From Bacteroidia bacterium (GTDB taxonomy: Bacteria; Bacteroidota; Bacteroidia; 2-12-FULL-35-15), in assembly GCA_020051175.1 (NCBI GenBank), contig JAGVJJ010000007.1, positions 248,001 through 312,000 of the forward strand: 64,000 bases of DNA, written 5' to 3'. The position numbers and the translations under genes are program-made. Below the pieces are notes generated by a model. It saw nothing but the letters and a program-made list of their open reading frames with translations. It was not told the DNA's origin and did not search any database. Shown here piece by piece: positions 1-64,000 of the stretch (position 1 is its first letter; each line of letters begins with the position of its first letter).

Positions 1-306
1 ATCAAAAAATATCAATTTTGATTTGTGATCGATGCATCCCTGGACTACATTCTTAATTAAGCTGGGCCATTTTTCCTGCCACAACTTCGTATTGTAATCG
101 TAACCCAAAGTCAAATAGCAAATTTCACTGCCTTCTATGGCTTTGGATACTTGTGCAGGATCAGAAAGATCTGCCTGATGCAGCGTGTCGGTATCATTAA
201 CTTTCTTAGGATTTCTGCTTACCAGTTTAATATCTGAGGTATACTGCTTTAGGGATTTAGCCAGCTCTGTTCCAATAGCCCCACCTGAACCTAAGATTGT
301 TTGCAT
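1..306 (-). CDS. NAD(P)-binding SDR-like protein, 3' part missing
   Basis: This partial gene starts at the ATG ending at 306 and runs off the left edge, leaving 102 codons. The N-terminus MQTILGSGGAIGTELAKSL is a Rossmann dinucleotide-binding motif of the extended or atypical short-chain dehydrogenase/NAD-dependent epimerase type. The next strand has an SRNPKK segment that fits NADP phosphate binding, and an acidic Asp follows in QADLSD, as is usual in this fold. The catalytic Tyr-x-x-x-Lys would lie outside the window, so substrate and activity cannot be told. Confidence 0.75.
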   Translation of the reverse strand, partial: MQTILGSGGAIGTELAKSLKQYTSDIKLVSRNPKKVNDTDTLHQADLSDPAQVSKAIEGSEICYLTLGYDYNTKLWQEKWPSLIKNVVQGCIDHKSKLIFFD

Positions 307-353
307 GATTTAGCAGTGTTATATCGTTTTTAATTCAAACCCAATAATCAGCC

Positions 354-2762
354 TTAGTTACATTTTGATTTATTGTAATTCTCTTTTACAAACGGATTAT
401 CAAACACCTGGAAAGTCAAATAAGGTGCTCCAAACAATTTGCAATATTTATCACGGTTCAGCATTTCGGCTTTTTGCAAAGCCGTTACAAATGTGCGTGA
501 TTTTATGAGCTCAGGAACCTGCGCGCAGAAAGAAATGTAGGCAAATAACAATTGTTCGTTTGTCTGATCTTTTCTGACAAAATCAGTCAAAAGGCTGGCA
601 GCATACCTGTAATCTTTAAAGCGTGCAAAAACATAAGCCAGCTTCAGGTTGTTCTGCCAGCTCGACTCCTTCAGGTTATAGAAAGATTTTACTTTTTCAA
701 TACATGCCTGAATGATAGGCTCTGAACCTTCTTCGGTATTTTTTTCATCAATAATTTTAAACTGCCACTCAATATTTAAGGCATCTACCTTCTTTTTGGG
801 GATTTCACTTTTATAAAGTGCATTGATCTTGTTTTGCATCTCCGAAATATTTTTTGAATCTCCAACAGTAGAATCAAGCTTTATGGCGCAGTATATGGTG
901 TTGTATGCAACAATGTTGTTGGATGGATCCAAAGCCGAAAGCTTTTTCATCTGCTCGTAATCTTCATCATCCACCACATCGTTTTTAGCCATTGTTTTTA
1001 AAACAACCTGGTTGTTCAGCACTCCTGAAAATTTTGGATCCTTCGCAGGAATTTCCAGTTTACTAAGGGCTTCAGGAGTGTATTTTTTTTCACGAACCTG
1101 CTTTCCAATGTAATACTGGATTTTATATGCAAGTGTAATGTCTTTCTTCTTAGCAGCCTGGTTGAATTTGCTGATTGAGAATTTTTCTTCTTTTGGTCCT
1201 TTAATGTCATAGGTAATATCCATTACAATCTCTCCAAAACGCTGTTTGGAAAGATAAGGTTCCAGCTCTTCAGAAAGTCCCGGTTTGGTATTGATTTCTT
1301 TAATGGCATTTTCTTTGGTCATTTTCGCAAGCGTATCATAAGGAGTACCTGCCATGCTTTTTTTAAACAATTCCCAGGAATCACTCGTTTTAATTGTTGT
1401 AACAGCTCCCTGTTTCTGCAATTTGCTCATTGCCTGTATAATGCTTTCAGAACGTTTTTTCTGAAGCTTTACGTTGGCAGCAGCATCCCCTTCTATGGAA
1501 GAGTAAGCAGTGATGTATAAACCTGTGATAATAAAATCCGGTTCCTGCAAGGCATTCAGGAAAGGGGTTATATCCGACTCTTTGTATTCAAACTTGTTTT
1601 TCTCAAACGGAAGTGTAAAATTTAACATGGCATCGTCTGCCTTTGGAGAAAACGGTGGTTTAAAGTAAGCGTTTGAATCCGGCATCAGTAACAACTTTAA
1701 TGTTGTGGTTGCATCCTGCTCGCCTTGTTCAACATACGACTTAATAAGTGTTTTGCAAAGTTTACCACCCTGTATAATTAACAGGTTCATTTCATAAGGC
1801 ATGTCTCCCTTTAGTTTTTTAGGAAGTTTACCTATCTCAGCATCAAGTTTTCCTATCTTTTTTTTGCCTTCCTCAGGTTTAACCCGGTTCTTGCTTAACA
1901 GCTTGTCTTTACTAACGGTTTTGGTCAGAACCCCTTTGCTAAGCAGGTTGTTGTTCATGATGTTATAATCCGGCTTCTCGTATTGTGCACGTTGAACAAT
2001 ATCAACGGCAATGCCATCCCCTGGTTTAGAAATCAGTTTGGTTAGGCTTTTTAAATCATCATACTTCAGGAATATTTTGCCATTTTCTACATAAAGGCCA
2101 TCTAGCAATCCTTCGTAATCTTTGAACTTGTCACAGTTTTTGCAGGATTTCTCGTCCGGAGTTTTAATTTTTTTGTTTTTCTTTGTAAAGCGCACTTTCA
2201 GTTCTTTTCTTTTTTTAACACCGGGGTTAAATGTATTAAAGCTTCCGAAAACTACTGATATAAATGCTTTTTTACCTGTTTCATCCAGTTTTATGCTTGG
2301 GCTTGCATATACATAATTGCCGTTTTTAATGATTCCCGGCTCTTTTTTTCCTGTCAGCCATTTAGCAACAGCAGCATTGGCTACCTCTTTGGGACTCATG
2401 TTTTTTTTATCCTTTTGAATGGCAACACTCAGCACCAGCTCTTCCGCATTTTTAGTTCCTCCAACAGAGATAACACGCTTTGCAGTAGTTTTATACTTTC
2501 CACTGCTGTTTTCAAGGTCTGCCTTTCCTTTTTCTGCCGTATGTTCAGCCTGTATAGCGCTTGCTTTGGCAAGCACTTCATTAAAAACGACAGAATCCAC
2601 TCCATTCTGAATGCGGACTTTGTTTATTTCTTCTATAATCGACCTTACGGTATTGTCGATATCAAAATCACTTTGTACTTCTTTATTAAGTGGGGATTTT
2701 TGTGCAAAAGTTGTATAGGCAGCCAGCGCAATAATCAGGGTAAGGGTAACTTTTTTTAACAT
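354..2762 (-). CDS. exported CAP-domain protein with OmpA-like segment
   Basis: This is an 802-residue exported protein of unknown role. The start at 2762 is chosen because it gives a clean signal peptide (MLKKVTLTLIIALAAYTTFA, cleavage before Q); the longer frame to 2831 adds 23 residues without signal character. Residues about 35-190 resemble the CAP/SCP-PR1 fold (a helix with an EINKVR-type start, AEHTAEKG, and an EELVLSVAI segment). A later stretch (ITAYSSIEGDAAAN...KKRSESI) resembles the OmpA C-terminal peptidoglycan-binding fold. The C-terminal third is helical and TPR-like. It is transcribed alone, with a long intergenic region upstream. The domain calls rest on motif resemblance only. 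Confidence 0.6.
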   Translation of the reverse strand: MLKKVTLTLIIALAAYTTFAQKSPLNKEVQSDFDIDNTVRSIIEEINKVRIQNGVDSVVFNEVLAKASAIQAEHTAEKGKADLENSSGKYKTTAKRVISVGGTKNAEELVLSVAIQKDKKNMSPKEVANAAVAKWLTGKKEPGIIKNGNYVYASPSIKLDETGKKAFISVVFGSFNTFNPGVKKRKELKVRFTKKNKKIKTPDEKSCKNCDKFKDYEGLLDGLYVENGKIFLKYDDLKSLTKLISKPGDGIAVDIVQRAQYEKPDYNIMNNNLLSKGVLTKTVSKDKLLSKNRVKPEEGKKKIGKLDAEIGKLPKKLKGDMPYEMNLLIIQGGKLCKTLIKSYVEQGEQDATTTLKLLLMPDSNAYFKPPFSPKADDAMLNFTLPFEKNKFEYKESDITPFLNALQEPDFIITGLYITAYSSIEGDAAANVKLQKKRSESIIQAMSKLQKQGAVTTIKTSDSWELFKKSMAGTPYDTLAKMTKENAIKEINTKPGLSEELEPYLSKQRFGEIVMDITYDIKGPKEEKFSISKFNQAAKKKDITLAYKIQYYIGKQVREKKYTPEALSKLEIPAKDPKFSGVLNNQVVLKTMAKNDVVDDEDYEQMKKLSALDPSNNIVAYNTIYCAIKLDSTVGDSKNISEMQNKINALYKSEIPKKKVDALNIEWQFKIIDEKNTEEGSEPIIQACIEKVKSFYNLKESSWQNNLKLAYVFARFKDYRYAASLLTDFVRKDQTNEQLLFAYISFCAQVPELIKSRTFVTALQKAEMLNRDKYCKLFGAPYLTFQVFDNPFVKENYNKSKCN

Positions 2763-3129
2763 ATTTGTTTTGTTTGTAGTGTGTAGAAGGCAAAAATATT
2801 TTTTAGCCCTCAGACTATGAAATATATTCACCGGGTTTTATGAACAAAAACGTGGGTTATTAACAGGGTTGTTAACAAGTCTCGTTGGTGTTTGCGGACA
2901 TTTCAAAAAACCAAACCCTGTTGAAAAGCCAAATTGTTGGCGTACAGCGTTCTGTGTTGGCGGCTTGGAGGAAATTATTTGCAAAAAGGGCAAGAACAAG
3001 CCTTGTTTACGCTAAAAAATCTTGTTAAGGGTTTGGTTATTAGTTTGTTACCAGGTGTTGGCGCTGGTTTATATTAAGAAGCGTGGAACAATGGTCTTTT
3101 TAATGTTCCACGTTGTTATAACGCGAAGT
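2763..3129. other. intergenic region with short TGTTGGCG repeats and hairpin
   Basis: No credible gene is seen in this 367-base gap. It holds three copies of TGTTGGCG (2935-2942, 2955-2962, 3056-3063) in otherwise unremarkable DNA, and a perfect 9-bp inverted repeat at 3082-3112 listed separately. The repeats may be the remains of a dispersed repeat or of a decayed gene end, but nothing here proves it. Confidence 0.4.
3082..3112 (-). terminator. hairpin after the 3130-3612 lipoprotein gene
   Basis: The arms CGTGGAACA (3082-3090) and TGTTCCACG (3104-3112) match perfectly over 9 bp with a 13-base loop. The site lies 17 bases beyond the stop codon of the minus-strand lipoprotein gene, as expected for a transcription end. 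The sequence after the stem is only moderately T-rich, so termination is likely but not sure. Confidence 0.4.
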
Positions 3130-3612
3130 TTATTCTGCTAAAAGCTTCATCAGCATATTGTATATTACTTTTTCTTCCGCAGGGTGTTTGCTATAAAAGG
3201 ATGTGTCAGTTGTTTTTATGGTTTCTCCGTAAAATGCAAAAAATTCAGTTTCGTTATCATTAAGTGTAAGTATTACCTGCAATACTGAAACATCGCCCGG
3301 TTTTTTCATGATTTCACCGGTATCAGGCAGTGCACGGATCAATTGCAGCAACTGGCTGATGGTGGCTTTGTCCCTAATTTCTTTGGTTTTAGGGGCAATA
3401 CCATTTCCTGGATCCGACATTTTTTTGTGATAGCGAATGGTGATTTTTTCGCAACTGTCAATTTTAAATGTTGTTACGTATTTCAAGTTATCGGTTTTGA
3501 GGTTTTCTTTATTTTTCCATTCAACATCACTCAGCTGAACCTCTACATCACATGCTGAAATGAACAGTAGTAAAAAGCAGAAAATACTTACAGCAAATTT
3601 CAGTATGCTCAT
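3130..3612 (-). CDS. small predicted lipoprotein
   Basis: The product has 160 residues. Residues 1-20 are a lipoprotein signal peptide with the lipobox ISAC and the lipidated Cys at position 21, so it should sit in the periplasmic or outer membrane. The mature part is mixed alpha/beta and polar, with no motif I recognise. It lies 64 bases downstream of the FISUMP gene on the same strand and may be co-transcribed with it. A paired hairpin follows the stop codon. Confidence 0.65.
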   Translation of the reverse strand: MSILKFAVSIFCFLLLFISACDVEVQLSDVEWKNKENLKTDNLKYVTTFKIDSCEKITIRYHKKMSDPGNGIAPKTKEIRDKATISQLLQLIRALPDTGEIMKKPGDVSVLQVILTLNDNETEFFAFYGETIKTTDTSFYSKHPAEEKVIYNMLMKLLAE

Positions 3613-3676
3613 TATGTTGAAAAAGGAGATTCTCTTAATAATTTTAATAAGCGCTCAAAGAGCAGAAGGAATGGAT

Positions 3677-4321
3677 TCAATCCATTATGCACCTTACAGA
3701 CAGGCCACTTCCCATGCTGCCATCATCCCGGCCAACATCGCTAAAACTTGAATGCAACGTGCGCCCCCAGGCTTTATTTTTATTCCTTGATTCGGTAGCT
3801 GTCCAGAAACAGGCATTATTTCCGGCATACAGGAAAGAACCAACACTGTAGCGATAACCGCCTGGCATGCAGGAAAAGCCTGTTTCATTAGTGGCATTGC
3901 CATTGTGTTTCCAGCCTTTTTTTGCTTTTATTTTTGCTCCGGCTTCTTCACCACCTAAGTTGTTTACAAGCTGTGCCCACTCTTCGTCAGTAGGAATATG
4001 AAAACCTTTCGGGGCCAAACCGCGGGGATCATTCACTGCATACCAATTGTACAATTTACCATACTTCAAGCCATTTTCCTCATCATTATCATAATAGCAC
4101 CAGGCACCGGTTTTCATTTTAGACCACAAAGCAGGATTCTTTACCTGGGGAATGGTATCTCCATTGCGGTATGTGCTTACATTCAGGTTTTCTGCCATCC
4201 AGGCCTGGTCTTTAATACGTACTATTTTAAAGATACGCTTATCCTGGTCAGTTCCATTTTCATTTGAATTAAATAGTATTAAAGCCAGTATGGCCACGAT
4301 ACTAATAATACCCTTTTTCAT
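3677..4321 (-). CDS. FISUMP-domain exported protein
   Basis: This 214-residue protein begins with a hydrophobic signal-like segment (MKKGIISIVAILALILF). The remainder fits the Fibrobacter succinogenes major paralogous (FISUMP) domain that is common in Bacteroidota surface proteins: IKDQAWMAENLN near residue 37, then WCYYDND, YGKLYNWYAV, GFHIPTDEEWAQL, FWTATES and GLSVRCI at the end. The family is extracellular and its biochemical role is unknown. The start at 4321 gives the signal peptide directly. The domain appears complete. Confidence 0.8.
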   Translation of the reverse strand: MKKGIISIVAILALILFNSNENGTDQDKRIFKIVRIKDQAWMAENLNVSTYRNGDTIPQVKNPALWSKMKTGAWCYYDNDEENGLKYGKLYNWYAVNDPRGLAPKGFHIPTDEEWAQLVNNLGGEEAGAKIKAKKGWKHNGNATNETGFSCMPGGYRYSVGSFLYAGNNACFWTATESRNKNKAWGRTLHSSFSDVGRDDGSMGSGLSVRCIMD

Positions 4322-4501
4322 TGGACTCTTGTGTTATTAATCTGGTAATTGAAATCAAAAATGCCGAAATAGTCCACTATTTCAGTACTATAACACAAAA
4401 ATCTATTATTTTTTTGAGTAAAAACGGATGCTTTCCAGATGTTATAAACAACTGAAAGTTAATTGCCATGCGAAATCAGGCTATGGAACAGAGGAGGATT
4501 G

Positions 4502-5455
4502 TCATTGATGTTCCATTTTCTCAATGGCGGTCTTTTTTTTTGCGATAATACTTTTTTCGGGAGGCACTTCTATATGTTCAGCGTATTTTTTAGGTTCAAC
4601 CTGTCCTTCGTAAAAAACAGTATATTGTTTTGTAAACTCTGCACCCAGGAATACAATCATGCAGGAATAAGAAACCCAAAGCATGAGTAAAATAATGGAA
4701 CCTGCTGCACCGTATGTAGAACCAGGGTCGGCTTTTCCAAAATAAATCCCAAGTGCAAATTTACCAATAATAAAAAGTAAAGCTGTAACCATGGAGCCAA
4801 TCCATATATTCTTCCACCGTATTTTGGCATCAGGTAAAATTTTAAACATCATTGCAAATAAAGCTGTTACCATCAGGAATGACACCAGCACATCAAGTAC
4901 GCCAAAAACAACCATCATAAAATCGGGTAGGTGGTTTTTTATCCAACCGCTGAAAGCAGATAATGCTGCTGACAGGAGCAATGATACTAACAATAAAAAG
5001 CAAATTGAAATAACGAGTCCGAATGAGAACAAGCGATCTTTTAATGTTTGCATCCAAAATTGTTTTGTGTTTGGTTTTACTTCCCATATTTCGTTAAGTG
5101 ATACCTGTATTTGTGCGAATACCGCTGTAGAACCTACAATCAATGTAATAAGACTGATAATAGTTGCGATGACCGAACTTTGTTTTTCACTGGCTTTGGC
5201 TATAATGTCTTCAATTTGCTCAGCAACATCTGCCGAAAGTGTGGCGCTTATCTGGCTCGAAATTTCACCATGCACGGCTTCTTCACCAAAGAATAGTCCG
5301 GCACAGGCAATAATAATAACAAGTAACGCTGGAATAGAAAAAATGGCGTAATAAGCCACAATGGCGCTTTGCCTGAATGGGTCCGCAGCTATCCAGGCAT
5401 TAACCGAGCGCTTGCTGATTGTAAGCAAATCGTGGATTTTTTCAGTGCTCTTCAT
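4502..5455 (-). CDS. YihY/BrkB-family inner-membrane protein
   Basis: This is a 317-residue integral membrane protein of the YihY/virulence factor BrkB family (older name: ribonuclease BN, now considered wrong). About six hydrophobic helices are visible; characteristic stretches are DPFRQSAIVAYYAIFSIPAL near the N-terminus and SYSCMIVFLGAEFTKQY near the C-terminus. The latter motif is typical of the family. The 3' neighbour in transcription order is upstream: its start overlaps the end of the Nei-like glycosylase gene by 14 bases, so the two are probably translated from one transcript. Its cellular function is not known. Confidence 0.85.
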   Translation of the reverse strand: MKSTEKIHDLLTISKRSVNAWIAADPFRQSAIVAYYAIFSIPALLVIIIACAGLFFGEEAVHGEISSQISATLSADVAEQIEDIIAKASEKQSSVIATIISLITLIVGSTAVFAQIQVSLNEIWEVKPNTKQFWMQTLKDRLFSFGLVISICFLLLVSLLLSAALSAFSGWIKNHLPDFMMVVFGVLDVLVSFLMVTALFAMMFKILPDAKIRWKNIWIGSMVTALLFIIGKFALGIYFGKADPGSTYGAAGSIILLMLWVSYSCMIVFLGAEFTKQYTVFYEGQVEPKKYAEHIEVPPEKSIIAKKKTAIEKMEHQ

Positions 5456-6203
5456 TGTTTTTTATTTTGCCTTTTTTATACAAAAACTGGCAATTGCTGC
5501 AATAGCAGGTCAACCGCCCGGTTTTTCCCAGGTATGCAGTAACCGATTTTATTTTGCATCTCGGGCACTCCTTCTTTTTATAAATCTGCCAGTGTTTCTT
5601 TAGTTCAAATGCTTTTTTCCACCTGTAAAAATCAAGGCTGTACTGATGGGCATCCTTTACGAGTTCTTTCAGTTTTTGGGCTGGCAAAAACTGTATTTCG
5701 CATTCGGGGTGGAGCTTTATCCGGAACAATACTTCATTTTTTATAATGTTTCCGGAACCGGAGAAAACATCCTGGTTCAAAAGCGCATCGCATACTTTGG
5801 TGTTTTTTAATTTTTTTACAAGGGATTCTACTTTTTTTGCATCCCATTGATCCGACATTAGGTCAGTTTTCCAGTCATAGGTTTCATTAGGGTCTCCTTC
5901 AATTAGCCTTACGCTACAGGTGTAAAAATTAATTTCTGTTTTTTTTAGCTTAAGGCTCAATCGGGGTTCAGTTTCTTTTCTTTCATTTATTCTGTACGTA
6001 CCGAACATCAGCAGGTGGATGCGTATAAAAAAATTATTAAAACAAATGAGGAAGTGCTTTCCCCAGCTTTTAAATTCGATTATTTTTTCCCCTTTTAATC
6101 GTGTGAAATCAATCTTGGCATTACCTGTTGCACTGATTACTTTTTGCTCAGCAAAGGGCTCTAACTCTTCTCTTAATATGGCAATTGACGGACCTTCAGG
6201 CAT
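5442..6203 (-). CDS. Fpg/Nei-family DNA glycosylase/AP lyase
   Basis: The 253-residue product starts MPEGPSI, which after Met removal exposes the catalytic N-terminal proline and adjacent Glu of the Fpg/Nei family. These enzymes excise oxidised bases and nick the abasic site. The middle has the helix-two-turn-helix region (NQDVFSGSGNIIKNEVLF), and the C-terminus carries a complete zinc finger with CPRC and CSNC pairs. Of the family it resembles endonuclease VIII more than MutM because the start is MPEGPS. The gene overlaps the following YihY gene by 14 bases. Confidence 0.85.
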   Translation of the reverse strand: MPEGPSIAILREELEPFAEQKVISATGNAKIDFTRLKGEKIIEFKSWGKHFLICFNNFFIRIHLLMFGTYRINERKETEPRLSLKLKKTEINFYTCSVRLIEGDPNETYDWKTDLMSDQWDAKKVESLVKKLKNTKVCDALLNQDVFSGSGNIIKNEVLFRIKLHPECEIQFLPAQKLKELVKDAHQYSLDFYRWKKAFELKKHWQIYKKKECPRCKIKSVTAYLGKTGRLTCYCSNCQFLYKKGKIKNNEEH

Positions 6204-6245
6204 AATGTGGCTTTGAAAATTCTGAATTAAAAGCTTATGCCAGCG

Positions 6246-6989
6246 TTAATGATGTTCCTGTAAGGCATGTTTATGCCAAATATCAATTAACTGTAGTGCA
6301 TTGTCATATCCGGCACCGCTAAATGTGTTGTTAAAGTAAACCGAATAATTTTTTGCATTTTCAGGAAACATTTTAAAGAATTCTTCCAGCTTATGTTTCG
6401 TGTAAGGTGTTTTAAATAATTCCGGATTCCCGTGTAAACGCAGGTAAAAATCAGGCGAGGTATGAATGAAAGTGGTGTCTAAACCTGGAAAATCCACATT
6501 ACAAAAAGTAAGGCGCGCTTTTTTGAATTCTCTTTTCACATCATCGTTCCACCAGGATATATGCCGCAACTCAATCACATTGTGTGAATGGTGTGGGATG
6601 TTTTTTAAAATGCGTTCCAGGTTTTCTTCGTTGTAATGAAAAGAGGGAGGCATCTGGAAAAGGTAATAAGAGAGCTTTTTTCCAAGCCCTTCGTGCAGGA
6701 GTTCCTGGAAGTCTTTAATTCTTTGTTTACAGTCTTTTAATTTTAGAATATGAGTAATATAGCGGTTCATTTTAGCTGAAAACCTGAAGTGTGGCGGTGT
6801 TGCATTTGCTTGCGTCTGAAGGCTCTTTAATCTTGGTGTATTGTAAAATGTGCCATTCAGCTCCACAGTGTTAAGTATGCGGCTGTAATACTGCAGCCAC
6901 TCGCTTGGTTTCAGTTCTTTAGGATAGATATGGCCTCTCCAGTCCGGATAATAATATCCTGAACAGCCTATTTGGTAATTTGTTTCCAT
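6246..6989 (-). CDS. DUF72-family protein
   Basis: This is a TIM-barrel-like DUF72 protein of 247 residues. Supporting stretches are IGCSGYYYPDWRG at the start, LNGTFYNTPR, FRFSAKMNRYITH, and YSVYFNNTFSGAGYDNAL near the end. I placed the start at 6989 because the conserved domain begins only four residues later; an in-frame ATG at 7049 would add 20 poorly conserved residues and cannot be excluded. The biochemical function of DUF72 is unknown. It lies 42 bases upstream of the Nei-like gene on the same strand, so a DNA-repair link is possible but unproven. Confidence 0.85.
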   Translation of the reverse strand: METNYQIGCSGYYYPDWRGHIYPKELKPSEWLQYYSRILNTVELNGTFYNTPRLKSLQTQANATPPHFRFSAKMNRYITHILKLKDCKQRIKDFQELLHEGLGKKLSYYLFQMPPSFHYNEENLERILKNIPHHSHNVIELRHISWWNDDVKREFKKARLTFCNVDFPGLDTTFIHTSPDFYLRLHGNPELFKTPYTKHKLEEFFKMFPENAKNYSVYFNNTFSGAGYDNALQLIDIWHKHALQEHH

Positions 6990-7090
6990 AAAATGTACAG
7001 GAAAAAACTTATACCAGAAATTGACAGGCCTGTTACTAGCTGCTGGCATATATTTGGAGATGAAACAATTATAACCAAAAAAATATCACA

Positions 7091-7318
7091 ATGACAAAAT
7101 ATGGAAAAAAAGCAGGCGAGAAGGTTGAAGAAACCATGCACGAAATGAAACGTGGTACACTACGTTCTGGTTCAGGCAAAAAAGTAAAAAGCCGTAAACA
7201 GGCTATCGCCATAGGGCTTTCTGAAGCACGTAAAGCAGGAGGTAAGGTGCCTGCAAAGAAAACGGCTGGCAGAAAAAGAACCTCCAAAAGAACAGCTAAA
7301 AAAAGCAGTTCGAAATAA
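7091..7318 (+). CDS. DUF6496 small basic protein
   Basis: The gene encodes 75 residues rich in Lys, Arg and Ser. The segment MTKYGKKAGEKVEETMHEMK followed by GTLRSGSGKKVKSRKQAIAI matches DUF6496, a family of small basic proteins common in Bacteroidota; the C-terminal tail is a histone-like run of Lys/Ala/Thr/Ser. DNA or RNA binding is a reasonable inference from charge alone. The gene is alone on the plus strand between two minus-strand genes and ends just before a bidirectional hairpin. Confidence 0.85.
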   Translation: MTKYGKKAGEKVEETMHEMKRGTLRSGSGKKVKSRKQAIAIGLSEARKAGGKVPAKKTAGRKRTSKRTAKKSSSK

Positions 7319-7325
7319 ATCAAAA

Positions 7326-7356
7326 AGTAACAGCAGCCCGTACTGCTGCTGTTACT
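7326..7356. terminator. bidirectional hairpin between convergent genes
   Basis: The arms AGTAACAGCAGC (7326-7337) and GCTGCTGTTACT (7345-7356) pair perfectly over 12 bp around a 7-base loop. On the minus strand the stem is followed by a T-rich run, and the stop codon of the DUF763 gene lies inside the stem base. It should end transcription of the DUF763 gene and may also serve the DUF6496 gene. Confidence 0.75.
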
Positions 7357-8575
7357 AAAATAAACTTAGCTGCTCACCTGAAGGAGGTTTTTCTTTACCA
7401 AAGACTGAGCGGCCACCATGCTTATATGATTCAGCTCTTTCTTTAGCTATCACCTTATCAAATGCCTCCGGATCAGGATTAAAGTTCTTTTCTAACTGCT
7501 GTGCAGCAATGGTTAAGTGTTTTATTGCCTGTTGTTTATCTGTTATGCCGATTTTAGCCTTTTCAACTGCAGTCTGAAGAATCGAAATAGTTTCATCGTA
7601 CACTTTTGTAGGTACAGGAAAAGGATGCCTGTCTTTTCCTCCATGAGCAAAGGAAAAGCGTGCCGGATCATCAAAACGCGAAGGGGTGCCATGAATAATT
7701 TCACTGACAAGGGCAAGGGATTGTATTGTGCGTGGGCCGACACCTTCTAACAGCAATAGTGATTCAAAATTACGCAATTCGGTATCCTGTGCCAGTGCGA
7801 GTACAGCACCCAAACGTTTCAGGTTAACGTCTTTGGCTCTCACATCATGATGGGAGGGCATTACAATTTTTTGGATTTCCGGCAGCATTGCAACCGGGTT
7901 TTCTTTAACAATTTCCAGTATCCCGGTTTTGGTTTTGTTGGCTTTGATATCTGTAAGGTTGAGAATTTCTCCCTGATTTTTTCCATAAATGAAGGTGTGC
8001 GGCTCCTCCATAAATGATTTTATTTTTTCAGAATGCCAGTGGTACCTGCGTGCCATGCCTGTAGCATCATTCATCCCTTGCTGGACAACGGCCCATTCTC
8101 CTTTATTGGTGACAATGAACGTATGTAAATAAATCTGGAAGCCATCCTGTATCGCTGTATTATCAACTTTTGCAGAGAGTTTACTTGAGCGGATGAGCTC
8201 ATTTCCATTCAATCCTGTACGATCGGAAAAAGCAAGAAGCTCATTGGGTGTTTGCCTTGAATACCGTCCTCTCCCTCCGCAAATATAAATTCCCAGGTCT
8301 TTGAATTTAGGATTTACCGAGCGTTTCAGGGCACCCATAACAGATGTGGTAATACCCGATGAGTGCCAATCCATACCCATTACACAGCCAAGCGCCTGAA
8401 ACCAGAAGGGATCGCTCAATCGGCTCAAAACTGCAGATTGACCATATTCCATCACAACAGATTCAATGATAGCACCACCCAACAGGCTCATGCGTTCTGC
8501 CAGCCAGGGCGGTACTTTTCCATAATGAAGCGGTAAATCTGCCGTTCGGGTGTTACTGAAATAAAGTTTGGGCAT
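7355..8575 (-). CDS. DUF763-family protein
   Basis: This 406-residue protein fits DUF763, a family found in archaea and bacteria. Recognisable stretches are ADLPLHYGKVPPWLAERM at the N-terminus, VVMEYGQSAVLSRLSDPFWFQ, GICGGRGRYSRQTP-like sequence, and a helix-hairpin-helix-like SLLLLEGVGPRTIQSLALV near residue 280. The last suggests nucleic-acid contact. Some family members were proposed to act in DNA repair or recombination, but no activity is established as far as I know. It is a single-gene unit ending at the hairpin at 7326-7356. Confidence 0.8.
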   Translation of the reverse strand: MPKLYFSNTRTADLPLHYGKVPPWLAERMSLLGGAIIESVVMEYGQSAVLSRLSDPFWFQALGCVMGMDWHSSGITTSVMGALKRSVNPKFKDLGIYICGGRGRYSRQTPNELLAFSDRTGLNGNELIRSSKLSAKVDNTAIQDGFQIYLHTFIVTNKGEWAVVQQGMNDATGMARRYHWHSEKIKSFMEEPHTFIYGKNQGEILNLTDIKANKTKTGILEIVKENPVAMLPEIQKIVMPSHHDVRAKDVNLKRLGAVLALAQDTELRNFESLLLLEGVGPRTIQSLALVSEIIHGTPSRFDDPARFSFAHGGKDRHPFPVPTKVYDETISILQTAVEKAKIGITDKQQAIKHLTIAAQQLEKNFNPDPEAFDKVIAKERAESYKHGGRSVFGKEKPPSGEQLSLF

Positions 8576-8657
8576 ACTCTAAAGTTAAGCAAAATTTTAC
8601 ACTTTTTAAAGGTAAATGCGGAATCGCTTGTTTTATTTTAGAATAATTAATGGATTC

Positions 8658-9185
8658 TTACTTCCAGTATTTTTTTATTCCCCCATTTGACCCAAAGACT
8701 GGGTCCAGTTGGGGCAGGGCAACGCGCTTTATGTTTTTGTCTGTTTGTGGACGTTCTCCGATATTCCCGTAATTCATGTCGTAATCTTTGCCATCTGGAT
8801 AAGCGCCAACACATTTAATTTTGTTTTGTTTGTCCAGGTTTTTATGAGCAACACCGGCTGGGATAATAAGTACATCTCCTTTTTCAATTTTAACTTTTAT
8901 CCCGTTTTCCCCTCCAAGCAAAAGCGTGGTGCTTCCCCTGTATACTCCCAGAACTTCGTGAGTAACACTGTGGTAATGGTGGTATTCGAAAATGCCATTT
9001 TTCCATGCGTTGCGCCAGTTGTGCTGACTGAATATTCTTTTTATATGTTCAGAAGGGAATAAAAGCGGTAGTGCCAAGACTCCTTTATATACCAACACAG
9101 GCAAATCACTGTTAGGAAACTTACCATCATCTTTCAGATAGTGTTTTTCAATGTATTGCTTTTGTTTTGTTTGATTCATGTTCAA
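8658..9185 (-). CDS. cupin-domain protein
   Basis: The product has 175 residues, and its centre is a single cupin barrel: motif 1 is HYHSVTHEVLGVYRG and motif 2 is GDVLIIPAGVAHKNL. The two His of motif 1, the Glu after THEV and the His of motif 2 would bind a metal. Small cupins of this type sit in many pathways, so the substrate cannot be told. The gene is alone, with non-coding DNA on both sides. Two Met codons two residues apart are possible starts. Confidence 0.75.
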   Translation of the reverse strand: MNMNQTKQKQYIEKHYLKDDGKFPNSDLPVLVYKGVLALPLLFPSEHIKRIFSQHNWRNAWKNGIFEYHHYHSVTHEVLGVYRGSTTLLLGGENGIKVKIEKGDVLIIPAGVAHKNLDKQNKIKCVGAYPDGKDYDMNYGNIGERPQTDKNIKRVALPQLDPVFGSNGGIKKYWK

Positions 9186-9373
9186 TATGTTAAAATGTCA
9201 TTTAAAGCATAAAATAATTGTGGCATGTTGAAATAATCCTGCTGCGTGGACTTAAACACACATACGAGGAATAATATACTCAGTGGCGATGGGGCTGCAC
9301 GGGTATGAAGTTTTAACTGCCTAAGAAGTAACAGACCCATTTAAAATTATTTATTAATATCAAATTTTAACTT

Positions 9374-9931
9374 ATGAAAACAGCAGGAAAAACATCCGGG
9401 AAATCAAAAACACAATCAGTTGATTACAGCATCGAAGAATCAAAGCTGATGAAACTATTTGAAGACGAACTAAAAGATATTTACTGGGCTGAAAAGGCTT
9501 TGGTGAAAGCACTTCCTAAAATGGCTAAAAACGCAACTTCCGAGGAGTTGGTTGAAGCAATTGAGAATCACCTGGAAGAAACAGAAATGCAGGTGAAAAA
9601 AGTGGAAGAGGTTTTTGAAGTGATAGGTAAGAAGGCTGTTGCAAAAAAATGTGAGGCAATGGCTGGTTTAGTAAAAGAAGCGGAAGAAATTATGAAAGAT
9701 ACCGATAAAGGTGCTATGCGCGATGCAGGTATCATTTCTGCGGCCCAAAAAGTAGAGCATTATGAAATTGCTTCTTACGGTACACTCCGTACTTTTGCGC
9801 AGGTATTGAATTTAACGGAAGCAGTTACCCTGCTGGATGAAATTCTTGAGCAGGAAAAATCCGCAGATGAAAAATTAACTCAAATTGCCGAGTCTACAAT
9901 CAATGTTGAAGCTCTTGAAGAGGTTGAGTAA
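9374..9931 (+). CDS. DUF892/YciF-like ferritin-like protein
   Basis: The protein (185 residues) is a four-helix ferritin-like protein of the DUF892 (YciE/YciF) group. Typical features are LMKLFEDELKDIYWAEKALVKALPKM at residues about 26-50, a conserved KVEHYEIASYGTLRTFA in the third helix and EQEKSADEKLTQIA in the fourth. Glu and His residues in these helices could bind a di-metal centre. Members are usually induced by stress in bacteria. A Lys/Ser/Thr-rich N-terminal tail of about 20 residues precedes the domain. A strong terminator follows. Confidence 0.8.
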   Translation: MKTAGKTSGKSKTQSVDYSIEESKLMKLFEDELKDIYWAEKALVKALPKMAKNATSEELVEAIENHLEETEMQVKKVEEVFEVIGKKAVAKKCEAMAGLVKEAEEIMKDTDKGAMRDAGIISAAQKVEHYEIASYGTLRTFAQVLNLTEAVTLLDEILEQEKSADEKLTQIAESTINVEALEEVE

Positions 9932-9947
9932 TTATGTTAAAACAAGT

Positions 9948-9977
9948 AAAAGGCAACTGTGAAAAGGTTGCCTTTTT
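9948..9977 (+). terminator. rho-independent terminator after DUF892 gene
   Basis: AAAAGGCAAC (9948-9957) pairs with GTTGCCTTTT (9967-9976) over 10 bp with a 9-base loop, followed by a short T run. It lies 16 bases after the stop codon of the DUF892 gene. This is a classical intrinsic terminator. Confidence 0.85.
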
Positions 9978-10009
9978 AATTTAAAACATTCATTTAAAAA
10001 CGAAGTATT

Positions 10010-10258
10010 ATGAATACAATTGTGAAAGTATTAGGCGCTGGTTTATTTGCGATAAGCGTTCTTACTGCCTGTGAGGATGGACTTAAATCTTATGCGAATG
10101 ACAATACCGCACGACCTACACTGCCGGATGCAAATGGCCGGAATATTGGTGATGACGGCACATCTGATAAGCTGATAGATCCTTTTTATAAAGGACCGAA
10201 GAAATGGGATAAAGAGCATCCGGAAAATAATTCAAAGCAGCAAACATCCTTAAAATAA
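10010..10258 (+). CDS. small predicted lipoprotein
   Basis: The gene encodes 82 residues. A signal peptide ends in the lipobox LTAC with the lipidated Cys at about position 21. The short mature part is acidic and polar, lacks secondary-structure periodicity, and includes DPFYKGPKKWDKEHPEN. I do not recognise the family. It lies just after the DUF892 terminator and so probably has its own promoter. A role in envelope stress is only a guess from the neighbours. Confidence 0.65.
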   Translation: MNTIVKVLGAGLFAISVLTACEDGLKSYANDNTARPTLPDANGRNIGDDGTSDKLIDPFYKGPKKWDKEHPENNSKQQTSLK

Positions 10259-10298
10259 ACCTGTTGAAACAACTCCTGTTTATTTCATTTATACTTTA

Positions 10299-10306
10299 TA
10301 CATTTG
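10299..10306 (+). promoter_or_regulatory. possible Bacteroidota -7 element (TAcaTTTG)
   Basis: The octamer TACATTTG matches the Bacteroidota sigma factor -7 consensus TAnnTTTG and lies 26 bases before the ATG of the OsmC gene. No clear -33 TTTG element is seen at the usual distance, so this is a weak prediction. Confidence 0.3.
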
Positions 10307-10331
10307 TATAGAATGTTTAACGTATAAGGAC

Positions 10332-10724
10332 ATGGTAACAGTAAAAGGAAGTATAGGTAAAAACCATTATAAAACCAGCTTATCTGCTGAAACAAATCAT
10401 CTTTTTGCGGATGAGCCGGTAAGCAATGGAGGTGAAGCACTCGGCTTTTCGCCTTCTGAGCTGCTTTCTGCAGCTTTAACAGCATGCACATGCATTACCC
10501 TTCGCATGTATTCCGATAAAAAATCCTGGCCCCTGGAAGATGTAAAAGTTACAATTGATTTTTCAAGGGACAATGTTTCGAACACATCTTCAATAAACAG
10601 AACAGTAGAGCTGGTCGGTCCGCTTTCAGAAGAACAAAAACAAAGGCTGCTTCAAATTGCTAACCAGTGTTTTATTCATAAAACACTAACTAGCCCTATC
10701 CATATTCAAACCAGCCTGGCATGA
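10332..10724 (+). CDS. OsmC-family peroxidase-like protein
   Basis: This 130-residue protein belongs to the OsmC/Ohr superfamily. It has the dimer-forming beta domain and a central helix in PSELLSAALTACTCITLRMY, where the two Cys of TACTC lie on the expected helix. Canonical members reduce organic peroxides with a Cys pair; the CxC spacing here differs from Ohr, so it resembles the YhfA-type branch. It overlaps the next gene by 4 bases (ATGA), indicating translational coupling to the iron-sulfur protein. Confidence 0.85.
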   Translation: MVTVKGSIGKNHYKTSLSAETNHLFADEPVSNGGEALGFSPSELLSAALTACTCITLRMYSDKKSWPLEDVKVTIDFSRDNVSNTSSINRTVELVGPLSEEQKQRLLQIANQCFIHKTLTSPIHIQTSLA

Positions 10725-11173
10725 AAGATATAACTAAAGAATATACAAACGGTGAAGTAACCATTGTATGGAAGCCGGATTTATGTATTCACTCGAAAAT
10801 TTGCTGGAACCAGACAAACGGATTACCGGAAGTGTTTAATCCACGTGAACGCCCATGGGTAAAGCCTTTGGGGGCAAGCACTGAACGTATTGTTTCGCAG
10901 GTGAATAAGTGTCCTTCTGGTGCTTTGAGCTATTATATAAACAATGAGAAAGGCGAAAAGAAGAGTGGGCAGTTAGAAGAATCCATTGTGGAAGTATTGG
11001 AGAATGGACCGTTGATGGTATACGGAAATATTGTTGTAAGGGATTCTAACGGTTGCGAAACCCGCAAGAATAAGGCAACTGCATTCTGCCGCTGTGGTGC
11101 ATCGGCAAATAAACCTTATTGTGATGGCTCGCACACGCGTATTCAATTTATTGATAAGCGCGAGAAAATATAA
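10721..11173 (+). CDS. 4Fe-4S mono-cluster plus CDGSH iron-sulfur protein
   Basis: The 150-residue protein joins two iron-sulfur modules. The N-terminal half is the divergent 4Fe-4S mono-cluster domain (Fer4_19 type) with Cys in WKPDLCIHSKICWNQ and VNKCPSGALSYY. The C-terminal half is a CDGSH zinc-finger-like domain with CRCGASANKPYCDGSH, whose three Cys and one His bind a 2Fe-2S cluster. It is coupled to the OsmC gene by a 4-base overlap, and such pairs are frequent in bacteria. A redox or electron-transfer role is likely; the partner is unknown. The next gene is convergent, with only 6 bases between stops. Confidence 0.85.
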   Translation: MKDITKEYTNGEVTIVWKPDLCIHSKICWNQTNGLPEVFNPRERPWVKPLGASTERIVSQVNKCPSGALSYYINNEKGEKKSGQLEESIVEVLENGPLMVYGNIVVRDSNGCETRKNKATAFCRCGASANKPYCDGSHTRIQFIDKREKI

Positions 11174-11179
11174 TAACAG

Positions 11180-11665
11180 CTATTGTTCCAGAAGGTTTTT
11201 AATAATTGTCCACCCTTCGCGTTTTTTTTCATAGGAAAGTACGTATGCGGGGCTTGTTGATGGCAATAATATAGGTGGTAATTCAATGTCTTTTCCATAT
11301 CTTTTAAAAAACTGATAGGAGCTTTTACCATTGAACAACAAGTGACTTACTTTAGGGTGCGAGTCAATAAATCCCTTTATATCGTGCGGCTCTTCTTCCA
11401 GGATATCAGAATCGAGGCTGCCTTCGCGGTAACAGGTAGCCAGAACATCCCACAACGCAATGTTGTTGTCGAGCAGTAATTTTTGTTTGGATTTGTAATC
11501 GTTTGAATAAGGTGTGCCAAGCACGTCAAACATGAGTTTCCAGAATGTGTTCCTGGGGTGTGCGTAATACTCGTTATACTTTAATGAGTCCTTGCCTGGC
11601 ATGGTACCGAGAATAGGCAATTTACATTTTTTATCGGCTATCGGAGGAAAGGAACAAATTCGCAT
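11180..11665 (-). CDS. hypoxanthine-DNA glycosylase (UDG family 6)
   Basis: The product of 161 residues fits the DNA-deoxyinosine glycosylase group (TIGR04274) of the uracil-DNA glycosylase superfamily. Motif A is the start region SFPPIADKKCKLPILGTMPG with GTMPG, followed by YYAHPRNTFWKLM, ALWDVLATCYREGSLD and the C-terminal LPSTSPAYV. Enzymes of this type excise hypoxanthine from deaminated adenine. The start at 11665 puts the core motif near residue 20 as expected. The gene ends 6 bases from the convergent iron-sulfur gene and begins 2 bases from the end of the threonine aldolase gene, which suggests a joint transcript. Confidence 0.85.
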   Translation of the reverse strand: MRICSFPPIADKKCKLPILGTMPGKDSLKYNEYYAHPRNTFWKLMFDVLGTPYSNDYKSKQKLLLDNNIALWDVLATCYREGSLDSDILEEEPHDIKGFIDSHPKVSHLLFNGKSSYQFFKRYGKDIELPPILLPSTSPAYVLSYEKKREGWTIIKNLLEQ

Positions 11666-11666
11666 T

Positions 11667-12731
11667 TCAATATTTTTTCAAAACTTTTTCTACTTCGTCA
11701 AGCATCTGGTCAGTAAAATCAAGGTGTGTAACAAATCTTACAGCCTGTTTTCCAAAGCCACTTGCTTTTATATTGTTCTCTGCCAGTGTGCGTATAAAGC
11801 TTTCCGGCTTTATTTTTTTATCAAGGTTGAATATTACTATATTGGTTTCTACAGGTAATAAATTATCAACGTAGCCTAACCCCTTTATTATACCAGCCAG
11901 ATGGCCTGCACGTTTGTGGTCTTCTTTTAACCTTACAATGTGGTTGTCAAGTGCATAAATACCTGCTGCAGCTATGTATCCGGCCTGGCGCATGCCGCCA
12001 CCAAATACTTTGCGCACTTTCCTGGCTTTTTTTATAAAATCGTTTGTGCCTAAAAGTACTGATCCTACCGGTGCCCCTAAGCCTTTTGAGAGGCATACAG
12101 AAATTGAATCGAAACAGCTCCCGATTTCAAGAGCTTTTGCATTTATCCTGCTTTTTATTTCACCATTGGACAGGTCTGAACCGTTTTCGACCAGTTCAGT
12201 TATCGCATTAAAAATCCGTGCCCCGTCAAGGTGATAACGCAGGCTATTGTTTTTGCACACTTCTGCCAGGCTCTGCATCTGTTCTACGGTATAATAGCTG
12301 CCACCTGCTTTGTTGCCTGTGTTTTCAATGCATACAAGCTGTGTTCGTGTAAGCCAGTCGTAATCAGGGTTGATGTTCTCAATAATTTGTTCAGGCGCAA
12401 TGCGACCGCGATCTCCTTGTATCAGTTTAGCCTGAACGCCCGAATTGAATGCTATTCCGCCACCTTCGTAATTATAAATATGGGCAGTTGTATCACACAA
12501 TACTTCGTCACCCGGCTGGGTATGTACTTTAATGGCAATCTGGTTGGTCATTGTGCCTGAAGGACAATACAAGCCAGCTTCCTTGCCGAAAAGCTTCGCA
12601 GCTTTTTCTTCCAGGGCACTAACCGTAGGTTCCTCACCAAAAACATCATCGCCTACTTCTGCACTAAACATGGCTTCCAACATACCTTTTGTTGGTTTGG
12701 TTACTGTATCACTTCGTAAATCGATAATCAT
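11667..12731 (-). CDS. ltaE: low-specificity L-threonine aldolase
   Basis: This is a 354-residue PLP enzyme of fold type I. It begins MIIDLRSDTVTKPTKGM, the hallmark N-terminus of the threonine aldolase family, and continues with AEVGDDVFGEEPTV and LYCPSGTMTNQIA. The PLP-binding Lys is in SVCLSKGLGAPVGS. The enzyme cleaves L-threonine or allo-threonine to glycine and acetaldehyde in the cytosol. It is followed at 2 bases by the hypoxanthine-DNA glycosylase gene, probably one transcript. Confidence 0.9.
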   Translation of the reverse strand: MIIDLRSDTVTKPTKGMLEAMFSAEVGDDVFGEEPTVSALEEKAAKLFGKEAGLYCPSGTMTNQIAIKVHTQPGDEVLCDTTAHIYNYEGGGIAFNSGVQAKLIQGDRGRIAPEQIIENINPDYDWLTRTQLVCIENTGNKAGGSYYTVEQMQSLAEVCKNNSLRYHLDGARIFNAITELVENGSDLSNGEIKSRINAKALEIGSCFDSISVCLSKGLGAPVGSVLLGTNDFIKKARKVRKVFGGGMRQAGYIAAAGIYALDNHIVRLKEDHKRAGHLAGIIKGLGYVDNLLPVETNIVIFNLDKKIKPESFIRTLAENNIKASGFGKQAVRFVTHLDFTDQMLDEVEKVLKKY

Positions 12732-12824
12732 GTATATAGTTAATTAGGAATTGTCATCGTTAATATTGAGAGATGGTACTATGTAAGACGACTTTATTAT
12801 TGGCTGCAATTCGTTATTCGAAGC

Positions 12825-13466
12825 TTACTTTTTTCTTGCAATCATTAATCCATCCCTTACAGGTAATAACAAGTGTTCGACCCGTGTATCTTCATGGACT
12901 TTTTTGTTGAATGCATCAATAAGTCTTGTATCTGTATCCATTTTTTCAATCGGAGTTAGTATTTTACCACTCCACAAAACGTTATCTACAATGATATAGC
13001 CTCCCGGCCGCACTTTGTCAAATACCAGGTCGTAATATCCGGAGTAGTTTTTCTTATCCGCATCAATAAAAACAAGATCGAACATCTGTTTGATTGTGGG
13101 AATAATGTCCAGGGCGTTACCTATGTAATAGTTTATTTTGTTGCTCAGGCCGGCTTCTTCAAAAAAGCCCCGAACACGGTCTTCCAATTCCTCATTGATA
13201 TCAATGGTATGTAGCTTACCGTTTTGTTTTAATCCCTGTGCAAGACAAACTGCCGAATAACCCGTATATGTTCCTATTTCAAGTATTTGTCCCGGTTTTA
13301 TCATGTGGCTGAACATACTTAACAGGTTGCCTTGCAGATGTCCTGAAAGCATCCGTGGCATAAGTACATTAGCGTGGGTGTCGCGGTTAATTTTTTTTAG
13401 AATAGCTGATTCCGGTTCTGAGTGAGCCAATGAGTAAGCTTCAATTTTTTCGTCTAAAAAATCCAT
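12825..13466 (-). CDS. class I SAM-dependent O-methyltransferase
   Basis: The protein (213 residues) is of the catechol O-methyltransferase-like family. Motif I is ILEIGTYTGYSAVCLAQGL, an acidic residue follows in LHTIDINEELED, and DLVFIDADKKNYSGYYDL with the downstream IVDNVLWSGK contains the Asp residues that bind the divalent metal. The acceptor is not known. The gene is separate from its neighbours, with about 90 bases downstream and 100 upstream. Confidence 0.85.
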   Translation of the reverse strand: MDFLDEKIEAYSLAHSEPESAILKKINRDTHANVLMPRMLSGHLQGNLLSMFSHMIKPGQILEIGTYTGYSAVCLAQGLKQNGKLHTIDINEELEDRVRGFFEEAGLSNKINYYIGNALDIIPTIKQMFDLVFIDADKKNYSGYYDLVFDKVRPGGYIIVDNVLWSGKILTPIEKMDTDTRLIDAFNKKVHEDTRVEHLLLPVRDGLMIARKK

Positions 13467-13566
13467 AAATTTGTATTTAATACGAATGTACTGAATAGTG
13501 TATTAAATAGAGAAGTTTACTTCACTAATTTTTACTGAGATAATTGCTAACCGGTTTGTTTTACTT

Positions 13567-14208
13567 ATGCGTTGGATTTTATTGATATTTATTTGCTTAA
13601 ATACATTCTCTTCTAATGCACAAAATGATTCTATTCCTTACAGCCGGGATTATGAATTTATTGAGGGTATTTATTTAAATAGCAATCAATTCATGCAAAA
13701 TAGTCCAATACATAGGGAATGGATAATATCTGGCTTTCCGGAAAACAGTTTGGATTGCAGGATGATTGGCGCAAACGAGCGTATTACATTTAAAGATGTT
13801 TCAGGAGTAGAGCAAAAAGAGAATCTTGCTTTAATTTGGGGAGTCTGTAAAAATCGCTCTGTTTATATTAATCATAACATGGCATTTTACAAGTTGGCGG
13901 TAATAGGTACTTTATCAGTATTTGCAGGGATTGTCCCATCCGGAATGCTTTTTAATTCTCATGATGGTATGGTGGGAACGGATTTCAGTCAGGGCCCTTC
14001 ATATACCGAATTACACCAATATATATTTGATACAAGAAGCAAAAGAATATTGGATTTAAATACTCAAAATATGGAAATGCTTTTGTCGGATGATATTAAC
14101 TTACTGAATGAATTTATGGCTTTAAAAAAACGGGAAAGAAATAAGATGGTTTTTGTTTATTTGCGGAAATATAATGAAAAACACCCACTTTATTTGCCGG
14201 TTAAATAG
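13567..14208 (+). CDS. exported hypothetical protein (DUF6563-like)
   Basis: This 213-residue protein has an N-terminal signal peptide (MRWILLIFICLNTFSSNAQ). The mature part starts SIPYSRDYEFIEGIYLN, a stretch also seen in Bacteroidota proteins grouped under DUF6563, but I am not certain of that family. A middle hydrophobic run (AVIGTLSVFAGIVPSGMLF) may be a membrane segment. Its function is unknown. It precedes ettA on the same strand by 88 bases; the genes need not be related. Confidence 0.55.
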   Translation: MRWILLIFICLNTFSSNAQNDSIPYSRDYEFIEGIYLNSNQFMQNSPIHREWIISGFPENSLDCRMIGANERITFKDVSGVEQKENLALIWGVCKNRSVYINHNMAFYKLAVIGTLSVFAGIVPSGMLFNSHDGMVGTDFSQGPSYTELHQYIFDTRSKRILDLNTQNMEMLLSDDINLLNEFMALKKRERNKMVFVYLRKYNEKHPLYLPVK

Positions 14209-14296
14209 CTGATTATTTCCAATATTTTCACGATATTTACATTCCTGAATTTTAAAAATCAGTTCTTCAAACCTAATAATTCAACACACAAACAAA

Positions 14297-15973
14297 ATGT
14301 CAGAAGGAAGACAAATTATTTTCTCCATGGTTAACGTTAGCCGTACGTTGCCAGCTGGTAAAACTATTCTAAAAGATATCTACCTGTCTTTTTACTACGG
14401 TGCCAAAATCGGTATCCTTGGTTTAAACGGTTCCGGTAAATCAACGCTGTTAAAGATTATTGCCGGTATCGAAAAAAATTATCAGGGTGAAATACATTTT
14501 TCTCCGGGTTATAAAATTGGCATGCTGGAGCAGGAGCCGCATCTGGATAATACCAAAACTGTTCTTGAAATAGTACGTGAAGGTGCACAGGAACACATCA
14601 ATATCTTAAATGAATATGAAGAGGTAAATAATAAATTTGCTGAAGAAATGTCTCCTGAAGACATGGATAAGCTCATCAACCGTCAGGCAAAGTTGCAGGA
14701 TTTAATCGATCAGTTCGATCTTTGGAATCTGGATAACCGTCTGGAGCAGGCGATGGAAGCATTAAGATGTCCGGAAAGCGATACACCTGTTAAAAACCTT
14801 TCAGGTGGTGAACGAAGAAGGGTGGCGTTATGCCGCTTGTTAATACAGGAACCGGAAATTCTTCTGCTGGATGAGCCTACCAACCATTTGGATGCAGAGT
14901 CTGTAGATTGGTTAGAGCAGCATTTGCAAAATTACAAAGGGACTGTTATTGCCGTAACCCACGATCGTTATTTCCTTGACAATGTAGCGGGATGGATATT
15001 GGAGCTTGACCGCGGTGAAGGTATCCCTTGGAAAGGCAATTACTCGGAGTGGCTGGACCAAAAACAAAAGCGATTGGCACAGGAAGAGAAAACAGAGAGC
15101 AAACGTCAGAAAACCTTAATGCGGGAGTTGGATTGGGTGCGTCAGGGTGCTAAAGGCCGCCAGGCAAAGTCCAAGGCACGTTTGGCGAACTATGAAAAAA
15201 TGTTAGGTGCTGATGTAAAGGCAGCAGAAGAAAAATTGGAGCTGTTCATTCCTAACGGTCCTCGTTTGGGAAATGAAGTAATTGAAGCGATTGATGTTTC
15301 CAAAGGTTTTGGCGACAGGTTATTGTATGAGCATCTTAATTTCAAGTTGCCACCTGCCGGAATTGTAGGTATTATCGGGCCAAACGGTGCTGGTAAAACA
15401 ACTTTGTTCCGTATGATTATGGGACAGGAGAAGCCCGACAGTGGTGAGTTTAAAGTAGGCTCAACGGTGAAGATTGCATATGTAGACCAATCGCACACTG
15501 AGATTGATCCGAATAAAACTGTTTACGAAGTGCTTACCGGTGGACATGAGAACATAGTGATTGGTGGACAAACACTGAATTCCAGGGCTTATGTTTCAAA
15601 ATTCAATTTCAACGGTTCCGATCAGGGCAAAAAATGTGGCGTGCTTTCCGGTGGTGAGCGTAACAGGCTGCACCTGGCAATGACACTTAAGAAAGAAGCC
15701 AACGTATTACTGCTCGATGAGCCTACCAATGACTTGGACGTTAATACACTTCGTGCACTGGAAGAAGGTTTGGAAAATTATGCGGGTTGTGCCGTAATCA
15801 TTTCCCACGACCGTTGGTTCCTTGACCGTGTGTGTACGCATATTCTTGCTTTTGAAGGCGAATCACAAGTGTATTATTTTGAAGGTGGCTATTCGGAATA
15901 CGAGGAAAACAAGAAGAAGCGCTTGGGTAATGTTGAACCAAAACGTGTGAGGTACAAAAAGCTTACTGTTTAA
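14297..15973 (+). CDS. ettA: energy-dependent translational throttle protein EttA (ABC-F)
   Basis: EttA has 558 residues and two ABC ATPase domains without membrane segments. Domain 1 has Walker A GLNGSGKST, signature LSGGERRRVALCR and Walker B LLLDEPTNHLD; domain 2 has GPNGAGKTT, LSGGERNRLHL and LLLDEPTNDLD. The linker between them is rich in Lys and Arg and contains the ribosome-contacting region (RQKTLMRELDWVRQGAKGRQ). EttA binds the ribosomal E site and gates entry into the elongation cycle according to ATP/ADP. The length and the starting Met with a short N-terminus match the family. A terminator follows immediately. Confidence 0.93.
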   Translation: MSEGRQIIFSMVNVSRTLPAGKTILKDIYLSFYYGAKIGILGLNGSGKSTLLKIIAGIEKNYQGEIHFSPGYKIGMLEQEPHLDNTKTVLEIVREGAQEHINILNEYEEVNNKFAEEMSPEDMDKLINRQAKLQDLIDQFDLWNLDNRLEQAMEALRCPESDTPVKNLSGGERRRVALCRLLIQEPEILLLDEPTNHLDAESVDWLEQHLQNYKGTVIAVTHDRYFLDNVAGWILELDRGEGIPWKGNYSEWLDQKQKRLAQEEKTESKRQKTLMRELDWVRQGAKGRQAKSKARLANYEKMLGADVKAAEEKLELFIPNGPRLGNEVIEAIDVSKGFGDRLLYEHLNFKLPPAGIVGIIGPNGAGKTTLFRMIMGQEKPDSGEFKVGSTVKIAYVDQSHTEIDPNKTVYEVLTGGHENIVIGGQTLNSRAYVSKFNFNGSDQGKKCGVLSGGERNRLHLAMTLKKEANVLLLDEPTNDLDVNTLRALEEGLENYAGCAVIISHDRWFLDRVCTHILAFEGESQVYYFEGGYSEYEENKKKRLGNVEPKRVRYKKLTV

Positions 15974-15990
15974 TAGCGTTTGACAAAATA

Positions 15991-16031
15991 AAAATCTCCG
16001 GTTTGCTGCTTAGCAACCGGGGATTTTTTTT
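15991..16031 (+). terminator. rho-independent terminator after ettA
   Basis: A stem formed by AAAATCTCCGG...GCT and AGC...CCGGGGATTTT with a few bulges lies 18 bases after the ettA stop codon and ends in an 8-base T run. It lies between two convergent genes and can also receive transcription from the minus strand. Confidence 0.8.
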
Positions 16032-16043
16032 ACACCAGAAACC

Positions 16044-16514
16044 TTAATTAATGGATCTTCTGCGTATCATTATGAAAGCAATCAGGCCGATAAGCAGTAG
16101 CACTGGCACAATGATATACCAAAGTGATATGGGTGTAATATTATTTCTATAACTGAATTCTTCCGCATAAATTGTAATTGCTTTATCAGATGTAGAAAAT
16201 TGCTTTTTTATGGTACATTCTCCGTTCACAAATGAAAGTATGGTATCATCACCGTTAATAATGAAACCTACTTTGTTATTGTTATAGAGCAGACGGGTAT
16301 GTTCGGGATTTTTGAATTTAAGTTTGATTTCGGTATCAAGAAAAGTGTAAATAACTGATGGTATGGTTACTTCAATATCATCACTCTTGATACGGGCAAT
16401 AATTACCGTATTGTCAATATTATCATTGTTCTCCGCTCCGCCAAGTTCCACTCCGGCCATAGCCTGGAACAAGCTGAAGAACAACAGTAAACTCAAAAGA
16501 ATGCTCTTTTTCAT
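16044..16514 (-). CDS. exported protein with C-terminal membrane anchor
   Basis: The 156-residue protein has an N-terminal signal peptide (MKKSILLSLLLFFSLFQAMA) and a C-terminal hydrophobic helix ending in RRRSIN (SLWYIIVPVLLLIGLIAFIMI). The mature part between them is a predicted beta-rich domain with DDTILSFVNGECTIKK. This is the layout of a type I-like membrane protein facing the periplasm. No family was recognised. It is convergent with ettA and separated from it by the terminator. Confidence 0.6.
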   Translation of the reverse strand: MKKSILLSLLLFFSLFQAMAGVELGGAENNDNIDNTVIIARIKSDDIEVTIPSVIYTFLDTEIKLKFKNPEHTRLLYNNNKVGFIINGDDTILSFVNGECTIKKQFSTSDKAITIYAEEFSYRNNITPISLWYIIVPVLLLIGLIAFIMIRRRSIN

Positions 16515-16609
16515 AAAAAGAAATTGATAAACAAATATAACTTTTTTTACGATGCCTGCATAGTATTTTGTTGTTTACTTATGTAACTCGAGCCATAAGA
16601 TTTAAAGTA

Positions 16610-16645
16610 AAATGGCCCGTTTCTGTGAAGAAAACGGGGCCATTT
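16610..16645 (-). terminator. hairpin after clpB
   Basis: AAATGGCCC-GTTT (16610-16622) pairs with AAAC-GGGGCCATTT (16632-16645), with one bulged G. It lies 17 bases beyond the clpB stop on the minus strand, and the minus-strand sequence that follows is T-rich. It looks like an intrinsic terminator for clpB. Confidence 0.75.
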
Positions 16646-16662
16646 CGGTGATTACAGCTTTA

Positions 16663-19296
16663 TTATTTTGCTTTTTCCAATTTAGGTTTCTGATCACTTT
16701 CAATTGGGTTCCGGAAGACAAATTCATTTTTAAACAGGTCCATTACAATCTGGCTGCCTTTATGGACCTTGCCCGCAAGTATTTGTTTCGACAGTTCATT
16801 CAAAACTCTTTTTTGCATCACCCGTTTGATAGGACGCGCTCCAAATTGTGGATCAAAGCCCAGCTGCGCCAGCCAGTCAATAGCATCAGAAGTTGCAGTC
16901 AGATATACATCGTTTTCTTCCAGCATCTTAGCGATCTGTTTGAATTGTATTTCCACAATATGATGAACATCATCTCTTGTAAGTGGCGTAAACATAATCG
17001 TTTCATCGATACGGTTCAGGAACTCAGGCCGTATGCTTTTTTTAAGCAATTCGAATACTTCCACTTTGGTTTTTGCCATTATTTCATCCCTGTTTTTCTC
17101 CGTCAGCTTTTCAAAATTCTCTTGTATCAGATGGGAACCCATATTGGAAGTCATGATAATGATGGTGTTCTTGAAATTGACCACACGGCCTTTGTTGTCT
17201 GTTAAACGCCCATCATCCAGTACTTGCAGCAAAATATTGAACACATCCGGATGCGCTTTTTCAATTTCATCCAGCAATACAACACTGTATGGCTTTCTTC
17301 TTACTGCCTCGGTAAGCTGTCCGCCTTCATCATAACCAACGTATCCCGGAGGTGCACCAACAAGCCGGCTTACCGCATGACGTTCCTGGTATTCGCTCAT
17401 ATCAATACGTGTCATGCTGTTCTCGTTGTTGAAAAGGAATTCGGCCAATGCTTTCGCCAGCTCGGTTTTTCCAACCCCGGTTGTACCCAGGAAAATAAAT
17501 GAACCGATTGGTCGCTTGGAATCCTGCAAGCCCGCACGGCTTCTGCGTATAGCATCACTGATGGCTTCTATGGCTTCTTCCTGTCCCACAACACGCTTGT
17601 GCAATTCATCTTCTAAATGCAGCAGTTTCTCACGCTCACTCTGAAGCATGCGGGATACCGGTATACCCGTCCATATTGAAATAACACCGGCAATGTCTTC
17701 ACTGTCCACTTCTTCTTTTATAAGTTGTGAGCCGTTTTGCTGCATCTCTGCCAGCTTGCTTTCGTAAGTTTTGAGCTGTGTTTCCGCTTCTTTTATACGT
17801 CCATAGCGTATTTCAGCTACTTTCCCATAATCTCCGCTACGCTCTGCCTGCTCTGCTTCAAATTTCAGGTGTTCAATTTGTTCTTTAACTTTTTGAATTC
17901 CTTCCACCACTTCTTTTTCGCTTTGCCATTTGGCCCTTAAATCACTACGCTCATCGGCAAGCTCGGCAATTTCTCTGTTGAGCTCTTCCAGCTTTTTGGT
18001 GTCATTTTCACGCTTTATCGCTTCGCGTTCAATTTCAAGCTGACGTATTTTCCTTTCTAAAACGTCCAGTTCTATTGGCATGGAATTAATTTGCATACGT
18101 AATTTCGATGCAGCCTCATCCATCAGGTCAATGGCTTTGTCCGGTAAAAAGCGGTCATTGATATATCGTTGCGAAAGTTCTACAGCCGATATAATGGCTT
18201 CGTCCTTAATACGCACCTTATGGTGTGTTTCATATTTTTCTTTGATACCACGCAGAATGGAAATAGCATCTTCTCCATTGGGTTCATCCACCATTACTTT
18301 CTGGAAACGTCTTTCAAGGGCTTTGTCTTTCTCAAAATATTTTTGAAACTCATTTAGTGTGGTAGCGCCAATGGCACGGAGCTCTCCGCGTGCCAATGCA
18401 GGCTTTAATATATTGGCGGCATCCATTGCCCCTTCGCCACCACCGGCACCAACAAGGGTATGTATCTCATCAATAAAAAGTATGATTTCTCCTTCTGCTG
18501 AAATCACTTCTTTTACAACGGATTTTAAACGTTCCTCAAATTCTCCTTTAAACTTCGCACCGGCAATCAACGCGCCCATGTCCAGCGAATAGATTTGTTT
18601 TGTTTTCAGGTTTTCAGGAACATCACCGTTTAATATACGGTGCGCTAAGCCTTCGGCAATGGCCGTTTTACCTACACCGGGTTCACCTACAAGAATTGGG
18701 TTGTTTTTTGTTCTTCGTGATAAAATCTGCAATACCCTGCGTATTTCTTCATCACGGCCAATTACCGGGTCAAGCTTGCCATTCCGGGCCTGCTCATTTA
18801 AATTTATGGCATATTTGTTAAGTGCATTGTAGGTATCTTCTGCAGTCTGACTGGTTACCTTGGCACCCTTGCGCAACTCATTGATGGCTGCTTTCAGGTC
18901 TTTTTCAGTAACACCATTGTCTTTCAGAAGCTGTGAAATCGTATCTTTTGCTGATAAAATTCCCAGCAGCAAATGCTCAATGGATACGTATTCATCCCCA
19001 AATTCTTTCAGGAAAGTCGATGCTTTCGCAACAGCCTGGTTAGCACTGTTCGATAAATAGGGCTGACCACCCGAAACTTTCGGATAGCCTTCAACAATTT
19101 TGTTTAATGCAGCACTCAGCATTGGAGTATTTACATTAAGCTTTTTTAATATAAATGGTGTAACATTTTCATCCACTTCAAGAATACCCTTTAGCAGATG
19201 GCCATTTTCAATGGCTTGCTGGCCATTTACAGTAGCAATTTGTACAGCCTGCTGTACTGCTTCCTGCGATTTGATTGTGAAATTATTCAGATTCAT
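16663..19296 (-). CDS. clpB: ATP-dependent disaggregase ClpB
   Basis: ClpB here is an 877-residue, full-length protein. The start at 19296 ([18 protein letters not shown]) gives the conserved N domain; the longer frame to 19338 adds 14 unrelated residues. NBD1 has Walker [10 protein letters not shown], followed by the middle coiled-coil (M domain) near residues 410-520, which identifies ClpB rather than ClpA or ClpC. NBD2 has GTTGVGKTE, and the family motif [20 protein letters not shown] is present. ClpB works with DnaK to rescue aggregated proteins after heat or oxidative stress. The gene stands alone. Confidence 0.93.
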
Positions 19297-19480
19297 GATT
19301 TTTAAAATTTGGCAGACTTTAATTGGTCTGTTATACAAGGCGAATTACAAAATTTATTCCAGTACAAAAAATGATATTAAACCGGCTTTAAAATGATTTT
19401 TATCAGGACGAAATGGCGTAAAAATGCAATTTTGAATGACTTTTTGGCTTTCAGCATGCTTTATTTCTGCCATTCCATAA

Positions 19481-19930
19481 TTAATCAGCACTCGTATTTT
19501 CGGGCAAGAAGGGATTAGTTTTTAAGTGCCTTATTTTAAAATTATAAACTTCATCAATGAGCGCCTCTTTGTCTTCGAAAGCATTGTATTCATGTTTAAA
19601 CCACAGCGAAAATTCCAGGGAGAGCAAATCTGCAACCGCCTGGCGGTTTTTTTTATCAGGAAGTTTATATATCAGGGTTTTGGTGAGGAATTGGTATTTG
19701 TTGGGGTTTGTCTTTAAGGGCGGAGTTTTTATAGGATCGAAACGATTGATAATTGCAAGCAAATCGTAGTACCTTTTTCCAGCTAAGGTTCTAACGACTT
19801 CAATATCGGGAATGCCTTTGTGAAAAATTTCCCGTTTCCTGATAGATAATAAATCGGATGAAGCACTGATACTTTCATGCTTTTCCGTTTGAATTATTTT
19901 GATGGCTTTTAATATAAAATCAAATAACAT
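19481..19930 (-). CDS. hypothetical protein
   Basis: This 149-residue protein is highly charged and helical, with no signal peptide or membrane segment. It has pairs of basic and acidic residues and a stretch DPIKTPPLKTNPNKYQF that may be a disordered linker. I do not recognise the family. It lies between clpB and the large T9SS gene on the same strand but is separated from both by more than 60 bases. The next gene upstream ends with a terminator, so it probably has its own promoter. Confidence 0.5.
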   Translation of the reverse strand: MLFDFILKAIKIIQTEKHESISASSDLLSIRKREIFHKGIPDIEVVRTLAGKRYYDLLAIINRFDPIKTPPLKTNPNKYQFLTKTLIYKLPDKKNRQAVADLLSLEFSLWFKHEYNAFEDKEALIDEVYNFKIRHLKTNPFLPENTSAD

Positions 19931-19954
19931 ACAAAATTGTTAAGTTATCAACTA

Positions 19955-19987
19955 AAAAGCGGCTTTGTTATTGACAAAGCCGCTTTT
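19955..19987 (-). terminator. rho-independent terminator after the T9SS protein gene
   Basis: AAAAGCGGCTTTGT (19955-19968) and ACAAAGCCGCTTTT (19974-19987) pair perfectly over 14 bp with a 5-base loop. It starts just after the stop codon of the large minus-strand gene at 19993. The T-rich end on the minus strand makes it a strong intrinsic terminator. Confidence 0.88.
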
Positions 19988-19992
19988 CTCAT

Positions 19993-22900
19993 TTATTCAG
20001 TCACAAGTTTGGTGGTTATAATTTCTGAGTCCAGTTTTACCTTAACGTAATAAACGCCTTTTGCGAGTTTATCAAGTTTAATCTGTTTATTATATTCTTC
20101 GCCAATGGCATCGGTACTTTCAAATACTTTCATACCTACCGTGTTCATTACTGTAATCATAATCTCATCTGTGCCGGAATTTTTAATGTTGATGGTGAAA
20201 CTTCCGTCCTGTGCCGGATTTGGAAATACCATGATTTCGCGTAAAGCGCTCTCATCTTCCACTACGTCTGTACATATTTCAACATTTACGGTTTCGGATA
20301 TGGAGTCACTGCAACCTGTTGCAGTGATTGTTCCCGTTACAAAATATTCTGTTGTATCTGTTGGTGAAACGGTATATGCTGCTGTTGACGGCCCGTTTGT
20401 CCAAACAAAGCTGTCGGCACCGCTTGCTGTAAGTGTAGTGTTACCACCGCTGCATATTGTTGTAAGACCATTTATACTAAGCGTTGGCAATGGATTTACC
20501 GTAACTACAACTGGTGCGGAAACTCCTATTACTCCGGCCGAGTCAACAGTTACAGTATAGCTGGCAGCAGAATCAACAGTAATGGATTGTGTTGTTTCTC
20601 CATTTGACCATAAGTAAGTATCACCAGGGCTTGATGTCAATGTTACTTCATCGCCATCGCAAAATGACAATGACCCTGTATTTGTAATAGTTGGTGTTAT
20701 ACCAGTTTGTACGGTTCTGCATTCAGAAAATTCTGAGGAGTTGCCATTTGCATCTGTTGCAATTGCTGTTATTACGTTTCCAGTTGCAACCGTCACATTA
20801 AACGAGCTGCTGATAGAAACATTTCCTGAATTATCGGTCATTAGCGTATCAGTTCCAATAAGCTGTTGTCCTTGTCCATTGCCTGAAGGATCGCAGGTCG
20901 CTGTACTAAAGTATTGAACAGTATAGGTGGAATTGGACGCAGAATTATATGTTCCCATTATTGATACTGAAGAGCTGGTAGCAAATGCACCGCTTAGTTC
21001 AGGATAATTTAAACTGGTATTCGGACCACTATCTCCATCACCGCTATCGTTTGCATCTGGTGTATAATCAACCGATAAATCAATACCCATTTGAGCATTG
21101 TCATAAATTAGATTAGACAATATTGAATTGCCATTGCCCGCATTTGTGTAAAGTCCAATGCCAAAACCATAATTGTTTGCAATGATGTTTCCTTCCGATG
21201 TTTCTGCGCCCCCGATCATATTATCTGCGCTGCCGTTCATCAGCATAATTCCGGCACTGAACTGCCCGGGATCACCATTTCCTACAGAATGTGTCATACC
21301 TGTATCTGTCCCAATATAATTGGATTGAATAATATTGCTATAGGTGTTGTCCATCCATATACCTGCTTCGTCATAGGAGTTATCAGAAATTACATTATCT
21401 GTAATCACATTATTGTATGTGCTGTCACCAAGTAGTATTCCTGCATTCGCGTTTCCGGCCACCGAATATCCGTCAGCTGCAACACCAATAAAATTGCCAA
21501 TAATACTGTTGTCATGGCTTAGCGAACCATTTATCATGATCCCCCTGTTATTGCCTGAAATAAGGTTTCTTTCGCCAGCGGCAGTTCCGCCAATTCTATT
21601 ATAAGCACAGGTATCTGCAATCTGTATTCCGTGTGCGGAAGTCCCACTTGTAAGCATTCCTGAAAATGTAGTACCAATAAAGTTGCCGATTACCACGTTG
21701 CTATCTGATTTGGTGAATACAACCCCACCGCTAATAAGGTTTCTGTCTGCGCTGGAACTACCACCTACTGTATTTAAATGCTGGTTGTGAATGTTAAGCA
21801 CAGAAGTGCCGGGAGTTGCACCATCTGCTTCAATACCAATGTAACAGCCTTTAATCGTATTGTTATTCCTGCTCTTGGAATAACCTTCTTCATATAAAAA
21901 GTCAATGGCTCCGTTTACAAAGCTAAGCCCCATCAGTACATTGTTGCAGCTGTGAAAAGAAATGGCAGAGCCCCCATGAGTAGCGTCAATAGCTATTTTT
22001 ATACTCGTATTTAACCCCTGGTCAAATACGCTCGTATTGGCGCTGGCTCCGGGTTGCGTATAACCATCGATATCAACCGGGTAAAATACATCCGGATAAA
22101 TGGCACCTGGGCTAATGGTTTTCAGGCCTCCGCCACTTATATTAAATGTTATCGGTAAGGCAAGTGTGTCGTAGCCATCATAGGGCGGACGCGCATTTGC
22201 TTCTTCGAGTGCAGCTCTTAATGTACAAACATTACCTGCTGTTAAGCACAAGCCATCCCCGGGTGTTTTATCACTGGTGTCCAATGTGGAATTTACAACA
22301 AGTGAAGTTACATTCTGCTTATTGAAGGTTACAGGAACCCTTATAAGATCGCGGTCATACGTTCCTGAATTCCATTTTGTATAGTAGAGGTAACAGTTTT
22401 GTCCCGCCATTTCAAAGTTGCGTGATGTATCATTGTGGTCAATTATGGAAGGGTAATTGGAGCCTCCGGCAGCCCATGTTGAAGCGGTTGTCATGATTAG
22501 CCTTTTGGACGACCAGTTAATAAGGTCATCGGACAGGGCATAATAAAATCCATATTGCAGGGAGCCGTTTACTTCACCAATGGTATAATCTACAACCATG
22601 TATTTCCCAAAGTAAGTGTTATACGTCAGGCTGGCGCACATTTTACCAATATTGTCGCGGGATACCGGAGCAAGCACTATATCAGCCGGATCAAATCCTG
22701 TTTCGGTATACGGATTTAAGAATTGAACCGTAAAATCGGTCCCGTTCCATCCTCTCCAGCTGGTAGGGTCACTTAAATCATTGGTTCGTATAATACCTGC
22801 GCCCCAGTCTTGCAGCAAATGACTTTCCAGCTGCACCATTTTATAATAATAACCGTCCTTAAAGATAATGTTCGATCCTCCGAAAAGCCCAAAAGGCGCA

Positions 22901-23424
22901 TGTGTTGTAGGGTAGGGTGATTCATAAGGAGATGCCGCAACAAGGTGGTTGGGTGCTGTGGTATGGGAATAGGTTCTGCCGCTGTCCGAAGAGGATACGT
23001 AAGTAATGGAATTGTACCAGCAGTTGTTTGCATTTCCGCAGGGAACATATTCATTATGCACCAGTGCGTGAATATTTATACCATCCAATGTGTATGGTGC
23101 AACAATCCACTCATTGTTATTATAAGTAGCCGGATCTGTATCTTGGTCCGATGTCATTACAGGGGTGCAATCCCTTACCAGTGTTGTAAAGCTGCTCCCG
23201 GTCATTCTCCATGTAGTATAGTGCGAAGCAATAAGATTCAGCGTTCCGGCTGCATCGCGGAATGCCCTTGCCGGAGCATCCGGAATATCAATTGTATTGC
23301 AGTTATCGGTTGAATAATCAAATACGGTTTCAGGTGTTCCTGTTGTGGGTGTTCCGGGGTAAATAATTTGTGCGGAACCTGATAAAGAAACGAAAGTGCC
23401 AATAAGTAAAGCTACTTTTTTCAT
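19993..23424 (-). CDS. T9SS-exported beta-helix protein with propeller-like N-terminus
   Basis: The protein has 1143 residues; the start at 23424 gives a signal peptide (MKKVALLIGTFVSLSGSAQ), while an open frame continues upstream to 23583 with no signal character. Residues about 40-370 look like a propeller fold of the glycoside hydrolase 43/sialidase type (GGSNIIFKDGYYYKMVQ, YYALSDDLINWSSKR). A CSLREA-like stretch (GNVCTLRAALEEANA) then opens a right-handed beta-helix with repeated N-x-I-x-G-N turns up to about residue 850. Two Ig/PKD-like domains (SFCDGDEVTLTS, TTICSGGNTTLTASG) follow, and a type IX secretion sorting domain closes the protein (VFPNPAQDGSFTI...GVYYVKV). It should be anchored or released at the surface. 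Catalytic residues could not be assigned, so it may be a binding protein. Confidence 0.85.
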   Translation of the reverse strand: MKKVALLIGTFVSLSGSAQIIYPGTPTTGTPETVFDYSTDNCNTIDIPDAPARAFRDAAGTLNLIASHYTTWRMTGSSFTTLVRDCTPVMTSDQDTDPATYNNNEWIVAPYTLDGINIHALVHNEYVPCGNANNCWYNSITYVSSSDSGRTYSHTTAPNHLVAASPYESPYPTTHAPFGLFGGSNIIFKDGYYYKMVQLESHLLQDWGAGIIRTNDLSDPTSWRGWNGTDFTVQFLNPYTETGFDPADIVLAPVSRDNIGKMCASLTYNTYFGKYMVVDYTIGEVNGSLQYGFYYALSDDLINWSSKRLIMTTASTWAAGGSNYPSIIDHNDTSRNFEMAGQNCYLYYTKWNSGTYDRDLIRVPVTFNKQNVTSLVVNSTLDTSDKTPGDGLCLTAGNVCTLRAALEEANARPPYDGYDTLALPITFNISGGGLKTISPGAIYPDVFYPVDIDGYTQPGASANTSVFDQGLNTSIKIAIDATHGGSAISFHSCNNVLMGLSFVNGAIDFLYEEGYSKSRNNNTIKGCYIGIEADGATPGTSVLNIHNQHLNTVGGSSSADRNLISGGVVFTKSDSNVVIGNFIGTTFSGMLTSGTSAHGIQIADTCAYNRIGGTAAGERNLISGNNRGIMINGSLSHDNSIIGNFIGVAADGYSVAGNANAGILLGDSTYNNVITDNVISDNSYDEAGIWMDNTYSNIIQSNYIGTDTGMTHSVGNGDPGQFSAGIMLMNGSADNMIGGAETSEGNIIANNYGFGIGLYTNAGNGNSILSNLIYDNAQMGIDLSVDYTPDANDSGDGDSGPNTSLNYPELSGAFATSSSVSIMGTYNSASNSTYTVQYFSTATCDPSGNGQGQQLIGTDTLMTDNSGNVSISSSFNVTVATGNVITAIATDANGNSSEFSECRTVQTGITPTITNTGSLSFCDGDEVTLTSSPGDTYLWSNGETTQSITVDSAASYTVTVDSAGVIGVSAPVVVTVNPLPTLSINGLTTICSGGNTTLTASGADSFVWTNGPSTAAYTVSPTDTTEYFVTGTITATGCSDSISETVNVEICTDVVEDESALREIMVFPNPAQDGSFTINIKNSGTDEIMITVMNTVGMKVFESTDAIGEEYNKQIKLDKLAKGVYYVKVKLDSEIITTKLVTE

Positions 23425-23546
23425 ATTGCTATAGGTATATATAAATGTGGTTTTATAAACAGCTTTTTTATTCAAAAATAGTGTTTTGGGTAGTACAATG
23501 CCATTTTTTTGCCAGAAATAAATTATACAAATTTTATTTAATTCAT

Positions 23547-23554
23547 TAGATTTG
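23547..23554 (+). promoter_or_regulatory. possible Bacteroidota -7 element (TAgaTTTG)
   Basis: TAGATTTG fits the TAnnTTTG -7 consensus of the Bacteroidota housekeeping sigma factor. It is 33 bases before the ATG of the Mpo1-like gene and inside the divergent region with the T9SS gene. No convincing -33 element accompanies it. Confidence 0.35.
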
Positions 23555-23586
23555 TATAACATTATAACCATTGTAAAATACAAGCT

Positions 23587-24057
23587 ATGAAATCAATACA
23601 TCAATGGCTTTCAGAATACGGAGAGAGCCACCAGAACCATACAAACAAAACTGTTCATTGGATTTGTGTACCACTTATTATGTTTAGCCTAATTGGTCTT
23701 TTGTGGTCAATCCCAACACCTGAAGCATTTCATAACTTTAGTTTTCCATTGAACTACGGTACCATATTTCTTTTACTAGCATTGTGTTATTATTTGTTAT
23801 TATCAATACCGCTTACAATCGGGATGCTGTTTGTTACTGCTGCTATTATTGCGGGCAACTATTATCTGGCAAAGGCTGATATCGCCCCGCTGTGGCTTAT
23901 CTCTATTCTTATTTTTGCTGTAGCCTGGATAGGCCAGTTCATCGGTCATAACATTGAAGGCAAAAAACCTTCATTTCTGAAAGACCTGCAATTTCTGCTG
24001 ATTGGGCCTATGTGGCTGCTTAGTTTTATTTATAAGAAGCTGAATATCGCTTATTAA
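23587..24057 (+). CDS. Mpo1-like (DUF962) membrane protein
   Basis: The product of 156 residues belongs to the Mpo1/YGL010w (DUF962) family. The N-terminal IHQWLSEYGESHQNHTNK and VHWICVPLIMFSLIG are characteristic; the His residues in SHQNHTNK, the VHW motif and the later GQFIGHNIEGKKPS fit the iron-binding site. Four hydrophobic helices are visible. In yeast, Mpo1 is a dioxygenase that shortens 2-hydroxy fatty acids derived from phytosphingosine. In bacteria the role is unproven. A phosphodiesterase resembling neutral sphingomyelinase lies just downstream. Confidence 0.85.
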   Translation: MKSIHQWLSEYGESHQNHTNKTVHWICVPLIMFSLIGLLWSIPTPEAFHNFSFPLNYGTIFLLLALCYYLLLSIPLTIGMLFVTAAIIAGNYYLAKADIAPLWLISILIFAVAWIGQFIGHNIEGKKPSFLKDLQFLLIGPMWLLSFIYKKLNIAY

Positions 24058-24077
24058 TTATTTGAAAAAAATATTTC

Positions 24078-24100
24078 GTTTCCTGCGTTTTACAGGAAAC
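24078..24100. other. short intergenic hairpin
   Basis: GTTTCCTG (24078-24085) pairs with CAGGAAAC (24093-24100) around a 7-base loop, between the Mpo1-like gene and the phosphodiesterase gene. No T run follows, so it may be an mRNA hairpin rather than a terminator. Confidence 0.45.
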
Positions 24101-24132
24101 ATGGGGCTTCTATATATTACTGTTTGAAAAGT

Positions 24133-25032
24133 ATGCATCACAAAAAAATACTCTTTTTTCTATTTATCAGTTTGCTGTATGTTGTAAACGCATGTCAGGC
24201 GCAAACAAATTCCGAGCAAGAAGGAACACCACTGAATATTCTTACCTGGAACCTGTACATGCGTCCCCGTATTGGTTTTCATGACGGACAGGTGAAAAGG
24301 GCCCCCGAAATAGCAAAGCAACTTATAGATAAGGATTATGATGTGATTGTTTTTCAGGAAGCATTTGACAATAAAGCAAGGCGTATACTCTGGAAGCATT
24401 TGAAGGAGAAATACCCTTATCAATCCGGTTCACCCAAACACAAGTATTTCTTTAAAGTGAGTACTGGCGTTTTTATAGTTAGCAAACATCCGCTGAAAGT
24501 AATTGACGACATTTATTTTTCCGATTGTGGTGGTTCCGATTGTTTTGCTGTGAAAGGTGCTGTTTTAGTGAGTCTTGTAAAGAATAACCATAAAATACAG
24601 ATTGTTGGTACTCACCTGCAGGCAGCAAACGGAAAAAAGAAAACGGGTACTGAGATTCGTAAAATACAATACGATGAAATTGTAAATAAATTATTGAAGC
24701 CTTATGCAGAGCCTGGTGTTCCTCAGTTCTTTGCCGGTGATCTGAATACAAAAAAGCACAATAAAGAAGCTTATGAGCAATTGCTAAAAGATATGGAAAT
24801 GGAAGATGGGGATATTACGGGTGAAAATCAGTATTCTTCAGGCGGAAGCCAGAATGATTTCAGGGATGCGGACGATAAGGCAAGTGTGATAGATTATGTG
24901 CTGTGTAAAAAAAACGGTGCTGATGTTAAGTTTATTCAGCGTTCAGTAAAAATATTCCGCAGTGACTGGAGCAAAGAACACAAAGATCTTTCCGACCATT
25001 ACGCGGTATTAGCCAATATCCTGCTAAAATGA
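24133..25032 (+). CDS. endonuclease/exonuclease/phosphatase-fold enzyme, sphingomyelinase-like
   Basis: The gene encodes about 299 residues. The ATG at 24133 is preferred to the in-frame TTG at 24124. The N-terminus (MHHKKILFFLFISLLYVV) is a signal peptide and NAC at its end resembles a lipobox, so the protein is likely a membrane-anchored lipoprotein. The catalytic motifs of the EEP superfamily are all visible: NILTWNLYMR, VFQEAFDN, GTHLQ, GDLNTK and SDHYAVL with the catalytic His. The N-terminal motif, WNLYMRP, is closer to neutral sphingomyelinase than to nucleases. It hydrolyses a phosphodiester bond; a phosphosphingolipid is a plausible substrate. It overlaps the next gene by 4 bases. 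Confidence 0.8.
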   Translation: MHHKKILFFLFISLLYVVNACQAQTNSEQEGTPLNILTWNLYMRPRIGFHDGQVKRAPEIAKQLIDKDYDVIVFQEAFDNKARRILWKHLKEKYPYQSGSPKHKYFFKVSTGVFIVSKHPLKVIDDIYFSDCGGSDCFAVKGAVLVSLVKNNHKIQIVGTHLQAANGKKKTGTEIRKIQYDEIVNKLLKPYAEPGVPQFFAGDLNTKKHNKEAYEQLLKDMEMEDGDITGENQYSSGGSQNDFRDADDKASVIDYVLCKKNGADVKFIQRSVKIFRSDWSKEHKDLSDHYAVLANILLK

Positions 25033-25358
25033 ACTGGGCGTTACTGATTGTTGCTGGTTTATTTGAAGCGGCTTTTGCCATTTGCCTTGGAAAAGCAAAA
25101 GCCGAAACAGGTACTGCAGCTTTTTTCTGGATGGCAGGTTTTTTCTGCTGCCTCTTCATAAGTATGTTTTTATTGTATAAGGCTGTTCAAACATTGCCTA
25201 TAGGCACTGCTTATGCTGTTTGGACCGGAATAGGTGCGGTGGGTACTGTTCTGGCTGGCATTTTTATTTTTAAGGAACCTGTAGATTTCTGGAGGATATT
25301 TTTCATTACAACTCTTATCGGCTCAATTATAGGGTTGAAGGTGGTTTCTCACGATTGA
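25029..25358 (+). CDS. small multidrug resistance (SMR) exporter, SugE/Gdx-like
   Basis: This 109-residue protein has four membrane helices and belongs to the SMR family. The essential Glu of helix 1 is in GLFEAAFAICLG, and the later AYAVWTGIGAVGTVLAGI motif (helix 3) contains the W-T-G-I-G pattern of the SugE/Gdx branch. Gdx members export guanidinium. The start overlaps the stop of the phosphodiesterase gene (ATGA), and the end overlaps the convergent aroA gene by 10 bases. The overlap suggests co-transcription with the phosphodiesterase; substrate is not shown. Confidence 0.85.
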   Translation: MNWALLIVAGLFEAAFAICLGKAKAETGTAAFFWMAGFFCCLFISMFLLYKAVQTLPIGTAYAVWTGIGAVGTVLAGIFIFKEPVDFWRIFFITTLIGSIIGLKVVSHD

Positions 25359-26611
25359 AGCTCTTCTATAATAAAACCAACACTTTTTAAATCCTTCCAA
25401 AAATCAGGATATGATTTTTTTACTACTTCTGGCTGATCAATGATAATGTGGTCATATTTCATTGCAAGTGATGCAAAAGCCAGTGCCATGCGATGATCAT
25501 TGTAGGTGTTTATTGTAATGATTTGGTGGGCTTCAGATACCTTAGGAATGATTTCTATAGAATTATCATTATTAACCAGAACTTCTACATTCAGCTTCTG
25601 AAGTTCTTTTTTTAATGCTTCAATACGGTCGGTTTCTTTAATGCGGAGCGTGTGTACACCATTACAAAGCATAGGTATACCTGTTGCAGATGCTACAACA
25701 GCAACCGTCTGTGCGAGGTCGGGGCAATCGGAAAAATCAAAACTAAAATGCTCTTTTTTGCTGGGTGTTTTTGTAAGATGAACCCCACCTTCTATGTAAT
25801 CGGTTTTTATTCCAAAAAAAGTAAATAGGTCAGCAACAATGGCATCGCCTTGCAGGCTCGGATGTTTAAGTCCTTTAATAATAAAGTCTGCATCCCTGGC
25901 CAATGCTGCAATTGCATACCAATACGAAGCCGAGCTCCAGTCTGCTTCTACTTCAAACTGATATCCGGGTTCGTTTTTTTTGTGGTAATTCTGCTTGCTT
26001 ACTGAGATGTGTGCATCATGCCACTGACCATAAACCCTGAATTCTTCCATCATTTTCAGGGTCATATTGATATAAGGCCGTGATGTAACCTCGCCTTTGA
26101 ACTTTATAACAAGACCGTTTGGGAGTCTAGGTGCAATCAATAGGAGGGCGGAGATAAACTGACTGCTTACATTTCCATCAATTTCCACTTCTGTTCCTGA
26201 AAGTGTGGTTCCTGTAATTTTTAAAGGTGGAAAGCCAGGTTTCTCAAGGTATTCAATTTTCGCACCAAGGCTGCGCAGGGCTTCAACCAATATTCCTATG
26301 GGTCTCACCTTCATGCCCTCCGAACACAATAAGGTATGTGTCCCTGGCTGTGTTGCAAAAAATGCGGTTAAAAACCGTATTGCAGTCCCTGCATCTTCAA
26401 CATTGTAAACTCTTTCTGCAGCAGGCTTCTGAGCGGTTTTTAAAATGTTTTGTAGTACAGCTGTGTCATTGGCTGCCGCAAGATTATTTATTGTAAATAT
26501 CTCACTGCACAAAGCCTGTATAATCAAGGCCCGGTTACTTTCGCTCTTTGAAGCAGTAAGTGTAATGTTACCACGCAGTGTTTTTGACGGATGTGAGATT
26601 TTATACTTCAT
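25349..26611 (-). CDS. aroA: 3-phosphoshikimate 1-carboxyvinyltransferase (EPSP synthase)
   Basis: The protein of 420 residues has the two inverse-barrel domains of the EPT family. Visible signatures are KSESNRALIIQAL near the start, GNVSSQFISALLL in the middle and DHRMALAFASLA near the C-terminus. The reaction joins PEP to shikimate-3-phosphate, the sixth step of the shikimate pathway. Length is in the normal range of about 420-440. The end overlaps the SMR exporter gene by 10 bases in convergent orientation. The gene is the only shikimate gene in the window. Confidence 0.92.
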   Translation of the reverse strand: MKYKISHPSKTLRGNITLTASKSESNRALIIQALCSEIFTINNLAAANDTAVLQNILKTAQKPAAERVYNVEDAGTAIRFLTAFFATQPGTHTLLCSEGMKVRPIGILVEALRSLGAKIEYLEKPGFPPLKITGTTLSGTEVEIDGNVSSQFISALLLIAPRLPNGLVIKFKGEVTSRPYINMTLKMMEEFRVYGQWHDAHISVSKQNYHKKNEPGYQFEVEADWSSASYWYAIAALARDADFIIKGLKHPSLQGDAIVADLFTFFGIKTDYIEGGVHLTKTPSKKEHFSFDFSDCPDLAQTVAVVASATGIPMLCNGVHTLRIKETDRIEALKKELQKLNVEVLVNNDNSIEIIPKVSEAHQIITINTYNDHRMALAFASLAMKYDHIIIDQPEVVKKSYPDFWKDLKSVGFIIEELQS

Positions 26612-26803
26612 ATGGACTTGTTAGCGCTTTACAAATGCTTTTTTCAGAAGTTACAACAAAATGTCATCACTCAAAATTACAAAGGATAAACAGCAATGGC
26701 AAGTAATTCATGAGCATTCTTAGCTTATTAAAGCTGTGGTGAGGCCACAATCGTAGAATAAAAATAATATCTTCGCAGATATATTTAATGGAATAATAGC
26801 AAT

Positions 26804-27754
26804 ATGACAAACAATAAAATAACTCAGATTTTTAATATAGACGTGCCTATTGTACAGGCTGGCATGATATGGTGCAGTGGCTGGGAACTAGCTGCTGCCG
26901 TGAGCAATGCGGGCGGCTTAGGTATAATTGGGGCGGGCAGTATGTATCCGGATATACTGCAGTCCCATATCCGTAAATGTAAAAGTGCTACAAACAAACC
27001 TTTTGGTGTAAATGTGCCCATGTTGTATCCTGATCTGGATAAGCACATGGAAATAATTATGGCGGAAAAAGTGCCTGTAGTTATAACCTCTGCAGGTAAT
27101 CCTAAAGTATGGACGCAAAAATTTAAGGACAACGGTATGAAGGTGATTCATGTCGTATCCAACGCCAAATTCGCTAAGAAAGCTGAAGATGCTGGTGTGG
27201 ATGCTATTGTTGCTGAAGGTTTTGAAGCTGGTGGACACAATGGACGTGAAGAAACAACAACACTTTGTTTGATTCCACTGGTAAAACAGGCAGTAAATAT
27301 TCCGGTTATTGCTGCAGGTGGTATTGGCACTGGCCGAACAATGCTTGCAGCAATGGCTTTGGGTGCGGACGGTGTTCAGATAGGTAGCCGCTTTGTGGCT
27401 TCGGATGAATCCTCAGCGAACATAAATTTTAAGAATAAAGTTGTGGCTTCGAATGAAGGTGATACAAAACTTGTGCTGAAGCAGCTCACTCCGGTTCGTT
27501 TACTTAAAAATAATTTTTTTGAACAGGTTCAGAAAGCCGAAAGCAATTGTGCGAGTGTTGAAGAGCTTACTGCCCTGCTAGGTCGCGCACGTGCGAAAAA
27601 GGGAATGTTTGAAGGGGATATGGATGAAGGTGAGCTGGAAATAGGACAAATAGCGGCCCTAATAAAAGAAATAAAACCCGCGAAGGCAATTATGGATGAA
27701 ATTATTGCTGAATATGAACAAGCTAAAAAAGAGCTGGCGAACAGCAAGTGGTAA
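26804..27754 (+). CDS. nitronate monooxygenase / enoyl-ACP reductase II-like flavoprotein
   Basis: This FMN enzyme of 316 residues has the 2-nitropropane dioxygenase/FabK TIM-barrel fold. Motifs are PIVQAGMIWCSGWELAAAVSNAGG at the N-terminus, GFEAGGHNGREE near residue 145 (the family's AGGHxG), AAGGIGTGRTMLAAMALGADGVQIGSRF and a C-terminal helical tail. Both nitronate oxidation and enoyl-ACP reduction occur in this family, and sequence alone does not decide. A fatty-acid role would fit the lipid genes nearby only loosely. A perfect terminator follows. Confidence 0.85.
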   Translation: MTNNKITQIFNIDVPIVQAGMIWCSGWELAAAVSNAGGLGIIGAGSMYPDILQSHIRKCKSATNKPFGVNVPMLYPDLDKHMEIIMAEKVPVVITSAGNPKVWTQKFKDNGMKVIHVVSNAKFAKKAEDAGVDAIVAEGFEAGGHNGREETTTLCLIPLVKQAVNIPVIAAGGIGTGRTMLAAMALGADGVQIGSRFVASDESSANINFKNKVVASNEGDTKLVLKQLTPVRLLKNNFFEQVQKAESNCASVEELTALLGRARAKKGMFEGDMDEGELEIGQIAALIKEIKPAKAIMDEIIAEYEQAKKELANSKW

Positions 27755-27796
27755 TTTTATTCAGTTGATTTCCTGCAACTATCTCACTTTAATTTT

Positions 27797-27824
27797 AATA
27801 AGCAGACTGTTTTGTCTGCTTATT
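27797..27824 (+). terminator. rho-independent terminator after nitronate monooxygenase gene
   Basis: AATAAGCAGAC (27797-27807) pairs perfectly with GTCTGCTTATT (27814-27824) over 11 bp, followed by TGTTTTT. It lies 42 bases after the stop codon. Confidence 0.85.
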
Positions 27825-28134
27825 TGTTTTTATGGAAAACAATAATATATTCCTGTATAAAAACTGCCACGCTGGTTCGGTTTACTGGCCCAAAGAATTT
27901 AGCCAAAATACATAAGCTTTGCTTTTTGATAAAAATTACCCTTTATTTTATATTTTGACGATTGGATATTAAAAATAGCCCAACTTCGGAAATCTCATCG
28001 GTTAAATAACTGAATCGGTTGCTGATGCTGAACAGATTTTGTCTTTTGTTGGCAATTACAGCCTTTAATATGCCCCGAATGGTTCACTTTTTGCAGTGTT
28101 TTTGCTGAAGCCTTTAAGGCTAAACAAACCAGGT
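27825..28134. other. intergenic region before the PAS histidine kinase
   Basis: Nothing coding was seen in this 310-base gap. It is AT-rich and probably contains the promoter of the PAS kinase gene, but I could not place a clear TTTG/TAnnTTTG pair. The open frame from 28096 that starts with GTG is an alternative N-terminus of the kinase, not a separate gene. Confidence 0.5.
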
Positions 28135-29673
28135 ATGAAAACAGAAGCAAATAATACTGGAATCCGTGAACAGATGGAGAAAAATAGTTTGGGGGATCCC
28201 TCATTTTATAAAACAGCAATTTCACAAATCAAGGATTATGGGATTTTTATGTTAAGTCCTGAGGGCTATGTAGCCACATGGAATCCTGGAGCCCAGCGTT
28301 TAAAAGGATATAGCGAAGATGAAATAATCGGGAGACATTTTTCAGTTTTTTTTACTGAAGAAGACAATGAAAATGCCAAACCGATATATGAGCTCAATGT
28401 GGCCATTCAGGATGGCAAGTTTGAAGACGAGGGCTGGAGGGTGAAGAAGGATGGATTGCGGTTTTGGGCCAGCGTAAATATAACACCTGTATTTATTGAA
28501 AAAAAGCTGATGGGGTTTGTAAAAGTAACCCGTGACTTTACCCAGCGCAAAATGACGGAAGAAATGATTCGTGAAGCAAAGGATCGTTATAAGTTGCTGT
28601 TGGATGAAACAATGGATTATGCCATCTTTTTGCTGGATACGAAAGGCCGGGTTGCAACCTGGAATATTGGTGCACAGCGTATAAAGGGATATAAAGCGGA
28701 GGAAATTATTGGGAAACATTTTTCAACTTTTTATACAAAGGAGGCCAAAGATTCACACTATCCGGATTATGAGCTGAAAAAAGCGGAAGAGGATGGCCGT
28801 TATGAGGACGAAGGCTGGAGGATTAAAAAAGATGGAAGCCTGTTTTGGGCCAATGTTGTCATAACCGCCCTGTTCAGGGAAGGTAAGCTCATTGGTTTTT
28901 CAAAGCTCACAAGGGATATAACCGAAAAAAAACGCGCCCAGGAGGAGGCAAAGCAAAAGGAAGAAATAGAGGCGAATAAAACAAAATTAATAAACGAGGA
29001 ACTGTCGCGCTTTGCACATGTGGTGGCCCATGATTTAAGAGCACCATTGCGTGCTATTGGAGCATATAGTAAACGTGCAATTGAGCATCTTGATAAAAAT
29101 GCTTCTGAAGAGGTGACTGCAAATATTGAAAAGATCAATGTCAATATTACGAAGATGAACAACATCATTGATGGTTTATTGTCTTATACCCAGATAAGCA
29201 AGGGCCAGCAACTGAAAACTACAATTGATGTGGAGAAGTTCATAAATAATCTTTCCTCAGTAATTAATCTGGATAAAAATGTTAGCCTCACTTTTAAAAC
29301 GCGTTTACCGGAGGTAGTATACTCTGAGCCATTGCTTCGTCAGATTTTTGATAACCTCATTACAAATGCTGTTAAGTACAATGATAAGGAACACATTGAG
29401 ATTGAAATTGGCTGCAAAGAAATAAAAAGCGTCTGGAGATTTTGTGTGAAGGACAACGGAATGGGCATTGAAAAAAAGTATTTTGATAAAATATTTGAGA
29501 TGTTTGAAACACTTGGCGATAAACAGGAAAACAGTACGGGTATAGGTCTTGCAATAGTTAAAAAGGCTGTTGAATCACAGAATGGGAAAATATGGGTAGA
29601 GTCGGAAAAAGGGAAGGGGACTACATTTTATTTTACTATACCTAAACAGGAAGGAACTTCGATAAACCACTAA
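28135..29673 (+). CDS. PAS-PAS sensor histidine kinase
   Basis: The soluble kinase has 512 residues from the ATG at 28135; a GTG at 28096 would add 13 residues. Two PAS domains (about 24-140 and 151-266) are very similar to each other, sharing the patterns AQRLKGY/AQRIKGY and EGWR-KKDG, so they arose by duplication. A HisKA helix follows, with the phospho-accepting His at 299 in VAHDLRAPLRAI. The ATPase domain has the N box LITNAVKYND, the G1 box VKDNGMGIE and the G2 box TGIGLAIVKKA. No membrane segment is seen, so it probably senses a cytosolic signal. The next gene, 71 bases on, is a response regulator. Confidence 0.88.
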   Translation: MKTEANNTGIREQMEKNSLGDPSFYKTAISQIKDYGIFMLSPEGYVATWNPGAQRLKGYSEDEIIGRHFSVFFTEEDNENAKPIYELNVAIQDGKFEDEGWRVKKDGLRFWASVNITPVFIEKKLMGFVKVTRDFTQRKMTEEMIREAKDRYKLLLDETMDYAIFLLDTKGRVATWNIGAQRIKGYKAEEIIGKHFSTFYTKEAKDSHYPDYELKKAEEDGRYEDEGWRIKKDGSLFWANVVITALFREGKLIGFSKLTRDITEKKRAQEEAKQKEEIEANKTKLINEELSRFAHVVAHDLRAPLRAIGAYSKRAIEHLDKNASEEVTANIEKINVNITKMNNIIDGLLSYTQISKGQQLKTTIDVEKFINNLSSVINLDKNVSLTFKTRLPEVVYSEPLLRQIFDNLITNAVKYNDKEHIEIEIGCKEIKSVWRFCVKDNGMGIEKKYFDKIFEMFETLGDKQENSTGIGLAIVKKAVESQNGKIWVESEKGKGTTFYFTIPKQEGTSINH

Positions 29674-29744
29674 TTGTATAAATTATTTCTTCGTTTATCG
29701 CGGTTTTCAAAGCACAATTTTGAAAATTAGGGATTAAACAACTT

Positions 29745-30176
29745 ATGAAAATGAATGTAAAAGGAAAGTTTTTTTTTATTGATGATGATAAAAATGAACA
29801 TGATTTGTTTAAAAAGGCATTGGCGAAGTATTGTAATAATGAAGTTGTAAGTGCTTATAATGGTGAAGAAGCCTATGAGATGCTAAAAGTTATGAAGGAT
29901 AGTATTTTTATTATTATCTGTGATGTAAATATGCCACGTGTAAATGGATTGGAGTTGAAACGTATGATCGAAGGAACTCCCGAATTGAAGTTAAGAGCAA
30001 TTCCATTTGTATTTCATAGTACTCATGATAGTGGAATTGTTGTGAAAGAAGCTTATTCATTGGGAATCCAGGGGTTTATTAAAAAGTCGGATGATATGCT
30101 TCAATCCGTGAGTAATTTAGAGGAGCTTATCAGATTCTGGGGGTCAATTGTCCATCCAAATTCTGTGATGGACTAA
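29745..30176 (+). CDS. single-domain response regulator
   Basis: The receiver protein of 143 residues has no output domain. The acidic cluster FIDDDKNEHD starts at residue 11, the phospho-accepting Asp is at 60 in IIICDVNMPRVNG, and the conserved Lys lies in GFIKKSDD. It is likely the partner of the adjacent PAS histidine kinase (71 bases between them). Single-domain receivers in Bacteroidota often act by protein contact or in phosphorelays; that is inference here. Confidence 0.85.
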   Translation: MKMNVKGKFFFIDDDKNEHDLFKKALAKYCNNEVVSAYNGEEAYEMLKVMKDSIFIIICDVNMPRVNGLELKRMIEGTPELKLRAIPFVFHSTHDSGIVVKEAYSLGIQGFIKKSDDMLQSVSNLEELIRFWGSIVHPNSVMD

Positions 30177-30235
30177 TTTATCCGAGTGCTTTAGAACTGA
30201 TTGCGTTTATCAGGTTAAATATAAACTATTTGTTT

Positions 30236-31756
30236 TTACAGTAATTTTTTAGGAATTACTTTTTTTATTGTCACCTTAATCCGCTTTATAATACTGGCCT
30301 TTGAATCTGGGTTATGATCCAAAGAAACGCTCCACGAATTTTCAGGTAAAAATTCTTCTTCAACAAATTCCAGAAGCTGTTCTGCCATTTCCTTTGAGCG
30401 GATAACCGTAATACATTCACTATTGTAATTCGCGCTTCTCGGATCAAAGTTATAAGATCCAATAATGGTAATGCGCTTGTCAATAACAAGTGTTTTGGAA
30501 TGAAAACCATAGGTTGGTTTATAGTTGAGCTTTGACTGTACTTCTGGTATCATTAGTTTAAACCGTTCTTTGGCATCAGGCTTGAATTCATGTATGGTGA
30601 TGCCCATTTTTAATACCTCTTCACGATCTTTCTGGTAGCCACTAAATGCCTCAAAATTGTCGGTTGAGCCAAGACTGTTTGTTAATAGCCTTATCCTAAC
30701 ACCACGTTGTATGGCTTCTGTGAGAACTTCTTTACTTTCCTCCGTCAGGATAAAATAGGGACTTTGTATATCAACCGATTCTTTTGCAAGTCGTATTAGG
30801 TTCATAAGGGAATCACTGCATGCACTGCCTTTTCGGTCTTTCCGGTCTTCATTTTTACCGGGTTTGTCAGATATAAACACAATATGGTCCGTCCATATAA
30901 ATGCACCGGTTTTCGTAGCCGCTTTTATGTAGGCAGGAAACTCTTTTACCTGCTCTCTCATGTGTTGTGAAAATTTTTTAGTGTTTGCGGCTTTCTTGTG
31001 TATGCGGTCAAAGCGGGATGCGTCATTATACCACTTTTTATGCGGAGCCCCTGAAATTTCTGTATATACAACAGTAAGGGAATCGTTCCAGAATTCATCA
31101 AATGACTGTGTAATTTGCTTTACTGTTTTACCGATAAGTAACACATCCCTGTCACGGAAGTTATAGTAATGGTCATAGTCAAAATACCTGTTTGCCACAT
31201 TTCTTCCTCCCATAATAGATGCTTTGCCATCAATTGTAACGGTTTTATTATGCATTCGCCTTAATATCCGGTTGTAATTCTTGAAGAGCATCATGATCCT
31301 GCGATCGGGCCGTCCAAGCATAAGTCCGGCATTGTATATCCGGACTTCAATATTGTCATGTGAATCGAGCACCTGCACCCCATGGCTGTACATTTTGCTG
31401 GCGGCATCGTCAATAAGGATTCTTATCTTTACACCCCGATCGGCAGCCAGCAGGACCCTTTCCGCTACAATTAGTCCGGTTATATCTTTTGCGAAACTGT
31501 AGTATTGTATATCAATTGTTTTTTGTGCGTGATCAAACAGCCAAAGCCTTGAGAGTAAACTCTGGCCACCATTTTCAAGGGTTATAATACCTGTTTCTGA
31601 TTTTATTTTATTTTCAGGAATCGACAGGCCTTCAATAATCCCAGTCGTATCTTGTGTTGGAGGCGTGGGCGGATTTCCTTTGCTTCCTATAGGAGAATGG
31701 AGGGAGCACGAAGTTAGTAGTATAAACAAACCTAATCCCGATAGACAACTCCTCAT
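30236..31756 (-). CDS. phospholipase D-family lipoprotein (cardiolipin synthase-like)
   Basis: This is a 506-residue member of the PLD superfamily. Both HKD motifs are present: HNKTVTIDGKASIMGGRN at about 165-182 and HSKTLVIDKRITIIGSYN at about 418-435. The N-terminus MRSCLSGLGLFILLTSCSLH is a lipoprotein signal with the lipobox LTSC, so the protein is probably anchored at the outer membrane or periplasm, not cytosolic as for ClsA. A YjhR-like or cardiolipin synthase-like activity on phospholipids is likely. It is transcribed on its own; the ars genes upstream end 138 bases earlier. Confidence 0.82.
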   Translation of the reverse strand: MRSCLSGLGLFILLTSCSLHSPIGSKGNPPTPPTQDTTGIIEGLSIPENKIKSETGIITLENGGQSLLSRLWLFDHAQKTIDIQYYSFAKDITGLIVAERVLLAADRGVKIRILIDDAASKMYSHGVQVLDSHDNIEVRIYNAGLMLGRPDRRIMMLFKNYNRILRRMHNKTVTIDGKASIMGGRNVANRYFDYDHYYNFRDRDVLLIGKTVKQITQSFDEFWNDSLTVVYTEISGAPHKKWYNDASRFDRIHKKAANTKKFSQHMREQVKEFPAYIKAATKTGAFIWTDHIVFISDKPGKNEDRKDRKGSACSDSLMNLIRLAKESVDIQSPYFILTEESKEVLTEAIQRGVRIRLLTNSLGSTDNFEAFSGYQKDREEVLKMGITIHEFKPDAKERFKLMIPEVQSKLNYKPTYGFHSKTLVIDKRITIIGSYNFDPRSANYNSECITVIRSKEMAEQLLEFVEEEFLPENSWSVSLDHNPDSKASIIKRIKVTIKKVIPKKLL

Positions 31757-31894
31757 AAATAATAGTAATAACTAATATTCCGTGTACACGTCTGGTACGA
31801 AAAAAAATGTGCCAGATGGGACAAACGAGATACTGTTGCTGGAAGAAATCAAAGGGAGCTTAAAACAGAAGCAGAGAAAATCGATAGAGTTCGA

Positions 31895-32314
31895 TCAGTT
31901 TAAATTATCGCTTACAAAATTCCGGCAGTATTCTTTGATCATATTTCTCACTCTTCTAAATTCTGCCATTATTTCATCTTCATTTCCAAGGGCCTTTGCC
32001 GGATCAGGGAAATTGCAATGAAATTTTTTTGCGCCCGAAGGGAAAAACGGACACCTTTCTTTGGCATTGTCACAAACCGTGATAATGAAATCGAAGTCGA
32101 GATGTTTGTATTCTTCTACATTATTGGAGGTGTGGTGCGAAATATCAATCCCGTCCTCTTTCATGATTGCAATTGCTTTGGGGTTTACTCCATGAGTTTC
32201 AACACCTGCACTATAAATTTCTACCTGTTTGGGGGCAAAATGTTTCAGGTAGCCTTCTGCTATCTGGCTGCGACAGCTGTTACCCGTACAAAGTACCAAT
32301 ACTCTTTTTTTCAT
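31895..32314 (-). CDS. arsC: arsenate reductase, thioredoxin-linked
   Basis: This 139-residue protein has the low-molecular-weight phosphatase fold of the pI258-type arsenate reductase. The P-loop is C9-T-G-N-S-C-R15, with the redox relay Cys at 81 and 88 (ITVCDNAKERC) and the catalytic Asp in FPDPAKA. It reduces arsenate to arsenite using a Cys cascade and thioredoxin. It is the last gene of a tight five-gene ars operon and begins 3 bases after the stop of a 41-codon reading frame. No arsenite efflux gene is in the operon. Confidence 0.9.
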   Translation of the reverse strand: MKKRVLVLCTGNSCRSQIAEGYLKHFAPKQVEIYSAGVETHGVNPKAIAIMKEDGIDISHHTSNNVEEYKHLDFDFIITVCDNAKERCPFFPSGAKKFHCNFPDPAKALGNEDEIMAEFRRVRNMIKEYCRNFVSDNLN

Positions 32315-32317
32315 AGT

Positions 32318-32443
32318 TTAAACAAACAACCAGATAATGTTAATAATACAAAATTTAGGATCAAATCCAAAGAGCAGCTGTAAAATAACAACCGATGAAG
32401 TAATTATTAGCTGCTTCTTATATTTAATAAATAGTTCTTTCAT
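32318..32443 (-). CDS. 41-residue membrane peptide in the ars operon
   Basis: The frame encodes MKELFIKYKK followed by a mostly hydrophobic stretch with Cys32 and ends in WLFV (41 residues, 126 bases with stop). Its ATG directly follows the stop codon of the methyltransferase gene (TAAATG), and its TAA is 3 bases before the arsC ATG. That exact packing between two real genes argues for translation. A positive N-terminus and a hydrophobic remainder suggest one or two membrane helices. I do not know a family for it. It could help to handle arsenite in an operon that has no pump, but this is speculation. Confidence 0.65.
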   Translation of the reverse strand: MKELFIKYKKQLIITSSVVILQLLFGFDPKFCIINIIWLFV

Positions 32444-33067
32444 TTATATTCGCTTTTGAAAACTGCAAAAAAGGAAATTTTGAATGGTGTTGAAAGGTGT
32501 TTGATGGTCCTCTTTAATACACTTTATGCGTTTAAAATCCTTCTCAAACTTTGCCGACATTGAACTTTCTGAGTATTGTTTGATTTCAAGACCGCTGCAT
32601 TTTAACGGTCCTGTTTCTGAGAAGGTTCCGAGTATTAAATACCCGTTCCCCTGAATTCCTTTTCTTGCAATTTTAACGTACTTGTCGCTTTGTTCTTCTG
32701 TTGTAAGAAAATGAAATGCAGCCCGATCGTGCCAAAAGTTATACTGCCGGTCAGGATTAAACTCGGTCACGTCAGATACAATCCAGTTAACCAATGACGC
32801 TTTTTCTCCAAGTCGTGCTTTTGCTCTTTCAATTGCTTTGGCTGAAATATCCAATACGGTTATATCCCTGTAGCCCTTATCCAATAAACTATCTACAAAA
32901 TTGCTGTCGCCTCCGCCAATATCAATTATGCTTGAATCTATTGGTAAATTTAACAATGAAATAAATTCCATGGACGATTTGGGATACACCTGAAACCAAC
33001 TGACATCAGTTGGTTTCTTGGTGGTATATATGTTCTCCCAATGTTCTTTTCTGTTGAGAAGTTCCAT
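32444..33067 (-). CDS. class I SAM-dependent methyltransferase of the ars operon
   Basis: The protein (207 residues) has SAM motif I in SIIDIGGGDSNFVDSLL, an acidic residue in VLDISAKAI, and WIVSDVTEFNPD. A WHDRAAFHFLTTEEQ segment follows and a C-terminal C-rich stretch (SFQKRI end) completes it. It lacks the four conserved Cys of ArsM, so I would not call it arsenite methyltransferase. It begins 1 base after the arsI stop and its stop abuts the next ATG. The position in an arsenic operon suggests methylation of an arsenical or of a thiol compound that is involved. Confidence 0.78.
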   Translation of the reverse strand: MELLNRKEHWENIYTTKKPTDVSWFQVYPKSSMEFISLLNLPIDSSIIDIGGGDSNFVDSLLDKGYRDITVLDISAKAIERAKARLGEKASLVNWIVSDVTEFNPDRQYNFWHDRAAFHFLTTEEQSDKYVKIARKGIQGNGYLILGTFSETGPLKCSGLEIKQYSESSMSAKFEKDFKRIKCIKEDHQTPFNTIQNFLFCSFQKRI

Positions 33068-33068
33068 T

Positions 33069-33587
33069 TTAGCAACAAGCGGTTTTTTTAGTTAAAGCTT
33101 CTGTTTTCACTTCTGCATTGCAGCCGCATGATTGCTTGGTACTTTCATTGGAAACGGTACAACATGCTGTGGCCTCTGCCATTTCATAATGTGGATCATT
33201 GAATTCCGCATCCTCATGAAAATAATATACTTCCCATTGTATGCCATCAGGGTCGTTCGCCCAGTACTTATCTTGCTTTGCATAGCAGCAGTTTGTGCCC
33301 ACTTCTTCTTTTGAAACCAGGTTCTGCGCTTTTGCAGCAACCAATCGTTTATTCAGTTCCTCGATAGATTCAACCTGAAACCCCAGGTGTCCGAAGTTTT
33401 GCTGAACACGGTCTTTGTTTTCAACAAAGGATATAATAAGAGACGGGTTTTCCAGCACATACTTGGCATAATTCGGTTTTACCTTTACCGGTTGCTGGCC
33501 AAAAAAAGTAGTATAGAAGTTTATTGATTTTTGAATGTTGCTAACGTATAAGCTAACGTGCATTCTTGGAAATGGATTTGTTTTCAT
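33069..33587 (-). CDS. arsI: ArsI/CadI-type VOC-fold arsenic resistance enzyme
   Basis: The 172-residue protein is of the vicinal oxygen chelate fold. Possible metal ligands are His10 (MHVSLYVSN), His67 (GHLGFQV) and Glu119 (WEVYYF). The pair Cys100-Cys101 in GTNCCYAKQDKYW matches the thiol pair that binds trivalent organoarsenicals in the C-As lyase ArsI. A Cys-rich tail (ACC, SCGC, ACC) is an added metal-binding element. ArsI removes methyl or aryl groups from arsenic(III). It is the second gene of the ars operon, with its own operator-like palindrome upstream. Confidence 0.85.
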   Translation of the reverse strand: MKTNPFPRMHVSLYVSNIQKSINFYTTFFGQQPVKVKPNYAKYVLENPSLIISFVENKDRVQQNFGHLGFQVESIEELNKRLVAAKAQNLVSKEEVGTNCCYAKQDKYWANDPDGIQWEVYYFHEDAEFNDPHYEMAEATACCTVSNESTKQSCGCNAEVKTEALTKKTACC

Positions 33588-33610
33588 TTTGCTTTGTTGT
33601 TTTTAAATTA

Positions 33611-33626
33611 ATCGTAATTTACCGAT
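33611..33626 (-). promoter_or_regulatory. operator-like palindrome upstream of arsI
   Basis: The sequence ATCGTAATTTACCGAT has perfect 4-bp ends ATCG and CGAT around 8 bases, and these arms extend to TAATCG/CGATTA. It lies 24 bases upstream of the arsI ATG and downstream of the arsR stop. It shares 12 of 16 positions with the site upstream of arsR, which makes a common ArsR operator likely. Confidence 0.6.
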
Positions 33627-33644
33627 TATTCAAGTGAAATTTTT

Positions 33645-33974
33645 TTAGCAGCAGGATTTTCCTTTCTGGTACGAATCGAAAAGAACGTTTAAATATGTTT
33701 TTGCGTTTTCCCATTCTTTCCAATCAATACAGTAGCAAACTTTTGCGCCCTCTATTTCGCCTTTGATGAGTCCCGCTTCCTTTAATTCTTTTAAATGCTG
33801 GGAAACGGTGCTTTGCGACAGAGGAAGTTCATCTACTATATCGCCACAGATGCAGTTTTGTTTTTTTATCAGCACCTGGAGAATAGCAACACGTGCCGGA
33901 TGCGCCAGCGCTTTAGCGTAAGCCGCGGTTTTGTTATCCCTGATTGTAAACTCTTCTGTTTTGGTAAGTCCCAT
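33645..33974 (-). CDS. arsR: ArsR-family arsenic-responsive repressor
   Basis: The protein of 109 residues has a winged-helix DNA-binding domain. The recognition region is [20 protein letters not shown] and the preceding part [14 protein letters not shown] is typical of ArsR. Cys at 41 and 43 (NCICGDIV) and at 80 and 82 (KVCYC) could bind As(III); the end is SCC. It is the first gene of the operon arsR-arsI-methyltransferase-peptide-arsC. A palindrome of the ATCG-N8-CGAT type lies 16 bases before its start, which is a good place for autorepression. Confidence 0.9.
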
Positions 33975-33989
33975 TTGAATTCTAATTAC

Positions 33990-34005
33990 ATCGCAATATT
34001 ACGAT
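33990..34005 (-). promoter_or_regulatory. operator-like palindrome upstream of arsR
   Basis: ATCGCAATATTACGAT is a 16-bp palindrome with one mismatched pair (fifth base). It lies 16 bases upstream of the arsR ATG and has the same ATCG-N8-CGAT plan as the site upstream of arsI. It fits the style of ArsR/SmtB family operators, but binding is not shown. Confidence 0.65.
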
Positions 34006-34145
34006 AAATAAATAATAAAGATACAGTTTTATGAAAATATTTTTTAACTAATTGGTATTCAGCACCTTTTTAGGTGGAAAATGAAGCAATAAGAAAAACG
34101 ATGTTTTTACTAAGCAGTAAGTTGAATATATAATGGTACTTGCAT

Positions 34146-34174
34146 AAAAAGCGGTACAGCTGGTATCGCTTTTT
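34146..34174 (-). terminator. hairpin after the copper-like cluster
   Basis: AAAAAGCG (34146-34153) pairs with CGCTTTTT (34167-34174), and the stem can be extended inward with one mismatch. It lies 71 bases past the stop of the His/Met-rich protein gene on the minus strand. It likely ends transcription of the three-gene copper-like cluster and insulates the ars operon. Confidence 0.6.
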
Positions 34175-34244
34175 ATTGGGCCGAGCCGTTTGAACTGGCT
34201 TGGGGTAGCGTATTTCGACTGTTTTATCCATAATTTTTCAAAAA

Positions 34245-35591
34245 TTATGTTCTCATTCTCGGTGGATATAACCTTATAAACCCCTGTGCAGAAATTGGAT
34301 TTTTACCATACAAGCCATTTAAACGACTATCGGCATTATAATAAGAACCTTGTGTCCCAATAGCAATTCTACCGGCTTTTGTTTGAAGAAGATCATAACT
34401 CAATCCAAGTGTAATTACACTCACATTGAAAATAGCATCATGGTTATAATAACTCTCGTCAAGATTTAATTCTTCAGCAGATTTTTGTACTATTTCATAT
34501 CGTCCGTATATAGATAGGTGCCTAACAACCAAAGCGGCTTCTAATAAAGCAGCGTGTTCATAATTGTGGCTATTGTTTAAACCCCATAATGCCGTAGCAT
34601 TAAAAAAGTTGTTGTTAGATAATGGTCTGCTGTAAACTGCTGATGCTGTACTTCTATGTACATTTTCATCAGGGCGGGTAGATTCCGGGCTTTTTATAAA
34701 ACCTTGTGATATCTGAAAAGACCAATGAGCATTTGGATTAAATGAAAGCCTTCCGCTGTATGAATCAAAATACGGTGTGTCGAAATCGTTGCGGTTTTCA
34801 TCTGGTTCGCGCCCCTTAAATGTTGAAGCATCCAATTTAAATTTTCCTAATCTTACTCCTCCTGTTAACACTCCGAAAGTTATGTGTGTACCATCATTCC
34901 AATGGTGGCTTAATGGGGCATCCGGGCCGTAAAGTGAGGAAACCCTGTGCATAAAGGCTACGGAACCTAAAGCTGGTTCTCCTGGATAGCCTGCATAAAT
35001 AAAAACATCTGTTTTTTTATTTATTGCATAGGAATAGCTTATGGAAAGCTCTGAAAATAAGTCATGAGGATGTTGTCTGTCCACTAAAGGTTCTCCCTGC
35101 CAGCTTTCTCCGGTCTGGAATAAGAGGGGATAGCCATTGCCTCCAAACAGATTATCTAAAGAAATCATGCTGCTAAAGCGAAATAAGCCCTTCGCTCCGA
35201 CTTTACGCTGTCCCATTGCCATGAACCAGTTTACAGCATCAAACTCTTTGTTACCTCTCGTTCCTTTATTAAATACATCCTGATTGTTATATCTGGCAAA
35301 AATATTTCCGTGAAACATATACATCCATTTTTTGCCATGTACCATATAACCATACATAGGTGTAGAATCCGGTAACCAACCTGTTCCTGAACCATTCCTC
35401 GACATGGGAAGATTTAAGGAAAACGCATGGCTCATGGGCGGCCTATCCATACTGTCCGGCATTTCCATGTTCATGTGGTTCATATCATGTGCTGCTTCCT
35501 TTTTTGTTGTATCAGGCGGCATCGTGTGGTGATGCTGTGCATAGCTGTTCACAGTTATAATCACAGAGAGGACTAATAGTATCTTTTCCAT
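34245..35591 (-). CDS. exported His/Met-rich outer-membrane-like protein
   Basis: The product of 448 residues has a signal peptide (MEKILLVLSVIITVNSYAQ). Directly after it comes a His/Met-rich segment (QHHHTMPPD, HDMNHMNMEMPD), a pattern of copper or silver binding. The remainder is rich in aromatic, Gly and alternating hydrophobic residues, and looks like a beta-barrel (e.g., RYEIVQKSAEELNLDES, ending in FIRLYPPRMRT). I do not know a named family for it. It follows an HMA-MauE fusion and an AraC-like regulator with a CxxC start, so a copper role is a reasonable inference. Confidence 0.65.
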   Translation of the reverse strand: MEKILLVLSVIITVNSYAQHHHTMPPDTTKKEAAHDMNHMNMEMPDSMDRPPMSHAFSLNLPMSRNGSGTGWLPDSTPMYGYMVHGKKWMYMFHGNIFARYNNQDVFNKGTRGNKEFDAVNWFMAMGQRKVGAKGLFRFSSMISLDNLFGGNGYPLLFQTGESWQGEPLVDRQHPHDLFSELSISYSYAINKKTDVFIYAGYPGEPALGSVAFMHRVSSLYGPDAPLSHHWNDGTHITFGVLTGGVRLGKFKLDASTFKGREPDENRNDFDTPYFDSYSGRLSFNPNAHWSFQISQGFIKSPESTRPDENVHRSTASAVYSRPLSNNNFFNATALWGLNNSHNYEHAALLEAALVVRHLSIYGRYEIVQKSAEELNLDESYYNHDAIFNVSVITLGLSYDLLQTKAGRIAIGTQGSYYNADSRLNGLYGKNPISAQGFIRLYPPRMRT

Positions 35592-35612
35592 TATGGTAGT
35601 TTTAATTCTGTT

Positions 35613-36353
35613 TTAAAAGTTTGTGGCAAATAGGTAAATCAGCATAAATAAAGACATCAAAATCATTAGTAAATCTTCAATGATAGTAATTGTACTCATG
35701 GGTAAATTAAATACATCGCCAAGACAGGCGCATTTAATTTTACGTTTGTTAAGAACGCTTTGAAGCACACCAATAATGCTAATGCTCATTACAATGAGTG
35801 TAACAGCGTTTGTTACTATTGGGAAGAACCCGGTTAAATATGCTATCCCTAACCCAAATTCTATGAAAGCGTATAAATAGCCATAAGCCCTCCATCTTTT
35901 CGCAATAATGTCATAGGTTGAATAGCTGTCAGCAAACCCTCGTAGATTCAAAAGTTTAAAAAAGGAAAAAGCAAGAAAAAAAACAGCCATAAAGTTGTTC
36001 ATCCAATGCATTGCGCTGAACTGGTCTGTCAGTGCTTGAACCAGCAGGGTAGTAATGGTGATATAGGCAAAAATCAGAAGAACTGGTTTATACGTTTGAA
36101 GCCATGTCCTTTGCTCTTCTTCAAAAATTTGTGGAATATTTTCCTGCTTTTCAGATAGCAGATACTTGGGATAGGGTTTTAAAGCCTGCTGTAAAGTAGA
36201 TGTATCAATGTGCTTATTCATTGAAATTTCTGCTTCCCCCTTTTGCAGGTCCACTTTTACAGTGTTTACACCCTTAATTTTTTGGAGTGTTTCCTGGATT
36301 TGTGCCTGACAGCTACTGCATGTCATTCCTGATATTTTATAAGTATGTGTCAT
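35613..36353 (-). CDS. HMA metal-binding domain fused to MauE-like membrane protein
   Basis: This 246-residue fusion has an N-terminal heavy-metal-associated domain with GMTCSSC (Cys12 and Cys15), the motif that binds Cu(I). The C-terminal 150 residues contain four hydrophobic helices and a CACLGDVF segment, typical of the MauE/methylamine utilisation or DoxX-like family of disulfide/redox membrane proteins. The pair suggests metal delivery to or from a membrane thiol system. The following gene is 21 bases away and encodes the His/Met-rich exported protein. Confidence 0.8.
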   Translation of the reverse strand: MTHTYKISGMTCSSCQAQIQETLQKIKGVNTVKVDLQKGEAEISMNKHIDTSTLQQALKPYPKYLLSEKQENIPQIFEEEQRTWLQTYKPVLLIFAYITITTLLVQALTDQFSAMHWMNNFMAVFFLAFSFFKLLNLRGFADSYSTYDIIAKRWRAYGYLYAFIEFGLGIAYLTGFFPIVTNAVTLIVMSISIIGVLQSVLNKRKIKCACLGDVFNLPMSTITIIEDLLMILMSLFMLIYLFATNF

Positions 36354-36430
36354 AATTTATTTGTTTGACACAAAATTACTGCCGCAAAATCAGGTGGCTA
36401 TTATGGAATTTTGTAAAGGATTTGTGAGAT

Positions 36431-36991
36431 TTACAGGTCCTCTATATTTTTGCGCTTATGCTCTTTGTGGGACTTATAAAATGAAGGAGTTAATCCGGTT
36501 ACTTTTTTAAACTGACTGGATAAATATGCAATACTGCTATACCCTAGTTTATCTGCAATTTCGGAAAGGGATAGTTCATCATAAACCAAAAGTTCCTTTA
36601 CTCTTTCTATACGAAGGTTAATATAATACTTCTCAATTGTTATTCCCTCCACTTCTGAAAACAGGTTACTTAAATAATTGTAGTCATAACGCAGTTTATC
36701 AGAAATAAAGTCAGATAAATTAACTTTAATAGTATTATTATGGCTGTGGACAAGCGTTACAAGATTATTTTTTATTTTTTCTATTATGCGGCTTTTTTTG
36801 TCGTCAATCAACTCAAAGCCAAATTGCTTCAAAGCCGCATTTAACCTTTCCATTTGTGATTTTTCGGGCTGATTTCTTGTTTCAATTTCACCCAATTCAA
36901 TACGAAGTGTTTCAATACCTGCTTTTTCAAATTCCGATTTTACAACCAGTTTGCATCGGCTGCAAACCATGTTTTTTATATAAAGTTTCAT
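36431..36991 (-). CDS. AraC-family regulator with N-terminal CxxC metal-binding module
   Basis: The product has 186 residues. Residues 1-75 begin MKLYIKNMVCSRCKLVV, a truncated HMA-like module with Cys10 and Cys13. The C-terminal part is an AraC-type double helix-turn-helix, including IERVKELLVYDELSLSEIAD, LGYSSIAYLSSQFKKVTG and LTPSFYKSHK. Regulators of this shape are found next to metal genes in Bacteroidota. It is the first gene of the unit with the HMA-MauE fusion and the His/Met-rich protein (78 bases to the next gene). Metal-controlled activation is inferred. Confidence 0.8.
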   Translation of the reverse strand: MKLYIKNMVCSRCKLVVKSEFEKAGIETLRIELGEIETRNQPEKSQMERLNAALKQFGFELIDDKKSRIIEKIKNNLVTLVHSHNNTIKVNLSDFISDKLRYDYNYLSNLFSEVEGITIEKYYINLRIERVKELLVYDELSLSEIADKLGYSSIAYLSSQFKKVTGLTPSFYKSHKEHKRKNIEDL

Positions 36992-37354
36992 TTACAGACT
37001 TGAATTTTATGAAGGTAATCAAATTTTCAGTATTCTTTTTTTATCGTGTTTTTGTTGTGTAAACCTATAATTTTAAAGGGTATGAAGCAAAATTAGTGAA
37101 CAAGCTCATTTAAAATACAGTTTGCGCACCGAATTGTTCACTTTAATTTTGATTTTTAATGTACAATATGGTAGTATAAAAATAACAAAAACCCTTCAAA
37201 TAGTGGAATTTGAAGGGTTTTCGTTTACTTGTTTTTATGCGGGCAGCAAGGGACAGATTTCGACCTTTTTTGCTGAAGATTTAGAAAAAATTATAGACTT
37301 TCTTAAACAAAAGTAAAGGAGTGGCAAATATAGGACACACACTTTTACTTATCC
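36992..37354. other. intergenic region with a strong hairpin and gene-end-like remnant
   Basis: No complete gene is seen. A perfect 14-bp stem lies at 37188-37221 (listed separately). After it, a frame ending at 37316 reads GSKGQISTFFAEDLEKII..., which looks like the C-terminal part of a protein without a start, and a nearby stretch has the look of a tRNA 3' end. Both are weak. A minus-strand promoter for the AraC-like gene should lie in the left part. Confidence 0.4.
37188..37221. terminator. strong intergenic hairpin
   Basis: AAAACCCTTCAAAT (37188-37201) pairs perfectly with ATTTGAAGGGTTTT (37208-37221) over 14 bp with a 6-base loop. On the plus strand a TC and then TTTAC run follow. No plus-strand gene precedes it in the window, so it may be the terminator of a lost gene or of the minus-strand gene that ends at 37355. 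Confidence 0.6.
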
Positions 37355-37933
37355 TCAAAGTATAACTTTTCTATATCGGCTTAAATTCAGGTCTTCTTTA
37401 CCTGCTTTCTCATAAAACCGGTCTATTGCATTACATGCCGGATTTCCGGCATTTCCAAAATAATGAACAAACGTAGCTTTATGCAGCTCATTTAAAGATT
37501 TAGCATAAACTTCCTCAAAGAACTCAAGTGTGTTAGAAATATTCCTTCGCACAACACAGGTACAATCATATAATCTTTCTTCCGGCTTTTTCCAGCTATC
37601 TTTGTAAAAGAAATATAAATCCTCCAATAACTCAACCTCAAATTCATGGTTTACTTTTTTATCGCCAAGTTCTCGTTTAATTGAAAAGAAAAGAACAGTT
37701 CCCTTATCAAAAACCTTGTGGAAACTTGTAATTTTTTTATCTAACTTAATTTCAGCCTCCAATTCTTTAGCACTCTTAATTTTCTGCTTTTTTTTACCAG
37801 CAGGTAAAGCCTCAATAAAATCACTTTCTAATGCGACAATGCAAACTTTCGCATTCTCCCTGATACCAATACGATTATTGCTATTAGCTTCATAAAAATG
37901 GCCGTTTTTATATATGAGGTTTTTTGATTGCAT
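37355..37933 (-). CDS. hypothetical protein of the TPR/DUF4145 cassette
   Basis: This 192-residue protein has no signal peptide. It is mixed alpha/beta with a Lys-rich segment (AGKKKQKIKSAKELEAEIK) near residue 50 and a C-terminal CTCVVRRNISNTLEFFEE stretch. I do not recognise the family. It lies 69 bases after the large TPR protein gene on the same strand and is probably co-transcribed with it. In this position it could be a partner of that protein, but there is no motif to show what it does. Confidence 0.55.
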   Translation of the reverse strand: MQSKNLIYKNGHFYEANSNNRIGIRENAKVCIVALESDFIEALPAGKKKQKIKSAKELEAEIKLDKKITSFHKVFDKGTVLFFSIKRELGDKKVNHEFEVELLEDLYFFYKDSWKKPEERLYDCTCVVRRNISNTLEFFEEVYAKSLNELHKATFVHYFGNAGNPACNAIDRFYEKAGKEDLNLSRYRKVIL

Positions 37934-38002
37934 ATTTGAGTTTGAATATAAAAAAAGGGGTTTAACGAACCAAACTATTGTTTTTAGAATATTTGCTGTA
38001 TA

Positions 38003-40747
38003 TCAATTTTTCAAAAGTCTTTCAAGCTCCTGTTCTACAGTTGGGTCTTTAAGTGATGGTTTAAGAGCAACAGCATTATTATAATAATCTTTCCCGTGTG
38101 AATAGTCCTTTGCAGAAAATATATACAATCGAGCCAGAACAATTAAGTTATCACCATTATTGGGATTTAATTCAACAGCTTTCTTTGCGTATTTAAGGGC
38201 AAGGGAGTAATTTGTTACAGAAACATTTATCAGAGATAGTGCATACTGACTATTTAATTCAGCGTGATTAGGGTTTAGGCTAATTGCTTCGTCAAAATAG
38301 TGGGCTGCTTCTTTATAATTCCCTTCCTGATGGTAAATAGTTCCAAGTCCGTAATTCGCACTGAAATTATCCGGGCGCAACCCATACAATTGCAATAACA
38401 GATGTTTCGCTCTGGAGAAATTTCCAAAGTTAAAATAAATTTCGGCCAGGTTTTCCAGGCTGTAGGAATCGTATGGATTTGTTTTAAGTGCTTTTTCAAA
38501 ATAAGAAACCGATTTTTTTAAGTCAGCATATTTTTTGTCAGCCTTCATGTAAAAATATCCCATATTAGCATTGTTGACATAATCCAGAGTATCTTTTTTC
38601 CATCCACGTGTGACAAAATAAAAGGCGCTATCATAATTCATAAGATTAATATAACAGGTAGCGATATGGTTGCATAAAGCCATATCTGAGCTATCAATGC
38701 GGTAAGCTTCTGTAAAAGCCTGAACCGCTTTTTTATAGTCATATTTTTTCATAGCAACCAATCCATCTGCATATTTATTCGAGTAAATATTGGGGGTAGT
38801 CTGATATTTTTTGCTTTTAGTTAAAAAATATTCTCCTTTATCAGGATTTTTCAAATTGCTCTCTGTGTATATATTGGCCAGTATAAAAAGCGTTCTTGCA
38901 TTGGTACTATCTTTACTAAGTACGTCAAGCAGAATTTGTTCTGCTTCTTCTGGTTCTCCAAGATTAAAGGCAAGTATTTGAGCTAAATTAACTTTAGCAA
39001 TAGAATTTGAATCAATAGAAATAGATTTGCGGTACATCTTTTCGGCAGATGGATAATTTTTAAAATACATGCTATTCAGGTCAGCGAGGTATCGCCAGGC
39101 TAAACTACTGGTACTATCATATTGGATGGCCTGTTGCAAAAGTTCTTTTGATTTATCGAAAAGGCCAACTTCTTTGCAGGCAAGCAAATCGGCATAATTT
39201 AATAGTGTATTGACATCCCCCGGTTTGTCCGCTAATGCCTTTTTATAAAATTCTTCTGCTTTCTTATATTCACCGTAATTTCGTAAAGCATTTGCCATTT
39301 TGTTATAACCATAATTCTTATTTACGGTTTGAAGTGAAATAAATTTTTCCATTTCCTTTATGGCTGCGGAATAATTGCCACGAGAAGAATGACAATCCGA
39401 AAGCAGGTCGGCTACGTTTGCTTGTTGAAGTGCAGTAGCAGGATGGGTATCATATAATATGGTAAGTGCTTCATTATACTTTCCTTTTCCCATCATAAAA
39501 TCAGCGAAGGTCAAATCGACAAAACAGGCAACTCCTAATTGTATTCTTGTAGCTGTACTATCGGTTAGGCGCAAAAAGGATTGAATACCCATTTCTTCAG
39601 CCACGCGGTTTTGTGTGCGTGTCATAGTAAACTTTACGTTAACCTGCACACTATCAGCGGCAGATAAAGGTTCATACAGTTCTCCAAAAAGAACAATATT
39701 TGTTTTTTGTTTTATACCCTCAAGAGCAGCGTCATCAAAGGTGGTTACTGGTTTTGTAAAACCTCTGTCAAATAAAACAGTAACAGGTATGTTATTGGCT
39801 TTTATTCTCTGTTGAATGGTGTTTAGCAAGGCATCCTCAAATTTTAATACCATATTTGGATTATCTTGCATAAGCGCTAACGGAAGCATAAGAACACGAA
39901 AAGAATCAATGGTTGCAAGTGATTGATTTGTGCTGCTTTCATTTCTGGCGATTGCCGTGCCTTTCCAACTAAAAAAATAGAATAAAACTGAAAATGCAAA
40001 AACAGTGATTATTCCAAAGGCAAACAATTTACGCCTATAAGTGGTTTTTGTATTTGACGTTTTAGCTTCATCAGCAATTGAAACGATTGCCGACTCTTCT
40101 TTTATTGTTATCGGTTTTTCCTGTTCTTTTTCCTGCTCAAGAGTTTTTAAATGTGATATTGATTGTTTTAATTCTGATGCAAGTTGATTTATTTTGTCGC
40201 TTTCTTCCGATTTTATTTTTGAAAGTGACTCCAAACTTTTTTGAAGCTCTTCCTTTTCTTTTTTTATTTTGTCGAGTTCTTTTTGAAGCCGGGAATTTGA
40301 AGTTTCAGATTTTTCAAGGTGAGGAATGGGAGTGATTGATATTTTTAACTTTTCTGGAACGGGAGTTTTAATATGTTGGGTAAATATCCAGTCAATTAGA
40401 AGCCGTAATGCATTCATAGAAAATTCTGCATGGATTTTTTCTATAGTTGCATCGTGGGCAGCTTCATTGCCGTGAATCTGAATTGTTTCGAGCCAGTTGA
40501 TTATTTTACGCTCCGCAAGATCATTTAAAACCACTGCCCTAATAAGTTCTTTGTACGATTTTCCTTCAGTTTTCTGTATTGCTGTCTTTTCTGGAAAGCG
40601 ATAATAAAATAATAGTTTGCATACGGCTTCGCCACTTTTGCGTATATTCAAGACAGAGTCAGCATAATACCCTTTGTTATAGTGTATAATGGCTGTTTCA
40701 CTCCAATTCACAAGGTCATTAATCTTCGAAGAAAATTTATCATACAT
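38003..40747 (-). CDS. DUF4145-like, coiled-coil, transmembrane, TPR protein
   Basis: The protein has 914 residues and an unusual order of domains. Residues 1-125 resemble DUF4145 (SVLNIRKSGEAVCKLLF, LETIQIHGNEAAHD), a HEPN-related helical domain often found in restriction and defence proteins. Residues 150-215 are a coiled coil rich in Lys and Glu. One membrane helix (241-261) follows. Residues 280-410 are alpha/beta and resemble the TolB-like/FlgO-like segment of some adenylate cyclase TPR proteins. About 12 or more TPR units run from 420 to the end. The last two parts would face the periplasm if the N-terminus is in the cytosol. The function is not known; a sensor in a defence or stress system is one option. 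Confidence 0.7.
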   Translation of the reverse strand: MYDKFSSKINDLVNWSETAIIHYNKGYYADSVLNIRKSGEAVCKLLFYYRFPEKTAIQKTEGKSYKELIRAVVLNDLAERKIINWLETIQIHGNEAAHDATIEKIHAEFSMNALRLLIDWIFTQHIKTPVPEKLKISITPIPHLEKSETSNSRLQKELDKIKKEKEELQKSLESLSKIKSEESDKINQLASELKQSISHLKTLEQEKEQEKPITIKEESAIVSIADEAKTSNTKTTYRRKLFAFGIITVFAFSVLFYFFSWKGTAIARNESSTNQSLATIDSFRVLMLPLALMQDNPNMVLKFEDALLNTIQQRIKANNIPVTVLFDRGFTKPVTTFDDAALEGIKQKTNIVLFGELYEPLSAADSVQVNVKFTMTRTQNRVAEEMGIQSFLRLTDSTATRIQLGVACFVDLTFADFMMGKGKYNEALTILYDTHPATALQQANVADLLSDCHSSRGNYSAAIKEMEKFISLQTVNKNYGYNKMANALRNYGEYKKAEEFYKKALADKPGDVNTLLNYADLLACKEVGLFDKSKELLQQAIQYDSTSSLAWRYLADLNSMYFKNYPSAEKMYRKSISIDSNSIAKVNLAQILAFNLGEPEEAEQILLDVLSKDSTNARTLFILANIYTESNLKNPDKGEYFLTKSKKYQTTPNIYSNKYADGLVAMKKYDYKKAVQAFTEAYRIDSSDMALCNHIATCYINLMNYDSAFYFVTRGWKKDTLDYVNNANMGYFYMKADKKYADLKKSVSYFEKALKTNPYDSYSLENLAEIYFNFGNFSRAKHLLLQLYGLRPDNFSANYGLGTIYHQEGNYKEAAHYFDEAISLNPNHAELNSQYALSLINVSVTNYSLALKYAKKAVELNPNNGDNLIVLARLYIFSAKDYSHGKDYYNNAVALKPSLKDPTVEQELERLLKN

Positions 40748-40890
40748 CTGTAATATATTTTGAACTTTAATTTCAAAAATAAGGAAATTTAGCCTAAAAG
40801 TGCAGATGGTAAGTTATAAGTTCATGATAGTTTGTGATAATATGAAGGAAGCAATAGGGTTTACCTACTTATTTTCTTTATTTTTATTGA

Positions 40891-41466
40891 ATGAAAAAAG
40901 CAAAAGAAAAAACGAGCGACAACCAATCTATAAAGGAAAATAGTATCAAAGACTTACTTAATAATCTATTACAATTAGAAAGCGGTACTCTTTTGCCTGT
41001 TCAACAAGTCATACTAAAAGAAGTCCTCATAAATGACAAAACTTTTGATGAACTTGCAGATTCTTTAAAATTAACTCCGTATATACAAAAGCAAATACTG
41101 AGTACAGGGGTTCTTCGCTTGAACCAGCTGATTAAAGAGTTAGGTAAAAGCCTTGATGCATACTATCGCGTTTCAGAAGAACTAAAAAAGACGAAGGGAT
41201 TACTTCAGGAAACTGGAAATAAACCGCAACCGCAAGTTATGCTTTCTGCAAAGCAAAAGCACGCTCTTTCTTTGCATATTACTAAAGCCGGGTTTTCTAA
41301 ACGATTTATTACAGTTTGTGAATATGCCGGTATTTTCAAAGTTTCCCAACTTGTAAAATACTCAGGTCTGGATTTTCTTCGTCTTCGGGGTTGTGGAAGA
41401 AAATCTATCCGTGAAGTCGAAGATTTTTTTGAGCGGAATGACCTTATTTGGAAAATGGAGTTGTAA
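40891..41466 (+). CDS. sigma4-like HTH plus RNA polymerase alpha-CTD-like protein
   Basis: This 191-residue protein joins two domains. Residues about 33-85 (LLPVQQVILKEVLINDKTFD, ELADSLKLTPYIQKQI) look like sigma-70 region 4 or a related helix-turn-helix. Residues 120-183 resemble the alpha C-terminal domain of RNA polymerase with a helix-hairpin-helix: VSQLVKYSGLDFLRLRGCGR and KSIREVEDFF. It is divergent from the TPR gene with 143 bases between starts. Such a fusion could regulate its neighbours or contact the polymerase. The fold assignments rest on motifs only. Confidence 0.65.
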   Translation: MKKAKEKTSDNQSIKENSIKDLLNNLLQLESGTLLPVQQVILKEVLINDKTFDELADSLKLTPYIQKQILSTGVLRLNQLIKELGKSLDAYYRVSEELKKTKGLLQETGNKPQPQVMLSAKQKHALSLHITKAGFSKRFITVCEYAGIFKVSQLVKYSGLDFLRLRGCGRKSIREVEDFFERNDLIWKMEL

Positions 41467-41720
41467 TTTAACGCTTACGATAAAACCAAAAACGTTTTGG
41501 GTATAAGTAATTTTAGCATTGCCTATATATACTGCAATTGAAAAGATTAATGTAGTAAAGTAAAGTTTGAACATTCTATTGCTTTAATTTTTCGGTGAAT
41601 CTACAATGTTATAATGGCTAAAATGCTTTAAATTCTTTGAAGCAAACCTTTTGTTAGTCAGAGAGATACATATTACTACAAATTCTAAATTTCTTCCAAA
41701 TTGAGTCCTAAATTAGCCAG

Positions 41721-42395
41721 ATGAAAATCCTGATTGTCGAAGACGAAAAAGAACTTGTTAAGGATATTACGGAATATCTGTCAGGGGAAAATTACTTGTG
41801 TGAAGCTGCGTTTTCCTATAAACAGGCCGCAGAAAAAATAGCACTGTATAATTACGATTGTGTTCTTTTAGATTTAATGCTTCCGGGTGGTGATGGGCTG
41901 CAACTGCTGCAATTGTTAAAGCAGAATAACAGGAATAGCGGAGTAATTATTATTTCCGCCAAAAACGCAACCGAAGACAAAGTAAAAGGCTTACAAATCG
42001 GTGCTGACGACTATCTTGCCAAACCCTTTCACCATTCGGAGCTTGCAGCGCGGATATACTCTGTTATTCGCAGAAAACAGTTTGACAACTCAAACTTTAT
42101 TAAGCACAATGAAATAGCCGTTGATTTGCTTGCCAAAACAGTGAAGGTAAAAAAGCAGGAAATAAACCTTACAAAAAAGGAATTTGATTTGCTTTTGTTC
42201 TTTATCGGAAATAAAAACAAAGTTATTTCTAAAAGTGCATTAGCAGAGCATCTTTCAGGAGATATTGCAGATATGTTCGATAGCCACGACTTCGTTTATG
42301 CACATGTTAAAAATTTAAAGAAGAAGCTGACAGACGCAGGATACGACAATTATTTAAAAACAGTTTACGGAACTGGTTATAAGTGGGAAATATGA
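41721..42395 (+). CDS. OmpR-family response regulator
   Basis: The protein (224 residues) has a receiver with Glu/Asp at the start (KILIVEDEKEL), the phospho-accepting Asp51 in VLLDLMLPGGDG, and Lys in DDYLAKPFHHSEL. The C-terminal half is a winged helix with INLTKKEFDLLLFFI and TVYGTGYKWEI. It is the first gene of an operon with its histidine kinase, overlapping it by 4 bases (ATGA). A PepSY protein and a TonB receptor follow and may be its targets. Confidence 0.9.
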   Translation: MKILIVEDEKELVKDITEYLSGENYLCEAAFSYKQAAEKIALYNYDCVLLDLMLPGGDGLQLLQLLKQNNRNSGVIIISAKNATEDKVKGLQIGADDYLAKPFHHSELAARIYSVIRRKQFDNSNFIKHNEIAVDLLAKTVKVKKQEINLTKKEFDLLLFFIGNKNKVISKSALAEHLSGDIADMFDSHDFVYAHVKNLKKKLTDAGYDNYLKTVYGTGYKWEI

Positions 42396-43678
42396 GCAAG
42401 TTGTTAAATAAACCGTTTAAAGCATTCACTATCTATGCACTTGTTGTTTTGGTATGTAGTGTGCCCGTTTATTACATGGTTGTTGATTCTATTTGGCTGG
42501 AAGAGTTGGACGAACACAATCTTATAATCAAAGAACGAATTGAAAACCGGTTTAATACTATTGAAATCAATGAAGCCGAACTGGAAAACATCCTTAAAAT
42601 ATGGAATTTATTACAACCTGGAACGCAAATCATTGCTTCAAATTTGCCGGAAGTAAAGGCTGATAGTATTTATACAACAAGAAGAACAAATGCGTATTCC
42701 TCTGTAAATGAAATTGACCGTTTTAGAGGGCTTTCATCATGTATCTACATTAATAAAAAGCCATATCATTTAACTATTGAAACAAACGTAGAAGAAGCAG
42801 ACGAAACGTTTTTGGCAATCACATTGGTTACTTTTTTATTCTTTAGCTTGCTTGTTGCTGGTTTTATAGTGCTGAACCGTAGAATTGCGAAAAAAATATG
42901 GCAACCCTTCCGAAATACCCTTAACAAGGTTAAATCCTTTAACCTCCTTACTGATAAAAATATTGAATTTGAAAAATCGGGAATTGAAGAATTTGAGGAA
43001 TTGAACACTGAATTAAGTAAGCTAATAGAACGAAATATCTTAATTTTTAACCAGCAAAAGGCTTTTATTGAGAATGCTTCGCACGAATTACAAACACCTT
43101 TAGCCATTTTGAAATCTAAAGTTGAAATGTTGCTTCAAAACAAAGACCTTACAGAGAAGCAATCCGAACTTATTAACTCAATAAATACTCCTCTTTCAAG
43201 GGTTACACGTATTAATAAAAATCTGCTATTACTTGCAAAAATTGAAAATAACCAGTTTGCGGAAGGAGAACATATAGATTTGACAACGATTTTGAATGAA
43301 AATTTAGAATTACTTGCTGACTATATTGAGGCCAAAGGGATTACAATTGAGAAAAAAATTAGTAATCCCATAAGAGTCTTCTCAAATAAAACCTTACTGG
43401 AAATCTTGCTAAACAACCTGCTGATAAATGCGATTACGCACAACAGCGTGAACGGTAAAATACATATTGATTGTGTTGAAAAGAGATTAACAGTTTCCAA
43501 TACCGGAAATAGTGAGTTGAGCAGTAACACATTATTCAAACGCTTTTCTATTTCTTCTTCTGAAACAACCAATAGCGGGCTTGGTCTTTCAATAGCAAAG
43601 GAAATTTGTGCCCGTTATAATTGGCAAATTAACTATACATTCCAAAATAATCTGCATTCTTTTTCTATTTGGTTCTGA
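42392..43678 (+). CDS. membrane sensor histidine kinase
   Basis: The kinase has 428 residues from the ATG at 42392, which overlaps the regulator's stop; a GTG at 42383 would add 3 residues. Two membrane helices (about 11-31 and 145-165) enclose a periplasmic sensor of about 110 residues. A HisKA domain follows with the phospho-accepting His in ENASHELQTPLAIL. The ATPase domain has LNNLLINAITHN and SGLGLSIAKEICARY. The C-terminal region is complete. The periplasmic sensor has no motif I recognise. Confidence 0.88.
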   Translation: MSKLLNKPFKAFTIYALVVLVCSVPVYYMVVDSIWLEELDEHNLIIKERIENRFNTIEINEAELENILKIWNLLQPGTQIIASNLPEVKADSIYTTRRTNAYSSVNEIDRFRGLSSCIYINKKPYHLTIETNVEEADETFLAITLVTFLFFSLLVAGFIVLNRRIAKKIWQPFRNTLNKVKSFNLLTDKNIEFEKSGIEEFEELNTELSKLIERNILIFNQQKAFIENASHELQTPLAILKSKVEMLLQNKDLTEKQSELINSINTPLSRVTRINKNLLLLAKIENNQFAEGEHIDLTTILNENLELLADYIEAKGITIEKKISNPIRVFSNKTLLEILLNNLLINAITHNSVNGKIHIDCVEKRLTVSNTGNSELSSNTLFKRFSISSSETTNSGLGLSIAKEICARYNWQINYTFQNNLHSFSIWF

Positions 43679-43746
43679 AATTCAAAATTCCTTCTAAATC
43701 GGTTCACATCTTTGTTGCATTAATTATTTACTAAAAAAAGAAAGCA

Positions 43747-44181
43747 ATGAAAAAACTAACAGTAATGTTTGTAGCAATGGTAATTGTATCATTTGGCTAC
43801 GCTCAAAAAATTGCAGAGAAAGAAGTACCGGCAGCAGTTAAATCCGCTTTTCAAAAACAGTTCCCCAATGTTACAGATGTGGACTGGGAGAAAGAAAAGG
43901 GGAATTATGAAGTTGAATTTGAAATCAAAGAAACTGAATATTCGGTTTTACTTGATGCCTCGGGAACTATCATTGAAACAGAGATGGAAATAAACGTTGA
44001 TGCACTTCCTTCAAATGTAAGGGACTATATTTCTAAAAACCATGCCGGTCAAAAAATAAAGGAAGCGGCTAAAATCAGTGATACAAAAGGAACAATAACC
44101 TATGAAGCGGAAATTAAAGGCAAAGACCTGATTTTTGACAGTAATGGGAATTTTGTTAAAGAAGTAAGTAATAAAGATTAA
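43747..44181 (+). CDS. PepSY-like exported protein
   Basis: The product of 144 residues has a signal peptide (MKKLTVMFVAMVIVSFGYAQ). The mature part has two PepSY-like (DUF2874) repeats, with the patterns AVKSAFQKQFPNVTDVDWEK and NVRDYISKNHAGQKIKEAAK, each followed by beta strands. PepSY-like proteins are periplasmic and bind peptides or inhibit proteases. It lies 68 bases after the kinase gene and 4 bases before the TonB receptor gene, in one transcript. Confidence 0.82.
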   Translation: MKKLTVMFVAMVIVSFGYAQKIAEKEVPAAVKSAFQKQFPNVTDVDWEKEKGNYEVEFEIKETEYSVLLDASGTIIETEMEINVDALPSNVRDYISKNHAGQKIKEAAKISDTKGTITYEAEIKGKDLIFDSNGNFVKEVSNKD

Positions 44182-44185
44182 GATA

Positions 44186-46597
44186 ATGAGAAGGAAAGTC
44201 GTTTGTAGTTTGATTCTTTTTTTCTTGATGTTTTCCTGCACGTATGCACAGGTTAATTCTGTTACTGTTTCAGGAATAATAAAAGACAAAGCGGCTAAAA
44301 CCGCTTTGCCATACGTTAGTGTTGTTGTAAAGACTGCAACAGATAGTAGTTTTGTAACAGGAACGGTTAGTAACGAAGAAGGTTTGTTTACGCTTGCAAA
44401 AATTAAACCCGGTAATTATTTTTTTGAAATTTCTTTTATAGGCTATGTTACCAAAGGGCAACCGCTTTTTGTTGGCAGCCTTTCCGAATTTTTAGACGTA
44501 ACAACTATTGAATTGGAAGAAAGTGTTGAAACGTTAGGAGAAGTAACTGTAACTGCAAAGCAGGATAATGTTAGCAGCAAAATGGACAAAAAAACGTATT
44601 CCCTTGAGGACAATATCAGTCAGGGAGGCGGTTCTGTTATGCAAACCATGCAAAATTTACCGGGAGTAACAGAACAGGACGGAAAAATACAATTGCGTGG
44701 CAACGATAAAATAACCGTTTTAATTGACGGCAAACAAACTGCTCTTACAGGATTTGGCAATCAGTCCGGCTTGGATAATATACCCGCATCTGCCATTGAG
44801 AAAATTGAAATTATAAACAATCCTTCGTCAAAGTACGATGCCAATGGAAATGCAGGTATTATCAATATTATTTATAAAAAGAACAAGGACGAAGGTTTTA
44901 ACGGAAAGGTTGGTTTTACTACGGGTCTTGGCTCACTGTGGGTAAGAAAAGATAACCTGCCCACTATAAGACCGCAGTATCAGTTTACACCTAAAATAAA
45001 CCCTTCACTTTCCCTTAATTACAGAAAGAAAAAAATCAACGCATTCTTTCAGGTAGATAATTTATATACACAAACGCTGAATAAAAACGAGTTTATTACC
45101 CGTACCTATAATGACGGAACAATTATCCGGCAACAAACCAAAAGAAACAGGAATACGAATTTCCTCACTTCAAAAGCCGGAATTGACTGGTACTGGAATG
45201 AACACAATACCCTTACTGTTTCGGGAATGTTCGGAAGTGAAAAGATAATTGACAATGGCGACCAGCCATTCTTTAATTCGGATATGTCAAAGCGATTACG
45301 GCTTTGGCAGTTTTTAGAAGATGAACTAAAAACAACTGTAATGGCAACGGCATCGTACCAGCATAAATTCAAACAGGCAGGACATTTATTAAACATCGGT
45401 TTTAATTATACATTCCACAGGGAGGATGAAAAGTACTTTTTCGACAATATTTTACCCAGCTATACAGGAAAAGATGCTTTCAAATTGATTTCGGATGAAC
45501 ACGTTGCAGATTTTACGGTTGATTATATAAAACCTTTAAAATACGGGCGTATGGAAACAGGGTTGAAATTCCGCAAGAGAGATATTCCAACCAATATGTT
45601 ATTTATTCCTGGTCTTAATTCCCCATTAGATACCAATGCGGGTGGGTGGGCAACTTACAAAGAAATTATCCCGGCTGTATACGGCAATTATATTTTCGAG
45701 AATGAAAAATATGAAGCAGAATTGGGCTTACGTATTGAATATGTTGGGTTGCAGTACAATGTTAACCCCAATCATAATACCTATAAAAGTGACGGTTATA
45801 ATTATACACAGCCCTTTCCTAATCTCCGCTTAGCATACAAACTAAATGACAGAAATAAACTATCTCTTTTCTATAACCGTAGGGTTGACAGACCAAATGA
45901 AGTAGATATTCGTATTTTTCCGAAATATGACGATGCTGAAATTATCAAAGTGGGAAATCCTGCCTTGCACCCACAATTTACCAATTCATTTGAGTTGGGT
46001 TATAAGACAAGCTGGAAATCCGGTTATTTTTATTCCGCAGCGTACCACCGTATTTCAGATGGAACAATTACACGGATTGCCAGCACTGTTCCGGGCAGTA
46101 ACCTGATTTATTCCATACTTCAAAATGTGAATAAAAGCTATACTACCGGATTTGAAGTTGTGTTTAGTCTGGAAGCTACAAAATGGTATTCATTTAATTT
46201 AAACCTTAATGGCTACCAAAACCGGATTGAAGCCTTTACTGTTGAAAATAAATATCCGGTTCTGCATACTTTCTCTTCGGAAAAGCAAGAGATATTTTCC
46301 GGCAACATTAAATTGAACAATACATTTCACCTGCCTCATAATTTCAATGCTCAATTGACCGCAATCTATTTAGCTCCTGATATTATTCCGCAAGGCAAAG
46401 TAGGTTCCCGTTTTTCATTGGATTTTGGAATTAAAAAGACAGTTCAAAAAGGCAAGGGCGAATTATTTGTTAACGCAACTGATATATTAAATACCATGAT
46501 AACTAAAAAGGAAATTCAGGGAAATAGTTTTAACTATATAAGCACCGATTATTACGAAACACAGGTAATACGGCTGGGGTATAATTATAAATTTTAA
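44186..46597 (+). CDS. TonB-dependent receptor family outer-membrane protein
   Basis: This 803-residue protein has a signal peptide (MRRKVVCSLILFFLMFSCTY), a carboxypeptidase-like beta-sandwich (GIIKDKAAKTALPYVSVVVK), a plug domain (LPGVTEQDGKIQLRGNDKI, IPASAIEKIEIINNPSSKYD) and a large C-terminal barrel. The barrel ends in an aromatic residue (GYNYKF). Substrate is not predictable. It is the last gene of the operon with the two-component system and the PepSY protein. Only 33 bases separate it from the convergent, element-like gene that follows. Confidence 0.9.
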   Translation: MRRKVVCSLILFFLMFSCTYAQVNSVTVSGIIKDKAAKTALPYVSVVVKTATDSSFVTGTVSNEEGLFTLAKIKPGNYFFEISFIGYVTKGQPLFVGSLSEFLDVTTIELEESVETLGEVTVTAKQDNVSSKMDKKTYSLEDNISQGGGSVMQTMQNLPGVTEQDGKIQLRGNDKITVLIDGKQTALTGFGNQSGLDNIPASAIEKIEIINNPSSKYDANGNAGIINIIYKKNKDEGFNGKVGFTTGLGSLWVRKDNLPTIRPQYQFTPKINPSLSLNYRKKKINAFFQVDNLYTQTLNKNEFITRTYNDGTIIRQQTKRNRNTNFLTSKAGIDWYWNEHNTLTVSGMFGSEKIIDNGDQPFFNSDMSKRLRLWQFLEDELKTTVMATASYQHKFKQAGHLLNIGFNYTFHREDEKYFFDNILPSYTGKDAFKLISDEHVADFTVDYIKPLKYGRMETGLKFRKRDIPTNMLFIPGLNSPLDTNAGGWATYKEIIPAVYGNYIFENEKYEAELGLRIEYVGLQYNVNPNHNTYKSDGYNYTQPFPNLRLAYKLNDRNKLSLFYNRRVDRPNEVDIRIFPKYDDAEIIKVGNPALHPQFTNSFELGYKTSWKSGYFYSAAYHRISDGTITRIASTVPGSNLIYSILQNVNKSYTTGFEVVFSLEATKWYSFNLNLNGYQNRIEAFTVENKYPVLHTFSSEKQEIFSGNIKLNNTFHLPHNFNAQLTAIYLAPDIIPQGKVGSRFSLDFGIKKTVQKGKGELFVNATDILNTMITKKEIQGNSFNYISTDYYETQVIRLGYNYKF

Positions 46598-46630
46598 ACT
46601 ATATGATGGATTAGTTTTTAGACGTTATTA

Positions 46631-48148
46631 TCATCCCTCAAATATCCTCATTTCCCCGCCCTGATTAAACCTGCCATTTTGTACTGCCAATCCTTTTTCT
46701 GGTACTTCAATAACCACATCCACATCATGCTGAAACTCATTTGCCCCTCTAAAGCTACCATCCTTTGTTGTCTGAAAAATATAAATAAATGATTTTCCTT
46801 GATTAGCACGTTTGAGTGCTTCTAAATCCTGAACAGATAAACCCAGTTTATTTACACTATCAAAAAAGATAAAATCATACGGACTTAAACCTTCTGGTAT
46901 TTCTTCTGCCACAAACAGGTTCGGATGTGCTACATCTTTTGCTTTCAGTTTTTCCTGCAAGGTCATGTCCAGTCCTTCCTCTTTAGCAATATAAAGCACT
47001 TTTCCATGATTACGAGCCAAATAACCGGCAAAATCAACACACAGGTAAGATTTCCCCATTTTAGGCTTACCATATACCATTGCAGTAAACCCTCTTGCTG
47101 GGTCGCCAATCAGCTTGAGATATTTACCGGTAAAACCCAGTGTACGAAATTGCATGTTTTTAAAGACCATGCTGCTCATAACACCGGTTGGCTTAGGCAA
47201 TACTTCTTCGGCAGTAGAAACGCCCTCTAAACCGTTTAATTCGCTTTCCGGTTCATCTCCGTTTACAGTTTCACAACCACAACCTGCCAATATTCCGTTT
47301 AATCCATTCAGTTCAGTTTCCTGGATACTCAATACTTTTTGTGATTTGTTCTTTACATAACTGTTCAGGTTTGCAAACATAGCATCCAATATTTTGGCAT
47401 ACTTATCTGTTTTACTAACTTTCTTCAAATGAACGGCACGTGTCATAGCTTCCATTAATACTTTGGCTTTCTCTTTAACATCGTATTTACCGTTCAGAGT
47501 AATATACCGTTTGATTAACATGACAGACGGCATTACTTTTTGTTCAGCAATCAGGGCTTTAAACTCTGATATTGTTTTATCGCTGATTTCTGCTACAACA
47601 GTTCTACCCATACTGTTATACGTTTTAATCAACTTTTCCTGGATATACTCCATTTGCTTTGCATAGGGCGAAGATTTGCGAACTTTCTTTTCAATAATTG
47701 CACGATGCAGTGCATTGATAAAGCGCAGTAAGTCTTCTTTGGTCTTTTTCTTACCGTTTAGGCTTAAATAACGTCTTATAAAGCGGATTTCTTCTGGGAT
47801 GCGCTCCACAAATTCAAAATCGTTTTCCGGTTCCTGCGCTTTCTGTTTAGTTTTTTGCGTAGAAACATGCTCTTTTCGTACTGCCGGTTTTGCCTTGTGT
47901 TCTGTTTCACTTGCTGGTGCTTTTGGCACAACAGGCGGCACAACAGGCGTGTGTTTTCCAACAAACTCATTCAGCTTACTGATAGTTGTATCAATCACAG
48001 CTTTGATTTGTTTGTTCTCATAAGCATTCCAGTTAGTCCCATTTTCAGTAGCCTTCAATACCCATTCGTGTGCCTTCTTTAGATTGTCCGGTAATTGCGA
48101 TAGATTTATTGTTTTGGTTTTCTCTATGTAATTGGTGGTAGTTATCAT
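46631..48148 (-). CDS. RadA/RecA-like ATPase with duplicated N-terminal repeats
   Basis: This 505-residue protein has a C-terminal RecA-fold ATPase: Walker A GKPKMGKS at 360-367, a Walker B-like YDFIFFDSV, and the sequence QTTKDGSFRGANEFQHDVDV, which recalls the RadA/Sms loop. Residues 120-180 and 207-266 are two copies of a helical repeat (RYLSLNGKKKTKEDLLRFIN and RYITLNGKYDVKEKAKVLME). The N-terminus before this is Pro/Lys-rich. Two LNGLxG motifs occur at 280-285 and 304-309. It is convergent with the TonB receptor gene and 19 bases from the giant gene upstream. A role in recombination or element DNA processing is inferred. Confidence 0.75.
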   Translation of the reverse strand: MITTTNYIEKTKTINLSQLPDNLKKAHEWVLKATENGTNWNAYENKQIKAVIDTTISKLNEFVGKHTPVVPPVVPKAPASETEHKAKPAVRKEHVSTQKTKQKAQEPENDFEFVERIPEEIRFIRRYLSLNGKKKTKEDLLRFINALHRAIIEKKVRKSSPYAKQMEYIQEKLIKTYNSMGRTVVAEISDKTISEFKALIAEQKVMPSVMLIKRYITLNGKYDVKEKAKVLMEAMTRAVHLKKVSKTDKYAKILDAMFANLNSYVKNKSQKVLSIQETELNGLNGILAGCGCETVNGDEPESELNGLEGVSTAEEVLPKPTGVMSSMVFKNMQFRTLGFTGKYLKLIGDPARGFTAMVYGKPKMGKSYLCVDFAGYLARNHGKVLYIAKEEGLDMTLQEKLKAKDVAHPNLFVAEEIPEGLSPYDFIFFDSVNKLGLSVQDLEALKRANQGKSFIYIFQTTKDGSFRGANEFQHDVDVVIEVPEKGLAVQNGRFNQGGEMRIFEG

Positions 48149-48167
48149 GGTTAAGTGTTTTAAAAGT

Positions 48168-51100
48168 TTATGCTGCTAATTCCAATGCTAAAGCAATGGC
48201 TTCGGATTCCAGTTCCAGGATGCGGATGCGTTCCAGCTCTGTATCATCTTCTGCTGGCGGCAATTCAATTTTCCTGCGGGTAGATATTCGTTCCTTATTG
48301 CTTTTTACCAGTGATAGCATGGAAGGAGCAACCGACACACTTACACCAAACTTATTTTGAAGTATGCTTGCAAAGGCTTCTATGTTCTGTTTTGGTAAAT
48401 ACGCCTGCATCTTATCAGCCGTTTTTTCAAACATGCCTTTTTCCAATAATTGTAATAGGTCTTTGTCAAGGTAAATATCTCCTGCTTTGGAACGGGCAGC
48501 AGGAACAATTACTCGGTAATAGTCTGCTGTATTGAAAAATGCAATTCCGTTAGAAGCATATAATGCTGACCCACCGGTCATGGACTTTAAGAGTGGCAAT
48601 GCTTTAATGATAGGCACTGTTACCCGTTGCTGACTGGTTTCTTTTGGCTGCCATTCTTCCGGTAATAAAATGCCTTTTTTTGTCTCCCCGTCTATTGTAG
48701 TGTAACTCACCAACTTACCGCTGTTTTCTGTTCCAAATGCCTGCAACAGATTTCCGGTAATGATATAGCGTATGCCCCTGTCTTTGGTCTTCTGGCTGAT
48801 TTCTGTATCCCATTCGTTCAGCAATGCTTCTGTGCCGGGTTGTGCAATCTGATGGCTGGCAGCTACTATTCTGGAAATACCATCATTAAAACTGGCTGGC
48901 ATAGCAATGTACTTATTGCTGTTGGCAATGGCCAGCCGGACTTTGATTGCACTTGGAGCATACGGATTTTTCTTCTTCTTATCAATCATAATCCCTAAAC
49001 TGACCGCCAGTACATTTTCCTGCCCATTGTCATAGCTGACTACCGGGTAAGCCAGCTTGCGGCCTATAGTAAAAAAGTTTAGAATGCGTTGTAAATATTC
49101 CTGTTTGTTTTTACTGGATTTAGCTGATTGTTCAAGCGCTAAACGCCTTGCTTCATTCAATTCTTTTTCCCTTTGTTCGATGGCTATCCGATAGGCTCCT
49201 TCACCCTGCTTTTCCAATACCTTTTGTATTTTCTTTTCGTTCGGTACTTCTTTAATTAACTCATCGTATTTTTCTTGAATGGCTGTCATCTCTTCCTGCT
49301 GGCGGATTTCCATTGTTTCGATAAAGTCATCCAGTAATAGCTTTTTATGTTCTTCAGGATATTTGCCAGCTAATGCTTCATTTTGCAGGTTGGAAAGCTC
49401 CGCTTTACTAAAAGGCTTCTTTAAAATATTCGCACGCACTTTTTCCAAAATACTATCTTCACCAAAAGCACTTTCACCACCTTTACCCATTTTGATAATA
49501 CTGGTTTCAATGGTTTCTGTTTGCAGGTTGAGTGCTTCTACTTCCAAATCATATTCCCCGATTTGTCTGAGATATTCCACATAATCGTTATAGCGTTCGG
49601 TAATTTCCAAATAAAACTCGGCTTGCATTTGCGTAGATAATACAGCTACACGTCCTGACACACGGTGCGCTGCATCTTCTGTCTGGTCTTCGGTGCTGCT
49701 TTTTAAACGCAATGGGTCATTCAGTAGCTCATTCACATTTATATTTTCCAACAGGTATTCTTTGACTACCTTGTCTCCATACTTGTTCAGAAAGTCCGGC
49801 ACGTCTAATATTTTTGTGCTTTGTTTTTGATTGGAAGTGGTATTGGCATCTAAAGATTTTAATTTCTTTTGCAACATCATCATCAGCCGCTTTTCTGCCG
49901 GTATTGCAGAAATAACATAATCGTAAATTGGTTTTAAAATCTGACCGGTACGGTTGATACGTCCACGCTTCTGAACTTCTGTATTAATATCCAGTTCTGC
50001 CTGCAATACAATCATTACCCGCTGCCTTACCTGTTGGGCTGGCACTTTGGGAGTAACAATGGCATGTGCGGATGCTCCGGTGCTGCCGGACTGGTTAATC
50101 ATCAGCACATCCATTTCATTATTGTTGAACAAACGAAAAGCATCATTGGTATTGATACGCTTTCGGGAAGTAACCAAACCTTTATTGCCCTGTGCATTGG
50201 GCTGAACGGCAAACTTCCTTCCGGTTACCTCTGCAACCCTGTAACCTGCTCTTTCCAGCTTCTGTATTATCATATCTATTGGGCTGATAGTAATACCGGT
50301 GCTCACTGTGTTAATTTCATCCAGTATGCGGTTATACTCTTTACGTGCGTCCTCGTCCAACTCCGACAGCTCAAATTTCTTATAAATGGAAGCTCCGTTT
50401 ACATCTTTCTCTGTGTATCGCATCACACCTTCCAGTCCTTTCTTTAACACTTCCGAAAAATCAGTATTGATTAAATCCCCGTCACTCACCGCCAGCCCTT
50501 GTTCGTTTTCCATTTGTTCGATGAAACTACCCATTGTGGAAGCAAAGGCTATCACCGGTTTTTTACCCTCTTTCAATCGTTCTATTGTACGTTCCGCCAC
50601 TGCATCAGCTTTGATACTGAACAGCATCTGATTAATCACATTAAACACTTTGGAGAAGTAAGGAAGATTATCTACTCCTGCCTGTGAAGTTCCTTCACGC
50701 AATTCGATTTCTTTACCTTCGGCAACAGCGATTTTATCCAGTTCGCTTACTTGTTTGTCAATGTAATTCTTCTGGAAGGCAATAATGTCCCGCAAGATAC
50801 TGGTAATACTATCTGCGGTTTTTCTGTGCTGTGCCTCATACGTTTCAAGAGAAATATAGTTGACTTCTACTCCTTCAAAGCTCCTTTCCCTGCGTACCAT
50901 TTGTCCTTCGGCTACCAATTGGCTGGATAATACTTCCTGTAAAGCAACGCCTCCTTTCTGTATGGCTTCTACCAGTTCATCCTTTGTCAGGTTTGCTTCG
51001 CTGATAGCTGTTTTCATGGCATATATCGGCATATTATCAGGTCTTTTGGCAAAAGTGGCGGATAAGAAAACTACCCCTTTTGTATCGCTTACCACACGTT

Positions 51101-53357
51101 GCATAAACTCTCCTGTATTGCTGGAACCACTGGAATTATGCGCTTCGTCCATTATCAGCAGGTTGTCTTTGGCAATGCTCATCAAAAAGTTTGGCTTCTC
51201 CGGTTTTTTCTCCGGTGAGTTAAACTGTGAGTAAGTTCCTACTACAAAATCATAGTTAGCAGGTATAGTCCTGCTCTCAAAAATGCTGGCTTGCTCCGAA
51301 GGAGCGAGTGCCTGATGTATCACATTACCGTCTTCGTCTTTAATATCAGTTTTTGTTTCCCTTCCATTGACGATAAAAGGCTTAAAGCTGGCAGAGCCAA
51401 TGGCTGAAAGGTCGCGGTAGATGTCAGAAAATAAGTTGGCCTTTTCAGTAATAAATACCGGTTTTAAACCCTGTTTTACCCCGTATCGTATCATAGCGGC
51501 TGCAATTCGTCCTTTACCAATACCGGTCTGGTCACCGATAATCATACCCTGCCCCCTGGCTTCAATATTATAGATAGCCATTGCCACTGCATCAATCTGT
51601 TCTGCGGACAATGCCTGACAAAGCGAATAATGTGTGGCATATCCCAAACGGTGACGTACAAAGTTGTCCATGCTGCCGCCTATTTCTGATTTGATACGAG
51701 CTAATGCGGACTGGATTTCAAAACTCATCGAATCCGGTACTTGCGTATTCAGCACTACACAGCTTTGTGAAGCAGGTATATAAGGAGAGCCGAGGTCAAT
51801 GTCTCCAAAAAGTGCTTTTATCAGCAATGCCTCCTTTGCCAATGCGTGTATGTCCATGTTTTCTGTTGTTATTGGTTGTGCTTCATCTACCGATTGTATT
51901 ATACGGTCATATAATTCCCTGAAGGAGCGAATAACAGTATCAGTTGCTTGGTTTTTAATAGGCGCGACTCCTTCCGGTTTTTGTTTCCTTCCATCAACTA
52001 AAATTAGTCGCACCGGAAAGCCAGTACCCTGCCGGGTGTACAGCCGATGCCCGTCAATTTGTATTACATCTGCCACATTATAATGGCGATACAGATAGTT
52101 AAAGAAAATACGGTTTTTGCCTTTTTCTATTCTTCCTAAGTTATCCCAACGTGTATGTCCGCCAATAATAATGGCTGCCTTTCCGTTGCTCGCCATTGTG
52201 TCTAATGCACGCAGAGCCATCAGGTGGTCAAGCACTTTAATCGGAAAGGTATTGTAGTCAACCGGCTTTTCTAAAATGCCGAAAGGGGGATTGGTCAAAA
52301 CAGCTGCAAATGAGCCTTGTAAATCAACATAAGCAAAAGGCTGAGTTGCATCCCTGTTAAACACATTGGCAAAACCCTGTGTCTGCAAATTCCGATTACG
52401 GGTATAGTCTATTTCATTCACATATACCCGTTCCGGTCTGGCGGCAATGGTCAACAATCCGTTGCCCGCACTTGGCTCAAAGGCATAACCGCCTGTTTGA
52501 TGCAAATAGGGTAAGCCGCAAAATACACCCATCAGATAAGCGATAGGTGCAGGTGTAGAGTATTGCTGTAATAAAATACTTTGACTGGTACGATGAGAGA
52601 GTATCATTTGGTTGTTGTATAAAGCAACAATCAAATCAAATTTTTCTGCTACCGTTTTATTTGAGTGTGCAAATTCCCTTGCGATATTGACAATAGCCAG
52701 CTCAGTCAGTTCCTTAATTTCTGTTTTGTCTGCAATTTTTAAGGAATGCGCTAATGCTTCAATACTACGCTTGTTGTGCTTATATCCTATCCGTAAATCT
52801 TTTTCGATAAACGTTGCAAATTCCTTGTGATTGTCAGCTAATCCTTTTCTGTCATTAATTCCCAATAAGCCTTCGTCTGCAAAAGAATAATGGCTATCCT
52901 TTGTTATGACAATATGGTCAAGCACCTCAATTTCCATGAGCCTTGCAGCTTCTTTTATTTTTTTTGTTATTCCTAAATCCGCATTGCTGGGTTTGGCAGT
53001 TCCGCTTGGATGATTATGAGCCAGGATAATTCCTACGGCTGCACATTTTAAGCCTACGGACAGGATTAATCTTACATCTGCAATGGTAGAACTAATGCCG
53101 CCCTTTGTATGCCTATAATAACCAATAATAATATTGCCATGATTTAAGTATAAAACAACAAAATGCTCCTGTAACTGAACATCTCCACGCTGGAAGGTCT
53201 TGCGTATAAAATTGGCAACATCCATAGAGCTGCTCACCTTACCGAAAAATTTTTTTCGTGTAGACCGGTTATAACGGATTTTGATTTCAGGAATGTCCAG
53301 TGCAGGAATATTGCCCAAAACAATTTCGGAAGGAAATGTATAACGTTTTCGTTTCAT
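48168..53357 (-). CDS. RadC + N6-methyltransferase + strawberry-notch helicase fusion
   Basis: This is a 1729-residue fusion. Residues 45-167 are a RadC (JAMM) domain with Glu64, His114-x-His116, Ser124 and Asp127 (AHNHPSG, then SNAD). Residues about 265-480 are an adenine N6-methyltransferase with EPSAGNG (294-300) and NPPFG (356-360). Residues about 580-1180 are a superfamily 2 helicase of the strawberry-notch type: Walker A GDQTGIGKGR (608-617), DEAH (737-740), LSATFAKRPDN and RGRINRTGQ (1131-1139). The last 500 residues are helical with coiled-coil segments and a beta-rich end. Methylase-helicase fusions of this sort occur on phages (e.g., the DarB-like group) and conjugative elements, where they protect DNA from restriction. 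The start at 53357 is preceded by a long hairpin. Confidence 0.88.
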   Translation of the reverse strand: MKRKRYTFPSEIVLGNIPALDIPEIKIRYNRSTRKKFFGKVSSSMDVANFIRKTFQRGDVQLQEHFVVLYLNHGNIIIGYYRHTKGGISSTIADVRLILSVGLKCAAVGIILAHNHPSGTAKPSNADLGITKKIKEAARLMEIEVLDHIVITKDSHYSFADEGLLGINDRKGLADNHKEFATFIEKDLRIGYKHNKRSIEALAHSLKIADKTEIKELTELAIVNIAREFAHSNKTVAEKFDLIVALYNNQMILSHRTSQSILLQQYSTPAPIAYLMGVFCGLPYLHQTGGYAFEPSAGNGLLTIAARPERVYVNEIDYTRNRNLQTQGFANVFNRDATQPFAYVDLQGSFAAVLTNPPFGILEKPVDYNTFPIKVLDHLMALRALDTMASNGKAAIIIGGHTRWDNLGRIEKGKNRIFFNYLYRHYNVADVIQIDGHRLYTRQGTGFPVRLILVDGRKQKPEGVAPIKNQATDTVIRSFRELYDRIIQSVDEAQPITTENMDIHALAKEALLIKALFGDIDLGSPYIPASQSCVVLNTQVPDSMSFEIQSALARIKSEIGGSMDNFVRHRLGYATHYSLCQALSAEQIDAVAMAIYNIEARGQGMIIGDQTGIGKGRIAAAMIRYGVKQGLKPVFITEKANLFSDIYRDLSAIGSASFKPFIVNGRETKTDIKDEDGNVIHQALAPSEQASIFESRTIPANYDFVVGTYSQFNSPEKKPEKPNFLMSIAKDNLLIMDEAHNSSGSSNTGEFMQRVVSDTKGVVFLSATFAKRPDNMPIYAMKTAISEANLTKDELVEAIQKGGVALQEVLSSQLVAEGQMVRRERSFEGVEVNYISLETYEAQHRKTADSITSILRDIIAFQKNYIDKQVSELDKIAVAEGKEIELREGTSQAGVDNLPYFSKVFNVINQMLFSIKADAVAERTIERLKEGKKPVIAFASTMGSFIEQMENEQGLAVSDGDLINTDFSEVLKKGLEGVMRYTEKDVNGASIYKKFELSELDEDARKEYNRILDEINTVSTGITISPIDMIIQKLERAGYRVAEVTGRKFAVQPNAQGNKGLVTSRKRINTNDAFRLFNNNEMDVLMINQSGSTGASAHAIVTPKVPAQQVRQRVMIVLQAELDINTEVQKRGRINRTGQILKPIYDYVISAIPAEKRLMMMLQKKLKSLDANTTSNQKQSTKILDVPDFLNKYGDKVVKEYLLENINVNELLNDPLRLKSSTEDQTEDAAHRVSGRVAVLSTQMQAEFYLEITERYNDYVEYLRQIGEYDLEVEALNLQTETIETSIIKMGKGGESAFGEDSILEKVRANILKKPFSKAELSNLQNEALAGKYPEEHKKLLLDDFIETMEIRQQEEMTAIQEKYDELIKEVPNEKKIQKVLEKQGEGAYRIAIEQREKELNEARRLALEQSAKSSKNKQEYLQRILNFFTIGRKLAYPVVSYDNGQENVLAVSLGIMIDKKKKNPYAPSAIKVRLAIANSNKYIAMPASFNDGISRIVAASHQIAQPGTEALLNEWDTEISQKTKDRGIRYIITGNLLQAFGTENSGKLVSYTTIDGETKKGILLPEEWQPKETSQQRVTVPIIKALPLLKSMTGGSALYASNGIAFFNTADYYRVIVPAARSKAGDIYLDKDLLQLLEKGMFEKTADKMQAYLPKQNIEAFASILQNKFGVSVSVAPSMLSLVKSNKERISTRRKIELPPAEDDTELERIRILELESEAIALALELAA

Positions 53358-53372
53358 CGGTTTTAAAGGAAT

Positions 53373-53415
53373 AATACAAGGGCAGCACCGGAATCCCGGT
53401 ACTGCCTGTTGTATT
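53373..53415 (-). promoter_or_regulatory. long imperfect hairpin before the giant fusion gene
   Basis: AATACAA (53373-53379), GGCAG, ACCGG pair with CCGGT, CTGCC, TTGTATT (53409-53415); a C:A mismatch and small bulges interrupt the stem. It lies 16 bases upstream of the start codon of the giant gene and 56 bases past the stop of the gene above it. It may be an attenuator or terminator that reduces expression of the giant gene, or an mRNA stabiliser. Confidence 0.55.
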
Positions 53416-53470
53416 TGTTTAGAAGAAGGTTTTGAGATAATCGCGAAGTAACCGCATTAGCTTTACCAGG

Positions 53471-54025
53471 TTATGCATAAACAAGAGCAGTCCTGTTATC
53501 CCAGATATTATCAAAATCCTTGTTTCCATCTGCCCATTGGTAAGTGCATACATCGTCTGTATAGCTAATTTTTTGAATTGCCCAAACCGGTTCTTCCATT
53601 TTGGCTCCGGGGTTTGCATAGCCTTTGTAAATAATGTTGGGATTGCTTTCATCAACCAATGCGGGTTCAAAGAACACTTTGTTGTCCAATGAGCTTACTG
53701 AATTACGAATAGTGCTTAACGTCTCGTTCATCTGGTTGAGTTTGGTAATTTCCTCGTTTTGAGTCTGGTGTTCCATTCCCTGAGTGATTACCGTTAGCAT
53801 ATCATTGATAGCATCTTTCAACGCTTCGGGACTGGCCGTTGTTGGTTGCAGCACATCTGCGTAAGGAATAAAGACATTGTACAATGCTCCTTTGCCTATA
53901 TCAATTTTGACCGTGTTGTTTTTGACCACAACAATTTCCCTGATGTGGCTTTTCATAATGTTGCGTTCCTGCGCACCATTCTTTATTTTCAGGCTTGCGC
54001 CATTGTTGATGATTTCTATTGGCAT
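53471..54025 (-). CDS. phage-like structural protein candidate
   Basis: The gene encodes 184 residues from the ATG at 54025 (MPIEIINNGASLKI); a longer frame to 54088 adds 21 residues that overlap the next gene in another frame, so I reject it. The first half is beta-rich with GKGALYNVFIPYADV. A short coiled coil follows, and the end has PGAKMEEPVWAIQKISY and WADGNKDFDNIWDNRTALVY. A similar VW-ADG-F-WDNR pattern recurs, as I recall it, in small proteins of Bacteroidota phages and prophages. The exact function is unknown. Confidence 0.55.
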   Translation of the reverse strand: MPIEIINNGASLKIKNGAQERNIMKSHIREIVVVKNNTVKIDIGKGALYNVFIPYADVLQPTTASPEALKDAINDMLTVITQGMEHQTQNEEITKLNQMNETLSTIRNSVSSLDNKVFFEPALVDESNPNIIYKGYANPGAKMEEPVWAIQKISYTDDVCTYQWADGNKDFDNIWDNRTALVYA

Positions 54026-54030
54026 TGTTT

Positions 54031-54210
54031 TTACTTTTTTTGTTTGTACTTCTTTTTCCTGCTGCGGATAAGGAACTCGCCCGCCCATGCCCCGAGAAAG
54101 CCTCCTATCATTACATAGGGAACGACATCTTTACCTTGCCTTTTGGCATAGTGGTAGCTTACTAAGGAGGTTGCCAGGGTGAGGACGGAAACGAGTGCTT
54201 TTTCTTTCAT
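54031..54210 (-). CDS. small membrane protein, 59 residues
   Basis: The frame starts MKEKALVSVLTLATSLVSY and ends in a Lys-rich tail (RKKKYKQKK). Two short hydrophobic segments (about 5-19 and 33-48) flank a polar KRQGKDV loop. The stop is 5 bases before the start of the following gene, as in the compact packing of the rest of this region. A holin-like or virion membrane protein would fit the context, but neither is shown. Confidence 0.6.
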   Translation of the reverse strand: MKEKALVSVLTLATSLVSYHYAKRQGKDVVPYVMIGGFLGAWAGEFLIRSRKKKYKQKK

Positions 54211-54226
54211 CAGTTGTTATCCATTT

Positions 54227-54853
54227 CTATTTTACAACAGGTCTTGCTATGCCTATGGCAAAACGCTTAACTGCTATTTTTTTCTTGATTTTGTACTTCT
54301 GCAACATGAAAACAGTATGAATCCTGTTAGTCATGTATCTTATCTTCAGCACTTTTTCCTTGCGCACGTTCTTTCTGATGTAAACGGTTCGTTTGTAGAA
54401 AATGAGCGTACTGTCTCTTTTAGCTGCCAGTTGTTGCAGGTACTGGATTTTTGCATTGCAGCTTTTTTCCTGTGCTGCCCGCAATGTCAGACAGTCGGTA
54501 AGCGCTATCCCAAGCTTATTGGCATATTTGCGGCTACGCAGGGCTTTTGCTTTGGCAGCTTTCAGTTCCTTTAGCAAAACTGTGATGCTGTCGTTTTTAG
54601 CAGCAAGGATGCGTTGCGTTTCGCAAAGGCTTCTTGTCAGGCTTTCTTTCTGAAAAGCCAGCACCGCTATTTGCTTTTCGTACATGGCCTGTTGTACCGC
54701 TTTTGCTTTGCGCAGGTAACCGATTGAGGTTTCATGCTGTTTTTCCATACAGCGGATCTTAACCGTTTCTTTCACGGTAGTGCATGTGCTGATGAGCAGT
54801 ACGCACAGCACCAGGGTAATGAGGATTCCGAATTTGCTTCTTACTGATTGCAT
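54227..54853 (-). CDS. lipoprotein-like coiled-coil protein
   Basis: The product has 208 residues from the ATG at 54853. An open frame continues to 54961 with no signal character. The N-terminus (GILITLVLCVLLISTC) is a hydrophobic segment ending in a Cys that may be lipidated, although Thr before Cys is unusual. The remainder is a long basic coiled coil rich in Lys, Arg, Ala and Gln, with several Cys (RCMEK, SLCETQ, LTDCLTL, KSCNAK). A spanin-like or tail-tape-like role could be imagined, but no motif proves it. Confidence 0.55.
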   Translation of the reverse strand: MQSVRSKFGILITLVLCVLLISTCTTVKETVKIRCMEKQHETSIGYLRKAKAVQQAMYEKQIAVLAFQKESLTRSLCETQRILAAKNDSITVLLKELKAAKAKALRSRKYANKLGIALTDCLTLRAAQEKSCNAKIQYLQQLAAKRDSTLIFYKRTVYIRKNVRKEKVLKIRYMTNRIHTVFMLQKYKIKKKIAVKRFAIGIARPVVK

Positions 54854-54918
54854 TTGTTTTTGGGTTTTAGGATTTGTATTGTTTTTTTTAACACTATCAC
54901 CGAAGTGTCGACCGGCTT

Positions 54919-55587
54919 TCAGTTCTCTTCCTGAAAGTAGAAGTGCGCACCAATACCACACAGTGTAAAAAAGCCGAAGGTGTATGCCATTCTTCGCAAG
55001 GTCTGCCTGCGCCAGGAGCGGAAATCTATCAGCGTATAGGTAAACTGGTTTCCGTATAAGCTGCGATGTGTCTCACACAACTGCATGAACCGCTGAAAGT
55101 CGCTGGCATTTTCAAAGACCTGGCATCCTGCTGAATTCTTATCTACATGAATGGTCTTTCCTGTTTTGTTGGCTCTGTGTACATTGATACCGAAGTAGCC
55201 CTTTACTTTTTTCCCATTGTAAAAATCCAGCATGGCATTTCTGTCATAGTCCCGCACGATGTTAACCGGCTTTACCTGTACCAAGGCATTGTATTCTCCG
55301 CGATGTAATCCTATCGCATAAGCGTTTTTATATTGTCCTTCTGCCAGTATTGCCGTTCCCTGCGGCTGCATGGGGTTCATCAGCCAGAATGTTCCGGGGT
55401 CTGTTGTAATCCGGAACACATGGTATTCCCAATGCAGGGGTTTGGTCGCATAGAATACATGCAGCTCGTCATCAAAGCGGTTCGGGTGTATGCTCCTGTT
55501 CCTCAAGCCCACAATGTTCAGCTCGTAAGGGCGGGAAAAGAGTTGATACCGCTTGTAGTTTAATAATGCTTTGATGCGTTGCAACAT
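54919..55587 (-). CDS. YkuD-like (L,D-transpeptidase-like) protein with C-terminal anchor
   Basis: The protein has 222 residues. The C-terminal half of the domain has INVHRANKT with His137 and NSAGCQVF with Cys155, the order and spacing of the catalytic His and Cys of YkuD-type enzymes (usually HG...SHGC; here SAGC). A hydrophobic helix at about 200-217 (AYTFGFFTLCGIGAHFYF) lies near the C-terminus, so the domain would be held at a membrane by its tail. No signal peptide is present, so membrane topology is unclear. It could cut or reshape peptidoglycan. It lies 6 bases before the pseudo-amidase start in transcription order. Confidence 0.6.
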   Translation of the reverse strand: MLQRIKALLNYKRYQLFSRPYELNIVGLRNRSIHPNRFDDELHVFYATKPLHWEYHVFRITTDPGTFWLMNPMQPQGTAILAEGQYKNAYAIGLHRGEYNALVQVKPVNIVRDYDRNAMLDFYNGKKVKGYFGINVHRANKTGKTIHVDKNSAGCQVFENASDFQRFMQLCETHRSLYGNQFTYTLIDFRSWRRQTLRRMAYTFGFFTLCGIGAHFYFQEEN

Positions 55588-55593
55588 GACTCT

Positions 55594-56004
55594 TTAAGCT
55601 GCTGATTGAAAATCAGGTTCATAATTGGCTAACCATGTTTTAACATCGAAGCCGGGACTGTTTTCTGTCTTTCCTGTGTGTTCATCGTAACCGATAGCAC
55701 GGGCTGCACTGTATGTATCACTCAGCTTTACAATCAGGTCAAACATGGAATCTTCCTGCGCACGGGTGCGTGTATCTTTCGGTTTTCCATTTTTATCTAT
55801 TCCCCCGATATAGGCAATGTGAATACAGTTGTCCTCAGCATTTTTCTTTTCGTCAGATAACTTTTTTACATCGCCATTGGCTTTGATAACATAGTGGCAG
55901 GGAGATAGTTCTCCCCATTCTTGTTTGAGCTGCTCTATGCTTGTTGCAGGCTGTGTTCCCGTACTTCGGATAACGATATGGGCGATATTTTTGATAATTT
56001 TCAT
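55594..56004 (-). CDS. N-acetylmuramoyl-L-alanine amidase-like protein without zinc ligands
   Basis: The 136-residue protein has the size and pattern of the small phage amidases of the T7-lysozyme type (AHIVIRST...CHYVIKANG...IHIAYIGGIDKNGKPKDTRT...SPGFDV). Compared with the usual motifs (IxIHCSAT, GHNE, ACPxFDV), the three zinc ligands are replaced: His to Arg13 in VIRST, His to Tyr106 in AIGYDE, and Cys to Ser116 in NSPGFDV. The protein should therefore be catalytically dead as an amidase and may bind peptidoglycan or play a structural role. It is packed between the YkuD-like and the peptidoglycan-binding protein genes. Confidence 0.75.
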   Translation of the reverse strand: MKIIKNIAHIVIRSTGTQPATSIEQLKQEWGELSPCHYVIKANGDVKKLSDEKKNAEDNCIHIAYIGGIDKNGKPKDTRTRAQEDSMFDLIVKLSDTYSAARAIGYDEHTGKTENSPGFDVKTWLANYEPDFQSAA

Positions 56005-56031
56005 GATTTGCTTTTGTTGTATTGTTTTGTT

Positions 56032-56928
56032 TTACTTGTGGTAGCGCACGTGCTGGCTTTCTACCAGGAATAATTGTTTGTCATTTTCAAAGAGCGAATA
56101 GCTGCCGCGTTTCGTGATTTCTCTTCCGAGTACCATGTTTGCCGGAACCGGAACGGATGTTTTGGGGTCTTTCCATACTTTGCTGGCTGTTTTGGTGATG
56201 AGCATCCTGCTGGTGTCAAATCCGCTCAGTGACCATTTGCTGCCATCGTATTTCAGACCCATGTTGGAAAAAGCCAGTCGTATGCTTTGTTTCTGCTGTT
56301 CATTGGTAAAGCTGTTCAGCATTCCGTTCACCAGCGTTTGCCTTACACCTCCGATGCGGTAGTTCATGAAAGCATCACTAACCGTTTTATAATCGCTGGT
56401 ATTGCGCAACGTTTTAAGCAATGCAAGGGCTTTGTTAAAGTCTTTGCTGCTCGCTGCTGCATAGAGCTGTGATGCTGTCGTGGCATAATTAGGACTGCTC
56501 CCCTTTACCAGTACATTGTAAGTGCTTTCATCTATACTTTCCGGCAATCCTGATTTTTTCAGCGCATTGATGGTTTCTGTTCCGAAATCTCCATCGGCTC
56601 CGTATTTGGGAAGTATGCTTTTTCCATACTTCGTAATAAGTGCTTGTTGCAATGCTTTAACATTGGCTCCCTTACTGCCTTTTTGCAAAGGGAAATCATC
56701 ATTGGAGCTGGACGCATTCGTTTTTGGTTTTGGTATCACCGGTCTGTCTTCATAAAAATCAGGAACATCGTTTTCTGCATCGGCCTGGTTGCGATGATTT
56801 TTCCAGTACTGCCAGCCGAAATAAGTCAAGGCTCCTGTTGCTGCTACTCCCAAACCGATGAACAGCCACTTTTTCCGGCTACCCTTTTTAAGGTCTTGTT
56901 TGCCTTCGTTTATTTTTTGCTTTTTCAT
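56032..56928 (-). CDS. membrane-anchored peptidoglycan-binding-domain protein
   Basis: The product of 298 residues has one N-terminal membrane helix (WLFIGLGVAATGALTYFGW) after a basic start. A linker with DRPVIPKPK leads to a PG_binding_1 domain (LQKGSKGANVKALQQALI and GDFGTETINALKKSGLP, about 82-145). The C-terminal 150 residues are helical, with LKTLRNTSDYKTVSDAF and FTNEQQKQSIRLAFSN, which resembles the annexin-like repeats of the next protein. This is an attachment device between a membrane and peptidoglycan. It lies 5 bases after the annexin-like gene. Confidence 0.75.
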   Translation of the reverse strand: MKKQKINEGKQDLKKGSRKKWLFIGLGVAATGALTYFGWQYWKNHRNQADAENDVPDFYEDRPVIPKPKTNASSSNDDFPLQKGSKGANVKALQQALITKYGKSILPKYGADGDFGTETINALKKSGLPESIDESTYNVLVKGSSPNYATTASQLYAAASSKDFNKALALLKTLRNTSDYKTVSDAFMNYRIGGVRQTLVNGMLNSFTNEQQKQSIRLAFSNMGLKYDGSKWSLSGFDTSRMLITKTASKVWKDPKTSVPVPANMVLGREITKRGSYSLFENDKQLFLVESQHVRYHK

Positions 56929-56933
56929 TTCTT

Positions 56934-57620
56934 TTAGGTTTTTGGTTTTGCAAGTATTATTTTCATGTAGTCTGTATATTCCCAGAGTTCCAACTCCGCT
57001 TTTAATGCTTCTATCAGGTTTTCGCTGTAAAGCTGGTAGTAAGCCTTTCCAACATTGATAAAGGCAGTTTGCGTTGGTATTTCTGTAAACACTGCCTTGA
57101 TAGCGTCTTCATCCGTTCCGGGAATAAAAGCGTAACTTTTGTCGAAGGCTGCTTTTAAACGTTTTGCCCAGGCTGCATGCTGATTTGCTGTTAATGCCTG
57201 TCCTGCTTTCTGTGGCTTGGCTTCCATTATTTGCAGCATCTCGTTGTACTCACTGGCTTGCAGTTCATCGCTCATGTCCTTGTACATATTGGAACCGTAT
57301 TCCCGCTGATATGCCTTGTACACCTTGTTCAGCTCGTCTTTGGTTTTAATCTGCATCAGTGTATTGCGCAAGCCCTGTGTGTCTGTTCCGAAATACCCAT
57401 CGTTTTCAAAAGCCATTTTTATCTGCTTGGCAAACGTTTCAGGAGAACCGTCTTCAAAGCTTTTCGCATGTGCCCTGTTGGAGATGGTTTTGTCTATCAG
57501 TTTCTTTCCCAATACAATTACTCCTGTAATTCCGGCAGCAGCCAGCAGGGAGTACACTACCTTTTCTTTCAGGCTCATTTCTTCCCGCTCGCCTGAATTA
57601 TATAGAATTGGTTTTTGCAT
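56934..57620 (-). CDS. membrane-anchored protein with two annexin-like repeats
   Basis: This 228-residue protein has an N-terminal membrane helix (residues about 20-40, SLLAAAGITGVIVLG) followed by two helical repeats of about 70 residues. Each has the annexin pattern: a GTD turn (78-80 and 168-170), then LRNTLMQIKTKDELNKVYKA in the first and EDAIKAVFTEIPTQTAFINV in the second, followed by YGSNMYKDMSDEL or YSENLIEALKAEL. The second copy, GTDEDAIKAVF, is especially close to eukaryotic annexin repeats. Annexins bind anionic lipids with calcium. In this element it may bind a membrane. It is next to the peptidoglycan-binding protein. Confidence 0.7.
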   Translation of the reverse strand: MQKPILYNSGEREEMSLKEKVVYSLLAAAGITGVIVLGKKLIDKTISNRAHAKSFEDGSPETFAKQIKMAFENDGYFGTDTQGLRNTLMQIKTKDELNKVYKAYQREYGSNMYKDMSDELQASEYNEMLQIMEAKPQKAGQALTANQHAAWAKRLKAAFDKSYAFIPGTDEDAIKAVFTEIPTQTAFINVGKAYYQLYSENLIEALKAELELWEYTDYMKIILAKPKT

Positions 57621-57650
57621 TGAGTTTTTTAAAATGATAAGTAATTCAGA

Positions 57651-57833
57651 TTATACTCCCAGGGCTTTGCGCGCAATGGCCATTTTCACCGGGTCGTTTT
57701 TGACGATGTGTGCCAGTTGCTCCAATTCTTTGGCAGAGAGTTTTGAAGCCAGTACTGTTACCGCACGCATTTTGGTTTCTGCTTCCTGTTCATTTGCGGC
57801 TGCGATGTGCAGCTCATAGCTGTATTTGCTCAT
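57651..57833 (-). CDS. small helical protein, 60 residues
   Basis: The product MSKYSYELHIAAANEQEAET and the following 40 residues form a beta strand and two or three helices (LSAKELEQLAHIVKN, PVKMAIARKALGV). It has no signal or membrane segment. The gene is packed 30 bases before the annexin-like gene start and 49 bases after the coiled-coil protein gene on the same strand, with an A-rich leader, so it is likely real. The function is unknown. Confidence 0.6.
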   Translation of the reverse strand: MSKYSYELHIAAANEQEAETKMRAVTVLASKLSAKELEQLAHIVKNDPVKMAIARKALGV

Positions 57834-57882
57834 TTTTTTATTCGTTTATTGGTTTATTCCTTCGTTGGTTTACCGGTAAGCA

Positions 57883-58743
57883 CTACTGTTCCTCTTCGTT
57901 TTGCTGCACCAGCTCCAGCACGGGTTGTAACTGTGATTTATCTTTGCTGAAGGCATCCAGGATTTCTATAATCTGGCCGATTTCATGTTCATCAAAGTGT
58001 TTTTGCAGCTCTTTGAACAGGTTGACAAATTCCTTTTCCTGCTCATTCCATGCAGGCTCCGCAACTTTTTCTTTCTTTTTAAAAGATACGTCTGCATTTT
58101 CCTGAACGGGTGCAGGACGGCTGTTGTCCTTTTCAATCAATCCTGCCAATCCTGATACTGCCGGAATTTGTGCAATGATGTGGGTATTGCGCCTTACCAA
58201 TCCTTCCAGTGCAACAGACAGCACTTCGCCCCAATGAACCCCGCCAATTTTGTTAGCGTTTTCTTTTGCTGCTTCCACAGCGGCAGCCAGCGTATCGGCA
58301 TACTCTTCTGCTTCTGTAAGCTCTTTTCGCAGCTCTGCATTTTCTTTTTTCAGGGCAAGTATTTCCATTGCTTCTGTGGTTTTGCGCTGGTGCGCTTCTC
58401 TCCACTCGCTCGCGCTGTTACGGGAAAAGGTTTTTACAGGCATACCGCTTAATCCGAGGTTGGTCGCTTCTTCACGGTTACGGGCTTTCATCAGGAATAC
58501 ATACTGGTCGTTGCGTGGTGAAGAGGCGGTGTTATAGATTACAATTTTGATTTGTTCCGTGTCGGGTGTCATGTAATCTTCATAACCGTCAAAATCATTC
58601 GGCTCATCCGTTTTAGGAACTGCTTTCAAAGCATCCACAAAAATTTCATAATGCTTTGCATGGTTCTTTGCCGCCATTGCTACCAGATGGTTTTTCAGAC
58701 GGTCTACCTTCTGCTGGTCGAAATTGTCAAACTGAATAGGCAT
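57883..58743 (-). CDS. coiled-coil element protein of unknown function
   Basis: The protein has 286 residues. It starts MPIQFDNFDQQKVDRLKNHL; residues 50-110 are mixed (IKIVIYNTASSPRNDQYVFL). A long coiled coil runs from about 125 to 165 (ALKKENAELRKELTEAEEYA). A helical hydrophobic region (HIIAQIPAVSGLAGLIEKD) and an acidic helical C-terminus with KELQKHFDEHEIGQIIEIL follow. No family was recognised. In a virion it could be a scaffold or a DNA-associated protein. Confidence 0.6.
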   Translation of the reverse strand: MPIQFDNFDQQKVDRLKNHLVAMAAKNHAKHYEIFVDALKAVPKTDEPNDFDGYEDYMTPDTEQIKIVIYNTASSPRNDQYVFLMKARNREEATNLGLSGMPVKTFSRNSASEWREAHQRKTTEAMEILALKKENAELRKELTEAEEYADTLAAAVEAAKENANKIGGVHWGEVLSVALEGLVRRNTHIIAQIPAVSGLAGLIEKDNSRPAPVQENADVSFKKKEKVAEPAWNEQEKEFVNLFKELQKHFDEHEIGQIIEILDAFSKDKSQLQPVLELVQQNEEEQ

Positions 58744-58777
58744 TTTCTTTTTTCTTTTAGTTATTACTTTTTAAAAA

Positions 58778-59104
58778 TCAGCCTTTGGCTGTGGTTGTTG
58801 GTATCACCTGTATGAACCGCAGGTGATTGATACGGTCTGCGTAATTGTGAACCTGGATGGCTCCCTGATGTTCGTATGTCTGCTCGTTGGTCGTATTGTC
58901 TGCGATGTCAAACAGCCCGAAGTCCGATACAATGCTCAGCTCTGTCACTTCCTCCACAAGGATATAAAACTGGTTATAGGCTTCTATCTCTGCTTTTTCT
59001 CCCGGCTGCAACACCAGGTGCCGGAAGCGGATATAGTACTCCGCACCATAGCCCAGCTCTTTCATTCTGCGCGGGATGTATTCTAAAGCCAGTGCAATGG
59101 TCAT
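58778..59104 (-). CDS. small beta-rich protein, capsid-accessory candidate
   Basis: The product is 108 residues and mostly beta-structured, with alternating hydrophobic strands (YYIRFRHLVLQPGEKAEIEA, QFYILVEEVTELSIVSDF). It begins MTIALALEYIPRRM and ends RFIQVIPTTTAKG. The size and strand pattern are similar to single jelly-roll proteins, but no sequence proof exists. Its start overlaps the end of the 171-residue protein gene by 4 bases (ATGA), so the three small beta-rich genes are translated together. Confidence 0.5.
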   Translation of the reverse strand: MTIALALEYIPRRMKELGYGAEYYIRFRHLVLQPGEKAEIEAYNQFYILVEEVTELSIVSDFGLFDIADNTTNEQTYEHQGAIQVHNYADRINHLRFIQVIPTTTAKG

Positions 59105-59616
59105 CGTTTGTTTGTATTAGGTTCAATTATTTCTATCCATACATACACATTCAACAGGTAGTTCACAGCAGGATTGTTTTCTCCGTATCGGTCTTTATAA
59201 ATGCCATGCAGTATAGTACTTCTGCCATCTACAACCACCCTTTCTTCAAAGGAGCTGGACTGGTGTGTAAAAGCTGTAGCAGTCCAATACGTGTTTCCTG
59301 AAAAATCACAATAGGCAGCATTGTTATCTATTTGCAGATGTCCTGAATAAAAGATGTTAGCTTCTTCACAACTTTGCAGCTTCAACTCTCCGATAAGCAA
59401 GTCGCGTTTGAACTTCAATCCGCTTTCTGCAAATCGTACTTTGATTATTTCTTTCGGAGGAATAACCGAAGTATTCTTAGTCGGTGCGAGCCATCGTCCT
59501 CCCAGCTCTATTCCGATAATGTGCTTCGTATTTTTAGGAAGCTTTATCTGGAAGTGCTTTGCCTGCCCTGCTTTCTGAATACTCAGGCTTGTACTGATTA
59601 CCTGCTCCCGCATCAT
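59101..59616 (-). CDS. beta-rich protein, capsid candidate
   Basis: This 171-residue protein is beta-rich with strands separated by short turns: QAKHFQIKLPKNTKHIIGIE, FKRDLLIGELKLQSCEEANI, and NYLLNVYVWIEIIEPN at the end. The spacing fits an eight-stranded jelly roll, as in many small viral capsid or vertex proteins. It overlaps both neighbours by 4 bases. Its N-terminus, REQVISTSLSIQKAGQAKHF, is similar in layout to the start of the 127-residue protein above it (FDIQVTAAKESITKSFELDK), so the two may be homologues. Confidence 0.5.
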   Translation of the reverse strand: MMREQVISTSLSIQKAGQAKHFQIKLPKNTKHIIGIELGGRWLAPTKNTSVIPPKEIIKVRFAESGLKFKRDLLIGELKLQSCEEANIFYSGHLQIDNNAAYCDFSGNTYWTATAFTHQSSSFEERVVVDGRSTILHGIYKDRYGENNPAVNYLLNVYVWIEIIEPNTNKR

Positions 59617-59996
59617 AGTCCGTCCTCCATTTCACAATCTATATACAGCGATACACGGTAAGTTTCAAAAGGAGTGCGCGTATCCTCATTGTCAGTAAAG
59701 ATGAGTTTGACAATACCGTTACCGGGATTCACATTGCCCAAATCGTAGTAGCGTTGCTTGGGTGGTACATTGATACCGGACATCAATAATTTACTTTCGT
59801 AGTTTTCAGGGAAATATTCTTCCTTGTTGATTTCAATTTTCTGCGTTCCCCTGTAGTACAATAAGTCGTCTTTATCCGACATTACCAGTACTCCCCGCAC
59901 TGTTTTGATGGTTTTATCCAACTCAAAGGATTTGGTTATACTTTCCTTTGCAGCGGTAACCTGTATATCAAATCGTTTCTTTACTGGCTTTAACAT
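59613..59996 (-). CDS. beta-rich protein, capsid candidate
   Basis: The gene encodes 127 residues, nearly all beta: FDIQVTAAKESITKSFELDK, TVRGVLVMSDKDDLLYYRGT, VPPKQRYYDLGNVN, and FETYRVSLYIDCEMEDGL at the end. The arrangement of strands, the RGTQKIEI and YYDLG motifs, and the length match what one expects of a small single jelly-roll virion protein. The start is 31 bases downstream of a strong GC hairpin. It overlaps the next gene by 4 bases. Confidence 0.5.
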   Translation of the reverse strand: MLKPVKKRFDIQVTAAKESITKSFELDKTIKTVRGVLVMSDKDDLLYYRGTQKIEINKEEYFPENYESKLLMSGINVPPKQRYYDLGNVNPGNGIVKLIFTDNEDTRTPFETYRVSLYIDCEMEDGL

Positions 59997-60026
59997 GATG
60001 ATTCTTTTTTTGATTGCTTCTTTTAA

Positions 60027-60049
60027 GTCCGCAGCTCAAGGCTGCGGAC
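60027..60049 (-). promoter_or_regulatory. GC-rich hairpin downstream of the main capsid candidate gene
   Basis: GTCCGCAGC (60027-60035) pairs with GCTGCGGAC (60041-60049) over 9 bp with a 5-base loop. It lies 17 bases beyond the stop of the 240-residue gene and 31 bases before the next start. On the minus strand only TTAAAAGAA follows, so it is a weak terminator at best; it could be a partial terminator or a 3' stabiliser that raises the level of the upstream message. Confidence 0.6.
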
Positions 60050-60065
60050 GATGGATTGCTTTTTA

Positions 60066-60788
60066 CTATGGCGTTGTAATAGTGCCATACAGACCGGCAA
60101 AAATGTGCGTCTTGGCATCCAGCCCGTCCATTGTTCCCAGCTCAATGGTCATTTCCACAAGAATATCATCCTGTATCAGGCGTGGGTTTGCCAGCTTGTA
60201 ATATCCTACCGGCACATTGTGCATGTTGCTTGTCTTGAACACATTGTTGGCAGTTTCCGGCACAATCTGTTTTTTGTTGCTCTTTAAGGAGAACTCTCCG
60301 TTGGCTATGGGTGCAAAATTTTCCAATGCTCCGAACTGGGTAGCCATTATTTTATCCTTTGACATATCGAAGGAGACACCTGCCAGCAACACGATACCAC
60401 TTACAAGCAATGCCTGGTTTTTCGGCAGTTTGGCATTGGAGATATTACGCAGACCGATTTCCTTGTCGTCCTGGGTTTCAAACATTTTAATGGTTTTGGA
60501 ACTTACCGGTTTGATGCTGTAGATAACTGTATCTGCCAGACGTAGTTCCCCCTTCGCTAATGCCTGTTTAATGTGTGCGGGCAATTCGGAAAAATGTTTT
60601 TCCATTTCTGCACGAGAGCCTTTGCTCGAAGGCCCTGTGTTGGTTAGCTTATTGACAGTTCGCTGGCGTGCAATGGGGTTCATTCTTCTCAATGCACCCA
60701 GCAACTCATCGTTGCCATCCAGACCGTCCAGTCCCAGCAATGCGCCTACATTGCTGTATTCTTCGATTCCTTCTAACATTTCTAACAT
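60066..60788 (-). CDS. main capsid protein candidate
   Basis: The product has 240 residues. The first 85 residues are helical and end in LALAK-like helices (HFSELPAHIKQALAK). The remaining 155 residues are beta-rich, with LRLADTVIYSIKPVSSKTIK, NQALLVSGIVLLAGVSFD, IANGEFSLKSNKKQIVPETA and DDILVEMTIELGTMD. The helical N-terminus followed by a beta domain fits a capsid protein with a scaffold-like extension. It has a GLDGLDG motif at 19-25, which could be a processing site. A hairpin follows the gene and a larger one precedes it, as expected for a highly expressed gene with its own regulation. There is no sequence match to a known capsid protein that I can name. Confidence 0.5.
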   Translation of the reverse strand: MLEMLEGIEEYSNVGALLGLDGLDGNDELLGALRRMNPIARQRTVNKLTNTGPSSKGSRAEMEKHFSELPAHIKQALAKGELRLADTVIYSIKPVSSKTIKMFETQDDKEIGLRNISNAKLPKNQALLVSGIVLLAGVSFDMSKDKIMATQFGALENFAPIANGEFSLKSNKKQIVPETANNVFKTSNMHNVPVGYYKLANPRLIQDDILVEMTIELGTMDGLDAKTHIFAGLYGTITTP

Positions 60789-60837
60789 GGTGTTTTTGTG
60801 TTTTTTGTTTGTAGTGTTGTTTGTTTCTTTTTCTTTG

Positions 60838-60935
60838 AAAAAGGCCGTAGCTTTCCTGTTCCGCTATTTTTATTAAATACGGGTGTTCATTATTTTCTAA
60901 TGTTCAGTCGGAAGGAGAAGGCTTACGGCCTTTTT
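60838..60935 (-). promoter_or_regulatory. long-loop inverted repeat before the capsid candidate gene
   Basis: AAAAAGGCCGTAGC (60838-60851) and GCTTACGGCCTTTTT (60921-60935) form a stem of 14 bp with one bulge around a loop of about 69 bases. On the minus strand the stem ends in CCTTTTT, so it may terminate the upstream 195-residue gene. It sits in the 159-base gap before the capsid candidate and could also be a leader structure. Confidence 0.5.
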
Positions 60936-60947
60936 GTTTCTTGGTGC

Positions 60948-61535
60948 TTAGTAGATTCTGCCAATATCAGACAGTCCATCATAGCCTCCGGACATTTGCC
61001 GCTCGTATTGTTCACCACTTCGCGCAATCTCGTTTTCAATATTCTCCAGGGAACCCATATCCAACTCCTGGTTGGCAGGGTACTTGAAGTATTGCACATT
61101 GCCCATTCCATCGGTGCTGTCCTCTTTTTCGGCATCTTTGGCTTTGATGACTTTATCTAAATAAAGCCGTTGCTTGATGTTGGTTCCGAATGCTTTGATG
61201 CGTTCTTTTACACCGTCCAGGCCGGAAGTTCCTGTTCCGTTTACTGCATCTGCTCCTACCTGGTAGCCTCCCGATGCCATCATTCCCAAACCGAAACTGG
61301 TAGCCAGCGATGAACCCATGTAATGCCCTATCAGTGAAGTGCCGAAACCTACGAGCAGAGAAGGTTTTCCTATGGCTGCTCCTGCCACCCCGCCTCCTAC
61401 AGCTCCTATCAATAAATCTTTTACAGATTCTATTGCGCTGTTTTTAGCATCGCCTTTGGTTTGCAGCTCCCTTACCAGGGCAAGCGTTTTGGTCTTTTTG
61501 GCTTTGCTGCTGCGCTTACTTTTTTTCTTGCTCAT
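60948..61535 (-). CDS. Gly/Ala-rich membrane-associated element protein
   Basis: This 195-residue protein starts at 61535 (MSKKKSKRSSKAKKTKT); an open frame to 61661 adds 42 less plausible residues. The N-terminus is strongly basic. A hydrophobic Gly/Ala/Ser-rich region follows (about 41-100, LLIGAVGGGVAGAAIG, HYMGSSLATSFGLGMMASGG), with the look of a membrane-inserting segment. The C-terminus is acidic, with SGLDGVKERI at 104 and GGYDGLSDIGRIY at the end. A virion membrane protein or a DNA-contact protein would suit. The family is unknown. Confidence 0.6.
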   Translation of the reverse strand: MSKKKSKRSSKAKKTKTLALVRELQTKGDAKNSAIESVKDLLIGAVGGGVAGAAIGKPSLLVGFGTSLIGHYMGSSLATSFGLGMMASGGYQVGADAVNGTGTSGLDGVKERIKAFGTNIKQRLYLDKVIKAKDAEKEDSTDGMGNVQYFKYPANQELDMGSLENIENEIARSGEQYERQMSGGYDGLSDIGRIY

Positions 61536-61572
61536 GTTCTTTGTGGTATTTATTCGTTCGTGTTTCTTTGTT

Positions 61573-63273
61573 TTATAGTAAGGCGATAGTGGATTTTTTT
61601 CCGTGTTTGCCTTTACGCCTGCCCTCCTTTCTCTTTTTATGTTTGCGTTTGCTGAAGCCATTCAAAGCAGCTTGTCCTTTATTTGTTTTCTTTTCCGAAC
61701 CGGAACCGCCTTTCATCATTTTATAACCTGCATACAGAGCACCGGCTACTGCTAAACCTATTCCCACGGGCTTTATCCACTTTTTGTTGTTTTCCCAAAA
61801 GCCCTTCAAGCCTTTTTTACTGTCATCGGTTCCGTCTTTACTTTCGTCACCTGTGCTTTCTGTTTCCCCGCTTTCTTCCTTTGCTTTTTTTGTCAGCTTG
61901 CTACTGCCGGTTGCGGGCAGGTTTTCATTTGTCCCATCACCCGCGCTTTCATTTGCAGTGGTATCGGTAGGCTCACCTGAACTGTCAGTTGCTGTGCTGT
62001 CTGAACTTTCAGCTCCTGCTTCTTCCGTACCTTTTTTCTTTGGAAACAGATTGCCGATGGACTTTAACAGTACAGCAATACTTCCCATCACCGTAGAGGC
62101 TGCTGCAACGGAGGCGCTGGTAGCAACTACCCCTAATCCTTCTGTACCTTCAAGCCCGTTCACAAATTCATCATAGTAGACATCGCCCAGCAGTTGCGGC
62201 ATAGGTGTGGTTTCACCGAAGCCGGACAAGTCTATCTCCGAAGCACTCACCAGTCCAAAGCCGCTTACTTCTTTATTGCGATTACCGCGTCCGGTCAGGA
62301 TAGCACTTTTCAGATTTTCTGGTTTACCGCCTGCTGTATAAAATATTCCTTCAATCTTGGTCAGCACATTTTTCAGCTTGGCAAATTTGCTCATGTCCAT
62401 TCCGCGTTTCTTTGCTTCTGCTTCCGTCAGGTAAGCCCATTTCAGGTTCTCGGCAACTTTCATCACGTTCAGCTTCATAGAGGCAAGGATACCGGCACGT
62501 AACACAACAGTGGCAGGGTTAATTTTGTTGGTTACGTTTAAGGCTTTCTTGGCTACAGCCTTTATTTTCTGAAATCCCTTTTTCGGTTTTGTGTCCTGGC
62601 TGGCGCCAGGTATTGCACTGGTAGTAGCCTTGCGTTTAAAAAGTTTTCCTAACTCTCCCATATCATCGTTCCATCCGAACAAGTCCTGGGCATCTACTGA
62701 CTGGTTCATTTTTTCGGTGCCTTCCACACCATCTAAATATTGTAAATCCATGTTGTAGTCTTTTTTTTCTGTGTATGGTTCTTCGTAATTAAATCTGTTC
62801 ACCACGCAATCCATTGTGATGTATTTTCCGTTACCTAAAGGCACTATCGGATAAATGTGCTGGAAATAGTCCTGCTTGTATTTTGTAATCCTGTTTACCA
62901 CAGGAATTTTTAAAGCTGCTAAACATGCCCCGATGAATGTGGTGAAACAGTCGCAGTCTCCAACTCCATCGTGTATCAGCCTGCGCGGGCTGCGTACCTG
63001 CTCCAAACCCCGTTTGTCCTTTTTATACTGAACATGATACTTTACAAAGTGCCAGAGCTTTTCGCAAGTAGCATGTACAGGTAATCCCTTCAGTTCTTTA
63101 TCTACGAATTCCTTTACCTGCCATTGTGTATTTCTAATCACCTTCGGGATAAAGTCCACTGTATCGGAAACATTCGCCCCCATCTTTACCGTACTGTCCA
63201 CCACTTTTGCCTTGGGGAACAGGTAACGGTATGGTTCCAGGCTTTGTAACTGTATTATGCCTTTTGCTTCCAT
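61573..63273 (-). CDS. transglutaminase-like protein with C-terminal membrane anchor
   Basis: The protein has 566 residues. Residues about 50-160 are a transglutaminase-like fold: GVGDCDCFTTFIGACL (candidate Cys107 or Cys109), FQHIYPIV (His139) and TMDCVVNRF (Asp155). In bacteria, members of this fold are often proteases or amidases. The middle is Lys-rich and then Gly-rich (SGFGLVSASEIDLSGFGE). The C-terminal part has a low-complexity acidic Ser/Thr/Glu region and a membrane helix (VGIGLAVAGALYAGY, about 503-517) with a very basic tail. The repeats LDGVEGTE (180-187) and VNGLEGTE (371-378) are shared by other proteins of the element. It is 1 base from the LEA14-like gene. Confidence 0.72.
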   Translation of the reverse strand: MEAKGIIQLQSLEPYRYLFPKAKVVDSTVKMGANVSDTVDFIPKVIRNTQWQVKEFVDKELKGLPVHATCEKLWHFVKYHVQYKKDKRGLEQVRSPRRLIHDGVGDCDCFTTFIGACLAALKIPVVNRITKYKQDYFQHIYPIVPLGNGKYITMDCVVNRFNYEEPYTEKKDYNMDLQYLDGVEGTEKMNQSVDAQDLFGWNDDMGELGKLFKRKATTSAIPGASQDTKPKKGFQKIKAVAKKALNVTNKINPATVVLRAGILASMKLNVMKVAENLKWAYLTEAEAKKRGMDMSKFAKLKNVLTKIEGIFYTAGGKPENLKSAILTGRGNRNKEVSGFGLVSASEIDLSGFGETTPMPQLLGDVYYDEFVNGLEGTEGLGVVATSASVAAASTVMGSIAVLLKSIGNLFPKKKGTEEAGAESSDSTATDSSGEPTDTTANESAGDGTNENLPATGSSKLTKKAKEESGETESTGDESKDGTDDSKKGLKGFWENNKKWIKPVGIGLAVAGALYAGYKMMKGGSGSEKKTNKGQAALNGFSKRKHKKRKEGRRKGKHGKKSTIALL

Positions 63274-63762
63274 TTATCCTACAGGGTTAAGTGTGCTGTT
63301 GTCCGTTTTTTCGTAAGGCATTTGCTTCCAGCCTAAATCAATGGTCGTAATCGTTTTTACTGCAATTGTTACCGCCTGATTTTTAGACAGCAGGCTGAAC
63401 AAGCCTCCTCCCAGCGAAAGCAACCCTGTTACCGGTATCTTTACCATAATGGCTTCTACTACTGCTTCTCCATATTCCGGTATGGTAATGTCTTTGTTTA
63501 CTACTTGTGATGTTCCGATGGTTTTATCTTTATACAGCAACTTCACAAATGGAAACTTAATTTTAAAACTGTTGTTGGTCGGGTTCTTGATTTGTACATC
63601 AATGCGCACGGTCAGTCCATCCAGTTTTAAGGAATGCAGCCTGGCAGTGGCTACTGTCTCCAATTCTGCATTGGTTCGGTTCAGCCGACTGAAATAAGCA
63701 ATCGCTCCTATAATACCCGCACCGATACCTGTACCTACGATTATTTTTTTCCAGTCTGCCAT
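63274..63762 (-). CDS. membrane-anchored LEA14-like protein
   Basis: The product of 162 residues has an N-terminal membrane helix (KIIVGTGIGAGIIGAIAYF, about 6-24). The rest is a beta-rich LEA type 2 (WHy) domain: TVRIDVQIKNPTNNSFKIKF, PFVKLLYKDKTIGTSQVV and VEAIMVKIPVTGLL. LEA14 domains are found at membranes in bacteria and in stress proteins. Its stop and the start of the transglutaminase-like gene are adjacent, so both are co-translated. The membrane helix adds to the many anchored proteins in this region. Confidence 0.72.
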   Translation of the reverse strand: MADWKKIIVGTGIGAGIIGAIAYFSRLNRTNAELETVATARLHSLKLDGLTVRIDVQIKNPTNNSFKIKFPFVKLLYKDKTIGTSQVVNKDITIPEYGEAVVEAIMVKIPVTGLLSLGGGLFSLLSKNQAVTIAVKTITTIDLGWKQMPYEKTDNSTLNPVG

Positions 63763-63897
63763 TTTTACTTACTCTTTTATTTTTTTGCCTTGCGTATCGT
63801 TTGTGGGTACAAAGATTCAACAAGGGTTTGAGATGCTGTCCAGATTTTTGACGCTGGTGTTTTACTCTTTATCTGCTTTGTTTTTTGATACCGTTCT

Positions 63898-64000
63898 TTA
63901 CGCTGCTTCATTCACTAATTGACCTGGTACGCCATAGGTATCAATGATGAATTGTACCTGTTTAATGTTGTACATACCTGCTATCGGTAGTCCTAATTCA
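63898..64000 (-). CDS. element protein, C-terminal fragment
   Basis: The frame enters from the right edge and ends at a TAA at 63898-63900. The 33 visible residues read ELGLPIAGMYNIKQVQFIID and then TYGVPGQLVNEAA. They are too few to name the family. The strand and spacing (135 bases before the LEA14-like gene) are as in the other element genes, so the element continues to the right. Confidence 0.55.
   Translation of the reverse strand, partial: ELGLPIAGMYNIKQVQFIIDTYGVPGQLVNEAA

Follow-up and report, generated by a model that had tools for sequence, protein, structure and literature searches.

A conserved minus-strand operon of Bacteroidota as the probable late region of an integrated tailless virus

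Introduction

What kind of element is encoded by the long minus-strand operon at the right end of a 64,000-nucleotide stretch of a Bacteroidia bacterium genome (the whole stretch is hereafter called the window)? An earlier note had read it as a possible tailless, membrane-containing virus-like element on the plan of PRD1, PM2, and FLiP, which are tailless viruses with an internal membrane and peptidoglycan-active virion proteins. The analysis presented here supports a tailless virus-like element with relatives of SSIP-1 proteins. Because a capsid-type jelly roll was modelled, the locus is not a housekeeping one, and tail, portal, and conjugation genes were not found among the window products, we uphold the core of the viral reading: the window very probably holds the late operon of a tailless virus that is integrated as a provirus in a Bacteroidota genome.

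Results

Organization and conservation of the operon

The operon starts 33 bp past the stop (46597) of a convergent TonB-receptor gene. Seventeen minus-strand ORFs of at least 60 aa lie across 46631-63762 and, with a 59-aa ORF (54031-54210) and a 74-aa ORF at the window edge (63898-64122), bring the total to 19, which agrees with the nineteen consecutive genes previously described next to this receptor gene. A 44-aa ORF at 63777-63911 is a possible further small gene. No tRNA genes were detected in the window and no Rfam families at 43000-64000. The genes are as follows.

46631..48148, minus strand: RecA/RadA-like ATPase, 505 aa; domain common to SSIP-1 structural gp40 and PHROG 6891
48168..53357, minus strand: polyvalent protein, 1729 aa, with a RadC-like JAB domain, a region like the SSIP-1 gp43 methyltransferase, and a Strawberry-notch-type helicase
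53471..54088, minus strand: conserved 205-aa protein
54031..54210, minus strand: 59-aa ORF, hydrophobic by eye, putatively holin-like
54227..54961, minus strand: putative spanin-like protein with an N-terminal membrane segment, the rest charged; least conserved of the operon products
54919..55587, minus strand: product of lysis type, matching PHROG 3000 as well as an endolysin PHROG; related proteins occur in Bacteroides phages, crAss-like phages, and Pseudoalteromonas phages
55594..56004, minus strand: N-acetylmuramoyl-L-alanine amidase (PHROG 822; Pfam match under its cut-off)
56032..56928, minus strand: peptidoglycan-binding-type domain common to phage endolysins (Pfam, PHROGs)
56934..57620, minus strand: N-terminal membrane segment and annexin-type repeat (match at Pfam's cut-off)
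57651..57833, minus strand: conserved small protein, 60 aa, with relatives in Persicobacter replicons
57883..58743, minus strand: conserved 286-aa protein, coiled-coil-like, weak matches
58778..59104, minus strand: conserved small 108-aa protein, putative capsid block
59101..59616, minus strand: 171-aa protein whose length varies among relatives; candidate spike or minor capsid protein
59613..59996, minus strand: 127-aa protein, putative capsid block; second capsid candidate
60066..60788, minus strand: major capsid protein candidate, 240 aa; best-conserved product, predicted single jelly roll
60948..61661, minus strand: conserved 237-aa protein, virion-membrane candidate
61573..63273, minus strand: transglutaminase-like protein with hydrophobic segments, related to SSIP-1 structural gp34
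63274..63762, minus strand: LEA_2-like, membrane-anchored protein (weak Pfam match)
63898..64000 (window edge; ORF to 64122), minus strand: 74-aa helix-turn-helix gene

Eight products had been credited with membrane or lipoprotein-like segments. A hydropathy scan found such a segment in the proteins starting at 54227, 56934, 61573, and 63274, and 54031 qualifies by eye; the window proteins starting at 56032, 54919, and 60948 had none, and segments were present in 40 of 66, 21 of 60, and 26 of 80 members of their respective families. The protein at 48168 also scored, but with a segment inside its RadC domain. The peptidoglycan-related products were confirmed by Pfam and PHROG matches, and the transglutaminase-like product was borne out by alignment with relatives.

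A pattern scan with one genome per species identified 148 encoding stretches. In the best 80 of these genome matches and in two viral contigs, the gene order and strand of the window were kept at every locus (82/82), with all 1088 assigned genes on a single strand. This conservation, which the earlier note had proposed to look for, speaks against chance clustering. Relative to the nearest family member, pN/pS ranged from 0.09 to 0.63, with synonymous sites mostly saturated; as judged from such comparisons, the window families are strongly conserved and under purifying selection.

Hallmark genes of tailed phages and conjugative elements

Searches of all 17 window proteins against Pfam and PHROGs returned no terminase, portal, HK97-fold capsid, tail, relaxase, or T4SS match above the cut-off, in line with the earlier note on terminase, portal, tail, relaxase, and T4SS genes. 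A Pfam T4SS pilin match (E 0.012) lay far under the cut-off and covered a hydrophobic-looking segment, residues 488-533 of 61573-63273; a weak match of 56032 was to a PHROG named endolysin though filed under head and packaging. Neither DNA polymerase nor FtsK/HerA-type ATPase families were found among the window's Pfam matches, the ATPase-type products being the RecA/RadA-like protein and a helicase. A defence island was considered as the main reading and dropped because PADLOC, run on six proteins, gave only a weak mad8 match, to the ATPase.

A predicted single jelly roll in the capsid candidate

The proposed check for a jelly-roll capsid fold was run on 60066-60788. The model, of modest confidence (mean pLDDT 61), shows a single beta domain predicted as a capsid-type jelly roll, and the protein is a candidate for the major capsid protein. 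The structure closest to the model was the capsid of SPV1 (Sulfolobus polyhedral virus 1, Portogloboviridae), with a best Z of 7.9, just under the tool's caution level of 8. By our own reading, 23 of the 50 listed structural matches were viral capsid, coat, cement, or protrusion chains and about half were non-capsid proteins. PM2 and FLiP were unnamed among the listed matches, which is no argument against either.

One profile search, in which 8000 candidates were scored, retrieved 1587 homologues of the candidate. It had no sequence match among SSIP-1 proteins, phage records, or solved structures, and with profiles that included the Persicobacter relatives described below, no SSIP-1 protein of <900 aa matched the 240-aa or 127-aa family above ~2%. 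The 127-aa family gave nothing but one chance-level row against solved structures, and a bridging-family search from the Persicobacter capsid candidate yielded two proteins. Capsid proteins like these may keep their fold without sequence likeness.

Relatives in SSIP-1 and in Persicobacter plasmids

The nearest known virus was SSIP-1, a tailless icosahedral phage with an internal membrane. Two of the 57 SSIP-1 proteins were matched well and a third weakly, and all three are annotated as structural. The transglutaminase-like protein aligned with gp34 (hhalign probability 96.8, E 2e-10); SSIP-1 was its sole match among 50,697 phage records (E 6e-3), and the link was bridged by Persicobacter Plasmid13 (E 8e-13). 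The ATPase aligned with gp40 (probability 97.0, E 9e-11), whose domain also occurs in other phages, one of them closer to the window ATPase than SSIP-1. The polyvalent protein matched gp43 weakly and in the methylase region only (probability 72.5, E 3e-5), and gp43 in turn is matched at 1.5e-33 by a protein of Plasmid13. Both the transglutaminase and the RecA fold are common, and the ATPase and polyvalent proteins also have relatives in phages not known as tailless.

SSIP-1 also carries an annotated integrase, anti-repressor, and regulator. It differs in genome size (43.8 kb versus 16.9 kb for the sister copy described below), in gene order, in a gp43 that has ParB and methylase domains but neither RadC nor the Strawberry-notch helicase, and in having no protein that matches the capsid candidate by sequence. 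Its host, a salt-loving bacterium, is Bacteroidota-related, and the virus is distantly related to the window group. A review reports that SSIP-1 shares hardly any sequence similarity with GenBank entries (PMC6356626).

On the Persicobacter plasmids pPP10 and JZB09 Plasmid13, window families occur in the same order as in the window; six of them are found on Plasmid13, together with genes related to four or five of those in SSIP-1. Plasmid11 shares relatives of the transglutaminase-like protein, 56934, 56032, and the ATPase, but no capsid-candidate relative was detected in it. In contrast to the window element, these replicons are circles of 47.6-53.2 kb that encode ParA and replication initiation, which makes them probable phage-plasmids, and their capsid candidate is only distantly related.

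A sister copy between attachment repeats

The genome from which the window comes carries a further copy, 16.9 kb long. It is bounded by direct repeats of 20 bp at a tRNA-Arg gene and encodes a tyrosine integrase, a Cox-like excisionase, and a CI/S24-type (CI-like) repressor. On this gene content, the sister copy has the site-specific integration, repressor, and att repeats of a temperate provirus. Its DUF1016 nuclease matches PADLOC candidate PDC-S02. For the window copy, the search for an integrase and att site that had been proposed earlier found neither up to the contig end, which lies 5.2 kb to the right, at an ImmA-type gene that carries an in-frame stop there; the intervening sequence (contig positions 312001-317206) encodes a conserved 189-aa gene, cargo, an HTH gene, and the ImmA-type gene.

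The early contig end leaves room for another reading, in which a tailed phage or a conjugative or mobilisable element has left a remnant here and its hallmark genes follow past that end. Polyvalent proteins are known from tailed phages and conjugative elements, and the sister copy has PHROG matches of tail and head type: a transglycosylase-type protein of 223 aa hits a baseplate-hub family (E 2.6e-30) as well as a lytic tail protein family, and the JAB-LPD1 protein hits a family of minor head/DNA pilot proteins (E 1.9e-5). We read these matches as shared domains. Since the sister copy sits between att repeats and yet none of its scanned products (16 with Pfam, 18 with PHROGs) matched a terminase, portal, relaxase, or T4SS family, we regard a remnant as extremely unlikely.

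The small size of the sister copy raises another explanation, a phage satellite or mobile island that integrates and excises on its own, is carried in helper capsids, and has beta-rich proteins that do no more than modify the helper capsid. The unit common to three genomes is likewise only ~16 kb. The lack of DNA polymerase and FtsK/HerA-type ATPase families among the window's Pfam matches, the occurrence of the polyvalent and ATPase domains in other phages, and the baseplate-hub and minor-head matches would also suit a satellite. However, neither terminase, portal, nor any other known hijacking gene was found, several genes are of lysis type, structural-protein relatives are present in SSIP-1, and ~20 kbp, as in SPV1, is an ordinary genome size for an independent tailless virus. 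A satellite is therefore unlikely.

Distribution and mobility

In three genomes, ~14.2 kb agree at 94-95% and another 1.4-1.8 kb at 84-87%, whereas their 3.9 kb left flanks have no match. Of 36 genomes in the genus, 8 carry the module, as do 3 of 395 in a phylum sample (own genome included in each); such patchiness argues against a conserved housekeeping locus, which the earlier note had named as a finding that would count against it. Related loci sit at varying places in Bacteroidota genomes, with several copies per genome in places. When 2.9 million viral contigs were scanned in a similar way, 2 matched, both with flanks that look bacterial by eye, and a viral-contig scan with the transglutaminase alignment gave 85 pattern matches, 0 of them confirmed. 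Of 20 relatives inspected downstream of the ATPase, 8 have recombinase genes that start within 4 kb, several at tRNA genes; 11 of the 20 stretches had none. Clear att repeats were detected in three of nine copies tested, namely, the sister copy and two of eight relatives (Niastella sp. OAS944, 20 bp, and Puia dinghuensis, 15 bp), each repeat in these relatives beginning exactly at the tRNA end; the other six gave at best 11-13 bp, none accepted. A search for an empty insertion site (41700-46620 against 59 relatives) returned diverged matches only.

The stretches lacking a recombinase, the single operon under purifying selection, and the membrane-anchored, peptidoglycan-binding, and transglutaminase-like products could also be reconciled with a domesticated or non-viral apparatus (a surface structure, injection, or peptidoglycan-remodelling machine) that spreads horizontally. 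We consider this highly unlikely given the patchy presence in several copies per genome, the prophage-type repressors and integrases, the lysis proteins from phage families, the SSIP-1 relatives, and the plasmid-borne forms. Taken together, the sequence comparisons identify a conserved mobile module with SSIP-1 structural relatives, lysis-type genes, and prophage-type regulators, and assign integrases and tRNA attachment repeats to its sister copies.

Discussion

The provirus is best seen as one of a new, widespread SSIP-1-related group whose capsid candidate is unusual and whose ATPase is RecA-like instead of FtsK/HerA-type. The tailless virus-like part of the earlier reading stands, but the closest known virus is SSIP-1 and not PRD1, PM2, or FLiP: those viruses have double jelly-roll capsid proteins, whereas the one candidate folded here is modelled as one beta domain with small neighbours of 108-171 aa, and reviews place SSIP-1 with the two-capsid-protein, single-beta-barrel viruses (PMC5332951, PMC4958249). 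The same sources describe the Sphaerolipovirus-type viruses P23-77, SH1, and HHIV-2 as tailless, with an internal membrane and vertical single-beta-barrel capsid proteins; their packaging ATPase has conserved motifs (PMC4958249), in contrast to the RecA-like protein here. An internal membrane is suggested by the proteins with membrane segments and by SSIP-1. In the Sphaerolipovirus-type/Helvetiavirae viruses the packaging ATPase is of FtsK/HerA type, and none of this type was found among the window's products. According to PMC8812541, SPV1 likewise is without one; SPV1 differs in its archaeal host, and no sequence similarity was seen to the capsid candidate. The small marine elements of PMC12324425 are unrelated to the window group.

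We propose that an XRE/ImmA pair would silence the provirus and that, upon induction, the operon would be transcribed as a single unit. The product of 60066-60788, perhaps with 58778-59996, would form a shell enclosing a membrane that bears 60948, 61573, 63274, 56934, and 56032. The RecA-like ATPase may handle DNA inside the virion or en route to it, and the polyvalent JAB/methylase/helicase protein is likely packaged and then injected with the genome. Cell lysis would fall to the amidase together with the endolysin-like, holin-like, and spanin-like proteins, and entry could be aided by the proteins of transglutaminase-like and peptidoglycan-binding type.

The group is apparently common in Bacteroidota and undescribed; no published description was found in a search that covered few subscription papers or preprints. 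More tentatively, at slightly below even chance, it may rank as a family or an order of dsDNA viruses that are temperate, tailless, and probably membrane-containing, common in Bacteroidota and nearly all missed by virus catalogues, comprising ~17 kb tRNA-integrated proviruses and ~50 kb phage-plasmids, with an SPV1-like single-jelly-roll capsid protein and no FtsK/HerA packaging ATPase, and giving SSIP-1, so far an orphan, a place at the base of the single-jelly-roll virus lineage. If so, a common temperate virus type of environmental Bacteroidota escapes virus-detection tools, as the many genome matches (148) versus 2 in 2.9 million viral contigs would indicate. It would also offer culturable hosts (Niastella, Chitinophaga, Puia, and Flavisolibacter) for studying tailless temperate viruses, where their capsids came from, and how they package DNA with no classical ATPase.

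Genes of the element in the window and beyond its edge

The window corresponds to positions 248001-312000 of contig C55 in the organism's own genome (G000:C55:248001-312000); C55 itself extends to 317206. From position 46631 to the window edge we counted 19 minus-strand genes, as follows.

46631 to the window edge, minus strand: 17 ORFs of at least 60 aa
54031-54210, minus strand: hydrophobic ORF of 59 aa
crossing the window edge, minus strand: HTH gene of 74 aa

Past the edge, C55 carries a conserved gene of 189 aa and four ORFs on the plus strand with the appearance of cargo, one of which has ELWKSDGT repeats. It also carries an HTH gene of 68 aa and a gene for an ImmA/IrrE-type peptidase. 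The peptidase gene (positions 4410-5042 and upstream in L003, the part of C55 beyond the window) abuts the contig end and has an in-frame stop, which may be either genuine or an artefact of the assembly edge. The interval separating the small HTH gene from the 186-190-aa gene (C55:312726-316157) differs in gene content in many relatives and is likely a cargo hot spot. The GC content was 0.427 in the element's window part versus 0.381 to its left, where 0 of 59 overlapping 17.4 kb stretches exceeded 0.403. However, composition is a weak argument, because the part past the edge has a GC content of 0.344 and a sister copy, on contig C98, lies below its flanks (0.370 versus 0.411 and 0.436).

Among the products, 55594 is an amidase, 56032 has a domain common to phage endolysins, and 54919 belongs to a lysis family and is related to proteins of Bacteroides, crAss-like, and Pseudoalteromonas phages. 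Protein 48168 combines a JAB domain of RadC type with a Strawberry-notch helicase and a region that matches the methylase part of phage SSIP-1, and has a relative in a Bacteroides phage over 86% of its length. Polyvalent proteins of this kind are thought to enter the cell together with the DNA. The membrane-anchored product of 56934-57620 contains an annexin-type repeat scoring at Pfam's cut-off; annexins would be an uncommon feature of a bacterial virus.

The probable virion module is related to SSIP-1

When the transglutaminase-like protein (61573) was compared with 50,697 phage records, SSIP-1 gp34 was the sole match (E 6e-3). We compared profiles of the 17 window families with all 57 SSIP-1 proteins, in 969 trials. 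Matches were obtained with gp40 (97.0, E 9e-11), gp34 (96.8, E 2e-10), and gp43 (72.5, E 3e-5), the next best being 31.6; since these E-values refer to single comparisons, the gp43 match is borderline over 969 trials. All three SSIP-1 proteins carry a structural annotation. Other phages likewise have matches to the window ATPase domain, and in one of them (a 636 kb record) the match is closer than in SSIP-1. In the literature, SSIP-1 is described as a tailless, membrane-containing phage with T=49 and is placed among the two-capsid-protein single-beta-barrel viruses (PMC6260650, PMC5332951, PMC4958249, PMC6356626).

Replicons of Persicobacter form a bridge: five of them, and no other plasmid records, carry a relative of the transglutaminase-like protein. 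JZB09 Plasmid13, a circular 47.6 kb replicon with ParA-like and replication-initiator-like genes, has relatives of 63274 (LEA_2-like), 61573, 60066 (the 240-aa capsid candidate), 57651 (60 aa), 56934, and 46631 (the ATPase), ordered as in the window. By plain BLASTP it also has relatives of SSIP-1 gp34 (8e-13), gp43 (1.5e-33), the gp31 endolysin (1.6e-12), and gp56 (5e-9), as well as, less tellingly, the gp3 invertase. As Plasmid13 holds both sets of relatives, the tie between the module and SSIP-1 is firmer than by direct comparison. The module is present on pPP10 and in part on Plasmid11. The Persicobacter plasmids CP012854, CP012856, and NZ_AP025302 (L169, L170, and L006) are circular, measure 47.6-53.2 kb, combine a whole or partial virion module with ParA/Rep-type genes, and resemble phage-plasmids of a tailless virus. 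Larger Persicobacter replicons hold further module copies.

A sister copy and two related islands are bounded like mobile elements

A 69-bp DNA match led to a diverged second copy in the same genome, on contig C98, whose transglutaminase-like, 240-aa-type, 128-aa, and 107-aa products share 30-37% identity with those of the window. A 20-bp direct repeat at positions 66854 and 83787 delimits this 16.93 kb copy (C98:66854-83787; L156, L004); the second repeat unit falls within a tRNA-Arg gene (83783-83855), in its 5′ part, and host-type genes flank the copy on both sides, as judged by eye. At one end the copy encodes a tyrosine integrase and at the other an XRE/S24 CI-like repressor; it also holds a match to a Cox-like excisionase (E 2.7e-6), the virion-type operon, and, as cargo, a DUF1016 nuclease that matches PADLOC candidate PDC-S02. 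We take this copy to be a complete provirus belonging to the group. It has a JAB-LPD1-ATPase fusion versus two separate genes in the window. Its 223-aa transglycosylase-type protein matched a PHROG baseplate hub (E 2.6e-30, residues 80-186; Pfam SLT domain at 24-109) and its JAB-LPD1 protein a PHROG minor head/DNA pilot family (E 1.9e-5), with no terminase or portal match alongside; we read both as shared domains.

In three genomes (L027, L029, and L031), ∼14.2 kb is common at 94-95% and a further 1.4-1.8 kb at 84-87%, and the 3.9 kb left flanks do not match one another; beyond the ATPase gene the alignments run for a further ∼70 bp, and the comparison includes just ∼0.5 kb of right flank. By sequence match, a serine or tyrosine recombinase lies downstream of the ATPase in 9 of 20 stretches (one ATPase copy per genome), eight starting within 4 kb. 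Six loci have a serine recombinase within their own stretch, and several of the recombinases overlap tRNA genes or lie next to them. Clear att repeats were found in two of eight relatives tested, Niastella sp. OAS944 (20 bp, spanning ∼41.1 kb) and Puia dinghuensis (15 bp, ∼41.7 kb). These islands may be composite, because their left halves hold many further genes, NTPase- and helicase-like by eye, with a second integrase (by eye) in P. dinghuensis. In the left half of the tRNA-Leu island of Niastella sp. OAS944 (L147; 41 kb), large NTPase-like, helicase-like, and NUDIX-like genes, resembling defence cargo, adjoin the module (by eye).

Relatives share one gene order and are patchily distributed

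When the 8000 best-sharing candidates were scored with the 240-aa family profile, 1587 proteins reached E ≤ 0.001. In species genomes, a pattern scan yielded 318 matches, of which 148 encode a relative; the best 80 of these 148 were kept, 78 being Bacteroidota by record title and two just "bacterium". Together with two viral contigs, the only ones found to encode relatives, they make up 82 loci, whose ORFs we compared with the window's 17 proteins. At least 10 families occur in 73 loci and four to eight in the remaining nine. The assigned genes share the strand of the 240-aa gene in 1088 of 1088 cases, and the window order is broken in none of the 82 loci. An XRE/ImmA-type protein stands at the module head in 34 loci, including the window's contig. 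In 21 loci (L022-L026, L036, and others) there is an extra 177-208-aa gene, which in those viewed separates the capsid candidate from the 127-aa gene and perhaps encodes an additional capsid protein. Presence is patchy, at 12 of 59 relatives, 8 of 36 in the genus, and 3 of 395 genomes in a phylum sample (own genome counted each time), and single genomes can hold several copies.

Taken together, these data make it very probable that the window carries a provirus late operon, from a group of tailless viruses related to SSIP-1. It is highly likely that the element is mobile and encodes a virion; a jelly-roll capsid of its own is probable, and by analogy an internal membrane would be a reasonable, somewhat less secure, expectation. 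In the literature searched, most subscription papers and preprints being outside it, we found no published description, and within that scope the group appears undescribed. Both viral-catalogue contigs (L007 and L008, from IMG/VR) resemble bacterial contigs with the element inside, their flanks judged by eye. Since these two bacterial-looking contigs were the only ones recovered, the group seems to escape virus catalogues.
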